DNA of 64,000 bases from Fusobacteria bacterium ZRK30 (GTDB lineage Bacteria; Fusobacteriota; Fusobacteriia; Fusobacteriales; Fusobacteriaceae). The position numbers and the translations under genes are program-made. The stretch is from positions 62,001 through 126,000 of the forward strand of contig CP102404.1 of the NCBI GenBank assembly GCA_024628785.1, in the 5' to 3' direction. Numbering within the stretch: the first letter of the stretch is position 1; each line of letters begins with the position of its first letter. Below are positions 1 to 64,000 of this stretch, piece after piece. The notes under the pieces were generated by a model. It had not been told where the DNA came from and did not search any database. It saw only the letters and a list, made by a program, of their open reading frames with translations.

Positions 1-657
1 GGTCCAGAGGGACAGATCATCCCAGAGGAACAAGTTAGAGATATAAGAAATGCAATAACTTTTATCAGCTCTCAAACTGAGGTTGATTCTAATAAGATAG
101 GATTATGGGGGACATCTTTAGGAGGAGCCAATGCTCTTATGACCTCTGCTGTGGATGACAGAGTAAAGGCACTTAGTGTACAGATAACATTTGGAGATGG
201 GGAAAGAAACAATACCTATAACCTCTCAAAAGAGGATAAAGAAAAAAGAAATCTCTCTCTAAATAAATCTTTACTGGCTGCTACAACTAAGAATAAGGTT
301 ATGAAGCTGCCATTAAAAAAGATTCTTTCAGATACACAGTCTAAAAAGTTTTTTGAGGAGTACAGCCCATTATTCCCAGAGGCTCTCAAAGCAAAAATAC
401 CTTTTATTACCACTAAGTATATCGATGAATGGAAGCCTGAAAACTACCTTCATAAGATAGAGATTCCTGTATTAGTTGTAGGAGCTACCAATGACATGGT
501 AAATCGTCCTGAAGAATCTGAAAAGATCTTTAATAAACTTTCTACTAAAAAGAAAAAGCTTCTTATGGTAGATTCTACTCATTATGACATATATATAGGT
601 AAAGATCTTGATACAGTGAGCTGTGAACAGCTTAAATGGTATGAGGAAAACCTGTAA
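1..657 (+). CDS. alpha/beta hydrolase, 5' end outside window
   Basis: The reading frame is open from base 1, so the start lies upstream. The nucleophile elbow GTSLGG (bases 109-126, serine in the middle), a late aspartate in GATNDMV and a late histidine in DSTHYD give the Ser-Asp-His order of alpha/beta hydrolases of the dienelactone hydrolase / YcjY type. There is no signal peptide in the visible part and the substrate cannot be told. The gene stands alone and is followed by a rho-independent hairpin at 760. The fold is well supported, the specific activity unknown. Confidence 0.8.
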   Translation, partial: GPEGQIIPEEQVRDIRNAITFISSQTEVDSNKIGLWGTSLGGANALMTSAVDDRVKALSVQITFGDGERNNTYNLSKEDKEKRNLSLNKSLLAATTKNKVMKLPLKKILSDTQSKKFFEEYSPLFPEALKAKIPFITTKYIDEWKPENYLHKIEIPVLVVGATNDMVNRPEESEKIFNKLSTKKKKLLMVDSTHYDIYIGKDLDTVSCEQLKWYEENL

Positions 658-759
658 AACTATATAAATATCAGTTAAATAGACCTTAAAAGGGCGCTAT
701 AAATTAAACTGTACCCTTTGTCAAAGACACTTAAAAAAAGGTATGGTTAAGATACTGTT

Positions 760-799
760 AAAAGATGATTTCTGTGTTGTGCAGGTGTCATCTTTTTTT
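760..799 (+). terminator. rho-independent terminator after the hydrolase
   Basis: AAAAGATGA (760-768) pairs with TCATCTTTT (788-796), with an inner CTG/CAG pairing and a T-rich tail. The rest of the 657-1080 gap shows no open frame with a ribosome site; it is A/T-rich leader of the next gene. Confidence 0.7.
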
Positions 800-1080
800 A
801 TTTTCAGTTTTTTCTATCATTATATAAAGTTTTGATTACCTCTGTCCCTTTAAACTTAAGTCGTTATATTTTCAAAATCTATTTTTTTATTCAATTTTGA
901 AAAATTAAGTAGTATACTAATAATAATAATTACAGTACTCAATATAGAATAAAGGAATATTTATGGTATTAAACTCCAAAGATCATTAAAAATTATTATG
1001 TAATTTTTATTCATTAGTTCCGATAAAATTTTATATTTTAGAAGTTAAAGATATTAATTAAAAAATAATGGAGGATTTCG

Positions 1081-2673
1081 TTGAAAAAAAACCTAGAAAA
1101 TTCTATAAAAAAATGGTTCTTTTCTCTTGTATGTATAATGGCAGTCACTTATATAAGTTCTTATATTTTGGTTGTTATTCCGGCTCTTAAAAGGGCTACC
1201 AGAGAAAAACATAAGCAGGATATAAATAAATTATTTTCAGTTACATCACAACAATTTGATCACCTTTCCTCAATCCTAAAGGACAACTCCGAATGGGATA
1301 CACTATACGAAAGTATGGACGGATCTATGAGTAATGAAGAAAAAGAAATTTTTTTAAATGACCTTTTTGCAGAGGATTCACTAAAACTTTTTGGATTGGA
1401 TTATATTGGTATCTATGATGATGAGCAAAATGAAGTTATTAATTATTCTATATCCAAAACAAATATAAAAAACGCCATCTCATTGAAGGGAAAAAAATAT
1501 TTTTTCAGCAGCCAGCCAAATGGCATAAATCGAGTCAAAACAGTATCAGGGTATATGGATATAGCTGGAAAAGCTTATATGTTTTTTTCCCATGTTATTT
1601 TACACAACGACGGTACTGGAAAATCAGTTGGTCACCTTCTATTTATTAAAGAAATAGATGAAGATTATATATTTGATTTAAAGATAAAAAATAATTTGTC
1701 ACTGCAAATTTATATGCTCAATGAAAATAACGAAAAACTCATAGAGAAAATTCTTGATTCAAAACAAGCATTGGATTTTTACTCTCACCGGATAGAAGAC
1801 GGGAAGAGAATGTACTATGTCCCTTATATGAAAAGTGTTCATAAGATAGCATATATCATAAAAGTCACTGTAGATGATCGGATTTCCAAGGGAGCCCTAT
1901 TAAATTTTTGGATTGGAATGATTCCGATTATTTTTTCGTTCCTATTTATTTTCGTTATAAAAAATAGGTTAAATAAAAAATTGATTGCTCCTCTTATATC
2001 CCTTTATAGTCACATTATTTCTATAAAAGAAAATCAAAAATATAAGCTCCTTGTATATCCTGAGGTAGGGAATGAGATGGATGAAGTTCTCAGAGCATTT
2101 AATAACTTCATGGTTAAAGTAGAAGAACAAAAAAATGATATAAAAAATAAAAAAATTGCACTAGAAAAGCTGGCATACACAGATTATTTAACAGGTCTGG
2201 CTACCAGAAGATTTCTAGATGAGGGATATGACCTTTTGTTTAAAAGTGCTAAAAGATCTGACAGTGTATTAACACTCATTATGATCGATATAGATTTTTT
2301 TAAAAAATATAATGACAGGTATGGGCACCCTGAGGGTGACCGGGTTTTAAAAATAATTGGAAAACTTCTAAAAAAAGTTTTTAAAAGAGAGGGAGACATA
2401 GCCGGCAGGTACGGAGGAGAAGAGTTTTTAATAATTTTATACCAGACCCCTTTAAAAGAAACTATACGTCTGGTCAACGAATTCCAGAAAAAATTAGAAA
2501 TGTGTAATCTAAAACACGAAGATTCTTATTTTGGAAAAGTAACAGTCAGTATGGGTATAAAAAGTTCTAAGGTAGTTAAAAATCAAAATTCTTATTCCTT
2601 TTTAAAGGAAGCTGATAAAGCCCTCTATAAGGCAAAGGAAAGCGGCAGAAATAAATATATATTTGAACTCTGA
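1081..2673 (+). CDS. membrane diguanylate cyclase, CHASE4 sensor + GGDEF
   Basis: A TTG start follows GGAGG (1070-1074) at 6 bases. A membrane segment near residues 12-33, an extracytoplasmic region of about 240 residues with the CHASE4-like stretch FDHLSSILKDNSEWDTLY, and a second membrane segment near 272-293 lead into a cytoplasmic GGDEF domain (about 365-530). The active site is GGEEF (residues 445-449), and an RxxD product-inhibition site (REGD, 436-439) lies five residues before it, so the enzyme should make cyclic-di-GMP and be feedback inhibited. D-LTGL and the C-terminal ADKALYKAKESGRN are typical of active GGDEF domains. The stimulus is unknown. It is monocistronic, ending at a bidirectional hairpin. 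Confidence 0.9.
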   Translation: MKKNLENSIKKWFFSLVCIMAVTYISSYILVVIPALKRATREKHKQDINKLFSVTSQQFDHLSSILKDNSEWDTLYESMDGSMSNEEKEIFLNDLFAEDSLKLFGLDYIGIYDDEQNEVINYSISKTNIKNAISLKGKKYFFSSQPNGINRVKTVSGYMDIAGKAYMFFSHVILHNDGTGKSVGHLLFIKEIDEDYIFDLKIKNNLSLQIYMLNENNEKLIEKILDSKQALDFYSHRIEDGKRMYYVPYMKSVHKIAYIIKVTVDDRISKGALLNFWIGMIPIIFSFLFIFVIKNRLNKKLIAPLISLYSHIISIKENQKYKLLVYPEVGNEMDEVLRAFNNFMVKVEEQKNDIKNKKIALEKLAYTDYLTGLATRRFLDEGYDLLFKSAKRSDSVLTLIMIDIDFFKKYNDRYGHPEGDRVLKIIGKLLKKVFKREGDIAGRYGGEEFLIILYQTPLKETIRLVNEFQKKLEMCNLKHEDSYFGKVTVSMGIKSSKVVKNQNSYSFLKEADKALYKAKESGRNKYIFEL

Positions 2674-2707
2674 TATCCATTTAGAAAGTTTTCAGTTGTT
2701 TAATATA

Positions 2708-2750
2708 AAAAATCTCTAAACTGTACTTCTGTGCAGTTTAGAGATTTTTT
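2708..2750. terminator. bidirectional terminator between convergent genes
   Basis: AAATCTCTAAACTG (2710-2723) pairs with CAGTTTAGAGATTT (2734-2747). There is a T run on the right and an A run on the left, so it can serve both the GGDEF gene and the convergent reductase gene. Confidence 0.85.
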
Positions 2751-2752
2751 AT

Positions 2753-3742
2753 TTATTTTGAATGTTTTAAAATTACCCTTCCTATTAATTTTGAATTGAG
2801 CATATCCTGTACTTTTTCTAATATCCCCTCTAATTGAACTTCTTCAATTCCATTTTCTAACTGGTTCCCCTTCCAAGACTCAGCTAACATATTCCATACT
2901 TCCTCTCTCTTTCCTTTAGGACATTGCACAGAATCAATTCCAATAAGACGTACTCCCCTTAAAATAAAAGGGTAAACATTCATATTTTCAATATTTCCTC
3001 CCGCTACATTCCCACAAGTCGTGACAACTCCGCCATATTTTAAAGATCTGATAGCTGTGGACAAAGGATCTCCTCCTACAGTGTCGATAACTCCTGCCCA
3101 AGTTTGTTTTAGCATTGCTTTATTAGACGTATCTTTAAATTCATCTCTGGTAAGAGTATCGCTAGCTCCTAATTCCAATAAAAAATTTCTTTTTTCTTCA
3201 TTTTGAACTACCCCTACTACTTCGTAGCCTAATTTAACCAAAAATTTAACTGTATGACTTCCTACTCCTCCAGAAGCTCCTGTTACCAGTATCGGTCCGT
3301 CTTCAGGATCTACTATTGAAATTAGTTCATATACAGACAATGCCGAGGTAAATCCAGCTGTCCCGTAGATCATTGCCTCCTTCAAACTTAAATTTTCAGG
3401 TTTTTTTATTACCCAGCTGGAAGGAACTCTAATATATTCACCAAATCCACCATCTGTATTCATCCCTAAATCATATCCTGTAATAAAAACTTCTTCCCCG
3501 ATTTTAAAATCAGAATTTTCAGATGAATAAACAACTCCTGCAGCATCTATTCCTGGTGTATGAGGAAAATTTCTCGTTACTCCTCTATTCCCTGTACAAG
3601 ACAATGCATCCTTATAATTTAAAGATGAATATAAAACCTTAATAACTACATCTCCCTCTGGAAGATCCTCTACCTTTCTTTCTACAATTTTTGGAATATA
3701 CTTCCCCTCTTCTTCGAAAATTCTTACAGCTTTAAAACTCAT
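2753..3742 (-). CDS. YhdH/YhfP (AcuI)-type NADPH quinone/acryloyl-CoA reductase
   Basis: This 329-residue medium-chain dehydrogenase/reductase lacks the zinc-binding cysteines of alcohol dehydrogenases. The N-terminus (SSLNYKDALSCTGN, then FPHTPGIDAAGVV) and the nucleotide-binding GASGGVGS loop are signatures of the YhdH/YhfP/AcuI family, which uses NADPH to reduce quinones or acryloyl-CoA. Length is normal. The ATG is preceded by AGGAG at 8 bases. A strong promoter and an operator-like dyad lie about 100-150 bases upstream, so it is probably repressed until an electrophile or thiol stress signal appears; that signal is inference. Confidence 0.88.
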   Translation of the reverse strand: MSFKAVRIFEEEGKYIPKIVERKVEDLPEGDVVIKVLYSSLNYKDALSCTGNRGVTRNFPHTPGIDAAGVVYSSENSDFKIGEEVFITGYDLGMNTDGGFGEYIRVPSSWVIKKPENLSLKEAMIYGTAGFTSALSVYELISIVDPEDGPILVTGASGGVGSHTVKFLVKLGYEVVGVVQNEEKRNFLLELGASDTLTRDEFKDTSNKAMLKQTWAGVIDTVGGDPLSTAIRSLKYGGVVTTCGNVAGGNIENMNVYPFILRGVRLIGIDSVQCPKGKREEVWNMLAESWKGNQLENGIEEVQLEGILEKVQDMLNSKLIGRVILKHSK

Positions 3743-3840
3743 CTCCTCAACTCCTCTTATCTAAATATTTAATTTTTATTCATTAAAACTTCCATAACAA
3801 CTACCTTCTGGGATTCCTGGGTCTTAATTAATTTTGAAGA

Positions 3841-3858
3841 TAGTACGATACCGTACTA
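3841..3858 (-). promoter_or_regulatory. operator-like dyad overlapping the reductase transcription start
   Basis: TAGTACG (3841-3847), ATAC, CGTACTA (3852-3858) is a perfect 7-bp dyad about ten bases downstream of the -10 box of the minus-strand promoter, a position that would block transcription. GTAC-centred dyads are common for HxlR-family redox repressors; the regulator itself is not in this window. Confidence 0.65.
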
Positions 3859-3867
3859 TATATAGTT

Positions 3868-3896
3868 ATAATATAATAGATGATAACAAATGTCAA
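3868..3896 (-). promoter_or_regulatory. sigma-70 promoter of the YhdH-type reductase
   Basis: On the minus strand TTGACA (3896-3891), a 17-base spacer and TATTAT (3873-3868) form a near-consensus promoter reading toward 3742. The remainder of the 3743-4004 gap is non-coding. Confidence 0.8.
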
Positions 3897-4004
3897 CAAT
3901 TATTAATTCTAACTACTCTATTTACCATTTAAATATCTATATTCCTATAAAAATTTACGTATGAAGTAGCATTCCTCCTTTATTATTTTTCAGCTGTATA
4001 TATC

Positions 4005-4046
4005 AAAAAAGTCCTGACTTTAATATTTTTAAAGTCAGGACTTTTT
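4005..4046. terminator. terminator after the frameshifted MFS gene
   Basis: AAAAAAGTCCTGACTTTA pairs with TAAAGTCAGGACTTTTT; the minus-strand T run lies at 4010-4005, correct for the gene ending at 4105. Confidence 0.85.
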
Positions 4047-4104
4047 CTATTAAAAATAAAAATCTTTTCATATTTTTTTACTCTGTGATTGTACCTTCCC
4101 CTTT

Positions 4105-5317
4105 TTAATTCCTCTTAAATTTTCTTCGAATAATATTTCCAAGCAGTAGAGATGAAATGACAATTCCTATAAAAAATGAACTATTAAATCCACTTTTTTC
4201 AATAATATAGCCTAAAATAATCTGAATAAAAAAAGTTGCTATAGTTGCTATACTGCTCACTAAAGAAAAAATTGAAGCTTTATACTTTGAAGGTGCATAG
4301 TTATTAATATACGTTGAATTCATAAATATAAGCTAGTCCGCTTCCCAGACCGAAAAAAATCAATGCTGACACAAGTAGGACTATATTCTGCACAGTATTA
4401 GATATCCTAAAAAAAATAAAGGATAAAGCCATATTACAAAATATAAATAAACTGATTTTTTCAGTGTCTTCATGAAATAATTTAATAAAATAAGAACCTA
4501 AACTCAAAGAAATAGAATATATCCCAAAAAGTATCGGAATATACTTTATATCTCCTAAGATATCCTTTGCAATTGGCTGCCAGACAAATATAAAAATTGT
4601 AAAAAATGTATATATAGCAATATTTATCCAGATGATATACCTTAACTTATCATCCTTGAAAGTGAACCGGATTACATTCATATATGTTTTCCTTAACTTA
4701 TCCGAACTCCCGTAATTTTCTTTAAAAAATATGATTACAAAGATAGAAGTAATTATATCAACTACGGCTGTCAATAGTATTAAATAGCCTATATTTTTAA
4801 GTTTTAGATAAATAAATACAATGGGAACGATTAGTTTAATAATACTTGAAATTAATTTTGTTCTTAAAAGTGTATTTTTATATACCACTTTATTTTCTGT
4901 GTCTCCAAGCCAGGTTATCAGCGAACCACTGAGCTGGGAACTTCCGATTCCCTTTAAAATATAGGAAAAAATAAGTGCCGGGAAAGAAATACCAAAAAAT
5001 AAAATAAAATATGACAAACTGGTAAAAAGTTTCCCGACGATATATATATTCCTTCTCCCGTATTTATCTGCTAACCCTCCTGTGGGATAATCCAATACAG
5101 CTGTTGTTCCTAAATATACTGAAAATAGCAGCCCTATCTGAGAAAAACTCAATCCCTTTTCAATCAGATATAGTGTTAAAAATGAGTTTAACAAAACTCC
5201 TAATATCCCCGAAACCCCAACCAATATTATATATTTTTTATTCACCCTCTCCTGTGAAAAACCAAATTTCTTTTCCTTTAAATTCTGGCTTATTATCTCT
5301 CCTACTGCTCTGATCAT
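4105..5317 (-). pseudogene. MFS transporter interrupted by a frameshift
   Basis: The first frame (5317-4304) encodes 337 residues with about ten membrane segments and the MFS loop DYPTGGLADKYGRR. It then runs out of frame after GLAYIY. The next frame (from ATG 4323) continues smoothly with MNSTYINNYAPSKYKASIF and the last two helices. The junction lies in TATATTTATGAATT; a lost AT pair in this alternating tract would explain it. Together the two parts give an MFS protein of normal length (about 405 residues). It could be a pseudogene, a sequencing error or a split protein, although no ribosome site precedes the second part. The start at 5317 is followed by about 20 polar residues before helix 1. 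Confidence 0.75.
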
Positions 5318-5377
5318 AATCTCTACTCCCCCTATAATATCAAGTTTTTTATAAATACACTGATATTATCCTCCCTT

Positions 5378-5413
5378 CAAAAAAAAGAGAGAGTCGTCAA
5401 CTCTCTTTTTTTA
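5378..5413 (-). terminator. terminator of the DHA3-type MFS gene
   Basis: AGAGAGT and ACTCTCT with a short loop, flanked by A and T runs on both sides, lie downstream of the minus-strand gene ending at 5539. Confidence 0.75.
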
Positions 5414-5538
5414 TTAAAGTATATCCAATTTTCTTAAATTTAACTATTTTTTTGTAAAACATTAAATTTTTGGAATTAGAATTTGTTAATTTTTACAATA
5501 TATATACCAAAATTAGTCATCATGAATATACCATTTTT

Positions 5539-6774
5539 TTAATCTCCTTTATTTAAAGATATTCCCTGTACTTCCATCTCTTTTTGAGGAGTTAACAGTA
5601 AAAATACCAGTGACACTGCTATGGGAATTACCCCTAAAATTATACTGTAACCCGGTGTACTCATATCAATGATCTTCCCAGATAATAATAGTGCTATAGG
5701 CATTATTGTTTTTATAATTCCAATGAATAGACCTATTACCTGTCCTCTGATATTATCCGGTATCTCCTTCTGAAAGTAAGTCAATAAGGGGATATCTACC
5801 AAAGCAATCACTCCTCCTGTCAGGAACATTCCTATGGCATAAATTATTGTGGTTATCATTTGCTCTAAACTCACAGATATTGGAATTAAGAATAAAATAT
5901 TTACTCCTATAAATCCAATAAATAATACTTTTATTAGTTTAAGTGTCAATTTGAGATTAAATTTTCCTATTATCATAGCTACAATTATCAATCCTATGGA
6001 AAACATAGACTGTATCCCACCCAAGACCTTACTTCCATATTGAAAATAATTTGTAATGAGATATGGAATAGGAACTATTATTGCCATGGGAAATGAAAAA
6101 TTTAAAATGACTAATAAAACAACATATTTTTTTAATTTTTTATCTAACATCATATACCTGAAACCTTTGGTCAAAGACATCTTCTCTTTTTTCTCTGTTT
6201 CTGTTTTGACTTCCTCTATACTTAAGAATATCTCTGTAATCATAGAAAATAAGAACGAAATTCCATTGAATAAAACAAAGGTTCTTATATCAATAAATGC
6301 ATATACCAATCCTCCTAAAAATGGCCCTGCTATCCTGCTCCCCGAACTGATTATAGATGATAAAGAATTAGCCTTTACCAGCCAATCCTTTTCAAACATC
6401 TGAGCTTTCCCGCTTTCAAACCCTATGGATACAAGGAGAGAAAATATACTGGTAAGTACAGTACCTGTGTAGATTAAAGTGATGTTATCTATATAGTTCC
6501 ACATGTAGAAGATTCCAAACATCAAAAGAGCATTTAAGAGATCTCCCAAGATTATAAGTTTTTTCTTGGAATACTTGTCTACAAATATCCCAAAAATCGG
6601 TGATAAAACAACAACTGGTATTGTATATAATATTATGTTAAAAGCGTATGATGTACCCTGATGGGTTACATCCAATAAATACATCCCTGTGGCAAATGAA
6701 AATAATACCGATCCCAATAGAGATATAAATATCCCCGGAAAATATATCAATTTATTTTTTAAATAACTATTCAT
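5539..6774 (-). CDS. MFS transporter of the DHA3 / macrolide-efflux type
   Basis: 411 residues with about twelve hydrophobic segments. The opening LLGSVLFSFATGMYLLDVT and the loop FGIFVDKYSKKKLIILGD after helix 2 match the DHA3 branch of MFS drug:H+ antiporters (MefA-like). It is a separate transcription unit from the broken MFS gene downstream, because a terminator lies between them. The substrate is not predictable. The C-terminus QKEMEVQGISLNKGD is cytoplasmic and unremarkable. Confidence 0.8.
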   Translation of the reverse strand: MNSYLKNKLIYFPGIFISLLGSVLFSFATGMYLLDVTHQGTSYAFNIILYTIPVVVLSPIFGIFVDKYSKKKLIILGDLLNALLMFGIFYMWNYIDNITLIYTGTVLTSIFSLLVSIGFESGKAQMFEKDWLVKANSLSSIISSGSRIAGPFLGGLVYAFIDIRTFVLFNGISFLFSMITEIFLSIEEVKTETEKKEKMSLTKGFRYMMLDKKLKKYVVLLVILNFSFPMAIIVPIPYLITNYFQYGSKVLGGIQSMFSIGLIIVAMIIGKFNLKLTLKLIKVLFIGFIGVNILFLIPISVSLEQMITTIIYAIGMFLTGGVIALVDIPLLTYFQKEIPDNIRGQVIGLFIGIIKTIMPIALLLSGKIIDMSTPGYSIILGVIPIAVSLVFLLLTPQKEMEVQGISLNKGD

Positions 6775-6892
6775 CTCTTTCCTCCCTAATATTTTATTAT
6801 CTTAATCTTATTATAGAATCTAGAGATAAGGCTACATCAATAGCTAAAATAAAGAAATCTAATAATATAAATGATAAAAGGTAGGGTTAACC

Positions 6893-7201
6893 CTATCTTT
6901 TACCAAAATATAGATACGTCGAAATTACTTCTCCGGGAACGGTAAAATCCTCATATTTTCCTAACTCTCCACTAATAAAAAAAGAAGGAAGCTGTTTTTG
7001 AGATAAAACTTTATAATTCATTTCAATTAGTTTTTCTTTAATATTTTTTAAAATTAAATATTTTCTAAAATTTGCTTTGATAAGTGAATTATTTTTAAAT
7101 TTTTTAAAAATAATATAACCGCTCAAAAGAGCTGAGTTATTTTTTAAATATTTATCTACTTTTTCCATAAGAAACTCTTTATTTCTAAAGGAGAAATTAC
7201 T
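6893..7201 (-). pseudogene. 3' fragment of the methyltransferase gene split by the IS21 element
   Basis: The coding frame runs from the left target duplication (7202-7207) to the stop at 6893 and includes the stretch beginning MEKVDKYLKNN (ATG 7168). An ATG and weak AAAGAG are present, but it is best explained as the C-terminal part of the gene at 9497-10414: removing the IS and one copy of the duplication joins LTS to SNFSF in the same frame. It supplies the end of the methyltransferase fold, ending YLYFGKR. Confidence 0.8.
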
Positions 7202-7207
7202 GCTGGT
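7202..7207. repeat. left target-site duplication of the IS21 element
   Basis: GCTGGT here is repeated at 9497-9502 on the other side of the element; 6 bp is within the IS21-family range. Confidence 0.85.
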
Positions 7208-7320
7208 TGTAAAGGGTAATATAAAATTGACCCTTTTGAGATAAAAAAGGCAGCTAATTATTGACCCACCCTAATATTACTCTGTACAATCTTTTTAAAG
7301 AGATGTACAGGAGGTTTGAG

Positions 7321-8680
7321 GTGGCAATTCATATGGATACATATAAAAAAATTAGACGACTTCATCTAGTTGAAGGGGTTTCTATTAGAAAAATTTCTAG
7401 AGATCTTCATATTTCTAGAAACACTGTTAGAAAGTATATTAATGGAGATACAATTCCTGGAGAAAAAAAGTTTTCTTCTAGAAGAAAACAAGTTATGACT
7501 AGAGAAGTCTTAGACTTTATTCAAGCTTGTATTCTTGAAGATAACGAGCATACTCATTCAAAACAGAGGCACACTGCTAATAGGGTTTGGGTTAGACTCA
7601 AAGAAGAGGCTGGGTTTCTTGGTTCATATTCTTCTGTTAAGGTTGCATTTAGAGAATTAAAAGGTAAAACAAAAGAGGTTTTTCTACCACTTACCTTTAA
7701 TCCTGCGGAAGCTATGCAAATTGATTTTGGTTCAGCGCATATCTTTCTCAATGATGAAAAGCAGGAAATAAAATATTTTTGTGCTCGGTTAGCATATAGC
7801 GCTCATATCTTTACTAAGGCCTACTTCGCAGAAAGAGAAGAATGCTTTTTAGATGGGATCATCTCTGCTTTTTGGTGGTGTTCCTAGAGAAGTTCTCTTT
7901 GATAATGCCAGAGTTGCTGTATCAGAAGGCTATGGAAAACATGTAACTAAAATAACTAAAGGGTATGAAACTCTCGTTGCTCATTATGCTTTTAAACCTA
8001 AATTTTGCAATGTTAGAAGTGGAAATGAAAAAGGTTTGGTTGAAAATTTAGTAGGACTTATCAGAAGAAATACTATGGTTCCTATCCCTAGAGTTAAAAG
8101 TTTGAATGAGTTAAATATCAAAATAAAAAAGGCTTGTGATAACTACTTAGAAAATCATAAAGTTGGCGGTGAAAGCTTAAGTGTTAAACAAAAATTCCAG
8201 ATTGAAGCTAATAACCTTTTAGAGCTTCCTAGCCATTCACTAGATATTTCTAAAAGAGACTATAAAAGAGTCACTAAGTTTTCAACTGTAACTTTTGAAA
8301 CTAATAAATATTCATTACCCTGTGAATTAGTAGGAACTGAGGTGATTTTAAAAACTGGTCATTCAGAAATACAATTTCTTCATAAAGGTAAAGTTGTTGC
8401 AATTCACCAGAGGATATTTAAAAAAAATAAGCATAGTTATCAATTAATTCACTATCTTAAAGCTTTAGAAAGAAAACCGCGAGCTGTATTTAATGCTGAT
8501 CCAGTTATACAAAATATTCCTAAAGCAATTTTTGAAATGTATCACTCTAAAGGAGATTCAAAACTCTTTTTAGAATATCTAAGAGAAGAAGTCGGTCTTC
8601 CTAAAATCAACGACCAAATAGAAGTTCAAAGAAATAATTTAGGTAAATATGATAACTTAATTTCCCAAGAGGTGATCTAA
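7321..8680 (+). pseudogene. istA: IstA transposase, frameshifted
   Basis: GTG 7321 is the best start (AGGAGG at 7309-7314, 6 bases away). The first part (to about 7875) has an N-terminal helix-turn-helix (SIRKISRDLHISRNTVRKYI) and the first aspartate of the DDE core in AMQIDFGSAH. The frame is then lost in a T5 run near 7869-7875: the first frame ends AFWWCS, while the second continues with FGGVPREVLFDNARVAV, the second catalytic aspartate region. One missing T would restore AFFGGVP, the usual family wording. The third acidic residue lies in the second half (GNEKGLVENLVG). Probably inactive unless frameshifting rescues it. Confidence 0.88.
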
Positions 8681-9414
8681 TGAGTGTAATTAGTGAAAAA
8701 ATTAAACTTTTTTCCAAAGCTTTAAAACTATCTAGCTTCAAAGACTATCATGAGGTTCAGCGCCAAGCAATAAATTCAAAACAAGGATATGAAGAATTTC
8801 TGCTTACACTATTAGAAAAGGAAGTATTAACTAGACAAGACAATAAACTTTTCAGGTTAAAGCGCGGAGCTAAATTTCCCTTTGAAAAAACGCTAGAAGA
8901 GTTTGAAGTTAAACGTCTTAGCTATTTAAAACCTTCAGTAGTAGGCGAACTCTCCAGCTGTGAGTTTATCAAAAAAAAAAAAGAAAATATAATAATGATA
9001 GGGAACCCAGGAACTGGAAAGACACATCTTTCTATAGCTCTAGGACTTAAAGCTTGCAACTGTGGACATAAGGTGTACTTTACTACAGCTGCTAACTTAT
9101 CAAATAAATTAGTTGAAGCGCAAGAAAATAGTAATTTAGGGAGATTCTTAAGGCAATTAGCAAGATTAGATCTACTCATAATAGATGAGCTTTCCTACCT
9201 CTCCTTTAACAAACATCAATCAGAACTCCTATTTCAAGTGATTTCAGAAAGAAGTGAGAGGGGAAGTATTATAATTTCTACTAATTTAGCATTTTCAGAG
9301 TGGGAAGAATTCTTCCCTGATACAATGTTAACAACAGCTTTAATAGATCGCGTAACATTTAGAGGACATATTTTAAACATGAATGGTGACTCTTACAGGG
9401 TCTCTGCGAAATAG
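8680..9414 (+). CDS. istB: IstB transposition helper ATPase
   Basis: 244 residues. It has an AAA+ core with Walker A GNPGTGKTH (about residues 107-115) and Walker B LLIIDELSYL, typical of the DnaC-like IstB helper that loads the IstA transposase on target DNA. Its start overlaps the istA stop (TAATG). The gene looks intact, so transposition could still be supported if a functional IstA is present elsewhere. Confidence 0.93.
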   Translation: MSVISEKIKLFSKALKLSSFKDYHEVQRQAINSKQGYEEFLLTLLEKEVLTRQDNKLFRLKRGAKFPFEKTLEEFEVKRLSYLKPSVVGELSSCEFIKKKKENIIMIGNPGTGKTHLSIALGLKACNCGHKVYFTTAANLSNKLVEAQENSNLGRFLRQLARLDLLIIDELSYLSFNKHQSELLFQVISERSERGSIIISTNLAFSEWEEFFPDTMLTTALIDRVTFRGHILNMNGDSYRVSAK

Positions 9415-9496
9415 GCAGGGTGGGTCACTTTTTAATTACCCTTAGGTGGGTCAAAAATTAACTGCCACATGGGTCAATTCTTGATTGACATTTACA

Positions 9497-9502
9497 GCTG
9501 GT
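9497..9502. repeat. right target-site duplication of the IS21 element
   Basis: GCTGGT, identical to 7202-7207. Confidence 0.85.
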
Positions 9503-10414
9503 TAGATAATCTATGAGAATATCAATACTATTCATCTTTATTGGTATCTCTTCAACATCTGAACAGATAAAAATAATATTTTTCTTAACCCCTTTACCTT
9601 CAAATCTTTTTTTTAGAAAAACTTGTGAATCCAAATTTAAATCTACAGAAATATAGGTAGTATCTTCACTGAGGTTATCATAAATATTATTCAGAAAAAA
9701 ACCTATACCGCTTCCTACCTCCAATAGAACCTTGTTTCTTAAAAAATTATTGGGAATTATATTGGAAAACCACTGGGAGTTTTTATAAATATTATCTAAC
9801 AGCTCCTCCTCGGTATTATCAATATAGTTTAATAAAAAATCTTTAGGATAATCACAACGACTCTCAAAAGGAGTCTGTGAGATAATAAGAATCCCATCTG
9901 TAATTATATATTCTTTTTCACAATGACATTTAAGAATTCCTTCTAAAATCTGATTATCCTCTATATTCCCCTTATAAATTTCGAGATTGGATTGACAAAC
10001 AGGACATTGTAACAGATGAAGACAGTTTAAAGGGATCCCTATCTTTATTTTAGAATTTTCCTCATGTAACAGTAAGCTTTCGATTTCCTTTTCAAGTCCT
10101 TTATCAATTTTTCTTAAATGCTTAATCTCTTCTTTTACCTCTTTACTTTTTTGAAGATAGTATTTTTTATACAAATAAGAGCTGGTTTTTAAATCGAGAT
10201 TTCCTAATCTTTTGGTTAAAAGAATACTTTTAATCTCACTTAAAGTAAAATTCAAAGATTTTAAATGTAAAAGCTGATTTAATGTATTTTGATCATTTTC
10301 TGTAAAATTATATTGATTATTAATTTTTTTAGGATTAAGAATTCCAAGGTCTATATAATGTCTGATCGTATCCTTAGTAAGATTATTTTGTCTTGTAAAA
10401 TTTCCTATTTTCAT
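9497..10414 (-). pseudogene. MerR / Zn-ribbon / SAM-methyltransferase fusion, 5' part, cut by IS21
   Basis: The start is ATG 10414 with GAGGAG just upstream; the frame is open further upstream but without a ribosome site. Domains in order: MerR-type winged helix (MKIGNFTRQNNLTKDTIRHY, residues 1-70), a basic helical linker, a Trm112/RlmA-like zinc ribbon (CPVC ... CHC, then ITDGILIIS), and a Rossmann methyltransferase with motif I LLEVGSGIGFF and acidic motif II SVDLN. The frame enters the IS end after DYLTS; the missing C-terminus is at 6893-7201. It lies downstream of an ABC exporter operon in the same direction. A drug-responsive rRNA or small-molecule methyltransferase is plausible but inferred. 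Confidence 0.8.
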
Positions 10415-10550
10415 ATAGCTCTCCTCATATCTATGTTTATAAAAATTATTTTCACTCCAAAAAAAATGATAACTGTGATAGATAATTTTATCAAATAACC
10501 CGCTAATTTCCTTCTGCATTTTTTTTAGATTTCATAAACAGATCTGGATT

Positions 10551-11294
10551 TTAATAGTTATTATCTATCCCGTATTTTTTACCACTTTTATAGATCTTTC
10601 TGTATATTACTAATCCCAGTATAAAATAGATCACACTTACAAAGATCAACCTGATAATTAAATCTGCAGGGGTTTTATCATAATCAATTATACTTTTCGT
10701 TGCTTTTATAGCTAATGCTAAAGGCTGAAAATTATTAACCCATTGAATGATCTTAGGAAGGCTTGATTCAGGAACAACTCCACCGCTGGTGAAAAGAAGC
10801 ATATAAGAAATAATAGATACAAAGTTTCCTATCTTTGCTGTTTTTATTGTCATACTTGTAATTATATAACCAAGACCTTGAAGAGCTATAAAGAGAGAAA
10901 AGCCTATCAATAAAATTTTTATATCAAAGTAAAGCTTAAGATCAATAGTCAAAGTTCCTAGTAAAATAACAAAAAGTATTTGAAGTAGTGCAAAGCCCAG
11001 CCAAAAAATATTCCGATAAGTTACTATTTTCAAAAAAGAGACTGGCTTTAAAAGCAGCTGTTGAAGAGTTCCTGTCTGTTTCTCTTGAGATGTAGAAACA
11101 GATCCATTTGATATTATCCCGCTGGCTAAATACCAATAAATAAAAGTCAGATAATAACTTTTTGAATGATCTCCTAATCCCTGCATAAGTCCAAAAAATA
11201 TAATTGCTGTCATCAGCATCTCACTGATATATCCGGCACTGTATGCCTTTATTTCTAAAGTACACCTTTTGCACTCAGTTAAAAATATTCTCAT
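10551..11294 (-). CDS. ABC-2 type transporter permease
   Basis: 247 residues with six hydrophobic segments. The wording ASGIISNGSVSTSQEKQTGTLQQLLLKPVS is the conserved cytoplasmic loop of ABC-2 permeases (drug or polysaccharide export). Its start overlaps the stop of the upstream ATPase gene by 4 bases, so the two are translationally coupled. A half-size permease should act as a dimer with the ATPase. Confidence 0.87.
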   Translation of the reverse strand: MRIFLTECKRCTLEIKAYSAGYISEMLMTAIIFFGLMQGLGDHSKSYYLTFIYWYLASGIISNGSVSTSQEKQTGTLQQLLLKPVSFLKIVTYRNIFWLGFALLQILFVILLGTLTIDLKLYFDIKILLIGFSLFIALQGLGYIITSMTIKTAKIGNFVSIISYMLLFTSGGVVPESSLPKIIQWVNNFQPLALAIKATKSIIDYDKTPADLIIRLIFVSVIYFILGLVIYRKIYKSGKKYGIDNNY

Positions 11295-12232
11295 TTGCTT
11301 TCTCCTTTACTCAAGTTTATAATTGCATTCTCAAGTTCATTTTGTGTTAAAGAAAAATCCAGTATTTCATATTTATGCTTTATAAGGTCAGTTAAAATTT
11401 CATTGGAATCACTCTTTTCATCTATATAGATCTTAGTAATCTCATTTAAATAACTTTGTTTTAAAGATATAAACTCCTTTTCATCTTTTAAGGCACCTTT
11501 CACACTGATTACTTTTTTAGATTTTGCAAATTTCTTTTTGAATTCATCAATATGAGCACAAAACTCTATCTCTCCATTATTTAAATAAGCTATCCTGTCT
11601 GAAACCTCATCTACAGTAGATACTTCATGGGAAGTTAAGATTATTGAAATATTATGATTTTTAGATAATCCTTTCAATTTTTTTATTAATTCCTTAGTGG
11701 AAATTAGATCCAGACCTAAAGTTGGTTCATCTAAAAATAAAACCTTAGGAGTTCCTAATAGAGCTACTCCAATCCCTAACTTTTGTTTCATTCCAGTAGA
11801 AAGGTCTCCAGCTTTTTTATTTCGATGTTCATAAAGATCCAATTCTTTTAAAAGGCTTCCCCCTTTTTCTTTTATCTCACTTTTTTTTAGACCTAGTAAA
11901 CCACCATAATAATATAAGTTATCCATTGCGGAAATATAATTATATAAATTATTCTGCCCTTCTAAAATGACTCCCAAATCTTTGTAGAGATTATGTCCAT
12001 AGGATGAAACCTCTTTATTGTTAAACTTTATACTTCCTGAATCATAACTTATAAGCCCCATCATTGTTTTTAACAGTGTTGATTTCCCAGCTCCATTTTT
12101 TCCGATAACAGTTATAATCTCTCCCCTTTTTATTTCTAGATTTATATTTTTCAATACTTCTTTTTTCCTGTAGCTTTTTTTCAAATCTTTTATTCTATAA
12201 ATTGATTGATCTTCATTGTTCATTAAATTCAT
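11291..12232 (-). CDS. ABC transporter ATP-binding protein
   Basis: 313 residues. Walker A GKNGAGKST, signature LSTGMKQKLGIG, Walker B VLFLDEPTLGLD and a switch histidine in LTSHEV are all intact. The C-terminal extension of about 90 residues is usual for ATPases of drug-export ABC-2 systems. It is first in an operon with the permease and, after a 136-base gap, the IS-broken MerR-methyltransferase. An AGGGGG ribosome site precedes the ATG by about 10 bases; an alternative ATG lies three codons later. Confidence 0.9.
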   Translation of the reverse strand: MNLMNNEDQSIYRIKDLKKSYRKKEVLKNINLEIKRGEIITVIGKNGAGKSTLLKTMMGLISYDSGSIKFNNKEVSSYGHNLYKDLGVILEGQNNLYNYISAMDNLYYYGGLLGLKKSEIKEKGGSLLKELDLYEHRNKKAGDLSTGMKQKLGIGVALLGTPKVLFLDEPTLGLDLISTKELIKKLKGLSKNHNISIILTSHEVSTVDEVSDRIAYLNNGEIEFCAHIDEFKKKFAKSKKVISVKGALKDEKEFISLKQSYLNEITKIYIDEKSDSNEILTDLIKHKYEILDFSLTQNELENAIINLSKGESK

Positions 12233-12264
12233 TTTTGATGGTCCCCCTTTTTAGCTTCAACATG

Positions 12265-12293
12265 TTTATACGATTATTCTTTTGAGTTGTCAA
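12265..12293 (-). promoter_or_regulatory. promoter of the ABC exporter operon
   Basis: Minus-strand TTGACA (12293-12288), 17-base spacer, TATAAA (12270-12265). The spacer is normal, not the 19 bases of classic MerR-activated promoters. Confidence 0.75.
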
Positions 12294-12463
12294 CAAAATG
12301 TTTTTATTTTGCAATATTGTCTATTTTCAAAATTGTCGCAGCGATATTTTTTTCACAGTTTTCTCCTCTATTTCAAACAAAGTTTTCTTGATTATGATAA
12401 AATTTATTTATAGAAAATTATTTACAGTAAACATGATACCGTTTTCTAAAAAAGGAGAATCAC

Positions 12464-12922
12464 ATGCTAGAAAATTTAAAACTGTCACTGATTACAGGAA
12501 TTTCCATATTAACTGCCCTGTCTATAGGAACTCTCCTCCACATTAACTCTTTATTTTATGCTTGTATTGCAGCAGTGGTAGTGTCCCAGTCCTGCCATAA
12601 AAAAGTTATTCAATTGGGAATAAAAAGACTTTATGGAACAATTATAGGAGCCCTTATGGGTTTATTTTTTTACCACTGCCTTCCCCACTCAAACTATATC
12701 TATGCCTTAGGTGTTTTTCTGGTAGTTTTTATCTGTTCTAATTTTTTAAAAGCCCCCTCAAATATGGCAGGAATAGTATTTTTAGCTATCTCTATCAATT
12801 TAGGAGGAATTTCCAGTTCCTTTTATGCTTTTCACAGAATAATAGATACTGGGGTTGGGATCATCTCCACAGTCTTTGTTACTGTTATCTTTACATTTTT
12901 AGAAGATAAATTAAAAAAATAA
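12464..12922 (+). CDS. FUSC / aromatic acid exporter-like membrane protein
   Basis: 152 residues, four to five hydrophobic segments. The stretch KLSLITGISILTALSIGTLLHINSLF followed by GIKRLYGTIIGALMGLFF resembles the N-terminal membrane half of FUSC/ArAE family proteins, without the soluble C-terminal domain. AAAGGAG precedes the ATG at 7 bases. Substrate unknown. Monocistronic. Confidence 0.65.
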   Translation: MLENLKLSLITGISILTALSIGTLLHINSLFYACIAAVVVSQSCHKKVIQLGIKRLYGTIIGALMGLFFYHCLPHSNYIYALGVFLVVFICSNFLKAPSNMAGIVFLAISINLGGISSSFYAFHRIIDTGVGIISTVFVTVIFTFLEDKLKK

Positions 12923-12965
12923 TTCCTGAATAAAAATTTAATATTTTGTATTCATAAAATAATAA

Positions 12966-12994
12966 TTGACATTATCATTTAAAGAATATATCAT
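12966..12994 (+). promoter_or_regulatory. promoter of gltB
   Basis: TTGACA (12966-12971), 17 bases, TATCAT (12989-12994), followed by a roughly 90-base A/T-rich leader and AAGGAGG before gltB. Confidence 0.65.
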
Positions 12995-13091
12995 TAATGA
13001 ATGAAGTATTCAGTATATATATGCAAATTATATAAATATAATATTATTATACTATAAATATAGGTAGAAACTTGAAATCAAGGAGGAATTT

Positions 13092-16000
13092 ATGAAAGAA
13101 CATTCAAATTGTGGAATAGGAGTAGTAGCAGATATAAACAATGTCCCTCAGCACCAGATAGTCAGAGAGGGTATAAAAATATTGAATAGGTTAGAGCATC
13201 GTGGAGGAACCCTAAGAGACGGCAGCGGAGATGGTGCCGGTCTTTTAGTTCAGGTTCCAAAGGACTTTTTTAAAGAAAAAGTCGGTATAGATGGAGATTA
13301 CCATGTAGCTATGACATTTCTGCCTAAAGATAAACTCTTAAGAAAAATTTGTATAGATATAATTCTAGAGGAGGTTTCTTTAGCCGAAGGTATTATGGCA
13401 GGTGAAAGAGAAGTTCCTGTAAAGAAGGAGATCCTTGGAACCAGTGCAAAAAAATCTCTTCCATATATATATCAATATTTTATAGAGATCCCTCAAAATA
13501 AAAATAATTTTTCTGCATATAATCTGAGGAGAAGTATAGAAAAAAGAATTTCTGCTGAAGGAATATTAAAAAAAGATTTTTATTTTGCTTCATTTTCCAA
13601 TAAAACAGTAGTTTATAAGGGGCTTATTACCCCCAAACAATTCAATGAATTTTATGTAGATCTTTCTGAAGAAAGTTTTAAATCAGCCTATGTTATGATT
13701 CATCAGAGGTTCAGTACAAATACACTCCCTTCATGGGATCTGGCACAGCCATTTAGAACTCTAGAACATAATGGAGAGATCAACACAATAAATGGTAATA
13801 CAGCCTGGATAGAAGCCAGAAAAAATGATACTTATTCCAAAGAATACTCAAAAAATCAAATAGAACAAATATTTCCCCTTACCAGTCCTGAAAATTCAGA
13901 CAGTGCCAATCTCGACAGTGTAGTAGAATTTATGATGTATACCGGAAAAAAACTTCCTGAGATAGTTACAACTCTGGTTCCTCAGGCGTGGGAAAAAAAT
14001 AATAATTTAGAAAAAAATTTAAAAGAATATTATGAAGCTAAATCCCTAGTAATGGAACCTTGGGACGGCCCTGCCGGACTTATTACATCTAATGGAGATG
14101 AGATCTTTGCATCTTTAGATAGAAATGGTCTGAGACCTATGAGATATACCATAACTAAGGATAACAAACTTATTATCTCTTCTGAAATGGGAGTATTGGA
14201 CACAGAATTTTCAAAGATTGCCTATAGCGGAAAGTTAAGTGCAGGGGAATTTCTGCATTTAGATCTTATAGAAAAAAAATTACTCACCAGGGATGAGATA
14301 ATAGAAAAAATTGTCAGTGGGACAGATTACAATGAAGAGATAAAAAATCTAAAAAAATATAGTAGAGTAGGGGAAGTAAAAGCTGATCTAAAAATAGAAG
14401 AAGTAGAAGATCTTTTAGAGAGATATTCATATACCAAGGAAGATATAGATATGTCTATAGAACATCTGGCCAATGAGGGAAAAGAAGTTGTGGCATCTAC
14501 AAATTACGATGTCCCTCTGGCTGTACTGGATGATAAAAATCCCAGATTGTTCTTTGATTATTTCAAGCAGAAATTCGCCCAGGTAACCAACCCACCTACT
14601 GATTCCATAAGGGAAAAATCAATATTTTCTATTACTTCTAATTTTGGAGGAAGAAAAAATCTTTTGGATCCCACTGAAGACAGGGGAATTATATACCAAT
14701 TTACCTCTCCCATAGTAGAAAATAAACATATAAAGGAGTTAAAACAACAAAATTCAGCTGTAATTTCAACAGAATTTCAAGAAAATATAAAAAAATCTTT
14801 AGAAGATATCATAGAAACAGCTATATCAAATGCAGAGTTAAATAAAAATATCATCCTTACCGATAGAAATACCCAAAGATCTATCCCTATATTACTTGCT
14901 GTCTCTGCAGTGCATCATGCCCTTATAAAAAAAGGATTAAGAGGGAAAATCGGCCTGGCTGCAGAGAGTGGTGAAATTCGTGAGATTACTCATTATGCCC
15001 TTCTTATCGGATATGGAGCGGATCTTGTCAATCCATACCTTGTATTGGAATATCTTGCAGTTAAAAAGCTCGATACGGTTAAATATTTAAAAGCAGTAGA
15101 TAGCGGTATACAGAAGATAATGTCTAAGATGGGAATTTCTTCCATCGCATCCTACAGAGGAGCCAAAATTTTTGAAAGTATCGGATTATCCCGTGAATTC
15201 TGCAATAAATATATGGGAAATACATCTTCAGACCTTGACGGACTAGACATAGAAGAGATCCAAAGAGAAGTTATTTTTAGAGAAGAGGCTGGATATTCCC
15301 ATAAGAAAAGTATCGGAGAGTTTGTATCTATAAAAAATGGATTATCCCATAAAAATTCATATGATATGGTAAAAAACCTTCAGGAAGCGATCTATTCAAA
15401 TGACTACACAAAATATAAGGAATATTCCCATGATTTTCATAAGATAAAGGGAACTTTGAGGGATTATTTTATCCTGAATAAAAACCCTATTCCATTGTCC
15501 CAGGTGGAATCTGAGGAAAGTATATTAAAAAGATTTGTGGCAGGTGCTATGTCTTTTGGAGCTCTCTCCAAGGAAGCTCATGAAACTATAGCTATAGCCT
15601 TTAATTCCATCGGATCTATGTCAAATTCAGGTGAAGGCGGAGAAGATACAGAAAGATTGAAGGATAACAGGATCTCCCAGGTAAAACAGATTGCCAGTGG
15701 GCGATTTGGTGTAACAGCTAATTATCTGATCCATGCCAAAGAACTTCAAATAAAGATGGCTCAGGGAGCAAAGCCTGGAGAAGGGGGACATCTTCCTGGA
15801 CATAAGGTAAGTGATTCCATTGGAAAAGTAAGAAATACAGTTCCGGGAACAGATCTTATATCTCCTCCTCCCCACCATGATATCTACTCCATAGAAGATT
15901 TGGCTCAGCTGATATTTGACCTGAAAAATTTAAATACAAATGCCAAGGTAAGTGTAAAATTGGCCAGTGAAAAAGGTGTTGGAATAATAGCCAGTGGGAC

Positions 16001-17327
16001 AGTCAAGGCAGGAGCCGATAAGGTAGTTATATCAGGATTTGACGGTGGAACAGGAGCAGCAGTGTCCTCATCTATGAAATTTACAGCTACCCCATGGGAA
16101 CTTGGTCTTTCAGATACCCACAAGGTTTTATGTGAAAATGAGCTGAGAGATCTGGTTAAACTTCAGGTAGATGGTGGAATAAAAACAGGGTACGACATTG
16201 TTGTAGCAGCTCTTCTGGGAGCAGATGAATATGCCTTTGGAAGCGGACTTCTTGTGGCTGAAGGCTGTATCTTCTGTAGAAGATGCCATACCAATTCATG
16301 TCCTGTAGGAATAACAACCCAAAGAGAGGAATTAAGAGAAAAATTCACCGGGTCACCAGAAGATATCCTTACATATTTAAAATTTATAGCATCTGAAGTA
16401 AGGGAACTCCTTGCATCTATAGGAGCTAAAAGTATAGAAGAAATAATTGGAAGATCTTCTCTTTTATCTTCTGATTTAGGTATTGGGTATAAGAGATCTA
16501 AGTTAAATTTTGATCCTATCTTCAGAGAGGTCAGAAGTCAAAAAGAATACTGTGGAAATATAAATATAGTAGATCCTTTAAATAAAATGATATGTCAAAT
16601 TTCAAATCATGGATATTTGAAATATCACGGAATAATTGATAATACAAATAGATCTTTTGGGACTACAGTAGCCGGAAAATCTCAGTTAGAGGCTTTCCAC
16701 AATAATGAAAAAACAGATTTAAATATAGAGCTCAGAGGATATTCTGGACAGAGTTTTGGAGCCTTTGCCGTAGAGGGACAGAAGATAACCTTGGAAGGTT
16801 ATGGAAATGACTATGTCGCTAAGGGTCTCTCTGGAGGAACTATTATAATCAAAAAACCCCAAGAGGCAGATTACCCGTCTAGTATGGGGTGTATCGCTGG
16901 AAATACAGTATTATATGGTGCTACAGGGGGAGAATTATACTTAAATGGTAGTGCTGGAGAACGATTTGCAGTAAGAAATTCTGGAGCTTCTGCTGTGGTA
17001 GAAGGTATAGGAAATCATGGCTGTGAATATATGACTGGAGGACTTGTTGTTATCCTAGGAAATACAGGAAATAACTTTGGAGCAGGAATGAGTGGAGGAA
17101 TAGCCTATCTGCTGAAAGAAAACTTTTTAGAATCCAATATAAATATGGATATGGTAGAGTGCTTTGATCTCAACGAAAATGATGTGGAAATCCTAGAAAA
17201 TTTGTTGAAAAATCATCTGGATCATACAAATAATAAGGTTGCAGGAGATCTTCTGGCAGTAGGAATCAAAAATAACTTTATAAAGATAGCCTCTAGAAGA
17301 TATTTGGAAAAAACAAAAAATATATAA
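13092..17327 (+). CDS. gltB: glutamate synthase large subunit (GOGAT)
   Basis: 1411 residues, slightly shorter than the usual 1480-1530. A six-residue propeptide precedes Cys7 (NCGIGVVAD), the nucleophile of the glutamine amidotransferase domain. The central and FMN-binding domains follow (VKLASEKGVGIIASG, FDGGTGAA, LQVDGGIKTG). The 3Fe-4S cluster ligands are C1059, C1065 and C1070 in the C-x5-C-x4-C pattern, with one extra cysteine (C1062). The C-terminal beta-helix domain is glycine-rich. No gltD follows; the next gene is convergent. It therefore works with a GltD encoded elsewhere or accepts electrons from ferredoxin. Confidence 0.96.
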   Translation: MKEHSNCGIGVVADINNVPQHQIVREGIKILNRLEHRGGTLRDGSGDGAGLLVQVPKDFFKEKVGIDGDYHVAMTFLPKDKLLRKICIDIILEEVSLAEGIMAGEREVPVKKEILGTSAKKSLPYIYQYFIEIPQNKNNFSAYNLRRSIEKRISAEGILKKDFYFASFSNKTVVYKGLITPKQFNEFYVDLSEESFKSAYVMIHQRFSTNTLPSWDLAQPFRTLEHNGEINTINGNTAWIEARKNDTYSKEYSKNQIEQIFPLTSPENSDSANLDSVVEFMMYTGKKLPEIVTTLVPQAWEKNNNLEKNLKEYYEAKSLVMEPWDGPAGLITSNGDEIFASLDRNGLRPMRYTITKDNKLIISSEMGVLDTEFSKIAYSGKLSAGEFLHLDLIEKKLLTRDEIIEKIVSGTDYNEEIKNLKKYSRVGEVKADLKIEEVEDLLERYSYTKEDIDMSIEHLANEGKEVVASTNYDVPLAVLDDKNPRLFFDYFKQKFAQVTNPPTDSIREKSIFSITSNFGGRKNLLDPTEDRGIIYQFTSPIVENKHIKELKQQNSAVISTEFQENIKKSLEDIIETAISNAELNKNIILTDRNTQRSIPILLAVSAVHHALIKKGLRGKIGLAAESGEIREITHYALLIGYGADLVNPYLVLEYLAVKKLDTVKYLKAVDSGIQKIMSKMGISSIASYRGAKIFESIGLSREFCNKYMGNTSSDLDGLDIEEIQREVIFREEAGYSHKKSIGEFVSIKNGLSHKNSYDMVKNLQEAIYSNDYTKYKEYSHDFHKIKGTLRDYFILNKNPIPLSQVESEESILKRFVAGAMSFGALSKEAHETIAIAFNSIGSMSNSGEGGEDTERLKDNRISQVKQIASGRFGVTANYLIHAKELQIKMAQGAKPGEGGHLPGHKVSDSIGKVRNTVPGTDLISPPPHHDIYSIEDLAQLIFDLKNLNTNAKVSVKLASEKGVGIIASGTVKAGADKVVISGFDGGTGAAVSSSMKFTATPWELGLSDTHKVLCENELRDLVKLQVDGGIKTGYDIVVAALLGADEYAFGSGLLVAEGCIFCRRCHTNSCPVGITTQREELREKFTGSPEDILTYLKFIASEVRELLASIGAKSIEEIIGRSSLLSSDLGIGYKRSKLNFDPIFREVRSQKEYCGNINIVDPLNKMICQISNHGYLKYHGIIDNTNRSFGTTVAGKSQLEAFHNNEKTDLNIELRGYSGQSFGAFAVEGQKITLEGYGNDYVAKGLSGGTIIIKKPQEADYPSSMGCIAGNTVLYGATGGELYLNGSAGERFAVRNSGASAVVEGIGNHGCEYMTGGLVVILGNTGNNFGAGMSGGIAYLLKENFLESNINMDMVECFDLNENDVEILENLLKNHLDHTNNKVAGDLLAVGIKNNFIKIASRRYLEKTKNI

Positions 17328-17373
17328 AGAAGAAAAAGACAGATATTTTTTAATATCTGTCTTTTCTTCTTTA
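17327..17373. terminator. bidirectional terminator between gltB and ribBA
   Basis: GAAGAAAAAGACAGATAT pairs with ATATCTGTCTTTTCTTC around a TTTTTA loop, with A and T runs on the two sides. Confidence 0.85.
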
Positions 17374-17394
17374 TCTCTCAGTTAAACCTGATTT

Positions 17395-18591
17395 TTATAC
17401 CTCTTCCAGCATATGATCTAATTTTTCTTTCTTAGTTTTTAAATATCTTTTATTCTCTTCATTAGGTCTAATTTCAATATTTTCTCTCTCTACAACATCT
17501 ATCCCATAAGATTTTAATCCTTCTATCTTCTTAGGGTTATTTGTCATAAGTTTAACCGACTTTACTCCTAAGTCTTTTAATATCTGAGATCCCAATACAT
17601 AATCCCTTAGATCTGCTTCAAATCCAAGTTTTTCATTGGCTTCCACAGTGTCTAATCCCTGGTCCTGCAGATTATAGGCTTTCATCTTGTTATAAAGCCC
17701 TATTCCTCTTCCTTCCTGACGAAGATACAGGATAACTCCCTCTTCTTTTTCATCTATAGTTTTCATAGCCTTATGTAGTTGGGAACCACAGTCACATCTA
17801 CGAGAACCCAATACATCTCCTGTAAAACATTCAGAATGTATCCTTACCAATACCTCTTCCTTACCCTTTACATCTCCTTTTACTAAGGCGATATGTTCTT
17901 TATCATCCAGGCAGTTTTCATAGGCATGAAGGTTAAATTCTCCCCACTGTGTAGGCATCTTAGCTACTGCCACTTCGTTGACTAAAACATCATTTTCTTT
18001 TCTGTATTTTATAAGATCTTCTATACTTACAAGTTTTAAATTATGCTTTTTAGCAAATATTTTTAAGTCATCTAATCTTGCCATGGTACCGTCGTCTTTT
18101 AAAATTTCACAGATTACACCCATTGGTTTTAACCCCGCTAAACGTGCAAAATCTACAGATGCTTCAGTATGACCATTTCTGATCAAAACGCCTCCATCTT
18201 TTGCTACAAGGGGAAATAAGTGTCCCGGTCTGTTAAAGTCATCAGCACCTTTATTTCTGTCAGCCAGATCTTTTATAGTCTGTACCCTGTCTCTAATAGA
18301 TATTCCTGTAGTAGTATCTTTTGAATCCACAGATACTGTAAAAGCTGTTCCATGGGGATCGGTATTATTTCCTACCATTTGATCTAACTTTAATTCCTTG
18401 GCTCTTACTCTATCCATTGGAATACAAGTAAGTCCTCTAGCATGAGTAGCCATAAAATTAATAGCATCATAGGATACCATATCTGCTGCCATTACTATAT
18501 CCCCTTCATTTTCTCTATCTTCATCATCTACTACTATTATCATCTTTCCCTGTTTTATATCTTCAATTGCATCTTTTATATTATCTAACAT
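17395..18591 (-). CDS. ribBA: bifunctional DHBP synthase / GTP cyclohydrolase II
   Basis: 398 residues. The N-terminal RibB domain (about 1-200) makes 3,4-dihydroxybutanone 4-phosphate from ribulose 5-phosphate, with the acidic loop DDEDRENEGDIVMAAD. The C-terminal RibA domain opens GTP, with zinc cysteines in ECFTGDVLGSRRCDCGSQ and the RQEGRGIGL motif. Last gene of the riboflavin operon, 119 bases after ribE. Confidence 0.96.
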   Translation of the reverse strand: MLDNIKDAIEDIKQGKMIIVVDDEDRENEGDIVMAADMVSYDAINFMATHARGLTCIPMDRVRAKELKLDQMVGNNTDPHGTAFTVSVDSKDTTTGISIRDRVQTIKDLADRNKGADDFNRPGHLFPLVAKDGGVLIRNGHTEASVDFARLAGLKPMGVICEILKDDGTMARLDDLKIFAKKHNLKLVSIEDLIKYRKENDVLVNEVAVAKMPTQWGEFNLHAYENCLDDKEHIALVKGDVKGKEEVLVRIHSECFTGDVLGSRRCDCGSQLHKAMKTIDEKEEGVILYLRQEGRGIGLYNKMKAYNLQDQGLDTVEANEKLGFEADLRDYVLGSQILKDLGVKSVKLMTNNPKKIEGLKSYGIDVVERENIEIRPNEENKRYLKTKKEKLDHMLEEV

Positions 18592-18710
18592 AGTTATTCT
18601 CCCTTTTTCAAAATTTTTTAATACAACTCTTTTATTGATTTCAAAATTTATTTTTCACAACAAATAAAAATTATTGTCGATGAAGACTGATATTTAACGA
18701 TGACTAAGTT

Positions 18711-19367
18711 TTAATAGAATCCATTTTCAGCTAAAAAACCTTCTGTGATGCTGCTTTTTTTTTCGACATCTGCTTTTTCTTTAAAGTTCATCATTCTCTC
18801 TACATATTTTCCGATGAGATCGGTCTCTACATTGAGGTAATCTCCTATACTTTTACTTCCTAAAGTTATCATCTCCTGGGTATGAGGAATCAAAGATACA
18901 CTCAAGAAATCATCTCCAAAATCTACTACAGTCAGACTAGCTCCATCCAGGGTAATCCTTCCCTTTTCAACAACATATTTCATAAGTCGCGGCTCTACCT
19001 TTACCACATAGATTTTTGCTATTCCATCAGAATAGATATTAGATATCATTCCTTCACCATCTACATCGCCTGTTACCAGATGCCCCCCCAGGGGAGTGGC
19101 CAAAGTTATAGATTTTTCTAAATTTACTCGGTCTCCAACCTTTAATCTTTTCAGATTGGTTCTTTTGACACTTTCATGCATTATGTCAGCCTCGAAATAG
19201 TCGCTGCCTATCTTAGTAGCAGTCAGACAGGTTCCATTGGTAGCAATACTGTCTCCTAATTTAGCTCCTTCGATTACTTTTTCACACCTCAGTGTTATTT
19301 TAAGTGAAAGATCTCCCGTTTCCAGACCGATTACTTCCCCCATCTCCTCTACTAATCCTGTAAACAT
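18711..19367 (-). CDS. ribE: riboflavin synthase, alpha chain
   Basis: 218 residues. The start MFTGLVEEMGEV is diagnostic, and two homologous lumazine-binding repeats follow (the second starts near MFTG-like GHLVTGDVDG). It converts two 6,7-dimethyl-8-ribityllumazine molecules into riboflavin and the pyrimidine precursor. It follows ribD by 11 bases. The short C-terminal tail after the second repeat (KKSSITEGFLAENGFY) is normal for the family. Confidence 0.95.
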   Translation of the reverse strand: MFTGLVEEMGEVIGLETGDLSLKITLRCEKVIEGAKLGDSIATNGTCLTATKIGSDYFEADIMHESVKRTNLKRLKVGDRVNLEKSITLATPLGGHLVTGDVDGEGMISNIYSDGIAKIYVVKVEPRLMKYVVEKGRITLDGASLTVVDFGDDFLSVSLIPHTQEMITLGSKSIGDYLNVETDLIGKYVERMMNFKEKADVEKKSSITEGFLAENGFY

Positions 19368-19378
19368 AATTTTACTCC

Positions 19379-20470
19379 TTATAAATTAAATTCTATTGCT
19401 ACATTATCTCTATAGACTTTAAACTTTACATCTTTTAATTCTATACTTTCTTTCATCGTTCCTATCTTAAACCCACTTATAAATGGTATGGCGTTATTAT
19501 CTCCTATGATTTTTGGAGCAATAAATATCTCTCCTCCATCCAAAGCCTTCTCTTTAAAAGCCATGGATATCATGGAATTCCCACCTTCTAAAAGGATTGA
19601 ATCTATCCCTAATTTTCCTATTTCTTTTAATATCTCTGTCATTAAAAATCGATTACCATCTAAAAATATAAATTTCACATTATATTTTTTTTCAAATTTC
19701 AGATGTTTTTCACTCTGGATATTCCCTTTAGAGGTAACTATTATAGATTTATCATCTCTGTTATTCTGGATAAAATTATAGTCCTCCGGAGTTTTTAATC
19801 CAGGATCCACAACTATTCTATGGGGATTATTCCCCCCCTCTATCCTTGCATTGAGCCTGGGGTTATCTCCTAAGAGTGTGTTTACCCCTACCATTATTCC
19901 CATATATTTATGTCTTAATTCCTGTACCCTTGTTCTCGACATTTCATTGGAGATCCATTTGGAATCTCCGCTTTTAGTGGCTATCTTTCCATCCAGGGTG
20001 ATGGCACACTTTAAAAATAAATAAGGGGTCTTTTTTTCTATATATCTGAAGAAAACAACATTTTGTTTTAAGGCTTTTTCTTCTAAAACATTAATTTTTA
20101 CCTCTATCCCAGCCTCTTCTAAAAGTTTAACACCTTTTCCTGCTACCAGGGGGTTGGGATCTAGAGTCGCAATTACACATCGTTTGATTCCCATCTTAAT
20201 TATTTTTTCAGCACAGGGAGGAGTCTTCCCATAATGGGAACACGGTTCCAAAGTTACATATATTGTAGCTCCCTCTGCTCCTTTTCCTGCATCTTCCAAT
20301 GCAAAAACTTCTGCGTGGGGACCGCCATATTTTTTATGGTAGCCTCTACCGATTATTTTTCCGGCTTTTACAACTACTGATCCTACCATAGGGTTTGGAT
20401 TTACATCTCCCTCTCCCAAGGCTGCCAGCTCCAGGGCTAACTCCATATATTTTTCATCTAAATTCACCAT
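19379..20470 (-). CDS. ribD: bifunctional riboflavin deaminase/reductase
   Basis: 363 residues, normal length. The N-terminal deaminase has the zinc motif HAEVFAL ... TLEPCSHYGKTPPCAEKI. The C-terminal reductase begins near residue 147 (FLKCAITLDGKIATKSGDSK) and carries the LLEGG loop. It carries out the second and third steps after GTP cyclohydrolase II. It lies 65 bases after ribH in the operon. Confidence 0.95.
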   Translation of the reverse strand: MVNLDEKYMELALELAALGEGDVNPNPMVGSVVVKAGKIIGRGYHKKYGGPHAEVFALEDAGKGAEGATIYVTLEPCSHYGKTPPCAEKIIKMGIKRCVIATLDPNPLVAGKGVKLLEEAGIEVKINVLEEKALKQNVVFFRYIEKKTPYLFLKCAITLDGKIATKSGDSKWISNEMSRTRVQELRHKYMGIMVGVNTLLGDNPRLNARIEGGNNPHRIVVDPGLKTPEDYNFIQNNRDDKSIIVTSKGNIQSEKHLKFEKKYNVKFIFLDGNRFLMTEILKEIGKLGIDSILLEGGNSMISMAFKEKALDGGEIFIAPKIIGDNNAIPFISGFKIGTMKESIELKDVKFKVYRDNVAIEFNL

Positions 20471-20535
20471 AATTAACTCCTTTCCTTAGTGCTCTTTATG
20501 TTTTAATCTTATTTTTTAAGTATATTTCTAAAATT

Positions 20536-21000
20536 TTATCCTATTGTTTGAATTAAGTTTACCATCTCAATAGCTGATACTCCTGCATCAAAACCTTTAT
20601 TTCCTGCTTTAGTTCCTGCTCTTTCTATAGCCTGCTCAATTGTATTAGTTGTTAAAACTCCAAAGATCACAGGGATTCCTGAATCCATAGATACAGTTGC
20701 TATCCCTTTAGATACTTCTGCACATACATAATCAAAATGAGGAGTTGATCCTTTTATTACTGCTCCTAGAGCTATTACTGCGTCATATTTTTTAGTTTCT
20801 ACCATTTTTTTAGCTATCAATGGCATTTCAAACACTCCTGGAACCCATGCTGTATCTATATTTTCATCATTTACACCATGTCTAACTAGAGCATCTTTAG
20901 CTCCTCCTAATAATTTAGAAGTAATAAATTCATTGAATCTCCCGCATACTATTCCTACTCTGATATTTTCTCCGTTAAAATTTCCTTCAAATGTTCTCAT
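20536..21000 (-). CDS. ribH: 6,7-dimethyl-8-ribityllumazine synthase
   Basis: 154 residues. [33 protein letters not shown] (catalytic His) and FGVLTTNT are the family motifs. It is the first gene after the FMN riboswitch and its terminator hairpin; in Bacillus the order is ribD-E-BA-H, so the order here is different. Confidence 0.96.
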
Positions 21001-21032
21001 GATTTTTTTCCCCCATATATTTTATTTTTTAT

Positions 21033-21065
21033 AAAAAAAAAGCCTCAAGTTTTACTTGAGGCTTT
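21033..21065 (-). terminator. terminator of the FMN riboswitch
   Basis: On the minus strand AAAGCCTCAAG, a 5-base loop, CTTGAGGCTTT and then a T run (21041-21033) lie between the aptamer and ribH: the expression platform for transcription attenuation. Confidence 0.88.
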
Positions 21066-21189
21066 AGACTTCTAATAATTTTTTTAATTTATAGTTTTCT
21101 AAAAAAACACTTCCATATAGTTCTGTTTCAGAATATACCATAAAGAAAAAAATGTTTTAAACCATAAATTAAAATTTTATTAAATAACT

Positions 21190-21289
21190 TCTATCATCCA
21201 GACTATACTGTCGGTACTAGAATTTCACTAGTTCAGCTTACGCTCGCGGACTTTTACCGCCGGTAGGGAATCAAACCCTGCCCCGAAGT
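21190..21289 (-). ncRNA. FMN riboswitch (RFN element)
   Basis: Read on the minus strand it starts CTTCGGGGCAGGG, then TTGATTCCCTACCGGCGGTA, AGTCCGCGAGC and ends with GTACCGACAGTATAGTC-TGGATG; these are the conserved helices and loops of the RFN aptamer. FMN binding should favour the downstream terminator and shut the rib operon. Confidence 0.96.
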
Positions 21290-21310
21290 TTCTATTCAAT
21301 TTTATAATTG

Positions 21311-21340
21311 ATTATATCCTTAATTTTCTCTCCTTGTCAA
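21311..21340 (-). promoter_or_regulatory. promoter of the rib operon
   Basis: Minus-strand TTGACA (21340-21335), 18-base spacer, TATAAT (21316-21311), just upstream of the riboswitch. Confidence 0.85.
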
Positions 21341-21562
21341 ACATTTTTTTATTAATAATTCAAAATATATAAATAAGTAACTTTTTTTAAACTTTTTTAC
21401 ATCTTTTACGTCTAATAAAGCGTCTACAAATATTAATTTTTTTTAATTTACAGATTATAAATTTATAAAACTTTTAATGAAGTTTTAATTTTTTTCTATC
21501 CATATAGGTGGTATACTCTATTAAGGAGTTATTACCACAATTATTTTGAGGAGGTGTATAAG

Positions 21563-21733
21563 GTGAAAGTGTTTCTTATATTAAAAAAGGGTGAAAAAAT
21601 AATGCAAAAATTTAACAACAAAACATTACTTCTAGCATCTATAATATCTTGGAATAAAAGTTTTGGTGATTATGATCCTATGAAAATTATCATGGCCCTG
21701 GATAGCAGCGGACAGATATTATTTAGCTCTTAA
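21563..21733 (+). CDS. small protein of unknown function, 56 aa
   Basis: GTG start after GAGGAGG (about 9 bases). The product starts MKVFLILKKGEKIMQKF and ends MALDSSGQILFSS. A TATACT box lies at 21512-21517, and a perfect hairpin follows at 21748. It is not recognised. The strong ribosome site and terminator make it more than a chance frame. An internal ATG 13 codons later is an alternative start. Confidence 0.5.
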   Translation: MKVFLILKKGEKIMQKFNNKTLLLASIISWNKSFGDYDPMKIIMALDSSGQILFSS

Positions 21734-21747
21734 TTTTTCATATTTAA

Positions 21748-21775
21748 AAAGCCCAAGTCTAAAGACTTGGGCTTT
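21748..21775. terminator. bidirectional terminator between the small ORF and mnmA
   Basis: AAAGCCCAAGTC, TAAA, GACTTGGGCTTT with flanking A and T runs. Confidence 0.85.
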
Positions 21776-21809
21776 ATTATTTCAAATAATTTTTATTTTT
21801 TTGATTCTT

Positions 21810-22907
21810 TTATTTAACTATAAATCCACTGGCCATTACTTCGCCACTATAATTATAAAGTACTACACCTTGTCCTGGAGTTATGGCTCTAACCTTCTCC
21901 TCAGTGAAATCTATCTTTATCTTATCATTCTCTAAAACCTTTACACTGCAAGGATGAAATTTATCTCTAGATCTAGTCTTTGCTTTTAATTTCATATTTT
22001 TTAATTCTTCTATCGTTTCACATCCTAAAAGATTTATTTTATTGGCTATCAAATATGTACTGAATAATTCTTCATTATTTCCAACTATCAAACGATTTTT
22101 TTTGCTATCTATCTGAATAACATAAAGTGGTGTCGGGTAACTGATTCCCAACCCTTTTCTCTGCCCAATAGTGTAAAAACTAACTCCTCTATGTTTACCT
22201 ATTACCTTTCCATCTGTTGTTACAATGTCTCCTTCAGATGTGGCTTTACCATCTGTCAGCTCATTTAAGAATTCTCCTAATTTACCATCCTCTACAAAAC
22301 ATATTTCCTGACTGTCTTTTTTTGCATACACTCTGATATTTAATAACTCAGCTAATTCTCTTACCTGAGGTTTCTCAAGATCTCCTATTGGAAACATTAA
22401 TTTTTTTATATTTTCTTTTCTCATTTGAGACAGGAAATATACCTGGTCTTTATTTGGATCGTCACCTATTTTCAACAGCCCATTTTCTATCTTAGCATAA
22501 TGCCCGGTAGCTATAAAATCTGCTCCATGAGATAATGCTAGTTCTACCAGCCTTCCAAACTTGATGTATCTATTACACACCATGCATGGATTAGGAGTTC
22601 TTCCTTCCATATAGTCGTTTACAAAACTGTCTACTACTATGTCTTTGAATTCATCTCCTAAATGAATCATATGATGTTCTATTCCCAGATCGTCACATAC
22701 TTTTTTTGCATCACTTAAGTCTATATTAGTACTGCATGCTGATCCACTGGTCCAGACCTCCATTGTGATTCCAAAAACTTTGTATCCTTGTTTTTTTAAC
22801 AGGTAAGCTACTGTTGAAGAATCTACTCCTCCACTCATTGCTACTGCTATTGTTACATTTTCGTTCTTTGGATCATACTTTAAGTATGAATCTAAATTTT
22901 TTACCAT
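21810..22907 (-). CDS. mnmA: tRNA-specific 2-thiouridylase
   Basis: 365 residues. The PP-loop SGGVDSS (residues 25-31) binds ATP. Cys111 in NPCMVCNRYIKFG and Cys203 in SQEICFV are the catalytic pair that transfers sulfur to U34 of tRNA Lys/Glu/Gln. Length and the C-terminal beta barrel (GQGVVLYNYSGEVMASGFI) are normal. The upstream LysE-type gene is 41 bases away in the same direction, so the two may share a transcript. Confidence 0.96.
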   Translation of the reverse strand: MVKNLDSYLKYDPKNENVTIAVAMSGGVDSSTVAYLLKKQGYKVFGITMEVWTSGSACSTNIDLSDAKKVCDDLGIEHHMIHLGDEFKDIVVDSFVNDYMEGRTPNPCMVCNRYIKFGRLVELALSHGADFIATGHYAKIENGLLKIGDDPNKDQVYFLSQMRKENIKKLMFPIGDLEKPQVRELAELLNIRVYAKKDSQEICFVEDGKLGEFLNELTDGKATSEGDIVTTDGKVIGKHRGVSFYTIGQRKGLGISYPTPLYVIQIDSKKNRLIVGNNEELFSTYLIANKINLLGCETIEELKNMKLKAKTRSRDKFHPCSVKVLENDKIKIDFTEEKVRAITPGQGVVLYNYSGEVMASGFIVK

Positions 22908-22948
22908 TTCACTACTCCTTTTTTAAGATTATAGGAAAAAGCTATATC

Positions 22949-23560
22949 TTAGTTTTTTATAAATGATGACAGAGTGATTGCCACTCCGCCTAACATAATT
23001 ATTACACTGGCATAATGCCTCAACGTTTCTAAAGTTTTAAATGTTATTTTTTTTCTATAATGAGATAATGCTCCTGTTATTCCGAACCACTGGGTTCCTC
23101 CACCGATAAGTATTCCCAAAGCAATTTTTAAACTAATGTGTTTTACATCTGTAGATACACCTAAAATTGCAAAAAGACCTATAAAAGTAAAGATCGAAAG
23201 GGGATTAGCAAATGCCACTAAAATAGTTGTTATGTAAGACCTTATATAACCAAAGTGATCTTCTTCTACAATATTTTTTATCTCTTTTCTATTTTTAAAA
23301 ATTTTATATCCCAATCCTAATATCAATATTCCAGATACTATTTTTATTTCTATTTGATAGTCACGTAATAAACCTTCTACATATCTAAATCCAAACAATG
23401 CAATAAGCCCGTAAAAAACATCTACTGTTATCATTCCCAAAGAGGATATAAAGCCTTTATACCTTCCTTCAGATAGTGTCTTTTCCATGCAATATATAGC
23501 TAGTGGACCAAAAGGTAATGAAAGTATCATTCCACATATAATTCCATCTAATAAATGCAC
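22949..23560 (-). CDS. LysE/RhtB-family exporter
   Basis: 203 residues with six hydrophobic segments. The start DGIICGMILSLPFGPLAIYCMEKTLSEGRYKGF matches the conserved N-terminus of LysE translocators, and ITTILVAFANPLSIFTFIG matches the NP loop. Predicted amino-acid or small-metabolite exporter in the inner membrane; substrate unknown. Confidence 0.82.
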   Translation of the reverse strand: MHLLDGIICGMILSLPFGPLAIYCMEKTLSEGRYKGFISSLGMITVDVFYGLIALFGFRYVEGLLRDYQIEIKIVSGILILGLGYKIFKNRKEIKNIVEEDHFGYIRSYITTILVAFANPLSIFTFIGLFAILGVSTDVKHISLKIALGILIGGGTQWFGITGALSHYRKKITFKTLETLRHYASVIIMLGGVAITLSSFIKN

Positions 23561-23632
23561 ATAAATCTCCTCTTCTGCTATTTTATATGAACAATTTATT
23601 ATATTATATCATACTCCATCTATTTTTTCCTT

Positions 23633-23872
23633 CTAATATTCGTACTCCATTATTGTTTCTTTTTCTGCTCCTATATCAGATATTTTCATCATAGTCTTCC
23701 TTTTAGATTTGTCGTATCTGTATTCATATATCCAGTGAATTAAAGTCTTTCCCAAGCCATCTGTTTTTTTAAACAAAATCGGATCACCATATTCATTATA
23801 TTTGTACTCTTGAATACTTTTTATATTCTGCCCTTTATCTTTGACAACTATCTTTTTTGGATTTTTTTCCAT
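23633..23872 (-). CDS. small YD-repeat-like protein, 79 aa
   Basis: A strong GAGGAGG ribosome site precedes the ATG. The sequence has tyrosine-rich stretches resembling YD/RHS units (EYKYNEYGDPILF and IYEYRYDKSKRKTMM). There is no signal peptide. It may be a remnant of, or a miniature relative of, an RHS-type protein. Function unknown. Confidence 0.55.
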   Translation of the reverse strand: MEKNPKKIVVKDKGQNIKSIQEYKYNEYGDPILFKKTDGLGKTLIHWIYEYRYDKSKRKTMMKISDIGAEKETIMEYEY

Positions 23873-23891
23873 TTTAACTCCTCCTCTAAAT

Positions 23892-23922
23892 TTAAATCTA
23901 CCCCTAAAAGGAGTAGATTTAA
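23892..23922 (-). terminator. terminator after the amidohydrolase gene
   Basis: TAAATCTAC and GTAGATTTA with a CCC/GGA inner region lie directly after the stop; the minus-strand T tail is weak. Confidence 0.6.
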
Positions 23923-23929
23923 TTTTTAT

Positions 23930-25318
23930 CTATAAAGTTTCTGCTATTTTTTTAACTTTTTTTGAAAATTCCTGAATAGCTTTTCTATTTTTTTCTTCAT
24001 CATAGGTCAATAGTTTTTTATCCTCTACAATCATCTTTCCATTTACAATTACCGTATCTACATTAGAAGCGTTAGCTGAATATACCAATACTGAATACGG
24101 ATCAAATATAGGCTGCATATTTACAGATTTTGTTTCTAAAACTACTATATCTGCCAGCTTTCCATTCTCCAAAGAACCTAATTCGTCTTCTCTATGGATA
24201 GCTTTAGCTCCTCCCATTGTAGCCATCTCTACCACTTTATATGGTGGCATTGCCGATCTATCTTTATTTGTTAATTTATGCAATTTTGCCACATACCCCA
24301 TTTGACCTATTATATCAAGTGTATTCCCACTCATAGGGCCATCTGTCCCGAGCCCGATTCTAACTCCATCATCAAACATCTTCAATGCCGGAGACACACC
24401 TTTTGCCGATTTAATATTGGCTACCATATTATGAGCTACTCCTATATTTCTTTTTTTCATAAGTTCGATATCACTATCTGTTACAAAAATAGAATGTGCT
24501 GCTATAAATCTTTCATTCAATAGGCCTATAGAATCCAGGTATTCAATAGGGGTCATATTATACTTGGTTTTAAATTTGTCAAACTCTTTTTGAGTCTCTG
24601 CTACATGCATAGAAACCGGGACATTATATTTTTTAGAAAGATCTCTTATCCTTTTTAAATCTTCCTCTTTAACAGTATGAGGTGCATGAGGTCCAAATCC
24701 AGGAGTTATCAATTCATCATTTTTATATTTTTCTACAAATTCTATTGCCATCTTTACCTTAGCGTCTCCATCTTTTCCGTCTGCTGTAGGATATTTAATG
24801 ATATTCTGTGTCATTATCCCCCTCAAACCAATCTCTTTTACAGCCTGTGCTGCACTTTCTTCAAATAAATACATATCCACCATAGTTGTAACTCCGCCTT
24901 TGGCCATCTCTATAGAGCCGTGAATAGCTCCAGTATAAACCATCTCTTGAGATACCATCTTGTTTTCCAGAGGAAATATATACCTGTTTAATCTGTCTGG
25001 AACGTCATCTGCTAAACTTCTGAATACACTCATAGAAACATGGGTATGAGTATTTATCATCCCAGGCATGATGATCCCTCCATCTGCATCTATAATTTTT
25101 TTAGAAGAGTATTTTTTCAGTATTTTTTTATCCCCTACCTCCACTATCCTATTTCCCTTTACAACTATTACACCATCATCTAATATTTCTTTTTCCCCAT
25201 TCATAGTTAAAACTATCCCATTTTTAACTATTAAATCTACTTTTTTTGCAGCCTTTACTTCTGCACTATTAAAAGCAAACAATGATATAAGTGATCCTAA
25301 CAACAACAATTTTTTCAT
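23930..25318 (-). CDS. amidohydrolase of the MTA/SAH deaminase (TrzN/ATZ) family with signal peptide
   Basis: 462 residues. Metal ligands: HTH in GMINTHTHVSMS, a histidine in GFGPHAPHT, a histidine in MHVAETQKEFD, a histidine in AAHSIFV and an aspartate in LGTDGPMSGN. These fit the subtype that deaminates 5'-methylthioadenosine or S-adenosylhomocysteine. Unusually the protein begins MKKLLLLGSLISLFAFNSAEVKA, a clear signal peptide, which implies export. The likely role is purine or methylthioadenosine salvage outside the cytoplasm. It stands alone. Confidence 0.88.
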   Translation of the reverse strand: MKKLLLLGSLISLFAFNSAEVKAAKKVDLIVKNGIVLTMNGEKEILDDGVIVVKGNRIVEVGDKKILKKYSSKKIIDADGGIIMPGMINTHTHVSMSVFRSLADDVPDRLNRYIFPLENKMVSQEMVYTGAIHGSIEMAKGGVTTMVDMYLFEESAAQAVKEIGLRGIMTQNIIKYPTADGKDGDAKVKMAIEFVEKYKNDELITPGFGPHAPHTVKEEDLKRIRDLSKKYNVPVSMHVAETQKEFDKFKTKYNMTPIEYLDSIGLLNERFIAAHSIFVTDSDIELMKKRNIGVAHNMVANIKSAKGVSPALKMFDDGVRIGLGTDGPMSGNTLDIIGQMGYVAKLHKLTNKDRSAMPPYKVVEMATMGGAKAIHREDELGSLENGKLADIVVLETKSVNMQPIFDPYSVLVYSANASNVDTVIVNGKMIVEDKKLLTYDEEKNRKAIQEFSKKVKKIAETL

Positions 25319-25640
25319 ATTTCCCCTCCATATAATCTATTTAATTTATTATATCATTCCACCCTTTATATAGATAGTTCTCTATCCCTATTATTTTAGA
25401 AAGAAACTTATCCTCCTGTCCAGACAGGCTTAATTTTAATACTTTTCTAAATTGCTTCTCAGTCAGAGACCTCTCTCAAAAATCCTATGTTTAGAATATA
25501 AATTATTTATACTCTGGTAATGTCTCTTACGATTATATTTTCCTGAAAAAAGAACGTGATATTCTTTCCAAATCAGGATCAACTTAATCTATAACTAAAT
25601 TTTATTATTTGAACTCTGCAAAGACATTTTCTAAAACTCT

Positions 25641-25666
25641 AAAAAGTGTCGCGGCGACACTTTTTT
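25641..25666. terminator. GTGTCGC hairpin, copy 1
   Basis: AAAAAGTGTCGC paired with GCGACACTTTTTT. Same core as the hairpins at 27141 and 29088. No gene ends here, so it probably marks the lost end of a former unit. The 25319-25770 gap otherwise holds no open gene; a TTGACA at 25693 may be a leftover promoter. Confidence 0.7.
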
Positions 25667-25771
25667 GTTTTTAATATATTTATACAGAGTTATTGACAAT
25701 TTAAAATTTTCACCTTACACTATTTTAATTAGCAGTAAATTTTCACCTATTAAAATTGAGGAGAGAAAAAT

Positions 25772-26885
25772 AAGGAAAAAGCAGAACTGATATTGGGGAA
25801 TGCAGTTACTTTATTCAGCATAGCAGGTATTTTATTCTCAGCCTTTGGTCTCTTATTCTTAGATGATATCCTTTTATTATTTGGAGCTACCTCTAACAAC
25901 ATCATGTATGCCAAAGATTATATGTCCGTTATTTTCTTTGCCATTCCATTTCAATTGCTCTTTATAGGAATAAATTATATTATCAGAGGTGAAGGAAACC
26001 CAAAAGTTGCCATGAAAATAAGTATCATAGGCTGGGGATTAAATATCTTACTGGATCCATTTTTCATGTTCACATTAGATATGGGAATAAAGGGAGCTGC
26101 CATGGCTACTTTAATTTCAAATAGCTTGGCATTTTACCTTCAACTCAGATATTTTTTAATAGGGGAGAGTAATATCAAATTAAAATTTAAAACTAAAAAA
26201 AGATATCCTCTTAGGTATATCAAATATTGGTATAGCACCATCTATTATGCATATATCCAATTCCCTAATACTTATTTCTATCAATAAAAATTTAAATATC
26301 TATGGAGGCGATATAGCCATTGCCGCCTACGGAATAATCAACAGCATCAGTGTCCTGAGATACATGCCAATTATAGGAATATATCAAGGAAGTCAGCCTA
26401 TTTTAGGATATAACTACGGTGCCAAAAAATTTGAAAGGGTCAGCGAGGCATATAAAATTTCCCTTCTAGCGGGTATTGGTATCTCAGCTATAGGATTTAT
26501 CATAGCTGTATTTATCCCCCATCTATTGATCTCACCATTTATCAACAACGATAAAAATTTATATGAGCTGACAATAAATTCCACAAAAATATTTTTCAGC
26601 ATGACTATCTTTATGGGATTTCATATGATTGGCAGCCGTTATTTCCAATCAGTAGGAAAAGCTAAAATAACTATTATCTTAAACATCATTCGTCAATTTT
26701 TCCTTCTCCTGCCTCTTCTACATTTCTTGCCTAAAAACTATGGGGTGAAGGGGGTTTGGTTAGCTATCCCTATTACAGATTTTCTCCTAGCTATAATCAC
26801 ATCATATTTCGTAATCAGAGAGTTTAAATTTTTAAAAAATGATTATAAAACCAGAGAGTCTTTTAATAAAGATCAAAGAACGTGA
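25772..26885 (+). pseudogene. MATE efflux protein, truncated and frameshifted
   Basis: It aligns throughout with the intact MATE at 27707 (same wording LFLDDILLLFGAT, MGIKGAA, GIYQGSQPILGYN) but lacks residues 1-85: homology starts at KEKAE without a start codon in a good context. The frame is also lost near 26204-26212 in an A7 run after KFKTKK; the continuing frame (KDILLGISNIGIAPSIM) runs to 26885. Both halves are otherwise well conserved, so the decay looks recent. It is a tandem paralogue of the downstream pump. Confidence 0.88.
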
Positions 26886-27140
26886 CCCCTCATCCAAATA
26901 GGTATTATTATATTTTTTAACTAAGAGTTATAAGAAAAAGAGCATGCACAAAGTGATATGAAAACTGTAAATAGCTCTAATGGATGTTAATTTCTCTTTA
27001 ATACATCAAGTTGAAAAAAGGGGTTATATAAAGGTCTACTAATCTTTTATGTGTCTCCTTTACGTGAAATTCTATCTCTACAACGTAAACTAATCACAGC
27101 ATAACCTTTAGAGGCACTCCTTCCCAAATACTAAAAGTAG

Positions 27141-27165
27141 AAAGTGTCGCGGCGACACTTTTTTT
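27141..27165. terminator. GTGTCGC hairpin, copy 2
   Basis: AAAGTGTCGC paired with GCGACACTTTTTTT. It lies about 255 bases after the decayed MATE. The 26886-27140 stretch shows no gene. Confidence 0.75.
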
Positions 27166-27213
27166 AATTTTAACAGTTAAATTTCTATTCATAATTTATA
27201 TTTTTTATTTCTA

Positions 27214-27242
27214 TTGACAATTAAAAAAAATTAATCTATACT
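27214..27242 (+). promoter_or_regulatory. promoter of marR-MATE
   Basis: TTGACA (27214-27219), 17 bases, TATACT (27237-27242). Confidence 0.82.
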
Positions 27243-27259
27243 GTTTACACATAAACAGT
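27240..27259 (+). promoter_or_regulatory. MarR operator overlapping the -10 box
   Basis: ACTGTTTA (27240-27247), CACA, TAAACAGT (27252-27259): a perfect 8-bp dyad between the -10 element and the ribosome site, the position expected for autorepression by the MarR protein it precedes. Confidence 0.75.
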
Positions 27260-27271
27260 TAGGAGGAGATT

Positions 27272-27685
27272 ATGCTTTCAAAATATATCAGTATAACCTA
27301 TAGACAATACCAGCATTATATGAGGGAGGAGTTAAAAAAATATAAGATAGGCAATAGTGATTACCCTATTTTACTCTGTCTCAGTAATAATTACGGGATA
27401 TGTCAAAATGAAGTCTCTAGATTAACTAAATTAAATAAAAGTTTGATCTCTAAGGGAGTTAAAAAATTAATTGAACACGGTTATCTATACCAAGAAGATG
27501 ATCTCCACCATAAACAAAAACAAAAATTATTTTTGACAAAAAATGGAGAAAAAATAATCCCAGATCTAAAAAATATTATCAACCACTGGAAAAAAATAAT
27601 TTTAAAAGATCTATCAGAATCTGAAATTGACACCTTATTTAAAGTTATGAAAAAGATAGATCAAAATTCAATGATTATCAAATAA
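27272..27685 (+). CDS. MarR-family repressor
   Basis: 137 residues. A winged helix with ICQNEVSRLTKLNKSLISKGVKKLIEHGYLYQED (recognition helix and wing), followed by the DxRxK-like wing (DDLHHKQKQKLFLT) and a C-terminal dimerisation helix. It is first in an operon, 21 bases before the MATE gene, so it most likely represses its own operon and is released by the drug or metabolite that the pump exports. AGGAGG precedes the ATG. Confidence 0.9.
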   Translation: MLSKYISITYRQYQHYMREELKKYKIGNSDYPILLCLSNNYGICQNEVSRLTKLNKSLISKGVKKLIEHGYLYQEDDLHHKQKQKLFLTKNGEKIIPDLKNIINHWKKIILKDLSESEIDTLFKVMKKIDQNSMIIK

Positions 27686-27706
27686 TAAGAAAATTTAGGA
27701 GAGTGT

Positions 27707-29074
27707 ATGAAAAACATAAGACTAGAATCAGAGAAGATATCAAAACTTTTATGGGAATATTCCATCCCAGCCATCACAGGAACTTTAGTTTATATCCTAT
27801 ACAATATCGTTGATAGGATTTTTATAAGTTTCGGTGTCGGAAGATTAGCTATTGCCGGAATAAGTATAGCCTTGCCGCTTTTCACCTTTATATTAGCTAC
27901 AGGATTATTCATAGGCGTCGGAGGAGGAGCCCTTATCTCCATAAACTTAGGAAAAAAAGACAAGGAAAAAGCAGAACAGATATTAGGAAATGCACTGACT
28001 TTATTTATTGGAATGGGTATTTTATTTTCAATTTTTGGCCTATTGTTCCTAGATGATATTCTTTTACTATTTGGTGCTACAGCAAATAACATCAATTATG
28101 CCAAAGATTATATGTCTATCATATTTTTCGCTACTACCTTTCAACTATTATTCATAGGAATGAATAATATTATGAGGGGAGAGGGCAATCCAAAAGCTGC
28201 CATGAAGATGAGTATCATAGGATGTGGATTAAACATTTTACTGGACCCACTCTTTATATTTACACTAGGCATGGGAATAAAAGGAGCTGCCATTGCTACA
28301 GTTATTTCAAATATACTTGTAGCAATACTTCAAATCAGACATTTCTTAAAGGGAAACAGCAATATAAAACTAAAACTAAAAAATTTGAAATTAAAAAAAG
28401 AGATCCTTATAGGGATAGCCAGTATCGGGATAGCTCCATTTATTATGCAGATGTCCAATTCTATCGTGGTTATCTTTATAAATAAAAACTTAAATATCTA
28501 CGGTGGGGATATTGCTATTGCTGCTTACGGAATAATTAACAGTATCAGTGTCCTCATGTATATGCCTATTGTAGGGATATATCAGGGAAGTCAGCCTATT
28601 TTAGGATATAATCATGGTGCTAAAAACTTTAAAAGAGTAAGAGAAACATATAAGCTATCTCTTTTAGTGGCTATGAGCATTTCAGCCACAGGATTTTTTG
28701 TAGCTATATTCTTGCCCCATCTGTTAATTACACCGTTTATCAACAACGATAAAACTTTATTCGAACTGACAATAAATGCAACTAAAATATTTTTCAGTAT
28801 GACCCTCTTTATGGGATTTCATATGATTGGAAGTAGTTATTTCCAAACTGTTGGAAAAGCCAAAATAACAACAGCTATAAATATCATTCGTCAGTTTATC
28901 CTCATGCTTCCGCTCCTCTATTTTTTACCTAAATACTACGGTGTAAATGGAGTTTGGTTAGCTGTTCCTATTACAGATTTCACCCTAGCTTTAATTACAT
29001 CATATTTTGTAATTAAAGAGTTCCAATCTCTAAAAAAGAAATCAAATTTAGAAGAATCAATTATAGAAATATAG
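27707..29074 (+). CDS. MATE-family multidrug/cation antiporter
   Basis: 455 residues, normal length, twelve hydrophobic segments. It begins with the usual KLLWEYSIPAITGTLVYILYNIVDRIFIS; the central NSIVVIFINKNL and GIYQGSQPILGYNHGAK are MATE signatures. Na+- or H+-driven export of cationic compounds from the inner membrane. It is cotranscribed with the marR gene and closed by the GTGTCGC hairpin. Confidence 0.93.
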   Translation: MKNIRLESEKISKLLWEYSIPAITGTLVYILYNIVDRIFISFGVGRLAIAGISIALPLFTFILATGLFIGVGGGALISINLGKKDKEKAEQILGNALTLFIGMGILFSIFGLLFLDDILLLFGATANNINYAKDYMSIIFFATTFQLLFIGMNNIMRGEGNPKAAMKMSIIGCGLNILLDPLFIFTLGMGIKGAAIATVISNILVAILQIRHFLKGNSNIKLKLKNLKLKKEILIGIASIGIAPFIMQMSNSIVVIFINKNLNIYGGDIAIAAYGIINSISVLMYMPIVGIYQGSQPILGYNHGAKNFKRVRETYKLSLLVAMSISATGFFVAIFLPHLLITPFINNDKTLFELTINATKIFFSMTLFMGFHMIGSSYFQTVGKAKITTAINIIRQFILMLPLLYFLPKYYGVNGVWLAVPITDFTLALITSYFVIKEFQSLKKKSNLEESIIEI

Positions 29075-29087
29075 ATTTTAAAAAAAA

Positions 29088-29118
29088 GCAAAAAGTGTCG
29101 CCGCGACACTTTTTGCTT
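29088..29118. terminator. GTGTCGC hairpin, copy 3
   Basis: AGCAAAAAGTGTCGC pairs perfectly with GCGACACTTTTTGCT around one base. It lies 14 bases after the intact MATE gene and may also serve the convergent gene at 29148. Confidence 0.85.
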
Positions 29119-29147
29119 TCTTTTAATTTAAATCTTATATCCTGAGT

Positions 29148-29450
29148 TTATCCTTCTAAGATCTCTGCAGTAGCTTCATAATATGGTCCCTCTTCATCTT
29201 CTCCGTATTCAACAAAAAATGTTATTTGAAAATCACCTAAATAAAATCCTACTCCATTTCCATCTTTTTCTACAAAATATTCAATTTTCTTTAATTTTGT
29301 TGTTAAGATCAATTCAGCTATGTCTTTTCTCATCTCAACTAATTCTTTCATATCTTCTTCTAACTCAAAACCTAACTCTTTCATCTTCTCACCGATTGCC
29401 ACAACTCTTCTATCTAATTTTTCTCTCATCTCTTTATCCAATTCAATCAC
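29148..29450 (-). CDS. hypothetical acidic protein, about 96-100 aa
   Basis: Not recognised. The open frame reaches 29513, but AAAGGA around 29455 favours a start near GTG 29450 or TTG 29441 (next ATG 29429). The protein has an N-terminal charged helix (REKLDRRVVAIGEKMKELGF) and a C-terminal beta-rich part (GVGFYLGDFQITFFVEYG). No membrane segment. Monocistronic, convergent with the MATE operon. Confidence 0.55.
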   Translation of the reverse strand: MIELDKEMREKLDRRVVAIGEKMKELGFELEEDMKELVEMRKDIAELILTTKLKKIEYFVEKDGNGVGFYLGDFQITFFVEYGEDEEGPYYEATAEILEG

Positions 29451-29715
29451 TTCCTTTAATTTTTTATTTCTTATTATACCATATTTAAACAATATATTAA
29501 TGCCGGTAAACAAATAAAGATTAAATCACTTCTATATATCTTTAAAAAAAATTAGCAATTCAAAAAACGTGAACAACATAAAGCATAGTCATCTTTATAA
29601 ATATAGGATTTTTTATGTTTCATATGAACATTTTTTAGTATTGACTGATACTTTCACAACTAAAAAACTAATGTTACACTGTTTAAGTAAATAATAATAA
29701 CTTAGGAGGAATAAG

Positions 29716-31149
29716 ATGGAATATGGAATTTTAAGTATTATACCACCAATTATAACCATAATTTTGGCTATAACTACAGGGCAAGTGGTAATATCTTTAT
29801 TTTTAGGGATAGTCTTTTGCAACCTTATCTTAACAGACTGGAATCTGATCACTTCATTAAATCATAGTTTAAATGGAATTATAGATGTATTTAGTGAAGG
29901 CTGGGCTACCAAAACGTTGATATTTGTATTTTTAATAGGTGGAATTATGACCTTAATCCAAGTCTCCGGTGGAGTACAAGGATTCGTTGATTACCTGACA
30001 AAGAAAAAAGGAATAATAAAATCAAGACGCGGAACTATGCTTCTGGCATATTTTATAGGAATAGTAGTTTTTATAGAATCTAGTATAACCATCTTATTAG
30101 CCGGAACCATTACTAGAGACCTAGCCGATAAATACAAGGTCTCCAGAGAAAAGTTAGCATATATCTGTGATTCTACATCTGCACCTGTCTGCGGACTAAT
30201 CCCATTAAATGGATGGGGTGCTACTATCTTAGGAGTTTTGGCTGCCCAGGTAGCATCAGGAGTTATAGATATAAATCCAGTAACCATCCTTATAAAAAGT
30301 ATCCCATATCAGGTGTATTCATATATAACTATCCTCAGTGTTTTCTACTTTATTATCTCTGGAAACCACTTCGGACCCATGAAAAAAGCTGAAGACAGAG
30401 CTATGCATGATGGTAAAGTTTTAGCAGATGATGCCAGACCTGTAATCGAAAAAGAAGCTATCCATCTCCCTATAAAGAAGGGAGTAAAACCATCTATGTG
30501 GCATATGATCCTTCCTATTCTAGTCCTAGTAATAATGGTCCCAACAGGACTATATATCACTGGTGGAGGAGATCTAACTAAGGGAAGTGGGTCTACAGCA
30601 TTATTTTGGGCAATATTTGCAGTAACTATCTTTACAGGAGTATATTATATAGGTAAGGGTATTATGAGCTTAAAAGAATATATGGATTATTTCTATAAGG
30701 GTATCGGCGGAATGATCCCTGTTTCATCCATACTGATATTTGCCTTTGCAATCGGTAATTCTATAAATGCCTTAGGAACAGGAAGATATTTAGCCAACCT
30801 TTTAAATGGAGCTTCAATAAATCCTGCCTTTACAGGAGTAATAGTATTTATTCTGGCTGGAATAATGGCCTTTGCAACTGGAACATCCTTTGGTACATTT
30901 GCAATAATGATCCCTATTGCACTTCAAACTGCTGTAATCCTAGACGGAAATATCTATCTGGCTGTAGGAGCTGCCATATCCGGAGGGATTATGGGAGACC
31001 ACTGTTCTCCTATATCTGATACTACTATCATGTCATCTATGGCAACAGCATCGGACCATATACATCATGTGAAGACTCAAATTCCTTATGCTCTCCTAAA
31101 CGCAGGAATAAGTTCTATTATATTTATAATACTAGGATATCTCAGTTAA
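29716..31149 (+). CDS. NhaC-family Na+/H+ antiporter
   Basis: 477 residues with about eleven membrane segments. STSAPVCGLIPLNGWG in the first half and GDHCSPISDTTIMSSMATASDH in the second are the paired signature loops of the NhaC family. Probably exports Na+ in exchange for protons at the inner membrane; a substrate other than Na+ (organic acids in some relatives) cannot be excluded. TTAGGAGG precedes the ATG. No clear terminator follows; the tRNA has its own promoter. Confidence 0.9.
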   Translation: MEYGILSIIPPIITIILAITTGQVVISLFLGIVFCNLILTDWNLITSLNHSLNGIIDVFSEGWATKTLIFVFLIGGIMTLIQVSGGVQGFVDYLTKKKGIIKSRRGTMLLAYFIGIVVFIESSITILLAGTITRDLADKYKVSREKLAYICDSTSAPVCGLIPLNGWGATILGVLAAQVASGVIDINPVTILIKSIPYQVYSYITILSVFYFIISGNHFGPMKKAEDRAMHDGKVLADDARPVIEKEAIHLPIKKGVKPSMWHMILPILVLVIMVPTGLYITGGGDLTKGSGSTALFWAIFAVTIFTGVYYIGKGIMSLKEYMDYFYKGIGGMIPVSSILIFAFAIGNSINALGTGRYLANLLNGASINPAFTGVIVFILAGIMAFATGTSFGTFAIMIPIALQTAVILDGNIYLAVGAAISGGIMGDHCSPISDTTIMSSMATASDHIHHVKTQIPYALLNAGISSIIFIILGYLS

Positions 31150-31206
31150 AATTCATGAAAGATGAGTTAACCAGTTGATTCCACTTATCTCTTTTAAAAA
31201 AATTAA

Positions 31207-31235
31207 TTGACAAGTGTAGGAGTTTACTATATAAT
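31207..31235 (+). promoter_or_regulatory. consensus promoter of the tRNA
   Basis: TTGACA (31207-31212), 17 bases, TATAAT (31230-31235), 13 bases before the mature tRNA. Confidence 0.88.
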
Positions 31236-31247
31236 TTCCTATGTTAA

Positions 31248-31333
31248 GCATCAGTGGCGGAATGGTAGACGCGTAAGGTTGAGGGCTTTATGGGAGTTTT
31301 CCTGTGGGGGTTCAAGTCCCCCCTGATGCACCA
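31248..31333 (+). tRNA. tRNA-Leu (anticodon GAG)
   Basis: Acceptor GCATCAG/CTGATGC, D stem GCG/CGC, anticodon stem TAAGG/CTTTA with loop TTGAGGG (anticodon GAG at 31281-31283), a long variable arm and T arm GGGGG/CCCCC with TTCAAGT. The CCA end is encoded (31331-31333). Class II structure fits leucine. Confidence 0.95.
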
Positions 31334-31373
31334 CGCTATCCCCCTACAAAAGGGATTTATATAATTAGATTTT

Positions 31374-31400
31374 AAAAGCTTCCAAATTGGAAGCTTTTGT
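31374..31400 (+). terminator. terminator after the tRNA
   Basis: AAAAGCTTCC, AAATT, GGAAGCTTTT then GTTTT. It nearly repeats the hairpin at 33721 on the other side of the PHP gene. Confidence 0.8.
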
Positions 31401-31455
31401 TTTACAAAAATAAAGTATTTTATAAAAATTATGATTAACTTAAATAAATTTTACT

Positions 31456-31490
31456 ATCTTTTATTAAATTTATTATAAACAATAAAAGAT
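31456..31490. repeat. inverted repeat upstream of the PHP gene
   Basis: ATCTTTTATT (31456-31465) and AATAAAAGAT (31481-31490), perfect 10-bp arms with a 15-base spacer, 38 bases before the gene start. Could be an operator or an RNA stem in the leader. Confidence 0.55.
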
Positions 31491-31528
31491 TATTACAGGT
31501 AGTGTATAAATTTAAACAAGGGGGAGTT

Positions 31529-33682
31529 ATGAATAAAAAAAATTTTAAAATCGATTTACATATTCACACTTTAGAATCTAGAGATTTTAAAGGTGATAAA
31601 TCAGAGAATTCATTAGATAAAGTTTTAGAAGAAGCTATAGAAGCAGAACTAGATTTGATATGTTTTACAGATCATTTTTCTGTAAAAGGATTTGACCAAT
31701 ATGATAAAAAGAAAAAAAAATTACTTGAAATGATCGATACTGCAAGAAGTTATGGTTTTTATGGTGAAGAACCTGAAAAATTAAAAAAACTTTATACAGC
31801 TGTTAAGGTTTTAATGGGTGTAGAAATTAAAGTTGATCCAGGAATACATTATTTAGTTATTTTTAATAAAAATATTACAATTGAAAAAGCTGAAGAATAC
31901 TTAATAAGTTTAACAGAATTAGATAATGAAAAAGCTCGCGAAACGTTTGGTGATCCTAAATATTCTATTCCATTAAATTCAAAACAATTTTTTCTTAAAA
32001 CATATGAAACATTTGGTGAAGATGCACTAATTATTGGAGCGCATGTTGATTCAAGTTCTGGTTTTTTCGAGACATTAAAACAATGTGGTGAAGCGAGATT
32101 AAAGATTCTTTCAGATCCGCTTCTTAAAGCAGTAGAGTTTAATAAAGTAGAAACAAAACAAAAAATAATTAAAAATTTTCTACCAGAAACAAATAGAGAA
32201 AATATTGCATTTATACAAAATTCAGATTTTCATGGGAAACCTGGTGAAAAACTAGGTAGTTTTTATTTTACTATTAGAGAAGATGATGAAAAATTAACTT
32301 TTGATTTAATAAAAAAAAGTTTTGAAAAAAATCAAGGAATTTCTACTGCTGTTGATACAGCAAAAGAACGATATGAATTATTAATAAAAAATGAAATAAA
32401 ATTTGACTTTGACATTGATAATTGTGGGTTTGATTCCCAAAAAGAACAATTAGCTAAAACTGTCTGTGCATTAAGTAATTCAGAAATAGGTATCATAAAT
32501 TTTAAAATCATTTTAAATAAAGCAAATAATGAAAAAGAAATCATCGATACTTTTACTAATGACTTATCTACATTTATCACAAAAAGTTTAGATGGCAATA
32601 TCCCTATTTTTAAACTTTCACATTTTAATTTTACAAAAGGTTCAAGCACAATTATTTTAAAACTTCCAGAAGGTAGAGATTTAATCCTTTATGAAGGATC
32701 TGCTTATATTTTAGATAAAAATGAAATAAGAAAAGGTACTTCTAATGAGATACAATCTATTGTCGCCAAAAAAATGTTTTATAAATTTGGAAAAACAGGA
32801 GAAAAAATTCTTCATAAAGTCAATGAACACTCTAAAAGACTTAAAAATAATTTACTAGGATATGCTATAGCGTATAAAGTAGAAAATAGTATAATTCCAT
32901 ATGATAAATTTAAAGTTAGAAAAGTAACATTTAATGATCATCCAAAAGAAATTTTAAATTTAATAGCTGATGGTCCAAGAAACGGGAACTCAGAAGGTGA
33001 TTATTCTATTATTTCCTTCAACCCAGGCACTTTAAAAGGTGGTCGATTAAAAAATAGTTACTCTAGGTTAAGTTTACCAACTTTTAAAATCAGTAACCTC
33101 AATTGTGAATGTAAAAAAAATGAAATAAAAAAAGGAGAAATATTAATAATCCCTAGAGGAGCATGTTTTGTCGCGGAAAAAGATTTAACTTTAATAATAG
33201 ACTGCGAAGCTTTAATATTAGAAATACCAAAAGATGATAACCCTTATGATCTTTTAATGTATTTAAAATCTAGCTTTTTTCAATGGTATATTGGCAAAAT
33301 TTATAATTTTAATGATGTGTTTGAGTGGGTTTATTCTTTTCAAAATAAAGGATTCCCAATTTTAAAAGAAATTGAAAATTTGAATAATATATCATTAAAA
33401 GCTAGTAATTTAATACTCGATGAGAAAAAGCTTTTAAAAGTAAATGAAAAGAAAAGATCAAAAGAATCAGAAATTGTCCGTAAAATAACTAAACATAATT
33501 CTAAAGGTGATAACGTTTGTAAAGAAATAGACGAAATTATTTTTAAGCATTTAAATTTAAAAGATGATGAAATTAAAGAAATTTATGAAGGTTTAAATAA
33601 TGTAGAAATTTATGATTATGGCGCTTTAGAAAAAATTAAAGAAGAAGAAGAAGAAAGCAAAAGCAAGAACTCTAAAGGATAG
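31529..33682 (+). CDS. PHP phosphoesterase + AlbA/Schlafen-like + TRD-like protein, 717 aa
   Basis: ATG 31529 (GGGGGAG five bases upstream) is preferred over an upstream GTG at 31502. The PHP domain (about 1-265) keeps its metal ligands: H11/H13 (DLHIHT), D48/H49 (FTDHF), E99 (GVEIKV), H107, H172 (GAHVDSS) and D233/H235 (NSDFHG). Residues about 275-405 look like an AlbA_2 (Schlafen) domain: AKTVCALSNSE-GIINF, then IILKLPEGRDLILYEGSAYI. Residues about 435-620 resemble a type I restriction specificity / TRD domain (KKGEILIIPRGACFV, DLLMYLKSSFFQWYIG). The C-terminus is charged. It is a single gene between a tRNA and a prophage integrase, A/T-rich, ending at a strong terminator. The metal-dependent phosphoesterase or nuclease role is family-based; the defence role is inference. 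Confidence 0.7.
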   Translation: MNKKNFKIDLHIHTLESRDFKGDKSENSLDKVLEEAIEAELDLICFTDHFSVKGFDQYDKKKKKLLEMIDTARSYGFYGEEPEKLKKLYTAVKVLMGVEIKVDPGIHYLVIFNKNITIEKAEEYLISLTELDNEKARETFGDPKYSIPLNSKQFFLKTYETFGEDALIIGAHVDSSSGFFETLKQCGEARLKILSDPLLKAVEFNKVETKQKIIKNFLPETNRENIAFIQNSDFHGKPGEKLGSFYFTIREDDEKLTFDLIKKSFEKNQGISTAVDTAKERYELLIKNEIKFDFDIDNCGFDSQKEQLAKTVCALSNSEIGIINFKIILNKANNEKEIIDTFTNDLSTFITKSLDGNIPIFKLSHFNFTKGSSTIILKLPEGRDLILYEGSAYILDKNEIRKGTSNEIQSIVAKKMFYKFGKTGEKILHKVNEHSKRLKNNLLGYAIAYKVENSIIPYDKFKVRKVTFNDHPKEILNLIADGPRNGNSEGDYSIISFNPGTLKGGRLKNSYSRLSLPTFKISNLNCECKKNEIKKGEILIIPRGACFVAEKDLTLIIDCEALILEIPKDDNPYDLLMYLKSSFFQWYIGKIYNFNDVFEWVYSFQNKGFPILKEIENLNNISLKASNLILDEKKLLKVNEKKRSKESEIVRKITKHNSKGDNVCKEIDEIIFKHLNLKDDEIKEIYEGLNNVEIYDYGALEKIKEEEEESKSKNSKG

Positions 33683-33720
33683 TAAATCCATTAACATTTT
33701 ATTCTTCAGTTTAGATAACC

Positions 33721-33750
33721 AAAAAGCTCCCAAATTTGGGAGCTTTTCTT
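33721..33750. terminator. terminator after the PHP gene
   Basis: AAAAAGCTCCC, AAATTT, GGGAGCTTTT with T tail. It lies between convergent genes and may also serve the integrase. Confidence 0.85.
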
Positions 33751-35149
33751 AATTAAAATATATATCAAACTGTGGATTCTTCTTATTATCATCACGCAGT
33801 TCTATCCTGTTAATGATAAACCTCATTATCTTTTTAGCATCATCAATATCTTCAGATTCTAAATTTTCCATAACATCTATAAACAATTCTAAATTATCAT
33901 TTCTTACAGCTAAGTTTTTTTCATTAGCCTTTATCTCTTCTAATTCATTGATTTCATTTTCATAGATAAGTATATCATTTTTAATCTCTTTTACCAGGTC
34001 GGCAAAGTCTTCATCTTCTATTAAGCCGGAGGCATAACTCCTAGTTATTCTTTTTCTCTTGTTTTTAGATTTAGATATTTTAACTCTTAATCTCTCTATC
34101 TCTAATACATAATTGGCAGCTTTAAGACCTTCGGCATTATTTAAATCCTTTAGTTCTTTTAAAGCATATATTTGTTTTAATAATTTAGTTTCTAACTTCT
34201 TCCTAGGAATCTTTAATTTACAACACTTATTATCACACTGATAATAATGATAATTTTTTTTAGTATTTCTTAAAGTTGAGTTATACATCTTATTTCCACA
34301 GGCACACGTAATCAATCCGGCAAATAAAGCTCCACTAGTTGAGAATTCAATCCTTCTCTTAGTATTTAATTTTAGTATTATCTGTACTTTTTCAAATATC
34401 TCTTCTGGCACTATCCCTTCATGTTCACCATCAAAGACCTCATAATCTAATTTTGTTTCCTGTTTATGGGTCATTAAGTTTTTTTCTTTTTGTCCCCATT
34501 TCTTTTTTCCTATATATGTTTCATTTTTAAGAATCCACCTGATCGATTCATTATTTCTATTAAACTTCTTCGCAGTTTTGGCCATAGACTGGCAACTGAT
34601 ATAGTAGTAGAAAATATCACTGACTAATTCAGCATCTTTATTTGGTATTAATTTTTTATCGATAACATCGTATCCAAGGGGAGCTGTTCCTCCGGTAAAC
34701 ATCCCTACCTTGGCTCTCTCATATTTCCCTGACTTTACCCTGATTGAAATTTGTTTCCTTTCATACTCGGCCAACGATGCCTGGATTTGAAAAAATAACA
34801 TCCCTGTGGCGGTAGTTGTATTTAGATCAGGCTGAGAGATTGAAATAAATTTTATATCCTGTTCCTGCAACTCTAATACAAACTGGATCATTGTAATCAT
34901 CTTCCTGGAGATCCTGGAAGCTTCATAAACTACAAGTACATCAAAAGTCCTGGCTTTTATATCTTTTTGCAATTCTAAAAAACCGTCTCTATCATCTCTG
35001 CCACCTGACTCTACATCTGTGATAATTTTAGTCAATTCAATATTTTGTGATTTCGAATAATTTTTTCCTTTTTCAATTTGATATTTTAAAGATTCTTTTT
35101 CTTCCTGCATCTCAGTTGAAACTCTGCAATACAAAATTCCTTTAAGCAT
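33749..35149 (-). CDS. serine recombinase (phage integrase)
   Basis: 466 residues. The N-terminal resolvase domain has the nucleophile Ser11 (YCRVSTEMQ) and the downstream arginine-rich helix SLAEYERKQISIRVKSG. The recombinase domain follows (about 155-260), then a zinc ribbon (CACGNKMY ... CDNKCC) and a C-terminal coiled coil (ERLRVKISKSKNKRKRI and beyond), the plan of large serine integrases. It should catalyse phage attP x attB integration. It lies at the element's end and reads outward. Its start overlaps a 27-residue ORF. Confidence 0.95.
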   Translation of the reverse strand: MLKGILYCRVSTEMQEEKESLKYQIEKGKNYSKSQNIELTKIITDVESGGRDDRDGFLELQKDIKARTFDVLVVYEASRISRKMITMIQFVLELQEQDIKFISISQPDLNTTTATGMLFFQIQASLAEYERKQISIRVKSGKYERAKVGMFTGGTAPLGYDVIDKKLIPNKDAELVSDIFYYYISCQSMAKTAKKFNRNNESIRWILKNETYIGKKKWGQKEKNLMTHKQETKLDYEVFDGEHEGIVPEEIFEKVQIILKLNTKRRIEFSTSGALFAGLITCACGNKMYNSTLRNTKKNYHYYQCDNKCCKLKIPRKKLETKLLKQIYALKELKDLNNAEGLKAANYVLEIERLRVKISKSKNKRKRITRSYASGLIEDEDFADLVKEIKNDILIYENEINELEEIKANEKNLAVRNDNLELFIDVMENLESEDIDDAKKIMRFIINRIELRDDNKKNPQFDIYFN

Positions 35150-35225
35150 TTTTCTTTCTCCTATCCTGTCTATTTTTTATTTTCTTTAAAAGTTTTAAAA
35201 TTTCTGTTTTTTCAATATTACTCAT
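35142..35225 (-). CDS. 27-aa ORF overlapping the integrase start
   Basis: ATG 35225 has a perfect AGGAGG 7 bases upstream. The product starts MSNIEKTEILKLLKKIKN and ends RRKKNA. Its stop lies inside the first codons of int in another frame, so int translation is probably coupled to it. The integrase ATG lacks a strong ribosome site of its own apart from AGGAGA within this ORF. Confidence 0.5.
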   Translation of the reverse strand: MSNIEKTEILKLLKKIKNRQDRRKKNA

Positions 35226-35325
35226 ATTTATACCTCCTGCATCAATTTTAATTTTTTTCATATCCCAAATTTACTTTTAATCTTGCCTCAAAATTTCGTT
35301 TTAGCCTTATACCCGTCAGAGGCTC

Positions 35326-35349
35326 TAAAATGCGTTTTTACGCATTTTA
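35326..35349. repeat. hairpin between int and the partition operon
   Basis: TAAAATGCGT and ACGCATTTTA, perfect 10-bp arms with a TTTT loop. It contains TGCG and CGCA half-sites like the repressor operators but with spacing 6 instead of 4. It may be the terminator of the partition operon or an operator. The rest of 35226-35503 appears non-coding. Confidence 0.55.
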
Positions 35350-35503
35350 ATCGATTCTCGACTTATTTATTGGACACTTTCTTCAAAACCCCTATACAAG
35401 CAAATAAGAGGGTCGATTTTTGCATAGTATTCTCTAAAAATCAGATTTGAAATAAATATTTGTTTATTTTTATTTCATCATTTTTGATACAATTTTTTAT
35501 TTT

Positions 35504-36193
35504 TTATTTACCCTGTATTAATTTCAAATTATTTTTATGCTCCCATTCTTTCTCTTTATTTTTAATTGCTTTTTTCATAGAATTAACATATTTTTCAAGA
35601 CCTTCAAATTCTGCTTTTAATATATCTAATTCTTTTTTATCTTCAGTTTTAATTATCTGATCTTTTATCTTATCAAGTTTTACAAAATCAACATATGTTC
35701 TTGTTTTTTTACTTTTCTCTTTAAATTCAATTGCTCTCTGATCCTTTACAGGAGCTAATAATTCTTTTATTGTTTCAGCTTTTTTAATTCCCCCGTTAAT
35801 TATCTTTTCCCTGGCATCTGCCGTTACATCTTTATGGGTTAAAAATTTTACCGCCTGAACGGATAGGGAAGAGATAAAATCCTTCTTATCTGGAAATTCT
35901 TGAAATAAAACATATCTTTTACGGTATTCAGATATCTTATCTTTCGTAAGCCCATTGGATTCATACCAATCTGTAAAGTCATTGCTTTTCTTAAAAACAA
36001 GACTTATTTTATTCAGTAAAAAGCATATCTCATATAGTTCTGAACTCACATTTTTAAATATTCTATATAATTTTTTCTCACTTTCTTGCACAAAAATTTT
36101 ATCAAGGTGTCTAATTTCGCGACTCTCGAAATTGAAGCTGGATGTATATTGTTCTTTTTTTACAGCTTTCTGGAGTTCTCCAAATACATCCAT
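35504..36193 (-). CDS. ParA partner, probable centromere-binding (ParB-like) protein
   Basis: 229 residues. It starts immediately after the parA stop. There is a helical central region (IRHLDKIFVQESEKKLYRIF, SNGLTKDKISEYRKRYVLFQEFPDKKDFISSLSVQAVKFLT) that could hold a helix-turn-helix, and a charged coiled-coil C-terminus (DILKAEFEGLEKYVNSMKKAI). I see no ParB N-terminal arginine box. The role as partition partner rests on operon position. One copy of the dispersed 21-bp dyad lies inside this gene (36113). Confidence 0.6.
   Translation of the reverse strand: MDVFGELQKAVKKEQYTSSFNFESREIRHLDKIFVQESEKKLYRIFKNVSSELYEICFLLNKISLVFKKSNDFTDWYESNGLTKDKISEYRKRYVLFQEFPDKKDFISSLSVQAVKFLTHKDVTADAREKIINGGIKKAETIKELLAPVKDQRAIEFKEKSKKTRTYVDFVKLDKIKDQIIKTEDKKELDILKAEFEGLEKYVNSMKKAIKNKEKEWEHKNNLKLIQGK
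36113..36133 (+). repeat. dispersed 21-bp dyad, copy 1 (candidate partition site)
   Basis: AATTTCG, spacer CGACTCT, CGAAATT. The same arms and the CGACT core of the spacer recur at 53937 (reverse) and 58858. Confidence 0.6.
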
Positions 36194-36910
36194 CTACATC
36201 ACTTTCCTTACAATATTTGCAAAGATCTGTTTTATTTCATTATATTGTTTACTCTTAGTTTCCATAATTGTTTTTGATTTTTCTGTAAGCTGCATAATTT
36301 TTGTAGTCTGGTAGATTGGATTAGTTATAACTGCTCCTACACCCTCAAGGCTCTCTTTTAATTTATTTAGGTGTTCTCGTTCCATCTTACTTTTCCCAAC
36401 TCTGTTAGGCACGATCAGTGCCACTTTATCAAAGCCTACTTCTCCAATTAGGTTTATCATTCCCTTAGTAGTCACATTATCAAGGAAAGTAGGTATTACC
36501 ACCTTGTCACTTACTTCCAGAAAGATATTATCTAACTTTAATACCGGTGATCCATCTATTAATATATAGTCATATTGGTTTTTAAAAACTTCTATTACAT
36601 CCAGGAACCTGGTTTCAAAAGTTCTCTTTATCCCGGTAGATGTAAGAGGCACATAGAATAAATCCTCTCTTAATCTTATGAGATCTGAACCTCTACCATC
36701 GATATATCCTTGGAGTCCATCACCATACCCTGATTTGGCTCCTGCCATCTGCATGATATTATTTTGTGAATCAGATGTAAGGATTAATACTTTGTTTTTC
36801 TTATCATCACTTGTTTTTGATAATGTAGAAAGGATGTGAGCAGTCCAGAAACATAGTAATGACTTCCCTACTCCTCCTTTATTATTTTTAAATAATATAA
36901 CTTTAGCCAT
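36194..36910 (-). CDS. ParA-type partition ATPase
   Basis: 238 residues. Deviant Walker A KGGVGKS (residues 11-17), Walker B-like YDYILIDGSPVL and a helical C-terminus. Fits the short ParA/Soj/MinD-like ATPases that segregate plasmids without an N-terminal helix-turn-helix. It lies in an operon between a 56-residue protein (TGATG overlap) and the ParB-like gene. Partition genes in a prophage suggest an extrachromosomal phase. Confidence 0.88.
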   Translation of the reverse strand: MAKVILFKNNKGGVGKSLLCFWTAHILSTLSKTSDDKKNKVLILTSDSQNNIMQMAGAKSGYGDGLQGYIDGRGSDLIRLREDLFYVPLTSTGIKRTFETRFLDVIEVFKNQYDYILIDGSPVLKLDNIFLEVSDKVVIPTFLDNVTTKGMINLIGEVGFDKVALIVPNRVGKSKMEREHLNKLKESLEGVGAVITNPIYQTTKIMQLTEKSKTIMETKSKQYNEIKQIFANIVRKVM

Positions 36911-37080
36911 CAGACAATCACCTTATGCCCTGTGTATCTTCTTTTTCTCTTTATTTCTGATTTAATTTGTTTAGTCTGTCTATTGGTTAATACATATTCA
37001 CTTTTTAATATGAAGTTTAGATCCTCTAAACTCAGAGCTATAATTTCCTGGTGATTTGGTCTTAATCTTTGTTTTTTCAT
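36910..37080 (-). CDS. 56-aa basic protein heading the partition operon
   Basis: AGGAGG six bases before ATG 37080. The product starts MKKQRLRPNHQEIIALSLED and ends RRYTGHKVIV; it is rich in Lys/Arg. Its TGA overlaps the parA ATG. A DNA-binding regulator of the operon is possible but not shown. Confidence 0.65.
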   Translation of the reverse strand: MKKQRLRPNHQEIIALSLEDLNFILKSEYVLTNRQTKQIKSEIKRKRRYTGHKVIV

Positions 37081-37214
37081 TTATTTCCTCCTAATTTTTT
37101 AATTTTATTATAAAAGGTTTTTTCTCTTTATTTAGTATAAATAGATTAAGAATTTCTTTGTTAACTAATAGAAGCTTTCTATGTAATTATTAATCACTTT
37201 TAAGGAGGTAATTT

Positions 37215-37781
37215 ATGAAAATTCTTCTGGAAAATTCAGCACTTATATTAGGAATTGCCATATCTTTCTATACCATTTCTCATGCTCTTTTTTCTTATCT
37301 TAATTTACGCAGAGAAAGGTATTTTGTAATTGCTCGATTATCATTAAAAGTTCAAAAAATAATGGAACTATCTGAAAAAATATGGATTTCTTCAATAGAA
37401 TTGGTAAAAAAAAATAATGAATACCAAAAAGAAATAAATTTGATTAAAAAAAATAATAAATATAAAGAAATCAATGATTTTTACAATTTACTATTAAAAC
37501 AATCTAAAATACTTAACAAAATCGAGCTAAACTTAGATGAAGAGGTTATAGCAAAATCTCTTAAACCTAAACAAATAGATTATCTATGTTGTTTTTTAAT
37601 ATCTCTTTATCGATTAAAAAATGATTTAAATGATCAACTTATTTCTTTTAATAGTGACCCCACAAATCAAAGTGTACTTCAAAACTTTGAAACACTAATA
37701 GAAACACGAGTTATGCATCTTACAGCAAACCGCAAGGATTTAAAAGAAAATCTTCTTTGTATCCTTAACTCTTTTGATTAA
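37215..37781 (+). CDS. membrane-anchored hypothetical protein, 188 aa
   Basis: One N-terminal membrane segment (about residues 6-29) with a short external N-terminus, then a long helical cytoplasmic part with lysine-rich coiled coil (ELVKKNNEYQKEINLIKKNN). AAGGAGG precedes the ATG and a terminator follows. It reads opposite to the partition operon, as a single lysogenic-type cargo gene. A superinfection-exclusion role would fit but is not shown. Confidence 0.65.
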   Translation: MKILLENSALILGIAISFYTISHALFSYLNLRRERYFVIARLSLKVQKIMELSEKIWISSIELVKKNNEYQKEINLIKKNNKYKEINDFYNLLLKQSKILNKIELNLDEEVIAKSLKPKQIDYLCCFLISLYRLKNDLNDQLISFNSDPTNQSVLQNFETLIETRVMHLTANRKDLKENLLCILNSFD

Positions 37782-37814
37782 CTTTAAAAAATATTTCAAA
37801 ATAACTTTATTTTT

Positions 37815-37838
37815 AAAATCCCTTAACAGGGATTTTTG
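37815..37838 (+). terminator. terminator of the 188-aa gene
   Basis: AAAATCCC, TTAACA, GGGATTTTT. Confidence 0.85.
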
Positions 37839-37935
37839 TATTTTCAGTAACAAAACTCCATTTGGTTTTATTGCGATATTAAACTTATCATGATTTCGTC
37901 ATCACTTCTTGATAATCATCCTTTTATTATTCCTC

Positions 37936-38103
37936 CTAATAACTCCATTCAACTTCTTCATTGAGTAAAAAAGCATCTATTGCTTCACTTTCTATTTCAT
38001 CTGTTGTAGTAACTGTTTTACCTCTAAAAGTTAATGTTTTTAGCTGTGGAATAGTATTCCTGTAAAAAGCATCCCAATCTTTTATTTTCCCTTTTATTTT
38101 CAC
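37936..38103 (-). CDS. hypothetical protein, 55 aa
   Basis: GTG 38103 with AGGAGG upstream. The product starts MKIKGKIKDWDAFYRNTIPQ and ends LNEEVEWSY. Not recognised. It diverges from the YjcQ-like gene. Confidence 0.55.
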   Translation of the reverse strand: MKIKGKIKDWDAFYRNTIPQLKTLTFRGKTVTTTDEIESEAIDAFLLNEEVEWSY

Positions 38104-38193
38104 TATTTATTCCTCCTATTTACCTCTTATGCTGTGCCTCCTACTATGTTATAATCAAATCACCACAATAAAATTAATCACAAGGAGGCACAT

Positions 38194-38520
38194 TTGGAAA
38201 CTTATTACATAATCCTTAATTATATTAACGAATGTTATAAAAAAGGTAATCCTATTGAAAATGCTGATTCTTTCCCTTTAAAAGAATTAGAACTCGATGA
38301 ATTAGAATTTAATTTAATCCTTCAAAATTTATTTGATAAAGACTATATTAGAGGCATAGAAATGGTTTATGAGGGAGCCTCAGAGGTACCTGTTATTATT
38401 TCTGAATTAACTGCTACTTTTGATGGTCATCAATATCTATCAGATAATAAAGAACTCTCAAAAACACAAAAAGCTTTAAATTTTATGAAATTAATTAAAG
38501 AAACAATCCCAATGATCTAA
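38194..38520 (+). CDS. YjcQ-family phage protein
   Basis: 108 residues, TTG start with AAGGAGG 5 bases upstream. The wording (IILNYINECYKKG, LELDELEFNLILQNLFDKDYIRG, LTATFDGHQYLSDN) matches the small winged-helix YjcQ family often carried by phages and integrative elements; its role is unknown. Its 3' end overlaps a small convergent gene. Confidence 0.75.
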   Translation: METYYIILNYINECYKKGNPIENADSFPLKELELDELEFNLILQNLFDKDYIRGIEMVYEGASEVPVIISELTATFDGHQYLSDNKELSKTQKALNFMKLIKETIPMI

Positions 38521-38620
38521 ATAAAAACATAATTATAAGGATTAATTTTATTGTGCCTAAAATTGTAAAAATTAAACCAAGTATTATTAATATAATTTCT
38601 TTAAATTTTATCTCGCCCAT
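38495..38620 (-). CDS. small hydrophobic protein, 41 aa
   Basis: AGGAGGAGT just before ATG 38620. One membrane helix (EIILIILGLIFTILGTIKL). Last in a run of four minus-strand genes from 39540; overlaps the YjcQ gene by 26 bases. Confidence 0.6.
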   Translation of the reverse strand: MGEIKFKEIILIILGLIFTILGTIKLILIIMFLFRSLGLFL

Positions 38621-38648
38621 ACTCCTCCTCCTAAGACCTCCTCTATTA

Positions 38649-38849
38649 CTATTTCTTCTCTTTTTTTTGCATTTCTAACTGAGTTAATATGTCTTTGGTA
38701 ACTGACATATCAAGATCTAATGCTACTAATTCTTCTAAATATTTTATATGCCTATCTTGGGCTTTTATCAGTGGTATCATGATCAATACTCCTAATAAGA
38801 GACCTAAAGATAAAGTAAGTATTTCACTGTTCTTAAAAATTTTAACCAC
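38649..38849 (-). CDS. single-pass membrane protein, 66 aa
   Basis: A membrane helix near residues 10-30 (ILTLSLGLLLGVLIMIPLI) is followed by a charged helix. Three bases separate it from the gene before. Looks like a holin- or exclusion-type small protein by shape only. Confidence 0.6.
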   Translation of the reverse strand: MVKIFKNSEILTLSLGLLLGVLIMIPLIKAQDRHIKYLEELVALDLDMSVTKDILTQLEMQKKEKK

Positions 38850-38852
38850 CCC

Positions 38853-39068
38853 CTATAAATTCTCTTCTTCCCTCTCAGAGTTGTCTAATAGCTCTTTTTT
38901 CATCCCTTCAAGATGTTGCTTACAAGCTTCTTCAAAGGAATCTATAGAGTCAATTATCACTTGATCGTCAATATCCACAACCTTCTTTATTTCTTTGTGG
39001 AATTTTATTGAACCCAATGTATTTTCAAGACCTTCCTTAAAATTTTTAACTCTACTCTCAACTATCAT
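38853..39068 (-). CDS. hypothetical acidic protein, 71 aa
   Basis: Starts MIVESRVKNFKEGLENTLGS; mostly helical, with GAGGAG before the ATG. No family recognised. Part of the minus-strand operon controlled from the operator region at 39566. Confidence 0.6.
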   Translation of the reverse strand: MIVESRVKNFKEGLENTLGSIKFHKEIKKVVDIDDQVIIDSIDSFEEACKQHLEGMKKELLDNSEREEENL

Positions 39069-39084
39069 TTGTTTCTCCTCCTCT

Positions 39085-39540
39085 TTACAAAAATCGCTTC
39101 AAAATATTTTCTTCCATCATCTTTTTTTCAATACCTGAGTTTTCACCTCTGAGCTTTTCCCTGCATTTCGTTGCATATTCTATTAGCCAGATCCTGAGTT
39201 CATCATCCGACTTTTCATATTCAAGTTCCAGGGCTCTGATCTGCTTTATTTTTTTAGAGTAGGTCTTATTAAAACTGTTTACTTTTTTATCCAACTCTTT
39301 TAAAGCTTCTTTAATTTCTGTAAGATCATCCAGTTTTAAAATCACCTTTCTTGTTTTAGCGAATGATTTCTGCATATCTTCATTCCATTTATCTAAATTA
39401 AAGCTTTTAATCCGCCTCTCATCATCTAACTGGTCGATAATCTCTCCATGTCTCAGGTGTTCTTCAAATGTTTCTACCCTTACCTGCATATTCATACTTC
39501 TTTCTAGCTCCAATGATAGAGCTGATTCTGGTCTTGCCAT
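39085..39540 (-). CDS. hypothetical coiled-coil protein, 151 aa
   Basis: The frame is open to 39672, but GGGGAGG just before ATG 39540 fixes the start at MARPESALSLELERSMNMQV. Long charged helices (DLTEIKEALKELDKKVNSF, IKQIRALELEYEKSDDELR). It heads the operon that diverges from the repressor and lies next to the TGCG-AAAA-CGCA operator, so it is probably repressed in the lysogen. Confidence 0.6.
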   Translation of the reverse strand: MARPESALSLELERSMNMQVRVETFEEHLRHGEIIDQLDDERRIKSFNLDKWNEDMQKSFAKTRKVILKLDDLTEIKEALKELDKKVNSFNKTYSKKIKQIRALELEYEKSDDELRIWLIEYATKCREKLRGENSGIEKKMMEENILKRFL

Positions 39541-39565
39541 AATACCTCCCCTTTTTATTAAATAA

Positions 39566-39585
39566 ATATTGCGAAAACGCAATAT
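39566..39585. promoter_or_regulatory. repressor operator O1
   Basis: ATATTGCG, AAAA, CGCAATAT: a perfect 20-bp dyad 26 bases upstream of the minus-strand operon. Confidence 0.75.
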
Positions 39586-39637
39586 AATTAATAAAAATAA
39601 AAAAATCAAGCTTATAAAATAACTATAACTCATAATA

Positions 39638-39649
39638 TGCGAAAACGCA
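39638..39649. promoter_or_regulatory. repressor operator O2
   Basis: TGCG, AAAA, CGCA in the repressor / minus-operon intergenic region. A degenerate third site, TGTAAAAACGCA, lies at 39660-39671. Confidence 0.7.
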
Positions 39650-39711
39650 ACATATTTTTTGTAAAAACGCAAAAAAAAAGAGTAAAATATATTATTTACT
39701 GGAGGTATATA

Positions 39712-40392
39712 ATGTTAAAAAATAAAGAAGTTTTCAAACTTTTAAAAGATAAAAGAAAAGAAAAAGGGTATAGCCTTGAAAGTGTAGAAGAAATTTTAAA
39801 GCAAAACTATAATATAGAAATTAACAGTAGTAACATTTCAAGAATGGAAAATGGAAAAGTAAAAACTGTAGATGCTAAAATTATAGGGGCATTATGCAAA
39901 ATTTATAATTTGGATATTTTTGATATTTATAAAAAATTAGAATATCTTAATGAACAAGATCTAGAGAAGAAAAAAATAAAAATTGGGAATATAGACTTGA
40001 ATAATCCAATTACTGAATTTAAACAAATTCCTATCTACGATTCTATTTCAGCAGGTTTCGGGAGTTCTAAAAGCGGTATCATCGGTCATATGCCATTACC
40101 CCAAACTAATGGGTTTAAGGGTGATGTAATAGGGATTAGAGTAGATGGTGATTCTATGCAGCCTGATATTAAAGACGGGGATACAGTCCTTATAAAAATA
40201 GAAGTTATGCCTGAAAATGGAGAAGTAGGGGCGTTTATCTTAAATGATGAAGGATTATTAAAAAGATATAAAAAAACAGATCGTGGAGATGTAATATTAT
40301 CCAGCGACAACAAAGATTATGATCCTATCATAATAAATGAATCCGATGAATTTCACATCGTAGGAAAAAAAGTAGGAGTTTTTAATCATTAA
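39712..40392 (+). CDS. LexA/CI-type phage repressor with S24 peptidase domain
   Basis: 226 residues from ATG 39712 (GGAGG 6 bases upstream). The N-terminal helix-turn-helix spans about residues 4-75. The S24 domain has the cleavage site Ala114-Gly115 (ISAGFG), Ser148 (GDSMQP) and Lys184 (GLLKRY), so RecA-stimulated self-cleavage and induction by DNA damage are expected. TGCG-4-CGCA sites flank it. It maintains lysogeny and probably autoregulates. Confidence 0.93.
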   Translation: MLKNKEVFKLLKDKRKEKGYSLESVEEILKQNYNIEINSSNISRMENGKVKTVDAKIIGALCKIYNLDIFDIYKKLEYLNEQDLEKKKIKIGNIDLNNPITEFKQIPIYDSISAGFGSSKSGIIGHMPLPQTNGFKGDVIGIRVDGDSMQPDIKDGDTVLIKIEVMPENGEVGAFILNDEGLLKRYKKTDRGDVILSSDNKDYDPIIINESDEFHIVGKKVGVFNH

Positions 40393-40477
40393 GAAAAATA
40401 CTTATCTGAAAGAATATACAAAACTATGCACAGATAAATAAAAATAAGATAATAAATCTAATCCTGGAGGAGTTTAT

Positions 40478-41557
40478 ATGAAAAATATCCCTAACGAATT
40501 ATATGAAGAAATTAAGTCTAATATGAAAAGACCAGAAGGAACTGTAACATTTGAATATCGAAATCCTGAGTTGTTTAATTCAAAATCAACTGGCGGTACT
40601 ATACTTGAAGTAATTACAGGAGATCACATTTTTTTACTGCAACAAAGTTGTGATTTTAAATTAAAGTTTATACATTTTTCACCTGGAACTGAAACGAGAG
40701 TCGCTATTATTGATTTAAAAAAAATCAAAAAATCACCGAATGTATTAATAATTTTGAGATGGTCTACTTCTGAAATAAAACTTTCTATTTCTCCAGCTCC
40801 ATTAATTAAAGTCGAGGACCTGACTACATCTATAGGCATAAAATCAGATACAAGTTATAGAGTTATTGACGGTAATATATTAGAAATAGGAGGTCCTAAT
40901 ACAGTTGTTATGGGTACAAGGATTATGTCAGAAGGAAAATGTGTTTTGGCACCTACAGCTATCGAAACTTGGAACAATACTATCGATGCGATTAAAATTT
41001 TACAAAGTAGTGAATCGGAGAAAGGTTATTCACATGAAGTTGTATTAAGTAATTTAACCATCTCAACACTTGTAACTGGATTCGAAACATATGCTATGAA
41101 AAGGTGCATTGAGATTAGTAAAGAAGGAGTTCAACCAGATATTCCTTCTTTAGTTAAACGAGTTTATTCAACATATGAACGAGAAAATGACTATCCTAAA
41201 CATGATGAAATCAAGGCAAAGGAGAAAGGCAATTCGTTTTATGAGGAATTAATAACAAATATGGTTAATTTTCAAAGTTATCAAGAATGTAAGCAAGCAT
41301 TTTCTAAATCTTATGGAATTAAATTTGGAGAGATTGATTATACTGCCAATTTATTAGAAAACTTGCAAAAAATAATTAAATTTAGACACAAGATTATCCA
41401 TGTTTCTCCAATGTTAACAATAATAAATGAAGAAGAAGTTCCGAAAGAAAAACCTATATTTTCAAATAAAGATTATGCAGAAAAGTCTATTAATACGTTT
41501 AATGAGTTTATTCAAAAACTCCATAATACTACTTTAAAACTACAACGGGTAGACTAA
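40478..41557 (+). CDS. HEPN-domain protein, candidate abortive-infection factor
   Basis: 359 residues. The N-terminal half (about 1-165) is beta-rich and unrecognised. The C-terminal half is helical (about 180-355) and ends with the HEPN RNase signature R-x4-H: RHKIIH, Arg303 to His308, between two helices. It follows the repressor by 85 bases with its own ribosome site (GGAGG), the usual place for lysogenic-conversion genes. An RNase acting when another phage infects is inferred from the motif and location. Confidence 0.65.
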   Translation: MKNIPNELYEEIKSNMKRPEGTVTFEYRNPELFNSKSTGGTILEVITGDHIFLLQQSCDFKLKFIHFSPGTETRVAIIDLKKIKKSPNVLIILRWSTSEIKLSISPAPLIKVEDLTTSIGIKSDTSYRVIDGNILEIGGPNTVVMGTRIMSEGKCVLAPTAIETWNNTIDAIKILQSSESEKGYSHEVVLSNLTISTLVTGFETYAMKRCIEISKEGVQPDIPSLVKRVYSTYERENDYPKHDEIKAKEKGNSFYEELITNMVNFQSYQECKQAFSKSYGIKFGEIDYTANLLENLQKIIKFRHKIIHVSPMLTIINEEEVPKEKPIFSNKDYAEKSINTFNEFIQKLHNTTLKLQRVD

Positions 41558-41854
41558 AAGGAAATAATCAATTAGCACACCTCTTCTCACCATATCTCTA
41601 TAGTTTTATCGGGAGCACCTTCTTATTTTTGGATATAGTCGAATATAACGTAGAAGTGATGAAACTAAAAAGATATCGAAAAATCAACAATATTTGAACC
41701 CATCTATTTTGAGGGGGTTCAAATTGAATGCATTCTCTTTGTAGGGATTCACTTTGAATACCTTCAAACCAAGGGGGGTAATAATAGTAAACATATTTAA
41801 ATAAAATACATGTAATAATAATATACGCTTTTAGATAAAAAACATATTTAATAA

Positions 41855-41897
41855 AAAAAGTAGTAGTAATAGAAAAATTGCTGCTGCTTTTTATTTT
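41855..41897 (+). terminator. hairpin upstream of the Cro-position gene
   Basis: AAAAAGTAGTAGTAAT pairs, with G-U pairs, to ATTGCTGCTGCTTTTT followed by ATTTT. The 41558-41854 stretch has no gene; it holds TTTGAACCC/GGGTTCAAA (41693-41723) and the palindrome GAATGCATTC (41726-41735). Confidence 0.6.
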
Positions 41898-41919
41898 ATA
41901 ATTTTTTTAAAAATTATTC

Positions 41920-41933
41920 TTGCAAATACGCAA
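41920..41933. promoter_or_regulatory. repressor operator O3
   Basis: TTGCAAATACGCAA, one mismatch from the TTGCG-N4-CGCAA form, 32 bases before the gene at 41966. Confidence 0.65.
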
Positions 41934-41965
41934 AAAATAAAGTAAACTACATTTGAGGTGAGAAT

Positions 41966-42166
41966 ATGTGGGTAACAATAAATTCATATAAAGACATAAA
42001 AGCATTATCTATCATAAAAGAATTAGAGTTACTGGAAGTCGCTAAGGAAATGGGCTATACTTCAATTTGGGGACTTAAAGTTGCGTTAAAAAATAAAAGA
42101 AAGAAAGATAAAATTTTGAAAAAGGCTTATATTTTTTTTGAAAACCATAGTGCGAATACGCAATAA
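41966..42166 (+). CDS. small helical protein in Cro position, 66 aa
   Basis: Starts MWVTINSYKDIKALSIIKELEL with GAGGTG upstream. Contains LLEVAKEMGYTSIWGLKVALKNKRKK, which can be read as a helix-turn-helix. It lies between operators O3 and O4, so an early lytic regulator is likely; function not shown. Confidence 0.55.
   Translation: MWVTINSYKDIKALSIIKELELLEVAKEMGYTSIWGLKVALKNKRKKDKILKKAYIFFENHSANTQ
42151..42162. promoter_or_regulatory. repressor operator O4
   Basis: TGCG, AATA, CGCA, at the end of the 66-aa gene and upstream of the replication-type gene. Confidence 0.65.
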
Positions 42167-42185
42167 GTTGTTTTGTAAAATAATA

Positions 42186-42284
42186 TTTATTATTTGAAAC
42201 TCGAGGTTCTCAAGAGGTCAGATCCTTGACCTCGGATTTGAAATAATAAATTTATAAAAAATAAAATAAGTAGAGAACCTCGAG
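42186..42284. repeat. interlocked inverted repeats before the replication gene
   Basis: Three dyads share 99 bases: TTTATTATTT/AAATAATAAA (42186-42195, 42241-42250), CTCGAGGTTCTC/GAGAACCTCGAG (42200-42211, 42273-42284) and GAGGTCA/TGACCTC (42214-42220, 42227-42233). The first two overlap in pseudoknot order. May be an origin of replication or a structured leader. Confidence 0.7.
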
Positions 42285-42309
42285 ACTTCTCTGCTGAAAG
42301 GAGTAGCTT

Positions 42310-43188
42310 ATGTTTACAGTAGAGCAATTTAAAGGGACAGTCTATGAAAATGGATTTGGGATGATCCCTAAAAAAATAATGTGTGATAGAGATCTTAGCA
42401 GTAATGCTAAACTTTTATACGCATTTTTAGCCTCACATAGTTTTAACGGGAGTAAGGCTACTCCTAAAAAAACTACAATAAATCATCTATTGGGATGGGG
42501 AGAGTCCAGGACCGATAAAGCATTAAAAGAGTTAAAACTAAGAGGTCTTATCCAGGTAGAAAAATATTTAATTCCTGCCAGTGAGAGAACGAACCCTAAA
42601 CAGAGATATAGAAATCATTATGTATTAACTAATTCCCTAGCAGATGTAATAGAGATAAGTGTTAAAGAAACTAAAAAAGAAGAAGAAAAGCAAAAAGAGC
42701 CTAAAATTGAAACAGTAAAAAAAGATAAGAAAAATAAGCAGAATAAAAAAAATGATACCAGCTCAGGAGATTTAAACCAAGAGGACTCTAATTTTGATAA
42801 AGAATTAAAAGAAACTCTGGAAACATCAAATTTTAAGAACCTAAATCTAAATACAATAAAAAATATAAAAAAATCTGCTGACGGATCTTTGGAAGAGGTT
42901 AAAAAAGTAATTAAATATATGAAATCAAAGGGAAAACCAATGAGTCCTGATATCCTTATAGCCATATTAAGAGATAAAGATCATCTGGTTCCAAAAGCAG
43001 AAAGACCTAAAAAATTAACCAGAAAAGAAAAAGCAGAAATTATGATAAAGGAACTAGGTTCTAAACAAATAGAAAAGCTTAGAAAAGAAATTGCTGATGA
43101 AACAGGATTTCCTAAAGAAAGTGAGGATGTAAAAACTTTTTTAGAGAGTCACCTATGCAGCATGTTTAAAAATAATTATAGGGACTAG
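42310..43188 (+). CDS. phage replication protein with winged helix (DnaD/RepN-like)
   Basis: 292 residues. The N-terminal domain (IPKKIMCDRDLSSNAKLLYAFLASHSF ... NHLLGWGESRTDKALKELKLRGLI) is the winged helix seen in phage and plasmid replication initiators and replisome organisers. A lysine/glutamate-rich linker (about 120-165) leads to a helical C-terminus with LKNLNLNTIKNIKK, reminiscent of DnaD-type tails. GAAAGGAG lies before the ATG. Position after the early regulator supports a replication role. Confidence 0.75.
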   Translation: MFTVEQFKGTVYENGFGMIPKKIMCDRDLSSNAKLLYAFLASHSFNGSKATPKKTTINHLLGWGESRTDKALKELKLRGLIQVEKYLIPASERTNPKQRYRNHYVLTNSLADVIEISVKETKKEEEKQKEPKIETVKKDKKNKQNKKNDTSSGDLNQEDSNFDKELKETLETSNFKNLNLNTIKNIKKSADGSLEEVKKVIKYMKSKGKPMSPDILIAILRDKDHLVPKAERPKKLTRKEKAEIMIKELGSKQIEKLRKEIADETGFPKESEDVKTFLESHLCSMFKNNYRD

Positions 43189-43214
43189 GGGGAAAAATTA
43201 TTGTTTTTAACTAG

Positions 43215-43272
43215 ATAAACTCCTGAGCTAAACTTATCAAGCCCCCCTTTGGTAAGTTTAACTAAGTAGTTT
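43215..43272. repeat. nested hairpin after the replication gene
   Basis: An outer GATAAACT/AGTTTATC pair encloses TAAACTTATCAA/TTGGTAAGTTTA. It has no long T tail; attenuation or processing is possible. Confidence 0.55.
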
Positions 43273-43291
43273 ATCAGGGAGATGATAAGTT

Positions 43292-43420
43292 ATGACTTGT
43301 AAAAAATGTAAGTTCAGAAAAAGAAAAATAGTACAGAATAAAAAAAGAAATGACAACTTTAAAAAAAAACTAGCGATTGAAATATCAAAACAACTTAAAA
43401 AAATAGAATTATATGTATAA
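43292..43420 (+). CDS. small basic CxxC protein, 42 aa
   Basis: Starts MTCKKCKFRKRKIVQNKK with a GGGAG site about 10 bases upstream. One CxxC pair and 15 or so basic residues suggest a small nucleic-acid or zinc-binding protein. Not recognised. Confidence 0.5.
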   Translation: MTCKKCKFRKRKIVQNKKRNDNFKKKLAIEISKQLKKIELYV

Positions 43421-43428
43421 CAAAAGAA

Positions 43429-43677
43429 TTGGTTACGCCTAGATTTTGTTTAAACTTTAGTATTCATATTATATTTTTCTTTTATAGAATTGAAATCTAG
43501 TTCCTCTTGTTTCTTTTTGAATATTTCATTTGCATCATTTATGATTTCTGGATGACTATTTTCAACAGCTTGTGCAAGTGCACTATGTTTTAGTTTTAAC
43601 ATCTCTAATTCACCTATTACAGTTCCAAGTGTTTCTATAAGTTGTTTCATGTATACCTCCAAATTGAGCGTAACCAA
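43429..43677. repeat. 10-bp inverted repeats flanking a reversed gene
   Basis: TTGGTTACGC (43429-43438) and GCGTAACCAA (43668-43677) bound a 249-bp segment containing one gene on the strand opposite to its neighbours. Confidence 0.6.
43450..43650 (-). CDS. hypothetical helical protein, 66 aa
   Basis: ATG 43650 (GGAGG 5 bases upstream) is preferred to the open start at 43677. Starts MKQLIETLGTVIGELEMLKL; coiled-coil character. The only minus-strand gene in this part of the prophage. Confidence 0.55.
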   Translation of the reverse strand: MKQLIETLGTVIGELEMLKLKHSALAQAVENSHPEIINDANEIFKKKQEELDFNSIKEKYNMNTKV

Positions 43678-43705
43678 ATAAATAATAACATATCAGAGGA
43701 GGAAT

Positions 43706-43999
43706 ATGAAAAAATTATTAGACAAAAATCAAAAGAAAGAATTAAATAAAACACTGGAAAAAGAAAGGAAAAAACTAGTAGCCATTGGAAAAAAATTACT
43801 GAATAAAACAGATAAGAGGATCTTGTTGCAAAAAGCTTTAAAGAGCTGGATGGAACTGCCTAAATTTTTAAAGGATAAAATAAAACAAAAGAATAACTAC
43901 ATAAAAGATTACTTAGAAAAAGAGTATCTAGAGATAGCTAAAAAATATCAAAATAATGAGGAAAGAAAAGCTAAATGGGATAGTTTGGATAAAAGTTGA
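43706..43999 (+). CDS. hypothetical lysine-rich protein, 97 aa
   Basis: AGAGGAGG before the ATG. Highly charged helices (KELNKTLEKERKKLVAIGKK). Not recognised. The stop overlaps the ribosome site of the next gene. Confidence 0.6.
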   Translation: MKKLLDKNQKKELNKTLEKERKKLVAIGKKLLNKTDKRILLQKALKSWMELPKFLKDKIKQKNNYIKDYLEKEYLEIAKKYQNNEERKAKWDSLDKS

Positions 44000-44009
44000 G
44001 GTGGTATTA

Positions 44010-44192
44010 GTGGATAAAGAAAGAAAAGAAATAAGGTGTAAAAAATGTAATAAACTTCTTGCAGTAGTTAATGGGAAAGAAATAGAATTCACTATTAAGA
44101 CAAAAGCAAAAGTGACTCCTATAAAGTATGAGCTAAAATGTAGAATTTGTGGGAAAGTAAGAAAAGGAAAAATACAAGAGAATTTAATTTAG
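44010..44192 (+). CDS. Com-like zinc-finger protein, 60 aa
   Basis: GTG 44010 after GAGGTGG is the likely start; the frame is open upstream to 43956 but without a site. Two CxxC knuckles (IRCKKCNKLLAVV and LKCRICGKVRKG) resemble the Mu Com translational activator family. Confidence 0.68.
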   Translation: MDKERKEIRCKKCNKLLAVVNGKEIEFTIKTKAKVTPIKYELKCRICGKVRKGKIQENLI

Positions 44193-44202
44193 CGACTCAA
44201 GC

Positions 44203-44246
44203 AGTCCTGTTTAGTAGAAATACTAGACAGGGCTTTTATTTTTTAG
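44203..44246 (+). terminator. terminator of the early operon
   Basis: AGTCCTGTTTAGTA, GAAA, TACTAGACAGGGCT followed by a T-rich run; it has one internal mismatch. Confidence 0.82.
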
Positions 44247-44337
44247 GGAAATAGTTCATTAGTTATTTTGGGAAACTATTTAAAAATTGAGATGGTGGGA
44301 ACTCGATAACCCAATATGGGTTTTTATATATTTTTAT

Positions 44338-44393
44338 AGGTATTATAGAATGGTCTGGTCAACCTCCTAAAAAAAATGATTGTTGTAATACCT
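44338..44393. repeat. inverted repeat upstream of the Rep-like gene
   Basis: AGGTATTA (44338-44345) and TAATACCT (44386-44393). A second small hairpin AACCC/GGGTT lies at 44308-44322. Possible origin or leader structure. Confidence 0.5.
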
Positions 44394-44439
44394 TTATGAA
44401 TATATAAGTTCAAATTTATTATTTAGGAGGTGATAGACA

Positions 44440-45561
44440 TTGAAAATAGATAGATTTAGATTAAATAAAATTGGGATAGATAGGGTAGTTCTAAATAATT
44501 TTAATATTAAAAATCTAGATGAATTAGAAAAAAAAGTTCTTGATACAAATACAGAAATCTCAGAATTAGTTGAGGTTAAAGAAAAACTATTTACTCTTAG
44601 ATATTCTACACATTTAAAGGCAAATAATGAATTATATGTTTTAGCTGATTTAGAATTCAACCCTAATACAATTTTAGAAGGTCATAATCTTTATAATGTG
44701 AGAGGGAATGAATTAAAACAGGCTGTTGAAATTTTAAAAGAAACTCTCAATAGGTCAGGAGTAGAGATAGATCTTGAAAAAGCTAAAGTGAAAACATTAG
44801 AGATAAATAAAACTATAGATTATCCATTTAAGTCATTAGAAGAAGTTTTTTTAGTTATTGGGAGAACTAATTTAAAAAAATCAATAGGATTATACTCTTT
44901 TCAGGATGAAAATATCCCACGGAAAATAAGGGAAGAAAGAAGTTTATATATTAATTCAACTTTAAATTCAAAAAAGACCATCACAGGTAAAGAGATAAAA
45001 TTTTATGATAAAACTTTTGAATTTTTTAGGACAAAAAAAACAAAATTAGATATGGAACTGACTAGAGCAGAAGTAACAGCAGGAAGAGATTATTATAGAG
45101 AAATAGTGATTAAACTAGGGAATTTTAAAGGTTTAAAAATATCTAATAGTTTAAATGACTTAATAGAAAATGATTGGGTATTAGATGAAATATTTACTAG
45201 AGCTTTAATACCAGAAGTGAAAATAAAACCTTTAAGGTTCATTGAGAATGTGATTAAAAAAAATTTACGTAAAGAATTTATTAATTTTAGAAGAACTGAA
45301 AAAACAAAGAGAGAAATTAGGAAGAAATACATTGAAAATGACGAGCCTGTTCCAAAAAAATATAGAGAGGAAAAAGGGGTATTTAAATACTTGAAAAGTG
45401 AATCATGGATATTTGATTATAACTTTTTACTGGAGATAGTCCAAGAAGAAATAGAAAGTAAAAATAGATGGCGATTCAATAAACAAATATCAGATAAATA
45501 TAGAGAAATTAACCATTTAAAACGATTTGAAAAGTTTTTAGAAATATTAAATTTAAGGTGA
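44440..45561 (+). CDS. replication-initiator-like protein, 373 aa
   Basis: TTG start with AGGAGGTGAT upstream. The N-terminal half (YVLADLEFNPNTILEGHNLYNVRGNEL, then KVKTLEINKTIDYPF) resembles the core of plasmid/phage rolling-circle replication proteins (phage X/II type). The later half is basic and helical. No catalytic tyrosine motif is certain. An alternative is a general DNA-binding phage protein. Confidence 0.45.
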   Translation: MKIDRFRLNKIGIDRVVLNNFNIKNLDELEKKVLDTNTEISELVEVKEKLFTLRYSTHLKANNELYVLADLEFNPNTILEGHNLYNVRGNELKQAVEILKETLNRSGVEIDLEKAKVKTLEINKTIDYPFKSLEEVFLVIGRTNLKKSIGLYSFQDENIPRKIREERSLYINSTLNSKKTITGKEIKFYDKTFEFFRTKKTKLDMELTRAEVTAGRDYYREIVIKLGNFKGLKISNSLNDLIENDWVLDEIFTRALIPEVKIKPLRFIENVIKKNLRKEFINFRRTEKTKREIRKKYIENDEPVPKKYREEKGVFKYLKSESWIFDYNFLLEIVQEEIESKNRWRFNKQISDKYREINHLKRFEKFLEILNLR

Positions 45562-45570
45562 TTTTTTTTA

Positions 45571-45594
45571 ACTACATAAACTAAATTATGTAGT
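45571..45594 (+). repeat. hairpin after the Rep-like gene
   Basis: ACTACATAA, ACTAAA, TTATGTAGT. There is no T tail after it. The remaining 45595-45770 holds only the leader of the packaging genes. Confidence 0.5.
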
Positions 45595-45770
45595 GCTATA
45601 AATAACTTATACATCTCAGTAAAAATAATGGGTAGATGTGGGAATGATCACAGAATAAATCTCTTATAATTCCTTTTAAGATAATTACGCAGTTTTCATC
45701 CTTTTAGAAATCAGATACTTTTTTCATCTATTTTAGCAGCATTTTATAAAAATAATCAGGAGGTGATTAG

Positions 45771-46448
45771 ATGGCTATATTTACAAAAGAGATTGAATTT
45801 GAGATAAGAGCAAAATATGAGTATGGAGAAAATTTAAAAGATCTGGCTGTCCTATATAAAATTCCTCTGGCAACTATAAAAAGCAGAAAACAGGTATCAG
45901 CTAAAAGTGGTGATCCCTGGATAAAAGGATTTAGAAAAAGAGTGTCCTATGAAGATTTTATTAGTGAGACAGAGGATCATAAAGCCATGCTGTTAAAGCT
46001 TCACAACCAAGAAGCCACTGAGGAACTGGATCATATATCTGAATTGATGAAGATCCAAAGGGAGGAAGAACTAAAAAAATATTCAAGAAGCCAAAATATA
46101 GGGATGACCAATGATGAATACATGACCTTGGTAGATTTTTATACTGCTAAAGGAATGAATCTAGACACTGCCACCTGTCATGCTAACGAAGTGTTAGAGC
46201 AGAGGATAGAGGAAGCTATAACGAGAAATAAAAATAAATTGCCGCCTCTCATAGTAAGTAAATTAGATTCGGTAGATAAATTATTGGATTTAAGGAATAA
46301 AGTGGCCAATATCTATGTGGGCAAGGAGAAGGCTGATATTGAAAGGATAAAGGTCGAGACTGAACAGAAAAAAATAGAGCTAAAGGGTAAGATAATTGAT
46401 TATAGATTAAAAGAACAGGCATCTTTAATGTATCTGGATGAGGAGTAA
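45771..46448 (+). CDS. phage helix-turn-helix protein (terminase small subunit-like), 225 aa
   Basis: The N-terminus has a homeodomain-like turn (GENLKDLAVLYKIPLATIKSRKQVSAKSGDPWIKG) similar to DNA-recognition domains of small terminases (DUF1804 type). A long coiled helix ends the protein. It opens the packaging region, but a P27-type small terminase lies at 47004, so this may be an accessory or transcription factor. AGGAGGTG precedes the ATG. Confidence 0.55.
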   Translation: MAIFTKEIEFEIRAKYEYGENLKDLAVLYKIPLATIKSRKQVSAKSGDPWIKGFRKRVSYEDFISETEDHKAMLLKLHNQEATEELDHISELMKIQREEELKKYSRSQNIGMTNDEYMTLVDFYTAKGMNLDTATCHANEVLEQRIEEAITRNKNKLPPLIVSKLDSVDKLLDLRNKVANIYVGKEKADIERIKVETEQKKIELKGKIIDYRLKEQASLMYLDEE

Positions 46449-46453
46449 TTATT

Positions 46454-46876
46454 ATGGCATTTATGAAGTTTTGTGACAGATGTAAGACTAAGTATCCATA
46501 TGAAGAAGAGTGCCCCAACAAATGTAAAGCCAAGGCTAAAAAAGAAGCTGACACTTACTATGACAGCCATCAGAGAAGTAATGCTGAGTTCTATAACTCT
46601 AAGAGCTGGAAGAAGTTAAGATTAGTTTGCATTAACAGGTTTGATGGTTTGTGCTTGTGGAGTTATATAAAGCATAAGAGGATAGTTCCGGGGACTCTAG
46701 TCCATCACATCATAGAGCTAAGGGATAGCAAGGATAAAGCTCTTGATATAGACAATTTAATCCTTGTGAGTGATGAAGCACACAGAGAGATACACCAGCT
46801 CTACAGGACAGATAAGAAGGCTACACAGGCAGAACTATTAAAGATAATAAAAACATGGAACAACAGGGAAAGGTAG
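46454..46876 (+). CDS. HNH endonuclease
   Basis: 140 residues. Zinc cysteines (FCDRCKTKY ... CPNKC) and the HNH core LVHHIIELRD ... DNLILVSDEAHREIH. In HK97-type phages an HNH nuclease beside the terminase assists cos cleavage. The ribosome site overlaps the stop of the gene before. Confidence 0.9.
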   Translation: MAFMKFCDRCKTKYPYEEECPNKCKAKAKKEADTYYDSHQRSNAEFYNSKSWKKLRLVCINRFDGLCLWSYIKHKRIVPGTLVHHIIELRDSKDKALDIDNLILVSDEAHREIHQLYRTDKKATQAELLKIIKTWNNRER

Positions 46877-47003
46877 GGGGTATCAATAAAGTTTAGGGAC
46901 CTAGGCGGAATACCGCAGCCTGAGAATTTCTCACGCAAAATTCCCATTTGGAGATAATTACGAAATTTGAAATTTTTTCAAAAAAAAAGGAGTTGAAAAG
47001 AGA

Positions 47004-47456
47004 ATGGCGGGGAAAAAACCTGTGGAGGTGCAAACAAGACATAATACAAAATCTGAAATAAATAAAAAAAAGTTAGAAGAAGAAGCGGTCTACGTGGGAA
47101 GAGATCAGCTAGAAAATCCTCCAAAGTGGTTAGTAAACGAAGAAGGAAAAAAAGAGTGGATTAGGCTAGTTGAACAATTTGGAAAGAAATCAATGATCAG
47201 TAATCTGGATTATAACAACTTAGGACTATATTGCAATGCTTTTATTAGATACAAGAAGATAAGTGAAAACCTGACTAAACAGGGAGTTATGGTAGGACGT
47301 GAGCACAATCCACTAGTAGCACTGGAAATTAAATATTCTGACGAAATAAAAAAATATTCAGCATTATTAGGATTGACCTCTGAAAGCAGGCTGAACTTGG
47401 GATCTAATAAGATTAATCAAGAAGATAAAAAAGTAGAGGATGATTTTGGGATATAA
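47004..47456 (+). CDS. terminase small subunit, P27 family
   Basis: 150 residues. The P27-family wording NPPKWLVNEEGKKEWIRL, DYNNLGLYCNAFIRYKKI and LTSESRLNL is present. Recognises phage DNA for packaging. A 127-base gap before it holds no gene. AAAGGAG precedes the ATG. Confidence 0.88.
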   Translation: MAGKKPVEVQTRHNTKSEINKKKLEEEAVYVGRDQLENPPKWLVNEEGKKEWIRLVEQFGKKSMISNLDYNNLGLYCNAFIRYKKISENLTKQGVMVGREHNPLVALEIKYSDEIKKYSALLGLTSESRLNLGSNKINQEDKKVEDDFGI

Positions 47457-47471
47457 AACGGAGGCATAGAT

Positions 47472-49205
47472 ATGACCATTAGAGAAGAACTTATAGAGTA
47501 TACCCATAACTGTATTGGTGATGTGTATGTATCAGAATATGAAGATTATATCTCAGGCAAGAAGCATAAGCAGGCTTGTCAAAGATACCTGGATGATCTA
47601 GAAAAAGATTGGGAATATTATTGGGATGAAGAGGAAGCTCAAAAGATAGTTAAATGGTTCTCCTACTTGAGACATTCCAAAGGAGTACTGGCAGGACAAC
47701 CAATTCACCTTACAACCTGGCAAAAATTTATCATGTGCCAGCTATATGGATGGAGACATAAAGAAACTGGAAATAAAAGATTTAAAATCGGGTTTGTAGA
47801 AGTGGGTCGGAAGAATGCTAAATCTCAAATGCAGGCTGGGAGTATGTTATATGAAATGTCAGTACAGGCTACTAAAAACAATGAAGTCTATGAAACTTAT
47901 TGTGCCGGTACTAAAAGAGATCAATCAAAAATAATATTTAATGAGGCAAAATTAATGCTTAGAGGGAGCTTATTAGCCCCTAAGTTTAAATTAACCAATA
48001 ACATCATAACACATACAAAAAGCGGGAGTTTTTTAAAAGCCCTCTCTAAAGAAGATGGGAAAAAAGGAGACGGAACCAACCCGGCAGTATTAGTCCTGGA
48101 TGAATACCATCAGCATCAGACAACTGAATTTTATGATCTATTCATTGGATCAGACGTAAAAGAGGGACTCATGATGATAATAACCACTGCCGGAGTAGAT
48201 CTATCCTACCCATGCTATACAAACGAGTATACCTACGTGACCAATTTATTAAATCCTAATTTAGAAGTGGTCAATGATGAATATTTTGCAGATATATGTG
48301 AGATAGATAAGGACGATAAAAATAATTTTAATGATAAAAGGGTATGGAAGAAAGCCAATCCAATAAGAACAAGCTACAAAGAAGGGATGGAAAGAATTGA
48401 AACAACCCATAAGGTCGCTGTTGAAGTCCCCGAAAAGATGATTTCATTCAGGACTAAGATCTTAAATGAATGGGTACAAGCTAAAGATATGGGCTATATG
48501 GATATGGATAAATGGAAAAAGTGTGAAGTCAAAGAAATACCTTTCGAATGGCAAAACCAAGATGTCTATGTGGGCTTTGATATGTCCTCTAAGATTGATT
48601 TAACCAGTGTAAATTTTACAATACCGATAATGATAGATGGAGTTGCAAAATACGCAATATTTACCCATTCATTCATACCAAACAGGGAAAAACTAATAGA
48701 AAGAACACACCTGGATAAAGTTCCATATGATGCATGGGAGGAAGCTGGTTATCTTACTGTAACCAATACCCCTATTGTAGATCAAACTCAGGTTATGAAC
48801 TATGTCGTGAAGTTTTGTGAGGAAAATAATCTAGATATTCAAACTCTGTGTTTTGACCCTGCTAATAGTTCAAAATTAATGTTAGATGCTGAAAATGAAG
48901 GGTATGAATGTGTAGAAGTATATCAATCATATAAATCTCTAAATGAAAGTACCAATGGATTTAGAGAGCAGGTATACAGTGAAAATATCTATTATTTACG
49001 TAATCCACTATTAACTTTTGCCATGGGAAATGCAGTAATCAGGCAAAACAATGGATTGATAAAAATAGATAAAGACGCAACTAAGAAAAAAATTGACCCC
49101 ATAGACGCAATACTTTGTGGGTTTAAGCTGGCAATGTATCATGAATTTGGATTTGATGTGACTAAATATGCGTCGTTGGAAAATTTAAATAAATTATATG
49201 GTTAA
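47472..49205 (+). CDS. terminase large subunit
   Basis: 577 residues, HK97/Terminase_1 type. ATPase: Walker A-like VGRKNAKS and Walker B VLVLDEYHQH, then the coupling TTAGVD. Nuclease domain: VGFDMSSKIDLTSV and the late acidic DPIDAILCGFKLA. Cuts and pumps DNA into proheads. Intact length. Confidence 0.95.
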   Translation: MTIREELIEYTHNCIGDVYVSEYEDYISGKKHKQACQRYLDDLEKDWEYYWDEEEAQKIVKWFSYLRHSKGVLAGQPIHLTTWQKFIMCQLYGWRHKETGNKRFKIGFVEVGRKNAKSQMQAGSMLYEMSVQATKNNEVYETYCAGTKRDQSKIIFNEAKLMLRGSLLAPKFKLTNNIITHTKSGSFLKALSKEDGKKGDGTNPAVLVLDEYHQHQTTEFYDLFIGSDVKEGLMMIITTAGVDLSYPCYTNEYTYVTNLLNPNLEVVNDEYFADICEIDKDDKNNFNDKRVWKKANPIRTSYKEGMERIETTHKVAVEVPEKMISFRTKILNEWVQAKDMGYMDMDKWKKCEVKEIPFEWQNQDVYVGFDMSSKIDLTSVNFTIPIMIDGVAKYAIFTHSFIPNREKLIERTHLDKVPYDAWEEAGYLTVTNTPIVDQTQVMNYVVKFCEENNLDIQTLCFDPANSSKLMLDAENEGYECVEVYQSYKSLNESTNGFREQVYSENIYYLRNPLLTFAMGNAVIRQNNGLIKIDKDATKKKIDPIDAILCGFKLAMYHEFGFDVTKYASLENLNKLYG

Positions 49206-49225
49206 TTATTAGCTAATGGAAGGGG

Positions 49226-50494
49226 GTGAAAACAATAATAATTAGAGCAATAAAAGCAATAAAAGAAAAATTTAACCCTAAAAATGAAGAAACAACACTA
49301 TCAGACCCAAATATAAGAACTGTTTTGAAAACATTAGGAATAGATCCTGATTCTATTGATAACTCCAGTGATATGTCCGAGACAATTTATTATATATGTC
49401 TTAAACATATGGCCGAAACTATGTCCAAAATGCCATGGGAAAGGAGAATTAGAACTAAGAAAAAAGGGAAAGAAAAAGATTTTGATAGTCCATTGGATCT
49501 AATCCTAAATATGCGGCCGAACCCGTACTATTCAGCCTCTACTTTTTGGGCTGCCATAGAGTTAAATAAGCTGCATTATGGAAACTCATATGCCTATGTA
49601 GAAACTGATTATAAGGGAGCTGTTAAATACCTATGGGTGTTGCCTAGTGATCAGGTAGAAATATGGGTGGATGATAAGGGATTAATTGGCAATCAAAATG
49701 CTGTATGGTATGTGTGGACTGACCCAAAAACAAATAAAAGATATACTTTTTTAAAAGATGAAATTTTACATTTTAAAACAATAATTTCATTTAATGCATT
49801 AGCCGGGATACCTGTAAAAGAATATTTAAAAACCCAAATAAATACCGGGAAAAATTCCATAGGGTTTTTAAATAAACTTTATAAAAACAACATGTTCGGC
49901 TCAAAGGTAATAGTTCATTATACCGGGGAATTAAGTAAAAAAGCCGAAGCAAATGTAGCTACATCACTGGAAAATTTTTCTAAGTCTCAAGGAAGTGGTA
50001 AATTTATTCCTATGCCTATGGGGATGCAGGCACAATTATTAGATATGAAATTGGCAGACGCACAATTCTTTGAAAATAATAAGGTTTCAGCTCTCCAATT
50101 GGCCGCAGCATTTGGGATTAAACCAAATGTAATAAATAATTACGATAAATCATCTTACAGTAATTCAGAAACACAGCAATTAGATTTTTATGTGAATACA
50201 CTCCAGCCTTTATTTAGTAATTACCAACAGGAATTAAGTTATAAATTACTCAGGCCGGATGAATTGAAAAAAGGGTGTAGGTTAGAAATTAATGAAAAGA
50301 TACTATTCAAAATGGATAATAAGACCCAATCAGAGGTTTACAGTAAATATTTATCTAACTTTGGAATGACCCCTAACGAAGTCCGGGAGGAACTTAATTT
50401 ACCATATATAGATGGAGGAGATGTCTTGATAGGCAATGGAAGTGCTATAGGGCTAGAAGATATAGGGAAACAATATAAAAAAGGGGGTGATTAA
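49226..50494 (+). CDS. portal protein (HK97 family)
   Basis: About 422 residues. PLDLILNMRPNPYYSASTFWAAIELNKLHYGNSYAYVE and LAAAFGIKPNVINN are portal-family signatures. The start is uncertain: GTG 49226 lies inside the AGGGGG ribosome site, so a start a few codons later at ATA/ATT is possible. Dodecameric ring through which DNA enters the head. Confidence 0.92.
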   Translation: MKTIIIRAIKAIKEKFNPKNEETTLSDPNIRTVLKTLGIDPDSIDNSSDMSETIYYICLKHMAETMSKMPWERRIRTKKKGKEKDFDSPLDLILNMRPNPYYSASTFWAAIELNKLHYGNSYAYVETDYKGAVKYLWVLPSDQVEIWVDDKGLIGNQNAVWYVWTDPKTNKRYTFLKDEILHFKTIISFNALAGIPVKEYLKTQINTGKNSIGFLNKLYKNNMFGSKVIVHYTGELSKKAEANVATSLENFSKSQGSGKFIPMPMGMQAQLLDMKLADAQFFENNKVSALQLAAAFGIKPNVINNYDKSSYSNSETQQLDFYVNTLQPLFSNYQQELSYKLLRPDELKKGCRLEINEKILFKMDNKTQSEVYSKYLSNFGMTPNEVREELNLPYIDGGDVLIGNGSAIGLEDIGKQYKKGGD

Positions 50495-50497
50495 GAA

Positions 50498-51202
50498 GTG
50501 AAAATAAATATAAAAGGACCAATTATTTCTGATGGCGATCAATGGATCTATGATTGGTGTGGAATCCCAGCAACCTCGCCAAGTTCAGTTTCAAAATTAA
50601 TGAATAAAGCAGAGAAAAATGAAGAACTGGAAATCATAATAAACTCTGGAGGAGGATCTGTACATGCAGGATCTGAGATATACACAACTCTAAAAGATTA
50701 TGATGGGGATGTCATTGTAAAAATAGTGGGAATAGCAGCAAGTGCTGCGTCTGTAATCGCTATGTCAGGGACAAAAGTAATGATGTCACCTACAGCTCAG
50801 ATAATGATCCATAATTCGGCAGTTTACACAGGGGGTAATCATAGTGAATTAGAACATACCGCAGGGGTATTAAAAACTATTGATGCAGGTATTGCTAACG
50901 CCTATGAGTTAAAAACAGGAATGTCACATGATGAATTATTGGAATTAATGGAAGCTGAAACATATTTTGATTCTAAAAAGGCAGTGGATCATAAGTTCGC
51001 AGATGAAATTATGTTTACTGAGACCAAGATAGTAAATTCTGCACAGACTTTAGCTGATGGGACATTACCACAAGCAGTTATAGACAAGATTAGAAATGAA
51101 CTAAAAGATAAAGAAGGGATAGTAAATTCTGAAAAAATACCACCTGAACCAAAAGTAAATAATGAACTAAAATTAGCAAAATTAAAATTAAGATTAAGAT
51201 AA
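50498..51202 (+). CDS. head maturation protease, ClpP type
   Basis: 234 residues, GTG start. The ClpP fold has the nucleophile Ser82 (GIAASAAS), His105 (IMIHNS) and a later aspartate. INSGGGSVHAGSE forms the oxyanion region. Cleaves the scaffold part of the capsid protein encoded next. Three bases follow the portal stop. Confidence 0.93.
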   Translation: MKINIKGPIISDGDQWIYDWCGIPATSPSSVSKLMNKAEKNEELEIIINSGGGSVHAGSEIYTTLKDYDGDVIVKIVGIAASAASVIAMSGTKVMMSPTAQIMIHNSAVYTGGNHSELEHTAGVLKTIDAGIANAYELKTGMSHDELLELMEAETYFDSKKAVDHKFADEIMFTETKIVNSAQTLADGTLPQAVIDKIRNELKDKEGIVNSEKIPPEPKVNNELKLAKLKLRLR

Positions 51203-51215
51203 CCAGGAGGAATAA

Positions 51216-52415
51216 ATGAAAAAATCAGACATAATTAGAGCGAAAATTGAGGAATTAAAAATAAATGCAGAAGCAGCAGAAACAATTGAGGCTTTTAATG
51301 CTATAAAAGCAGAACTAGACTTAGCAGAGGGTAAATTAGCACTAGCGGAAAAATCAGAGGCAGAAGCAGCAGCTCAAGCACAAAATGATGGAACATCACC
51401 ATTACCGGTTACACCAGAACCAAAAGCTGACGTGAATTTAGGAGAAATAGTAGCAAAAGCTATTGTAGGAACTGCGACAAGGGAAGAATTGACAGAAATT
51501 AAAAATTTAATGCAGGAAGGTGTTGGAGAAAATGGAGGAGTATTAGTTCCAAAAGACGTCAAAACTAAGATAATTGAATTGCAAAGAAGATCTTTTGATA
51601 TAAGAAAATATGTTGAAATCGAAAAAACATCAGTTGACAAAGGGAGCAGAACAAAAGTTACGAATGAACCAGAAAATACTGGATTTGCTTCTGTAGATGA
51701 AGGGGCAGCAATACAAAAGTTACATGAGCCGACTTTAGGAGAAGTAGAATATGCAATCAGAAAATATGCTGGATATATTCCTATCACAAATGAATTAATA
51801 AAAGATACACCTGAAAATTTATTAACTTTTATCCTAAAATGGATGGCTAAAAATGAGCTGAATACTTATGCTTATCAAATATTCAACGGAACAGGGGAAA
51901 AAGCAGCAGAAGGAATTATGAAAAATATTGACACTGGTGGGAAATTAGAATCAAGAGTTCAACAAATAGAAACTAATCCAACTTTAAAAACCTTTAAATC
52001 TATTATCAACAAAGATTTAGATGAGGTAGATTCGGATAATATTGTCATTTTCACCAATTCCGATGGATATGACCATATTGATAATTTAGAAGATGGGAAT
52101 AAGAAGTCCTATTTGCAACCAGACGCTACAAAGGCATCAGGTAATGCGTTTTTAGGGAAAGAAATAGTAAAAGTTCCTACTAAATTTTTAGCAGCTGTTA
52201 CAAAAGATACTAAAGACTACACTCCGTTTATAATTGGAGACTTGAAATTATTATACACAATGTATGACAGGGAACAACTATTGATTGAGTCAACTAAGAT
52301 CGGTGGAGATGCTTGGAGAAATGATACAACAGAGATGAAAGGAGGATTTAGGTTTGATGGAAAGATAAATGGGGATAAAAAAGCAGTTAAAATATTATTG
52401 GCTTTATTATCTTAA
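51216..52415 (+). CDS. major capsid protein, HK97 fold
   Basis: 399 residues. An N-terminal coiled-coil delta domain (about 1-100, alanine/glutamate-rich) is followed by the HK97 core (GVLVPKDVKTKIIELQRRSFDIRKYVEIEK, then YAGYIPITNELIKDT). The delta domain serves as internal scaffold and should be removed by the ClpP-type protease. AGGAGG precedes the ATG. Confidence 0.95.
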   Translation: MKKSDIIRAKIEELKINAEAAETIEAFNAIKAELDLAEGKLALAEKSEAEAAAQAQNDGTSPLPVTPEPKADVNLGEIVAKAIVGTATREELTEIKNLMQEGVGENGGVLVPKDVKTKIIELQRRSFDIRKYVEIEKTSVDKGSRTKVTNEPENTGFASVDEGAAIQKLHEPTLGEVEYAIRKYAGYIPITNELIKDTPENLLTFILKWMAKNELNTYAYQIFNGTGEKAAEGIMKNIDTGGKLESRVQQIETNPTLKTFKSIINKDLDEVDSDNIVIFTNSDGYDHIDNLEDGNKKSYLQPDATKASGNAFLGKEIVKVPTKFLAAVTKDTKDYTPFIIGDLKLLYTMYDREQLLIESTKIGGDAWRNDTTEMKGGFRFDGKINGDKKAVKILLALLS

Positions 52416-52433
52416 ACTTGAAAAGGAGGGTTA

Positions 52434-52715
52434 ATGCTTACACTAGACGAAATAAAGCTTTATCTAAGGGTAGATGATAGTGAAGAGGATAAATTAATCA
52501 CTCAATTAGAGCTATTCAGCAGAGAAGAAATAAAGAACTCCACAGGGGTTGAATATGTTGAAGAAAATCCAACAGAAACTTATAAATTAGCACAACTTAT
52601 AATCATAGCAGATAGATATGAAAATAGAGCCTCTGAAGACCAAGAATTTAAGCCAAATAATATTCTTTCTTGTCTATATAGTAAATTAAAATATTCGGTG
52701 GTGGAAAATGGCTAA
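52434..52715 (+). CDS. head-tail connector (gp6-like)
   Basis: 93 residues: LTLDEIKLYLRVDDSEEDKLITQLELFSREEI is the standard start of the HK97 gp6 adaptor family. It overlaps the next gene by 8 bases. Confidence 0.9.
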   Translation: MLTLDEIKLYLRVDDSEEDKLITQLELFSREEIKNSTGVEYVEENPTETYKLAQLIIIADRYENRASEDQEFKPNNILSCLYSKLKYSVVENG

Positions 52716-53043
52716 GAAAAAGAAATCTTTAGCCAGCAGGCTGAATAATAGGCTTGAAATATGGGGAAACGCCAAGGTCAAAACAGACCTTGGCACTACA
52801 AATGGGCCAAAACTTATAAAAAAGATATGGGGTAAAATATCGCCTATCTATGGATTTTCTAGCGGTGGAGAGGCTAACACTACTAAAAGTACTGTTAATT
52901 TGAAAATTATGATTAGAAAAACAGAGATTTCAAAGGCTAATTGGGTAATACATAAAGGGCAAAGATACGATATAAGCCATATTTTGCCTAATTATGATAG
53001 TAATGAATATTTGGATTTAAACGTGTTTTTATATGAGGAGTAG
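52708..53043 (+). CDS. head closure / head-tail joining protein (SPP1 gp16-like)
   Basis: 111 residues. LASRLNNRLEIWGNAK and WVIHKGQRYDISHILPNYDSNEYLDL are typical of the small beta-barrel stopper family. Order in the connector module supports it. Confidence 0.85.
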   Translation: MAKKKKSLASRLNNRLEIWGNAKVKTDLGTTNGPKLIKKIWGKISPIYGFSSGGEANTTKSTVNLKIMIRKTEISKANWVIHKGQRYDISHILPNYDSNEYLDLNVFLYEE

Positions 53044-53049
53044 ATATTT

Positions 53050-53475
53050 ATGAGTGATTTAGATGATTTTGCCAGTGATCTATTAAAAATTTCAGAGGAA
53101 TTATCTAGTGGTAAAGAAGCTAAAAAGTTTTTAAAAAAAGAAGCCGGTAAATTAAAAACCAAAACTCTTAATAATGCTAAATCTAAAGTAAAAGCCCATA
53201 GCGGTAATTACTTTAAATCTATAAAGGCCGGGAATGTCTATGATAGTGAGGAGGGGTTATCTGTAGATGCTTATTCTGCAAGTAGTGCAGCACATCTGAT
53301 AGAAAACGGCCACATTATAAAAGGCAGAAATAAAAAAGATGGATCTGAAGGAGAAACTCACGGGTTCAAAAAAGGTTTATATATATTCGATAATACCGCT
53401 AAGGACTATAAAGAAGAGTTTGAAACAAATATAGAGAATTTTAAAAATGAATTATTTGCTAAAAATGGATTTTAA
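53050..53475 (+). CDS. neck / tail-completion protein (HK97 gp10-like)
   Basis: 141 residues. KFLKKEAGKLKTKTLNNAK, then SSAAHLIENGHII and the final glycine/phenylalanine are typical of the gp10 family. Confidence 0.85.
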   Translation: MSDLDDFASDLLKISEELSSGKEAKKFLKKEAGKLKTKTLNNAKSKVKAHSGNYFKSIKAGNVYDSEEGLSVDAYSASSAAHLIENGHIIKGRNKKDGSEGETHGFKKGLYIFDNTAKDYKEEFETNIENFKNELFAKNGF

Positions 53476-53488
53476 GTGGGTGTAAAAA

Positions 53489-53938
53489 ATGACAAAATAC
53501 AAAGATATATTAGCAGCATTAGTTAAATATTTAGAAACACTTCCAGGGGAAGTAGAGATACAATCACAAGATATTGAGGAAGGATTTTCCAGGCCATCTT
53601 TTTTTATAGAGTTAGATAATATAAAAGTTGATGACTTTATGAAAACTTCAAAAATAAGGGATCTGACAGTAAGAATAATTTATTTTCCAAAAGATAAACA
53701 TATTAATCAAGTTGAGCTATTGGATATGCAGGAATCACTTGAGGAGTTATTTATAGAAAATAACTACATAGAAATACTACCTGAAACAGAAGACAGAGAG
53801 GCTGTTTTGGTAGAGGTAGAAAATGCTAAATTTAATGAAAATAAAAATATATTACAATTTCAATTTGATATAAACCTGGATGAATATTATATCAGAGAAG
53901 ATAATTATGAAAAAATGGAAAACTTGGAAATTAATTAA
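53489..53938 (+). CDS. phage tail terminator family protein (DUF6838-type)
   Basis: 149 residues. ILAALVKYLETLPGEVEI, QDIEEGFSRPSFFIEL and LTVRIIYFPKD match the terminator next to the sheath gene in PBSX-like phages. Confidence 0.8.
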   Translation: MTKYKDILAALVKYLETLPGEVEIQSQDIEEGFSRPSFFIELDNIKVDDFMKTSKIRDLTVRIIYFPKDKHINQVELLDMQESLEELFIENNYIEILPETEDREAVLVEVENAKFNENKNILQFQFDINLDEYYIREDNYEKMENLEIN

Positions 53939-53957
53939 TTTCGTAAGTCGCGAAATT
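53937..53957 (-). repeat. dispersed 21-bp dyad, copy 2 (candidate partition site)
   Basis: AATTTCG, spacer TAAGTCG, CGAAATT; read in reverse the spacer is CGACTTA, matching the CGACT core of copies 1 and 3. It begins inside the stop region of the tail-terminator gene. Confidence 0.6.
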
Positions 53958-53970
53958 AGAAGGAGGAAAT

Positions 53971-55074
53971 ATGAGTCCAACAAATAACGGAATGCCTAAA
54001 TTAGAAATAATCTTTAAAGGACTTGGAGTAAGTGCAGTTGCCAGGGGAGAAAGGGGTACAGCTGTGTTGATCTTACCTGATGATACAACTGCGGATTATT
54101 TAGTTAAGTATAGATCCATTGAAGATTTTACATCTCAGGAAGAAGCTAAATTTGAAACAGGGAATACCTTATTTATAAAAGATGCTTTAGAAGGAATCCC
54201 TTTAGAGTTATATGTAGCAACAACAGCTAAAACTACTCCCGGTTTAGCTGCTACTCTTTTAAAACTAAAAGGAGCTATACCTAGAAATTCATGGATAGGA
54301 ATCGCATCTAGTACTCAAAAAGATCAAGATGATCTAATAACATGGGTGAAAGCTCAGAGAAAAAATAATAAAAAAAGATATAAAGCATTTACATACAAGG
54401 GCACTACAACAGATGATAAGGGAATAACTAATTTAACCACAGAAAAAGTAACATTCAAAGATGATAGAGGTGAAGTTACCGGGGATAACGCTATTCCATT
54501 TTTAATGGGCTGCCTAGCAGGACTTCCACTATCCATGTCAGCAATCGCAAAACCACTGACTAAATTTAAATGCGTAACAGAACCAGATGATCTAGATGAA
54601 GCTATTTCAAATGGAGAATTTATCTTATTCAATGATGAAGGGATAGTAAAGGTCGCAAGGGGAGTAAATTCATTAGTTACACTAGGTCAGGATGTAACTT
54701 TAGAGATGACGCAAATAAACACTGTAGAAAAGATGGATTTGATTTTTTGTGATATTTATAATGCATGGAACAACAATTTCAAAGGCAGATATCCTAATAT
54801 TCTTAACAATCAAATTTTATTAATATCTTCTATTAATGCTTATTTAGGATTATTAGCATTAGACTATATCTTAGATCCTGAATTTGATAATCGGATAGAG
54901 ATCTATCTAGAAAAACAAAAATTAGCCAATTATGCAAAATATGGACAGGAGGCTGTAGATAAATGGAGTGATACAAAAATCATGCAAATGACTGTATCTA
55001 CAAACGTATATATGAGATCAAACCTCAAAATATCAGGTATCATGGAAGATTTATTTATGGACATATTTATGTAA
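53971..55074 (+). CDS. tail sheath protein (XkdK-like)
   Basis: 367 residues. FKGLGVSAVARGERGTAVLIL is the usual sheath N-terminus; the C-terminus (KIMQMTVSTNVYMRSNLKISGIMEDLFMDIFM) carries the conserved strand that interlocks subunits. Proves a contractile tail. Confidence 0.93.
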   Translation: MSPTNNGMPKLEIIFKGLGVSAVARGERGTAVLILPDDTTADYLVKYRSIEDFTSQEEAKFETGNTLFIKDALEGIPLELYVATTAKTTPGLAATLLKLKGAIPRNSWIGIASSTQKDQDDLITWVKAQRKNNKKRYKAFTYKGTTTDDKGITNLTTEKVTFKDDRGEVTGDNAIPFLMGCLAGLPLSMSAIAKPLTKFKCVTEPDDLDEAISNGEFILFNDEGIVKVARGVNSLVTLGQDVTLEMTQINTVEKMDLIFCDIYNAWNNNFKGRYPNILNNQILLISSINAYLGLLALDYILDPEFDNRIEIYLEKQKLANYAKYGQEAVDKWSDTKIMQMTVSTNVYMRSNLKISGIMEDLFMDIFM

Positions 55075-55147
55075 CGATTTTTCAACATATAAACACAAGA
55101 AAGAAATTGAAAAAACGTCTTAGAAGACAAATAAGGAGGTCATTATT

Positions 55148-55555
55148 TTGGGGAAAAAAGCCAGCGGGAATAATTATAACAGTGGAAATAAAGGGACTAT
55201 CTGGATAAATGGGATTCCAATTTTAAATTGTTATAAGGCAAGTATTGAAAAAAAAATTGAATATGAGGAAATCCCACACCCGACTAAACCCGGATCAAAA
55301 ATAAGGGTAGAGGTGGGACATACAATAGAAGTAGGGTTTGCATTTAAGAAAACCCTCGAAACTAAATTAATCGATTTTGGATCAGATGATATCACTATGA
55401 TTATGACTGACACGAATAACAATACTACAGTTGTAGAAACAACAGAGGCTAGCGGAATAACTTTTGATTCTACTGTAATAAAAGCATTTGAGAAGGGTAA
55501 AGTTGGAGAGATCGAGATGTCAGGGCAAGCTGAAGACATGAGAGAGTTAGTTTAA
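55148..55555 (+). CDS. tail tube protein (XkdM-like)
   Basis: 135 residues, TTG start after AAGGAGG. NYNSGNKGTIWINGIPILNCYKASI and VEIPHPTKPG-like EIPHPTKPGSKIR are XkdM signatures. Follows the sheath gene as in PBSX. Confidence 0.92.
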   Translation: MGKKASGNNYNSGNKGTIWINGIPILNCYKASIEKKIEYEEIPHPTKPGSKIRVEVGHTIEVGFAFKKTLETKLIDFGSDDITMIMTDTNNNTTVVETTEASGITFDSTVIKAFEKGKVGEIEMSGQAEDMRELV

Positions 55556-55630
55556 AATATTGTATTCCCTTTCTATTAGTTAAATGAGAGGGAATATAAT
55601 AATTAAGTGATTAATAGGAGAAGATTAAAT

Positions 55631-56011
55631 ATGCAATTACAAGAATTTATAAATAAAGCAAGAGCAAGGAAAGACAACGAAGTCAAAGTGATAAAAATAG
55701 AGATTAAAGATATAGGGGCTGTCGAGTTCACAAGACCTGATAACAAAAAAATATTGGAATATATGGAAAAAGCAGATAAAGAGGACCTTAGTGTGACAGA
55801 GATGTTTGGCCTTACCAAAGAAATGTTATATCTGAACTGTCCTGTACTACAAAAAAAAGAAGTCCGAGAAGAGTTTAAGCCCAATAATCCTTATGATTTG
55901 GTCACAGATTTATTTGGTATCCATGAAACTACTGACATTATGGAGAAGTTCATGAAAGGCTTTGGGTTGGATGAAGAAGAAAAGAAAAATGAGGAAGAAA
56001 TAAAAAACTAA
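55631..56011 (+). CDS. tail assembly chaperone G (XkdN-like)
   Basis: 126 residues from ATG 55631 (GGAG about 10 bases upstream; the frame is open to 55607). IKDIGAVEFTRPDNKKILEYMEKAD and EVREEFKPNNPYDLVTDLFG match XkdN. The last codons ATA AAA AAC TAA carry a canonical slippery heptamer directly before the stop, so part of the ribosomes should extend into the -1 frame. Confidence 0.9.
   Translation: MQLQEFINKARARKDNEVKVIKIEIKDIGAVEFTRPDNKKILEYMEKADKEDLSVTEMFGLTKEMLYLNCPVLQKKEVREEFKPNNPYDLVTDLFGIHETTDIMEKFMKGFGLDEEEKKNEEEIKN
56002..56008 (+). promoter_or_regulatory. -1 programmed frameshift site A_AAA_AAC
   Basis: The heptamer ends one base before the zero-frame stop TAA (56009-56011). It fits X_XXY_YYZ in the correct phase, and the -1 frame is open for 67 more codons. 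Confidence 0.85.
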
Positions 56012-56211
56012 TAGGAGATAGTGATAGCCCAGGGGAGCTTTACTGGGTATCCCATTATCTCCAAAAAGGACATGAATTAGAAAGACTGTTAAATTTAAGC
56101 AGCATTGAAAAAAAATTCTATATACAATCTATAAATATAGAAAATGAAAAAAAAGTTAAATATGACATTGAAAAAATGGAATTATTTTTTAAAGTTTTGG
56201 GAGGTGGGTAA
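56008..56211 (+). CDS. chaperone T extension, expressed by -1 frameshift as GT
   Basis: The -1 frame from CTA 56008 to TAA 56209-56211 encodes LIGDSDSPGELYWVSHYLQK and 47 further residues ending VLGGG. It has no start codon context of its own and lies exactly where the T domain of XkdN/GT proteins belongs, before the tape measure gene. Confidence 0.85.
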   Translation, partial: LIGDSDSPGELYWVSHYLQKGHELERLLNLSSIEKKFYIQSINIENEKKVKYDIEKMELFFKVLGGG

Positions 56212-58312
56212 GATATCTAGAGTCATAAAGACCATCTTAAGATTAAAAGATGAAATGTCCCCTGGTCTCAAAAAAAATTCTGAAGCTACCAAAAGACTTA
56301 GTGAAAAAGTAAAAAAATCAAGAGATCAGATTAAAAAATTTCAGGTTGCAAATACAAAAGCAACGGCAGGATTAAAAGAACAAAACGATAAAATAAAAGC
56401 TTTGACTTCCAGGAAAAATAAAGAAAGTAAGACTATGAAAAAACTAGCAGGACAAATGGAAAAGTATAAAAATCAGACAGGGCTAACTTCTAAACAGATA
56501 GCTAAAAACAATCAAAAATTAAAAGAAGCTAGAACTAGATACAATAAATTAGGCGGATCTATCTCCACTATAAATAAATCACTCAAAGATGCTAACGGTT
56601 CAGTAAAAAAATACAATGAAAGTATAAAGGCTAACAATAAGGAAATTGGATCTATAAATAATAAGATAAGCGAGTATACTAAAAAAATAAAAAAAAATAT
56701 AGCCACACAAAAGGATGCACAAAGTGCTTTGAACCGTTGGGGAAAAGGTGCTGTTAAAAGCATAGATAAAGTTATAGCCAGAACTGTTAAATTGGGAGCA
56801 GTAATGACCGGTGCAGTAGCAGCACTAGGAATTAAAGTAGGTCTTGGCGAGGCTATGGATATGGAAGGGTATAGGATGCAGTTGGAAACAGCTGTTAAAG
56901 ACACTGAAAAAGCGGGAAAGTTAATGAGTCGAGCTGTTAATTTTGCAGATATAACACCGTTTGAAACTGGAGAAGTTGTAGAAGCTACAGCTACAATGGA
57001 AATGTACGGTCTTTCTTCTACTAGGTGGTTAAGAGATATAGCGGATATGGCTGGATCAACCAACAAACAAATTGGTGATGCTACAGAGGCTATGGTAGAT
57101 GCAAATGTAGGCGAGTTTGAAAGGTTAAAGCAATTTGGGATATCCAAAGATATGATAATGGCAGCCTCAGCTAAAAAGTATGGAGACAAGGTAGTTTTTA
57201 ATGCCAAAGGGCAGATGCTCGATCAAATTAAGATGCAATCTGTACTCCAGGAACTTATGCAAGAAAAATTTAAAGGCGGGGCAGAAAAGCAAGCCAGGAC
57301 AATGAAAGGTCTTTTATCAACAGTAACAGGTAGTATAAAATCATCATTAAAAACAATAATGGGGATTCAAAAAGACGGAACTATTAAACAAGGAAGTATG
57401 TATGAAAAATTAAAAGAGCAGATAAAAGGAGTGACCGATACCCTCCTAAGATGGAAAGAAGACGGGACTATAACAAAAATAGCTTCTAATGTAACCGATG
57501 CAGTCATGAAAATAATAAATATTATTAAAAAACTATTTAATTTTGTTCAAAAATATAGAGGGATCATAGAATCAGCACTAGTATTTGTAGGAGTTATATA
57601 CACTACAATTAAAGCATTCAAAGCATTACAGACTATTGTAATGGCTGTAAACATAGTTACAGGACTTTTGAATAAAACTTTGATAATTTCACCTCTTGGA
57701 TGGGTAGCACTCGCCATTGGTGCAGTGGTCGGAGCATTATATCTATTATGGAGACACATGGATACCATAATCGCAGTCTTTAAAGGAGCTTGGGATTGGA
57801 TAAAGAATCTGATAAGTAAAACAAGTGATTTTGTACTAGTATTAGCCGGGCCAATTGCACCTCTGCTGCTATTAATTAAACACTTTGATAAGATCAAAGA
57901 AACAGCCAGTAAAGCTTTTGGATGGGTTAAAAAGATCTTTGGTTTAGATAACAAAGATAAAGAGTTCAATGTAACTATGAATAAAAAAGAAAACTCTGAG
58001 ATTGGTTTTCAAAATGGCAGCCCTGGAAGACAAATGGAGCAATATGCAAAAGGCGGGATTGCTACAAAACCAAGTATATTTGGAGAAGCCGGTGCAGAGA
58101 TTGCCATACCTCTTAATCAATCTAAGAGATCTAAAGATCTATTGGGGCAGGCTAACAACATAATAGGCGGGAGTAACCCTGGAAAAGTTATTAATAACTA
58201 TAAGATAATATTTACAGGTGATGTATATGGATTTGAAGACTTTAAAGAAATTTTAGCTAGGGGATTTTATGAAATTATTCAAGAAAATAAATCAAATGTA
58301 GTGAGGAGTTAG
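56204..58312 (+). CDS. tape measure protein
   Basis: About 702 residues from GTG 56204, giving VGKISRVIKTILRLKDEMSPGLKK, the usual tape-measure opening; ORF extension to 56144 is unlikely to be used. Long coiled coil (about 20-180), a hydrophobic glycine-rich core (LGAVMTGAVAALGIKVGLGEAM), several membrane-like helices and a C-terminal IFGEAGAEIAIPLNQSKR motif. Determines tail length. Overlaps the T extension by 8 bases. Confidence 0.93.
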   Translation: MGKISRVIKTILRLKDEMSPGLKKNSEATKRLSEKVKKSRDQIKKFQVANTKATAGLKEQNDKIKALTSRKNKESKTMKKLAGQMEKYKNQTGLTSKQIAKNNQKLKEARTRYNKLGGSISTINKSLKDANGSVKKYNESIKANNKEIGSINNKISEYTKKIKKNIATQKDAQSALNRWGKGAVKSIDKVIARTVKLGAVMTGAVAALGIKVGLGEAMDMEGYRMQLETAVKDTEKAGKLMSRAVNFADITPFETGEVVEATATMEMYGLSSTRWLRDIADMAGSTNKQIGDATEAMVDANVGEFERLKQFGISKDMIMAASAKKYGDKVVFNAKGQMLDQIKMQSVLQELMQEKFKGGAEKQARTMKGLLSTVTGSIKSSLKTIMGIQKDGTIKQGSMYEKLKEQIKGVTDTLLRWKEDGTITKIASNVTDAVMKIINIIKKLFNFVQKYRGIIESALVFVGVIYTTIKAFKALQTIVMAVNIVTGLLNKTLIISPLGWVALAIGAVVGALYLLWRHMDTIIAVFKGAWDWIKNLISKTSDFVLVLAGPIAPLLLLIKHFDKIKETASKAFGWVKKIFGLDNKDKEFNVTMNKKENSEIGFQNGSPGRQMEQYAKGGIATKPSIFGEAGAEIAIPLNQSKRSKDLLGQANNIIGGSNPGKVINNYKIIFTGDVYGFEDFKEILARGFYEIIQENKSNVVRS

Positions 58313-58720
58313 ATGAGAGAAATATATTTTGCAATTGGAGAAGAGGTTCTCCAATTGCCTTATGTCAATGAAAAAATACAAGTTGGTGAAGGCCTTAATA
58401 CAGAGGAATTTGAGACTGTAGACGGCAAAACATTAACATTAGTAGGGAATAGAGGGAATAGAACTATCAGTATAAGTAGTTTTTTCCCGACAAAACAATA
58501 TAAATGGCTCAATTCTAATTCAAAACTTTCTACAGAATGTCTGGATTTCTTTAAAAGAAACAGAAAAAAAGTATTAAGGATTGTTTATGTAAATGGGGAA
58601 GAGACATTGTGTAATATGTTGTGTACTATATCAAACTACACAGTAGCACCTAAAAAAAATGGTGATTATAATTACTCTTTAGAAATTAAAGAATATATAG
58701 ATCCAAAGGAGGTATTTTAG
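58313..58720 (+). CDS. tail/baseplate protein (XkdP-like N-terminal part)
   Basis: 135 residues. FETVDGKTLTLVGNRGNRTISISSFFPTKQYKWL and YSLEIKEYIDPKEV correspond to the XkdP tail-associated domain; the LysM repeat of longer relatives is absent. Abuts the tape measure gene and overlaps the next start by one base. Confidence 0.82.
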   Translation: MREIYFAIGEEVLQLPYVNEKIQVGEGLNTEEFETVDGKTLTLVGNRGNRTISISSFFPTKQYKWLNSNSKLSTECLDFFKRNRKKVLRIVYVNGEETLCNMLCTISNYTVAPKKNGDYNYSLEIKEYIDPKEVF

Positions 58721-59670
58721 TGGTTACTTTAAATTTAATCAGAGATAGTAAAAGAATAGATATAACCAACCTTACAGGAAATATAAGTTTAAGTGACAGC
58801 TTAGATACTTTAGGAGCTGCTTTAAATTTTGATATCGCCAGGAATTTTAACGACCCAAATTTCGCGACTTCCGAAATTGTAGAAGCTGGTAATCTTATTG
58901 AATTTAAAAACGCAGGAAAAATTGTTTTCATCGGGATCATCATAACAATAGGGATTGAAAAATTTAAGAAAAGTATAAAATGTTTAGACTTTTCTTTTTA
59001 TTTGAATAAAAATAAGCTGATTAAACAATTTAAAAATATAGGTGCATCTGATGCAATAAAAAATATGTGTGATCAGATAGGTATAAAAAAAGGAGATATT
59101 GATAATATTCCAACTTCTATCACTAAGATTTATAAAAATAAGACGGTAGCAGAGATAATAAAGGATATTCTTGTACAAGTTTTAGATGAAACAGGAGAAA
59201 AATATAAGTTAGAGATAAATAACGGAGCATTGGATGTAAAAAAACACAGGCTCATAGAAGCTAAAACTAGATATAAATTTTGGGGAAATATAACTAAAAA
59301 TGAAGATATGACAGAGATGAAAAATGTTATTTTAGTGACTTCCAACAACCAGGATGATGTTAACACAATGGGAGAAGCCATTGACAAGGACGGCATTGAT
59401 AAATATGGGAGATTGCAAGAGATTGTAGAAGTTGAACCAAAGGATATTTCAAAAGTTCGAAATATCGCAAATAAGAGACTCAAAGAGTTAAACAAAGTAT
59501 TTACAAGTGTTAATGTCCAAACTTTAGGTGATAACTCATTGAGGTCCGGAAGAATAATTGAAGTGGTAAATAAAGAATTTAATTTAAATAGTAAATACTT
59601 AATTAAAAGTGCTAATCACAAATATTCTAAAGGTAATCATACCACCAATTTAAATTTAGAGGTGAACTAA
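58720..59670 (+). CDS. baseplate hub protein (XkdQ / late control D-like)
   Basis: 316 residues, GTG start overlapping the previous stop. DSLDTLGAALNFDIARNF and the C-terminal LSGRIIEVVNKEFNL-type hub strands fit XkdQ. Copy 3 of the dispersed dyad lies inside this gene (58858). Confidence 0.87.
   Translation: MVTLNLIRDSKRIDITNLTGNISLSDSLDTLGAALNFDIARNFNDPNFATSEIVEAGNLIEFKNAGKIVFIGIIITIGIEKFKKSIKCLDFSFYLNKNKLIKQFKNIGASDAIKNMCDQIGIKKGDIDNIPTSITKIYKNKTVAEIIKDILVQVLDETGEKYKLEINNGALDVKKHRLIEAKTRYKFWGNITKNEDMTEMKNVILVTSNNQDDVNTMGEAIDKDGIDKYGRLQEIVEVEPKDISKVRNIANKRLKELNKVFTSVNVQTLGDNSLRSGRIIEVVNKEFNLNSKYLIKSANHKYSKGNHTTNLNLEVN
58858..58878 (+). repeat. dispersed 21-bp dyad, copy 3 (candidate partition site)
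   Basis: AATTTCG, spacer CGACTTC, CGAAATT, inside coding sequence. Confidence 0.6.
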
Positions 59671-60149
59671 TGGGGGAATATGGAGCTAAGTTAGCTAAAC
59701 TTTGGAAGGAACTAGAAAACCAAGAAATAATAGAATCAACAATTGGAAAGGTCATAAGTCCTCCTCCAAATCTCAGAGTTTCTATATGGAATAACAGTGT
59801 AATATTAGAGCCTGCCCAGCTTTATATGAATGACAGGTTATTTGATGATCATACAAGAAAATTTGAAATAGATGGGAAAGTCTATGAAATTGACTTAACT
59901 TTAGAAAAAAATGAAGTAACTGAGATAGAAGAATCGCCTATTTTACCTTTTGTCCCTGCACCTGCACCGCCTCCACCATGGTCTGTAAAAGGGAAGGGAG
60001 CTATGAAAGGTAAAGGGACATATAAAACTAGTGGGACAATAGTAAATACAGACACATTAAAAAAAGGCGATCTTGTAAAACTTACCCCCACAGAAGTTGC
60101 CCAGATATGGTTTGTAGACTTTAAGGTAAGAAAGTTAGGAGGGGAATAG
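59670..60149 (+). CDS. DUF2577 baseplate protein (XkdR-like)
   Basis: 159 residues. IGKVISPPPNLRVSIWNNSVIL and DLVKLTPTEVAQIWFVDFKV are DUF2577 features. A proline-rich insert (FVPAPAPPPPWSVKGKG, near residues 91-107) is longer than in short relatives. One-base overlap with the gene before. Confidence 0.85.
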   Translation: MGEYGAKLAKLWKELENQEIIESTIGKVISPPPNLRVSIWNNSVILEPAQLYMNDRLFDDHTRKFEIDGKVYEIDLTLEKNEVTEIEESPILPFVPAPAPPPPWSVKGKGAMKGKGTYKTSGTIVNTDTLKKGDLVKLTPTEVAQIWFVDFKVRKLGGE

Positions 60150-60590
60150 ATGAGTATATTTCCAAATACAAGTTTAAAAATTGAAGAAGAACAGCAGGCA
60201 ATAGATTTTAAATCCTCTAAAGAACCTCTTTTTGACTTTAAAAGAAAGCAAATAGTAACTATAGATGGGAAAATTGTATATTGCACTTACAGACAAAAAA
60301 TAGAGCAATGGGTCGAACTAATAATTCGAACTACGGTAAATAAATATAAGGTGTATAAAGACACAGGATTTGGATTTTCAAAATTATATGAATACAGAGG
60401 CCATCAAATATTTGCTTCTAATTTTGGTATTTCTGAACTAAAAAGAGAAATGAAAGAAAAATTAGAAGAGCATAAAGAGATTATATTAGCAAAGAACATA
60501 AAAATTTCTCAAGATTTCAATGTTTTAAAGATAGAATTAAATTTAGAGCTAGTTGAGGAAGAGTTAGAGAAAGAGGTGATTATAGAGTGA
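60150..60590 (+). CDS. baseplate wedge protein (DUF2634, XkdS / gp25-like)
   Basis: 146 residues. FDFKRKQIVTIDGKIVYCTYRQKIEQWVELIIRT and YKDTGFGFSKLYEYRG match the gp25-type lysozyme-like wedge fold. Overlaps the next gene. Confidence 0.87.
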   Translation: MSIFPNTSLKIEEEQQAIDFKSSKEPLFDFKRKQIVTIDGKIVYCTYRQKIEQWVELIIRTTVNKYKVYKDTGFGFSKLYEYRGHQIFASNFGISELKREMKEKLEEHKEIILAKNIKISQDFNVLKIELNLELVEEELEKEVIIE

Positions 60591-61678
60591 ATGAAGAATA
60601 TAAAGCACCACCAGTGGGAGATATACACAACGGTATGTTAAAAGATATATCTAATGATTATGAAAAAGAGGTTGGAACATTCACAAATGATCTAACTAAA
60701 ACTTATGCTATACAGTCATATGAAGCAAGAAAAAAAATAGAACTTTTATTCAGCAAATTAGATGTAAATAATTATCATGGTACAGAACTTGAAAGATATG
60801 TTTTTCAGAGAAAAGGGATAAAAAGAAAAGAAAGTAATGCTTCTTCCGGGACTATTACCGCAAAAGGAAACGGGACTATCAATATTGGAGATCTATTTGA
60901 AACTGAATCTGGAACTCAATTTAAGGCTGCCGAAACAATCGTAGTAGTTAATAGCGGAGATGTAAAAATAGAAGCTGTTATCCCCGGATTAAAGGGGAAT
61001 GTCGGAGCTAATACCATTACTTTAATTCCTATAACTATTCAGGGGATAACAGAAGTTACAAACACCTCCCCAACCATAGACGGATATGATCAAGAAACAG
61101 ATAAATCATTGGTTGAGAGGTATTTAATTGATATTCAAAAGCCACCTACCTCTGGGAATATATATCACTATATGCAGTGGTCAAGGGAAGTTGTAGGGGT
61201 AGGAGATTCTAAAATAGTTCCCCTATGGAATGGTGACAACACAGTTCAGATAGTAATCATAGATGATGAAAAACTCCCGGCAACAACAGAATTAATAGAG
61301 CGGACTCAAAACTATATAGATCCTAAAGGTGAAAATAATTCTACCTGGGGAGCAGGATATGGAGAAGCTCCAATAGGTGCTTATTGCAGTGTGATAAGTG
61401 CTGCTCCTAAAAATATAAATGTTACGAGTACACTGGTCTTAGAAAGTGGTTATACAATAGAGCAAGTGCAACCATGGGTAGATGAGGCTATGAAAAAAAA
61501 TTTAAAGGAAATAGCTTTTCTAAAAAATAGTGTTTCCTATGCAATCCTAGCGAGTAAAATTTTAAATGTAGAAGGTATTAGTGACTGGTCATCTTTTACC
61601 ATAAATGGAGGAACAAAGAATATAAGTGTAGGAGAAAAAGAAGTGGCAGTTTTAGAGAGTGTGAGTTTAAATGAATAA
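60587..61678 (+). CDS. baseplate J family protein (XkdT-like)
   Basis: 363 residues. GTELERYVFQRKGIKRKESNAS, GNVGANTITLI and TSPTIDGYDQETDKSLVERYL are baseplate J signatures. Forms the wedge that drives sheath contraction. GTG start overlapping xkdS by 4 bases. Confidence 0.92.
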   Translation: MNEEYKAPPVGDIHNGMLKDISNDYEKEVGTFTNDLTKTYAIQSYEARKKIELLFSKLDVNNYHGTELERYVFQRKGIKRKESNASSGTITAKGNGTINIGDLFETESGTQFKAAETIVVVNSGDVKIEAVIPGLKGNVGANTITLIPITIQGITEVTNTSPTIDGYDQETDKSLVERYLIDIQKPPTSGNIYHYMQWSREVVGVGDSKIVPLWNGDNTVQIVIIDDEKLPATTELIERTQNYIDPKGENNSTWGAGYGEAPIGAYCSVISAAPKNINVTSTLVLESGYTIEQVQPWVDEAMKKNLKEIAFLKNSVSYAILASKILNVEGISDWSSFTINGGTKNISVGEKEVAVLESVSLNE

Positions 61679-62210
61679 ATTACATTTATTAGAAAACCTG
61701 CATAAGATTTTCAGAAACGACAATTATATAAAAAACTTAATGGAAGCCTCCGGGAAACAGTTAGATGACATAGAAAATAAAACAGATCAATTGGGAAAGG
61801 AGTTTTTCTTTGATACTATGAGTCCTGTAGGTATAGCGGTATTAGAAAATCAACTTGATTTTAAAGCTACCGGGGATTCCATAGAAGGAAAAAGGGAGCA
61901 GCTAGAAGCCAGATGGAAAACAGCAGGTAAATGTGATTTAGAGCTATTAAAAATTATTGCTAACTCCTGGAGGAATGGTGAGGTTTCAGTCCTGTTTACC
62001 AATGCAGTTATAGAAATCACCTTTATTTCTATTATAGGTATCCCAAATAATGTAGAAGCTTTAAAACGTTCTTTAGGCGAAGCTAAGCCGGCACACTTAC
62101 CGATTAATTATACATTTAAATATCGTACCTGGGGGATGTTACTTCCTAAAACATGGGGATATTATATGCAATACACATGGGGTCAAGTCTTAAAGCAGGA
62201 GGTTATATAG
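61671..62210 (+). CDS. DUF2313 tail protein (XkdU / YmfQ-like)
   Basis: 179 residues. LMEASGKQLDDIENKTDQL and DSIEGKREQLEARWKTAGKCDLELLK are typical. It follows baseplate J with an 8-base overlap, as in PBSX. Confidence 0.87.
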   Translation: MNKLHLLENLHKIFRNDNYIKNLMEASGKQLDDIENKTDQLGKEFFFDTMSPVGIAVLENQLDFKATGDSIEGKREQLEARWKTAGKCDLELLKIIANSWRNGEVSVLFTNAVIEITFISIIGIPNNVEALKRSLGEAKPAHLPINYTFKYRTWGMLLPKTWGYYMQYTWGQVLKQEVI

Positions 62211-63014
62211 ATGGATGGAACTACACCAAATTTAAATTTGGTTAAGCCAGGAAGAAATGGAACAGCCGATATAGAAGTTCTCGATCAAAATATGGAAAAA
62301 ATAGATGCCTGGGCAGGAGAAAAAGAAACTGAACTAAGCGGTAAAGAACCTACAATTAATAAAAATAGTGGATTTAATAAAGAAAAAACCGACTCAGTTA
62401 CTACCAACAGCTCTGTAATCTTAGCTACAGCAAAAGCTATAAAAACAGTCTGGGATGCTCTCACAAATCATAGGAATAGTACTAGTAATCCTCATACAGT
62501 TACTAAGAGTCAAGTAGGATTAGGAAATGTTCCTAATTATACAATTACTGATTCTACAACTGATGGATCTAGTTTAAAATTTGGAAGTGCAAAAGCAGTT
62601 AAAACTGTTTGGAATAAAGCTCTCGAGATATTGGGGCTGACTAATACAAATAAAAATGCAATACAAAATAATACAGAACAAATAGAGAATTTTTCTAAAA
62701 TTTCAGAAACAAATATAAATATGACTACTGGTACAGGAGTTGTAAATATAAGAAGAATTGGTAACCTAATTTTCATAGGAATAGATACATTGAACACTAC
62801 CATATACTATGGTAAGATTGCTTTTTCATTACCTAATGGGTTTCATATAGAAACAGGAAATTATAGAACCACCATCATAGCTTCACAGAGTTCAACGGGA
62901 GGTAAATCATGTTGTTTTAGATGTACGAACGGAATTGACTTTATAGCATTTGATGGGGATTCTCTAACATCTTCGGTGGGGTATAATTCATATATAGCTG
63001 CAAATAAAATCTAA
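62211..63014 (+). CDS. tail fibre / collar-like protein
   Basis: 267 residues. NLNLVKPGRNGTADIEVLDQNMEKIDAW and the repeat SQVGLGNVPNYTITDSTTDG are common in phage fibres. C-terminal beta-rich region (VVNIRRIGNLIFIGIDTLN) is likely the receptor-binding tip. No chaperone domain seen. Confidence 0.85.
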   Translation: MDGTTPNLNLVKPGRNGTADIEVLDQNMEKIDAWAGEKETELSGKEPTINKNSGFNKEKTDSVTTNSSVILATAKAIKTVWDALTNHRNSTSNPHTVTKSQVGLGNVPNYTITDSTTDGSSLKFGSAKAVKTVWNKALEILGLTNTNKNAIQNNTEQIENFSKISETNINMTTGTGVVNIRRIGNLIFIGIDTLNTTIYYGKIAFSLPNGFHIETGNYRTTIIASQSSTGGKSCCFRCTNGIDFIAFDGDSLTSSVGYNSYIAANKI

Positions 63015-63051
63015 ATTTGTTTTGGTCAATAGATAAAAAGAGAGGTGAAAA

Positions 63052-63579
63052 ATGAAATACAATTTATTAAAAAAAGAAGCAGCTAACACATGGGAATTGG
63101 CCAAAGAAAAACATATAAAATCTGTTTCTTTGGATAAGAATAGAATCAATAGAAAATATGAAAAAGCATTCCCGTATGATTATGATCCGGAAGTTCATTT
63201 TGTATACGAAGGTAAACTAACAGGACCATATATAATTCAACCTGATTTTACTCTATATTTTTTAAATGATAGAGAGCAAATAGAAAAAGGATATAAAGCT
63301 CTTGGGATTGGTGAAATCCTAGAAGGGAATAAGATAAAAATTATTCCCTCTCCTGGAGAGTTTTATACCTGGAATACTAATACCTGGATCTATGATAAAC
63401 AAAGGGAGATAAATAGTATAAATAATAGGATTAAAGGAATTGAAACTGATTTAGAAAATAAACAGGCTAGATTAGATTCCAGAGAGAAACTAGGTATGAA
63501 AGTATCTAAACCAGACTCTGAAATAGTAAGACTATTACAGCTCCATGCTGATACTTCTCAAGAACTTACTTTAATCTAA
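63052..63579 (+). CDS. phage tail-associated hypothetical protein, 175 aa
   Basis: Follows the fibre gene with GAGGTG before the ATG. It has a central stretch typical of fibre-neighbour proteins (YIIQPDFTLYFLNDREQIEKGYKALGIGEIL, then GEFYTWNTNTWIYDKQREINS) and a C-terminal coiled coil, as in tail fibre assembly or XkdW-like proteins. Exact role unknown. Confidence 0.6.
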   Translation: MKYNLLKKEAANTWELAKEKHIKSVSLDKNRINRKYEKAFPYDYDPEVHFVYEGKLTGPYIIQPDFTLYFLNDREQIEKGYKALGIGEILEGNKIKIIPSPGEFYTWNTNTWIYDKQREINSINNRIKGIETDLENKQARLDSREKLGMKVSKPDSEIVRLLQLHADTSQELTLI

Positions 63580-63594
63580 ATTAGGAGGGATTAT

Positions 63595-63894
63595 TTGGAA
63601 TACAATATTACATTAGATTTAATAACCTATATTATAGTCTTAATAGCATTTGGAACCATAGGAAGTTGTTACCAGGCATATAAAGACCAGGGAACTACTA
63701 AGCCATTCTGGGCCAGGGTTATATGTGGGGCATTTGCAGGATCGGTTACAATGCTTGTTGTGTTTATATTAGGACTAGAAGGAACCCAGGCTTTTATTCA
63801 TTTTGGTATAGCAGCTCTTCTAGGCCTTCTATCTGAAAAAGGAGAAACACAGAGAATAGTAGATTTGATCTTTAACAGAGGAGGGAGAACATGA
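63595..63894 (+). CDS. holin (phage holin family 3 / LydA-like)
   Basis: 99 residues, TTG start after AGGAGG. Three hydrophobic segments and a charged C-terminus (SEKGETQRIVDLIFNRGGRT). Position directly before the endolysin supports the holin role. Its stop overlaps the next ATG (ATGA). Confidence 0.82.
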   Translation: MEYNITLDLITYIIVLIAFGTIGSCYQAYKDQGTTKPFWARVICGAFAGSVTMLVVFILGLEGTQAFIHFGIAALLGLLSEKGETQRIVDLIFNRGGRT

Positions 63895-64000
63895 ATAAAA
63901 TATCGAGTAGAAGCATCAAAAATATCCAAGGAATAGATCCCAGATTACCTCTAATAGTTGGAATGGTATTAGCCAGAGGGAAGGTAGACCTGACTATTAC
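63891..64000 (+). CDS. endolysin, probably M15-family peptidase, 3' end outside window
   Basis: ATG 63891. Only 36 residues are visible: SSRSIKNIQGIDPRLPLIVG then ARGKVDLTIT. The pattern S-x-K-N-L-x-G-x-x-P-L ... DLTIT matches the N-terminus of VanY-type L-alanyl-D-glutamate peptidases used as endolysins. The catalytic region is not in the window. Confidence 0.72.
   Translation, partial: MNKISSRSIKNIQGIDPRLPLIVGMVLARGKVDLTI

What the first reader, a model, noticed from the sequence alone, without database searches (positions are those of the whole stretch)
31529..33682. Solitary PHP-AlbA/Schlafen-TRD protein at a tRNA/prophage boundary: candidate new defence effector
Seen: all PHP metal ligands are intact (H11, H13, D48, H49, E99, H107, H172, D233, H235), followed by AKTVCALSNSE and EGSAYI wording like AlbA_2/Schlafen, and a C-terminal region reading like a type I restriction specificity domain (KKGEILIIPRGA, LLMYLKSSFFQWYIG). 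Known: TrlF-type proteins join PHP to an ATPase, AlbA/Schlafen domains occur in antiphage proteins, and tRNA-prophage junctions are defence hotspots. Inference: a single-gene system in which the TRD-like part recognises DNA or a DNA-bound complex and the PHP part cleaves nucleic acid or nucleotides. I do not know of a described system with this domain order.
Basis: partly seen in the sequence, partly recalled or inferred. Interest (0 to 1): 0.82.

Follow-up and report, generated by a model that had tools for sequence, protein, structure and literature searches.

The report
Prophage-edge PHP–Schlafen-lobe enzyme gene
A foreign-looking gene wedged between a tRNA and a prophage's recombinase encodes a metal-dependent PHP nuclease-type enzyme fused to an apparently dead Schlafen (AlbA) lobe, a pairing otherwise found here only as a chromosomal gene of Chloroflexota; it may be phage-defence cargo, but nothing yet proves that.

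Summary
The ORF is real (717 aa) and the PHP and AlbA calls hold. All nine PHP metal ligands are present, and the model's PHP domain matches Endonuclease Q (Z 20). The AlbA_2 domain is sub-threshold in Pfam, but homologues, a profile match to Schlafen and fold comparison support it; it lacks the nuclease glutamates, so it is probably a binding lobe. The TRD claim is not established: no family hits, unfolded model, at best a weak tail resemblance to type IIG enzymes (7 of 486 shuffles do as well). The fusion is not unique: Chloroflexota carry a PHP–AlbA gene (22 of 151 genomes), and the window protein joins that clade rather than TrlF/Ppl (96% support; identical 50-residue ligand spacing). In Anaerolineae the gene often lies among lon, a response regulator and mogA, not defence genes. 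Here it is a lone, low-GC3 insertion (11.8% versus 26–31% in most neighbouring genes) between tRNA-Leu and a serine recombinase; a sister genome has the same junction without it. Best reading: prophage cargo encoding a PHP phosphodiesterase/nuclease, perhaps for superinfection defence. Defence rests on location and distant kinship with Ppl only. New variant of a known kind; moderate interest.

The parts
31248..31333 (+). tRNA-Leu (gag), 3' end of which borders the prophage (attachment-site region)
   Evidence: ARAGORN; similarity with relative G002 ends exactly at the tRNA 3' end; a 78-80% copy of the tRNA 3' end plus downstream hairpin lies at G000:C1:130282, just past phage-type genes
31362..31401 (.). 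Left copy of a ~40 bp terminator-hairpin repeat (AAAAGCTTCCAAATTGGAAGCTTTT); left edge of the insertion
   Evidence: homology to sister genome G007 ends at ~31401
31402..33710 (+). Inserted segment carrying the single gene; absent from sister genome G007 at the otherwise identical junction
   Evidence: blastn of window against G007: 31402-33710 missing, both flanks present (90.7% and 84.6% identity)
31529..33682 (+). PHP-AlbA_2 protein gene, 717 aa; GC 25.2%, GC3 11.8%
31529..32338 (+). PHP domain (residues 1-270), nine metal ligands present
   Evidence: PF02811 E 3.3e-8; TrlF model E 1.5e-21 over residues 6-215; Endonuclease Q Z 20.3, rmsd 3.0-3.1, 228 aligned; ligands conserved
32354..32839 (+). 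AlbA_2 / Schlafen-lobe domain (residues ~276-437), lacking the ExxxxEFK nuclease motif
32840..33679 (+). Orphan C-terminal region (residues ~438-717), no identified family; tail 631-685 weakly like type IIG C-termini
33711..33750 (.). Right copy of the terminator-hairpin repeat (AAAAAGCTCCCAAATTTGGGAGCTTTT), shared with the recombinase 3' end
33749..35149 (-). Large serine recombinase, probable integrase of the prophage; 90% identical in G007
   Evidence: Resolvase/Recombinase/Zn_ribbon_recom

Best explanation
A prophage cargo gene, flanked by terminator hairpins, placed between the tRNA-Leu attachment region and the integrase. Its product is a metal-dependent PHP phosphodiesterase, most likely a nuclease. 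A Schlafen-type AlbA lobe that has lost its own catalytic residues would act as a nucleic-acid-binding or dimerisation arm, and a rapidly evolving C-terminal part would decide what is recognised. In the lysogen it probably acts against competing phages or plasmids, as distantly related PHP proteins (Ppl) do, but without their ATPase. Shown: gene, position, insertion, foreign composition, domain folds (by prediction), intact PHP ligands, absent Schlafen catalytic motif, membership of the PHP-AlbA clade. Inferred: nuclease activity, the binding role of the AlbA lobe, C-terminal recognition, and defence.
For: PHP ligands intact and conserved; best fold match Endonuclease Q, a DNA endonuclease, then other PHP proteins including RNase AM and Pol III PHP. 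TrlF/Ppl are the nearest PHP relatives outside its clade; Ppl is reported as a single-gene 3'-5' ssDNA exonuclease defence acting through its PHP domain (PMC12904381). AlbA lobe related to Schlafen and similar in fold to the SAMD9 tRNase/DNA-binding domain, with the catalytic motif missing. Single-gene 2.3 kb insertion at the tRNA/integrase edge, absent in sister genome G007, GC3 11.8%. An OLD-family ATPase/TOPRIM gene (PADLOC Old, 229 bits) lies at the other end of the element.
Against: The nearest full PHP-AlbA homologues lie in Chloroflexota neighbourhoods of the lon / response regulator / mogA type and recur through families, which does not look like defence. No PADLOC match. No second prophage-borne member found: nothing in phages or viral contigs, only TrlF PHP domains in plasmids. 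No experiment; Ppl acts together with an NTPase domain that this protein lacks.
Confidence: 0.4

Rival explanations
1. A phosphoesterase with the same unknown cellular (stress or repair) role as the Chloroflexota PHP-AlbA proteins, picked up by the prophage by chance and not serving defence.
For: Clade membership: 96% support and identical 50-residue H49-E99 spacing against 25-39 in TrlF; Anaerolineae gene order of the lon / response regulator / mogA type; recurrence in 22 of 151 Chloroflexota genomes.
Against: Only 21-26% identical, different C-terminal part, mobile setting, very different composition.
Confidence: 0.3
2. One reading: a restriction-like single-gene system in which a C-terminal target-recognition domain directs PHP cleavage to DNA sequences or DNA-bound complexes.
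For: C-terminal tail aligns with the end of a type IIG (Eco57I/TaqI_C) enzyme, z 4.8 against 60 shuffles, best of 18 proteins tried; with a bacterial type IIG profile built without that sequence only 7 of 486 shuffles do as well.
Against: No TRD family hit, HsdS profile at shuffle level, profile that includes archaeal sequences but not that enzyme gives nothing (236 of 497 shuffles do as well), model unfolded there; no methylase partner beside the gene.
Confidence: 0.12
3. A phage function: a PHP endonuclease for DNA processing or lesion repair, or a counter-defence enzyme acting on nucleotides or RNA.
For: Fold match to Endonuclease Q and other PHP nucleases; several phage polymerases carry PHP domains.
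Against: Not in a phage module; convergent to the integrase and absent from the related prophage at the same site.
Confidence: 0.1
4. A decaying or non-functional gene.
For: Solitary, strongly AT-rich, C-terminus without relatives.
Against: 717-codon open frame with all PHP ligands and a good ribosome-binding-like site.
Confidence: 0.08

Closest known systems
Chloroflexota PHP-AlbA_2 proteins (unnamed; e.g. L043, L044, L045, L048, L049)
   Same: PHP with identical 50-residue spacing between H49 and E99, then AlbA_2 lacking the nuclease motif; alignment over residues 2-433 in the best cases; one clade with 96% support
   Different: C-terminus is a ~75-residue module not found in the window protein; chromosomal, often near lon, a response regulator and mogA
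TrlF family (NF045780) and anti-phage protein Ppl (NF042955)
   Same: Related PHP domain with the same ligand set; single genes, many on plasmids
   Different: They continue into a P-loop SMC-like ATPase of ~600 residues; here no P-loop, and the PHP forms a separate clade
Schlafen / AlbA_2 (PF04326) RNases
   Same: Sequence-profile and fold similarity of residues ~279-446 to SLFN proteins, DIP2311 and SAMD9
   Different: Single lobe; the catalytic acidic residues are not conserved
Endonuclease Q
   Same: PHP fold, best structural match (Z 20.3)
   Different: 18% identity; different downstream domain; Endonuclease Q is a lesion-specific DNA endonuclease, an activity untested here

Membership tests
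TrlF / Ppl | N-terminal PHP domain of the TrlF type | tested here: met
   NF045780 E 1.5e-21 over residues 6-215, ligands aligned
TrlF / Ppl | C-terminal P-loop SMC-like ATPase; whole-protein score above cut-off | tested here: not met
   76.9 bits against 350; no P-loop in the sequence; residues ~276-437 are AlbA_2
TrlF / Ppl | PHP phylogenetically inside TrlF | tested here: not met
   split from TrlF together with the PHP-AlbA clade, 96% UFBoot; long branch, so some caution
PHP-AlbA clade (Chloroflexota) | PHP + AlbA_2 aligned through residue ~430 | tested here: met
   blastp E 4e-14 to 5e-21; four of the six hits reach residues 412-433
PHP-AlbA clade (Chloroflexota) | C-terminal module and lon/mogA-type neighbourhood | tested here: not met
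   C-terminus not alike; prophage edge
Schlafen / AlbA_2 RNase | AlbA_2 fold | tested here: met
   Pfam on the window protein alone is below cut-off
Schlafen / AlbA_2 RNase | catalytic acidic residues (ExxxxEFK ... D) | tested here: not met
   motif absent in alignment of the window protein and its Chloroflexota homologues; by alignment only
Type I HsdS / TRD proteins | TRD sequence or fold in the C-terminal region | tested here: inconclusive
   no reliable model
Known anti-phage defence systems (PADLOC) | match to a defence model | tested here: not met
   none at E<=1 for the whole protein or E<=10 for its AlbA and C-terminal parts
Ppl-like exonuclease defence | 3'-5' exonuclease activity and protection from phages | not testable with these tools
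   needs experiment

The most novel reading that the evidence does not exclude
A new single-gene defence family: an ATPase-free PHP nuclease whose target is chosen by a dead Schlafen lobe and a fast-evolving C-terminal recognition domain, recruited from a chromosomal enzyme into prophages.
Probability: 0.18. Interest if true: 0.75.

Novelty: new variant of a known kind. Interest (0 to 1): 0.45.

Why it matters
If active, it would show that PHP nucleases can work in mobile elements without the SMC-like ATPase of TrlF/Ppl and that a catalytically dead Schlafen lobe can serve as a targeting part. It also exposes an unnamed, recurrent PHP-AlbA gene of Chloroflexota whose role is testable.

Tried and rejected
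Single-sequence AlphaFold model: useless (mean pLDDT 32). Close-relative scans of viral and genome contigs with the protein: nothing. Plasmid and phage tblastn: only TrlF PHP domains. The G350 match to the C-terminus was rejected: a broken frame antisense to a valS-like gene. G065, G331 and G1180 matches were AlbA-only. PHP-AlbA profile in 398 genomes of Moorella's phylum and 395 of Labilibaculum's: no full-length member; the first has no positive control and only four candidates per genome were scored. HsdS profile and type IIG profiles for the C-terminus: nothing and borderline. Paper searches for PHP with Schlafen, AlbA or TrlF found no description of the architecture. No Foldseek or VIA-align match informs residues 447-717, because that part of the model is unreliable.

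Full report
Observation. The gene at 31529-33682 (+) is an intact 717-residue frame. Upstream lies tRNA-Leu (31248-31333); downstream, convergent, a large serine recombinase (33749-35149) and then a ParA-like ATPase, an S24-type repressor and phage head and tail genes.

The gene is an insertion. In sister genome G007 the tRNA-Leu side (91% identity) runs straight into the recombinase side (85% identity; recombinase 90% at protein level) with nothing between, and a ~40 bp terminator hairpin stands once there but on both sides of the gene here. So 31402-33710 came in, or was lost in the sister, as one single-gene unit. Its GC3 is 11.8% against 26-31% in eight of nine other window genes measured (18% in ORF 40478-41557). 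The prophage seems to end about 37 kb to the right, where a 78-80% copy of the tRNA 3' end and hairpin occurs at G000:C1:130282, beyond an OLD-type ATPase/TOPRIM gene.

Domains. PHP: PF02811 E 3.3e-8; TrlF model E 1.5e-21 over residues 6-215 only; all nine ligands conserved in 35-39 of 39 aligned sequences. With 39 sequences AlphaFold gives pLDDT mostly above 80 for residues 1-265, and the best structural match is Endonuclease Q, Z 20.3, 228 residues, rmsd 3.0-3.1. AlbA: sub-threshold in Pfam on its own (14.8-18.6 bits, cut-off 25.3) but clear in homologues (52-69 bits) and by profile against Schlafens; the profile matches both Schlafen lobes. The ExxxxEFK and downstream aspartate of Schlafen RNases (known to me from the literature) are missing here, and the ExxxxEFK motif is missing in the Chloroflexota proteins too, so I read it as a non-catalytic lobe. 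The C-terminal 280 residues have no family, no plasmid or viral-contig homologue and no reliable model. A match of the last part to the C-terminus of a type IIG enzyme (z 4.8, best of 18 proteins tried) survives only weakly when that enzyme is left out of the profile (7 of 486 shuffles equal or exceed it with bacterial sequences only; nothing when archaeal ones are added), and an HsdS profile sees nothing. TRD is therefore a hint, not a finding.

Relatives. A scan of genome contigs with a PHP profile returned 80 loci: most are TrlF-type proteins with a P-loop ATPase, but six are PHP-AlbA_2 proteins without a TrlF-type P-loop ATPase, mostly from Chloroflexota. Within the aligned set the window protein groups with these six (96% UFBoot) and shares exactly 50 residues between H49 and E99, where TrlF proteins have 25-39. 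It is on a long branch, so the grouping should be held with some caution, but the spacing is further support. A profile of the clade finds it in 22 of 151 genomes of the phylum of G156 (Chloroflexota by inference from the homologues), but among the genomes of the window's own phylum only in the window, and full-length in none of ~790 sampled genomes of two other phyla. In Anaerolineae it often lies among lon, a response regulator and mogA. This is not a defence setting.

Mechanism. The safest statement is a metal-dependent PHP phosphodiesterase with a Schlafen-lobe arm and an unknown recognition part. Its position at the prophage edge, the sporadic presence, the foreign composition and the kinship of its PHP with Ppl, which a review describes as a 3'-5' ssDNA exonuclease defence (PMC12904381), make superinfection defence the single most likely role (0.4), with a cellular role inherited from the Chloroflexota lineage close behind (0.3).

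Novelty. The domain order PHP-AlbA is not new in nature, though I found no description of it in the searched papers. The prophage-borne version with an orphan C-terminus is a new variant. It is not a member of TrlF/Ppl (ATPase absent, separate clade) nor a Schlafen RNase (catalytic motif absent).

Noticed in passing
L024:2400-4208 (G000:C1:128399-130207, ~2.4 kb right of the window end): OLD-family ATPase/TOPRIM gene at the right end of the prophage, next to the att-like tRNA 3'-end copy; PADLOC Old 229 bits.
   Followed up: partly
L024:4252-4361 and 16566-16675: Two 85%-identical copies of a tRNA-Leu 3'-end plus hairpin segment 12.3 kb apart, suggesting tandem integration at this tRNA; the stretch between carries metabolic genes (nitrite/sulfite reductase-like, NhaC-like, ACC deaminase-like).
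   Followed up: partly
window 25793-26885 versus 27707-29074: A MATE-type transporter gene split by an apparent frameshift sits just upstream of an intact close paralogue.
   Followed up: no
window 40478-41557: Orphan 359-aa prophage gene beside the repressor, low GC3 (18%), no family; possible second cargo gene.
   Followed up: no
window ~29081-29127 and many places in L025: A palindromic intergenic repeat of ~35-45 bp found at several places in related genomes.
   Followed up: no
L038:2989-5577: Listeria plasmid TrlF whose PHP motifs are altered (TNHN for TDHN, SDCK for SDxH): probably an inactive PHP kept with the ATPase.
   Followed up: no
L057 and L067:7986-8768: Photobacterium TrlF-type PHP domains as stand-alone 260-aa frames without the ATPase in the same frame.
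   Followed up: no
L111:4819-10727: A type IIG (Eco57I/TaqI_C) enzyme ends directly in front of a TrlF gene in a Leptospiraceae genome.
   Followed up: no
L123 and L124: C-terminal ~75-residue module (GVEIV...VRDLR...FFGVS/YYGVT...W) apparently repeated in the longer PHP-AlbA proteins; no Pfam family found in the shorter ones.
   Followed up: no

Follow-up and report, generated by a model that had tools for sequence, protein, structure and literature searches.

Scattered inverted repeats as probable centromere sites of a prophage-borne ParA-ParB-like system without a recognizable CTPase domain in Fusobacteriaceae

We analyzed a stretch of 64,000 nucleotides (the window; contig C1, positions 62001 to 126000) from the 3.6-Mb genome of Fusobacteria bacterium ZRK30. 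The window contains a prophage that starts with a serine integrase gene and continues beyond the window end; judging from the open reading frames (ORFs), metabolic genes replace prophage genes by about kb 132 of C1. The prophage is embedded in a contig of 1.04 Mb and carries genes for an S24 repressor, a DnaD-like replication protein, terminase, portal, capsid, tail sheath, tape measure, and baseplate. Adjoining the integrase gene is a two-gene operon that encodes a ParA-family ATPase and a protein of 229 amino acids, with the stop codon of parA abutting the start of the second gene (Table 1). The ATPase matches Pfam AAA_31/CbiA and the ParA-like family phrog_164. The same ParA-partner gene pair is present in Fusobacterium phage Funu1 (KR131710). 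An earlier note on this DNA had proposed that the element encodes ParA together with a protein at the ParB position, and the KGGVGKS motif of the ATPase and the abutting 229-aa gene bear this out.

Table 1. Features of the prophage, in window coordinates
Feature	Position	Strand
Large serine recombinase (phage integrase), left end of prophage	33749..35149	-
ParB-like centromere-binding protein (predicted), 229 aa; ParB/Spo0J-like HTH domain and C-terminal helices, without CTPase domain	35504..36193	-
ParA-family ATPase, 238 aa; deviant Walker A motif KGGVGKS at residue 11	36194..36910	-
Dyad 1 (AATTTCGCGACTCTCGAAATT), codons 21-27 of ParB-like gene, frame 0; conserved in homologues	36113..36133	.
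TTGCGNANACGCAA-like sites by S24/Cro-type repressor gene; motif distinct from the dyad (contrast)	39569..39672	.
Dyad 2 (AATTTCGTAAGTCGCGAAATT), overlaps stop codon and 32-bp gap preceding tail-sheath gene	53937..53957	.
Dyad 3 (AATTTCGCGACTTCCGAAATT), codons 47-53 of tail (gpD-like) gene, frame 0	58858..58878	.

The inverted repeat AATTTCG-N7-CGAAATT (here called the dyad) has three exact copies in the window, all with zero mismatches in the arms and all where the earlier note had placed them. As it had also described, two copies lie inside genes (those for the ParB-like protein and a tail protein), and the remaining one runs across a stop codon and the following gap. A fourth dyad of the same prophage is found at C1:126704, which is 64704 in window numbering and 704 bp outside the window, and the four are spread across about 29 kb of the prophage. 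Searching the window for the 19-bp core (ATTTCGNNANTNNCGAAAT) with at most one mismatch gave three matches, against 0.02 expected from shuffles. By number of mismatches to the core, three window positions have zero, none have one or two, four have three, and 48 have four. Because no position has one or two mismatches, the three sites are discrete and stand apart from the background. A weaker half-site that had been reported near 44184 is best dismissed as chance, since the window has 48 places that, like this one, show 4 mismatches in 14 bases.

Next to the exact 21-mer, which occurs four times in the whole genome and three times within the window, a relaxed search with the 19-bp core gave 11 matches in this genome versus 1 for a reversed control pattern. 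Across 98 Fusobacteriota genomes, the core was present in 19 (61 copies in total); the reversed control gave 21 matches summed over the same 98 genomes and never more than two in any of them. A protein search found the 229-aa ParB-like protein in 29 of the 98 genomes. Sixteen genomes have a close homologue (best E of about 1e-18 or below, a cutoff chosen in this analysis), and 15 of them contain the exact core, versus 4 of the 82 remaining genomes; the Fisher value for this comparison ignores shared ancestry. Sixteen of the 61 cores lie inside the ParB-like gene, 1 lies directly beside it, 17 are within 45 kb, and 27 are elsewhere. Equal frequency over the host chromosome, which the earlier note had named as an outcome that would refute its proposal, is not what is seen; the dyad is almost wholly confined to phage elements. 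The suggested link between scattered dyads and partition genes also stands, as the core tracks the gene of the ParA partner (34 of 61 cores in, beside, or at most 45 kb from it).

Some observations count against reading the dyads as centromere sites. Of the 27 cores beyond 45 kb of a detected homologue, 8 belong to one fragmented assembly (G058). Most of the others are in prophage-like regions, and a search there for ParA- or ParB-like proteins found none. The ZRK30 genome itself contributes 7 of the 27: six are in two prophages in which ParAB was not detected and one is by a tyrosine recombinase gene. Conversely, among the 26 closer ParB-like matches, 8 lack an exact dyad on the same contig at a distance of up to 45 kb. 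Three genomes (G027 to G029) have single dyads located in tail-like regions; in G027 and G028, the surroundings of the dyad showed no ParAB.

Viral sequences carry the dyad as well. In 20 virus records, chosen partly for carrying a dyad, we counted 43 summed matches with at most one mismatch versus 1 control match. Several of these records hold four or five dyads, including abutting pairs 20 bp apart. Phage Funu1 carries the dyad three times with one mismatch, where 0.01 copies would be expected, and one of these lies inside its homologue of the 229-aa gene. A search of viral contigs for the exact pattern with CGACT in the spacer gave no matches.

To separate a DNA element from a conserved peptide, we compared codon use at the dyad in 29 homologous genes from which near-duplicates had been dropped. 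A dyad with at most one mismatch lies inside 25 of the 29 genes, and in 23 it falls on the codons for F-[DN]-F-x-x-x-E-[IL] (the copy in the 229-aa gene reads F-[DN]-F-x-S-x-E-I). The second Phe of this motif, which is inside the dyad, is encoded by TTC in 23 of 23 genes, whereas the first Phe, two codons upstream, is TTC in 2 of 23 and all other Phe codons are TTC in 50 of 252 cases. Two homologues in which Lys replaces Ser keep the peptide and have the dyad instead at nucleotide 122, in another reading frame. These codon patterns indicate that synonymous codons are fixed to preserve the dyad as a DNA element, not as a peptide.

The four genes with no dyad within one mismatch (L012, L019, L169, and L170) differ in their surroundings. 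In L169 and L170, a shorter core (TTCGNRASTYNCGAA) is present about 0.5 kb downstream of the gene, and the homologues in G019 and G026 have the TTCGNRASTYNCGAA core about 0.75 kb downstream of their matched part. Near homologues without the canonical dyad, TTCGNRASTYNCGAA cores were found 7 times in the 420 kb scanned versus 0.1 in crude shuffles of two-base blocks; a search for other, different dyads near these homologues gave nothing clear. The phage of L012 has an exact copy of the dyad 35 kb away, and no dyad was found within the 14.8-kb contig of L019. In one further contig (G050:C129), the dyad is directly 3' of the ParB-like gene. With copies relocated to another frame, to the 3' side, or downstream, the dyad stays with the gene but shifts relative to the peptide. 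Conservation was also visible outside the ParB-like gene. In a relative with late genes about 76 to 85% identical in DNA to those of the window, every one of the 14 arm bases of dyad 3 is preserved, as are 13 of the 14 of dyad 2, and the spacers differ.

The composition of the sites was studied in 58 of the 61 forward core matches, after exclusion of three repeats of identical strings. The half-site consensus is A-T-T-T-C-G-N-R-A, the two sides vary independently over the 58 sites, and the family spacer is N-R-A-S-T-Y-N, likewise with independent halves. The earlier note had described a CGACT spacer in a fixed orientation, which is true of the three copies in the window and does not extend to the family; an orientation-specific spacer is contradicted by the independent halves. 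Independent half-sites argue for recognition of the DNA, as by a dimeric DNA-binding protein. They also leave no place for an RNA hairpin, as spacer positions 8 and 12 are complementary in 32 of the 58 sites and 32.5 would be expected for independent halves.

The 229-aa protein is a likely reader of such a site. Among the members of its family, no Pfam or NCBIfam match recurs, the Pfam ParB N-terminal (CTPase) domain is listed for 0 of 24 homologues, and a search of the PDB by sequence returned nothing of use. The protein is all-helical in an AlphaFold model built from 16 sequences (mean pLDDT, 77). About 28 residues, with a poorly ordered start, precede a long helix (residues 29 to 47), which is followed by a confident core to about residue 146, a disordered linker, and C-terminal helices. 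When model residues 28 to 149 were compared with the PDB, Spo0J/ParB/Noc proteins made up 8 of the top 10 entries (Z from 8.8 to 6.6), interspersed with two Raf1 entries, and the score at row 11 was 4.6. The best match was 1vz0 (Z, 8.8; root mean square deviation of 2.7 over 107 residues). In Foldseek, a ParB match was ranked first with an E value of 0.46, which is not significant alone. When the family profile was compared with three canonical ParBs of the order, no match was obtained, and hhalign/HMM comparison with ParT of plasmid SCP2 detected no similarity, although the method is weak for a single sequence. We therefore grade the ParB-like fold as likely, not proven. With no family match and an all-helical model that has a short N-terminal part, the predicted protein is without a recognizable CTPase domain.

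Other readers encoded by phage or host fit less well. The S24 repressor has its own probable operators, the TTGCGNANACGCAA sites. A host chromosomal ParB is not indicated, as PF17762 (HTH_ParB) had no matches in the ZRK30 genome in a search that matched 9 of 14 control genomes. Another conserved phage protein acting in recombination, packaging, or replication could read the dyad, its link to parB reflecting shared residence in one phage group. Dyads in prophages without detectable ParAB would fit such a reader, and some further early genes recur too. However, in 18 loci selected by their ParB (some near-duplicates, with limited flanks), ParA was present in all 18, while the integrase was found in 8, the repressor in 10, and the ORF at 39085 in 9. 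The copy in or beside parB is also the most constant one, and it relocates yet remains by parB. We consider such a reader very unlikely. Chance, or a by-product of a peptide (F-x-F-x-S-x-E-I) conserved in unrelated proteins, is scarcely credible. The reading frame does yield similar residues at three of the four prophage copies, but the TTC bias is confined to the Phe inside the dyad, some homologues have the copy in another frame or in noncoding DNA, and about half of the sites are outside ORFs. Chance is further opposed by the shuffle expectation for the window and by the host chromosome, over which the motif was not seen to be spread at random.

A more serious alternative is that the ParB-like protein is mainly a silencer or regulator whose dispersed operators keep the late genes of the lysogen quiet, with partition secondary or absent. 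Dispersed operators have a precedent in the stoperators of mycobacteriophages, and among ParB relatives, VirB and the RK2 protein (KorB) act as regulators. The sites are indeed dispersed over late genes. Of 44 exact sites in the fetched regions, 22 are in gaps between codirectional genes, which would suit a silencer, but 21 are within ORFs, some close to gene ends; 1 is in a convergent gap and 0 are in divergent gaps. The lack of divergent gaps, together with the many gaps of 29 to 63 bp within operons, speaks against ordinary operators, although not against silencing by spreading. The position of the gene directly downstream of the ParA gene, the constant presence of ParA in the selected loci, and the separate, different operators of the phage repressor also point away from a dedicated silencer. 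We regard this explanation as unlikely.

The reading that we prefer, at a probability of roughly 0.8, is that the dyads, scattered over the element, are parS centromere sites for the ParA-ParB-like partition system that the prophage itself encodes and are used in a ParT-like mode without a CTPase. Comparison of sequences across genomes supports this reading well. We infer that the 229-aa protein forms dimers, binds the dyad, stimulates ParA, and partitions phage DNA. The protein, perhaps dimerizing through its C-terminal helices, would grip each 19- to 21-bp palindrome with one HTH per half-site. Once bound, it would stimulate the ATPase of nucleoid-bound ParA, creating a ParA gradient that would transport copies of the phage DNA or keep them spaced in an excised or plasmid-like state. 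The centromere would be dispersed: one copy lies within or beside the ParB-like gene, and the late region holds a few others, in genes and short operon gaps. The CTPase domain lets canonical ParB slide; lacking this domain, the 229-aa protein would act like ParT of SCP2. By this analogy, the system is probably CTP independent. The need for partition is not obvious in an integrated prophage, which counts against the centromere reading. The excised form of SXT-family integrative and conjugative elements is partitioned (PMC4542580).

The closest counterpart is the ParA-ParT-parS system of Streptomyces plasmid SCP2 (PMC12260392). ParT is ParB-like without a CTPase domain: its flexible N terminus is followed by a long helix, a middle domain of the HTH type, a linker, and a C-terminal domain for dimerization. 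It loads and diffuses without CTP, and its parS is an 18-bp inverted repeat within the ParT coding sequence. The prophage system shares the CTPase-less ParB-like anatomy, the ParA neighbor, and an inverted repeat of similar length inside the gene. In contrast, there is no detectable sequence similarity, one system is on a plasmid and the other on a phage, and the phyla differ; ParA-linked ParT homologues are almost only in Actinomycetota (PMC12260392). In addition, the chromatin immunoprecipitation sequencing peak of SCP2 is centered on parT (PMC12260392), whereas the prophage has several further sites scattered over its genome.

The sites of N15 are reportedly located partly within genes, and the earlier note had suggested an N15-like scattered centromere. 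The likeness holds in that N15 is a temperate phage with ParA/ParB-type genes (SopABC) and single repeats scattered over its genome, as are the putative centromere dyads of the prophage. The centromere of N15 consists of a few single inverted repeats, IR1 to IR4 (PMC7205306), and scattered single sites are known in N15 and RK2 (PMC5016525). The implied kinship is not supported, however: N15 is a linear plasmid with a SopB close to that of F, while the prophage has a serine integrase and is embedded in a contig of 1.04 Mb, a search of the genome for the protelomerase family PF16684 gave no match, and the prophage has a small ParA, a CTPase-less partner, and a different dyad sequence. The N15 label is thus an analogy, and the prophage does not appear to be an N15 relative. 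Single palindromes scattered over the element are shared with KorB and its OB sites in plasmid RK2 (PMC5016525), but the RK2 protein uses CTP (PMC12704722) and the 229-aa protein has no recognizable domain for it. RedRock, an extrachromosomal mycobacteriophage, likewise encodes ParAB and has more than one centromere locus; its parS sites are clusters of eight direct 8-bp repeats, unlike the prophage dyads, and it has no integrase (PMC7157519).

Searches of the literature outside subscription papers brought up no account of a comparable system for Fusobacterium phages, nor are such sites mentioned in the accessible part of PMC8310279. A ParABS carried by a phage, probably independent of CTP and with its centromere scattered, would be a variant on known ParABS systems. 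Before ParT, which is reported mostly from Actinomycetota, CTP switching was regarded as fundamental to partition of the ParB type. If our reading is right, this is a second CTPase-less family, without detectable sequence similarity to ParT, phage-borne, with a readable centromere, and spread through Fusobacteriaceae including Funu1. Its many natural variants, which differ in how many sites they have, how these are spaced, and where they lie relative to the gene, would make the assembly of a CTPase-less partition complex directly testable. The dyad can serve as a computable marker for this phage group. The system also raises the question of why integrated prophages retain partition functions.

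The prophage regions that carry dyads without ParAB may be either decayed relatives or users of the ParAB of another phage. A possible parallel is SGI1, which carries parS-like sites and uses the ParB of another element, the IncC plasmids (PMC10954446), the use of foreign ParAB by the prophages being hypothetical. One might speculate, although we think it rather improbable, that several scattered dyads (one in the protein's own gene) offset the missing CTP-driven sliding of the ParB-like protein and that parAB-less prophages keep their dyads and are held, or compete, by means of the ParAB of a coresident phage, a form of hitchhiking. In one such region (G000:C2, with dyads and no ParAB found), the site layout is approximately the same as in the ParAB phage of G056, where a pair is followed by sites about 10 kb on and another 5 to 6 kb beyond.

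The window prophage has a fourth dyad (AATTTCG-N7-CGAAATT), located just beyond the window end and close to the 3' end of a small gene that reads as holin-like. Dyads also occur in two more prophages of the same genome (L099 to L103), and the layout in one of these resembles that of a ParAB phage of genome G056. Neither ParA nor a ParB-like gene turned up in the vicinity of the dyads of these two prophages. One of the two also houses a cassette encoding a reverse transcriptase (PF00078), an AAA ATPase (PF00004) and, by reading, a subtilase-like protein, which looks like defence cargo.

Dyads also come in pairs with a centre-to-centre spacing of 20 or 34 bp (G056, G114, G098 and G000), and the pair in the window's own genome (G000) is located between neck/tail genes. 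In G027, G028 and G029 a dyad lies within a segment of approximately 200 bp, the flanks of which are swapped and inverted in G027 versus G029. This segment may perhaps be an invertible switch near tail genes.

Coordinates of dyads and other features (genome:contig:position, fetched locus [L] or window numbering)
Feature	Location	Remarks
Fourth dyad	64704 (window numbering)	G000:C1:126704; L097:16705
Dyads, further prophage	G000:C1:648733-663198
Dyads, further prophage	G000:C2:1474257-1490131
Dyad pair	G056:C4:51220/51240
Dyad pair	G114:C1:22366/22386
Dyad pair	G098:C1:13656/13676
Dyad pair	G000:C2:1474257/1474291
Dyad in ~200-bp segment	G027:C1:1235297	L129-L131
Dyad in ~200-bp segment	G028:C1:79882	L129-L131
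Dyad in ~200-bp segment	G029:C1:2601820	L129-L131
Further ParA and relative of 229-aa protein	G000:C5:13286-14718	92-kb contig
Reverse transcriptase cassette	L141:12669-18597	G000:C2
TTGCGNANACGCAA-like palindromes	39569-39672, 41920-41933, 42150-42163	around repressor gene

A further ParA is encoded on a 92-kb contig of the same genome together with a distant relative of the 229-aa ParB-like protein (E = 8e-9; one internal stop); this contig carries no dyad. None of the 13 genomes examined from the window's family had a convincing chromosomal HTH_ParB protein (the sole match was weak, and its ORF does not look like a ParB gene on reading), whereas such proteins are present in other families of the same order.

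Around the S24/Cro-type repressor gene of the window prophage, TTGCGNANACGCAA-like palindromes are repeated, with 8 matches against 1.2 expected (up to 2 mismatches, both strands). These are probably repressor operators.
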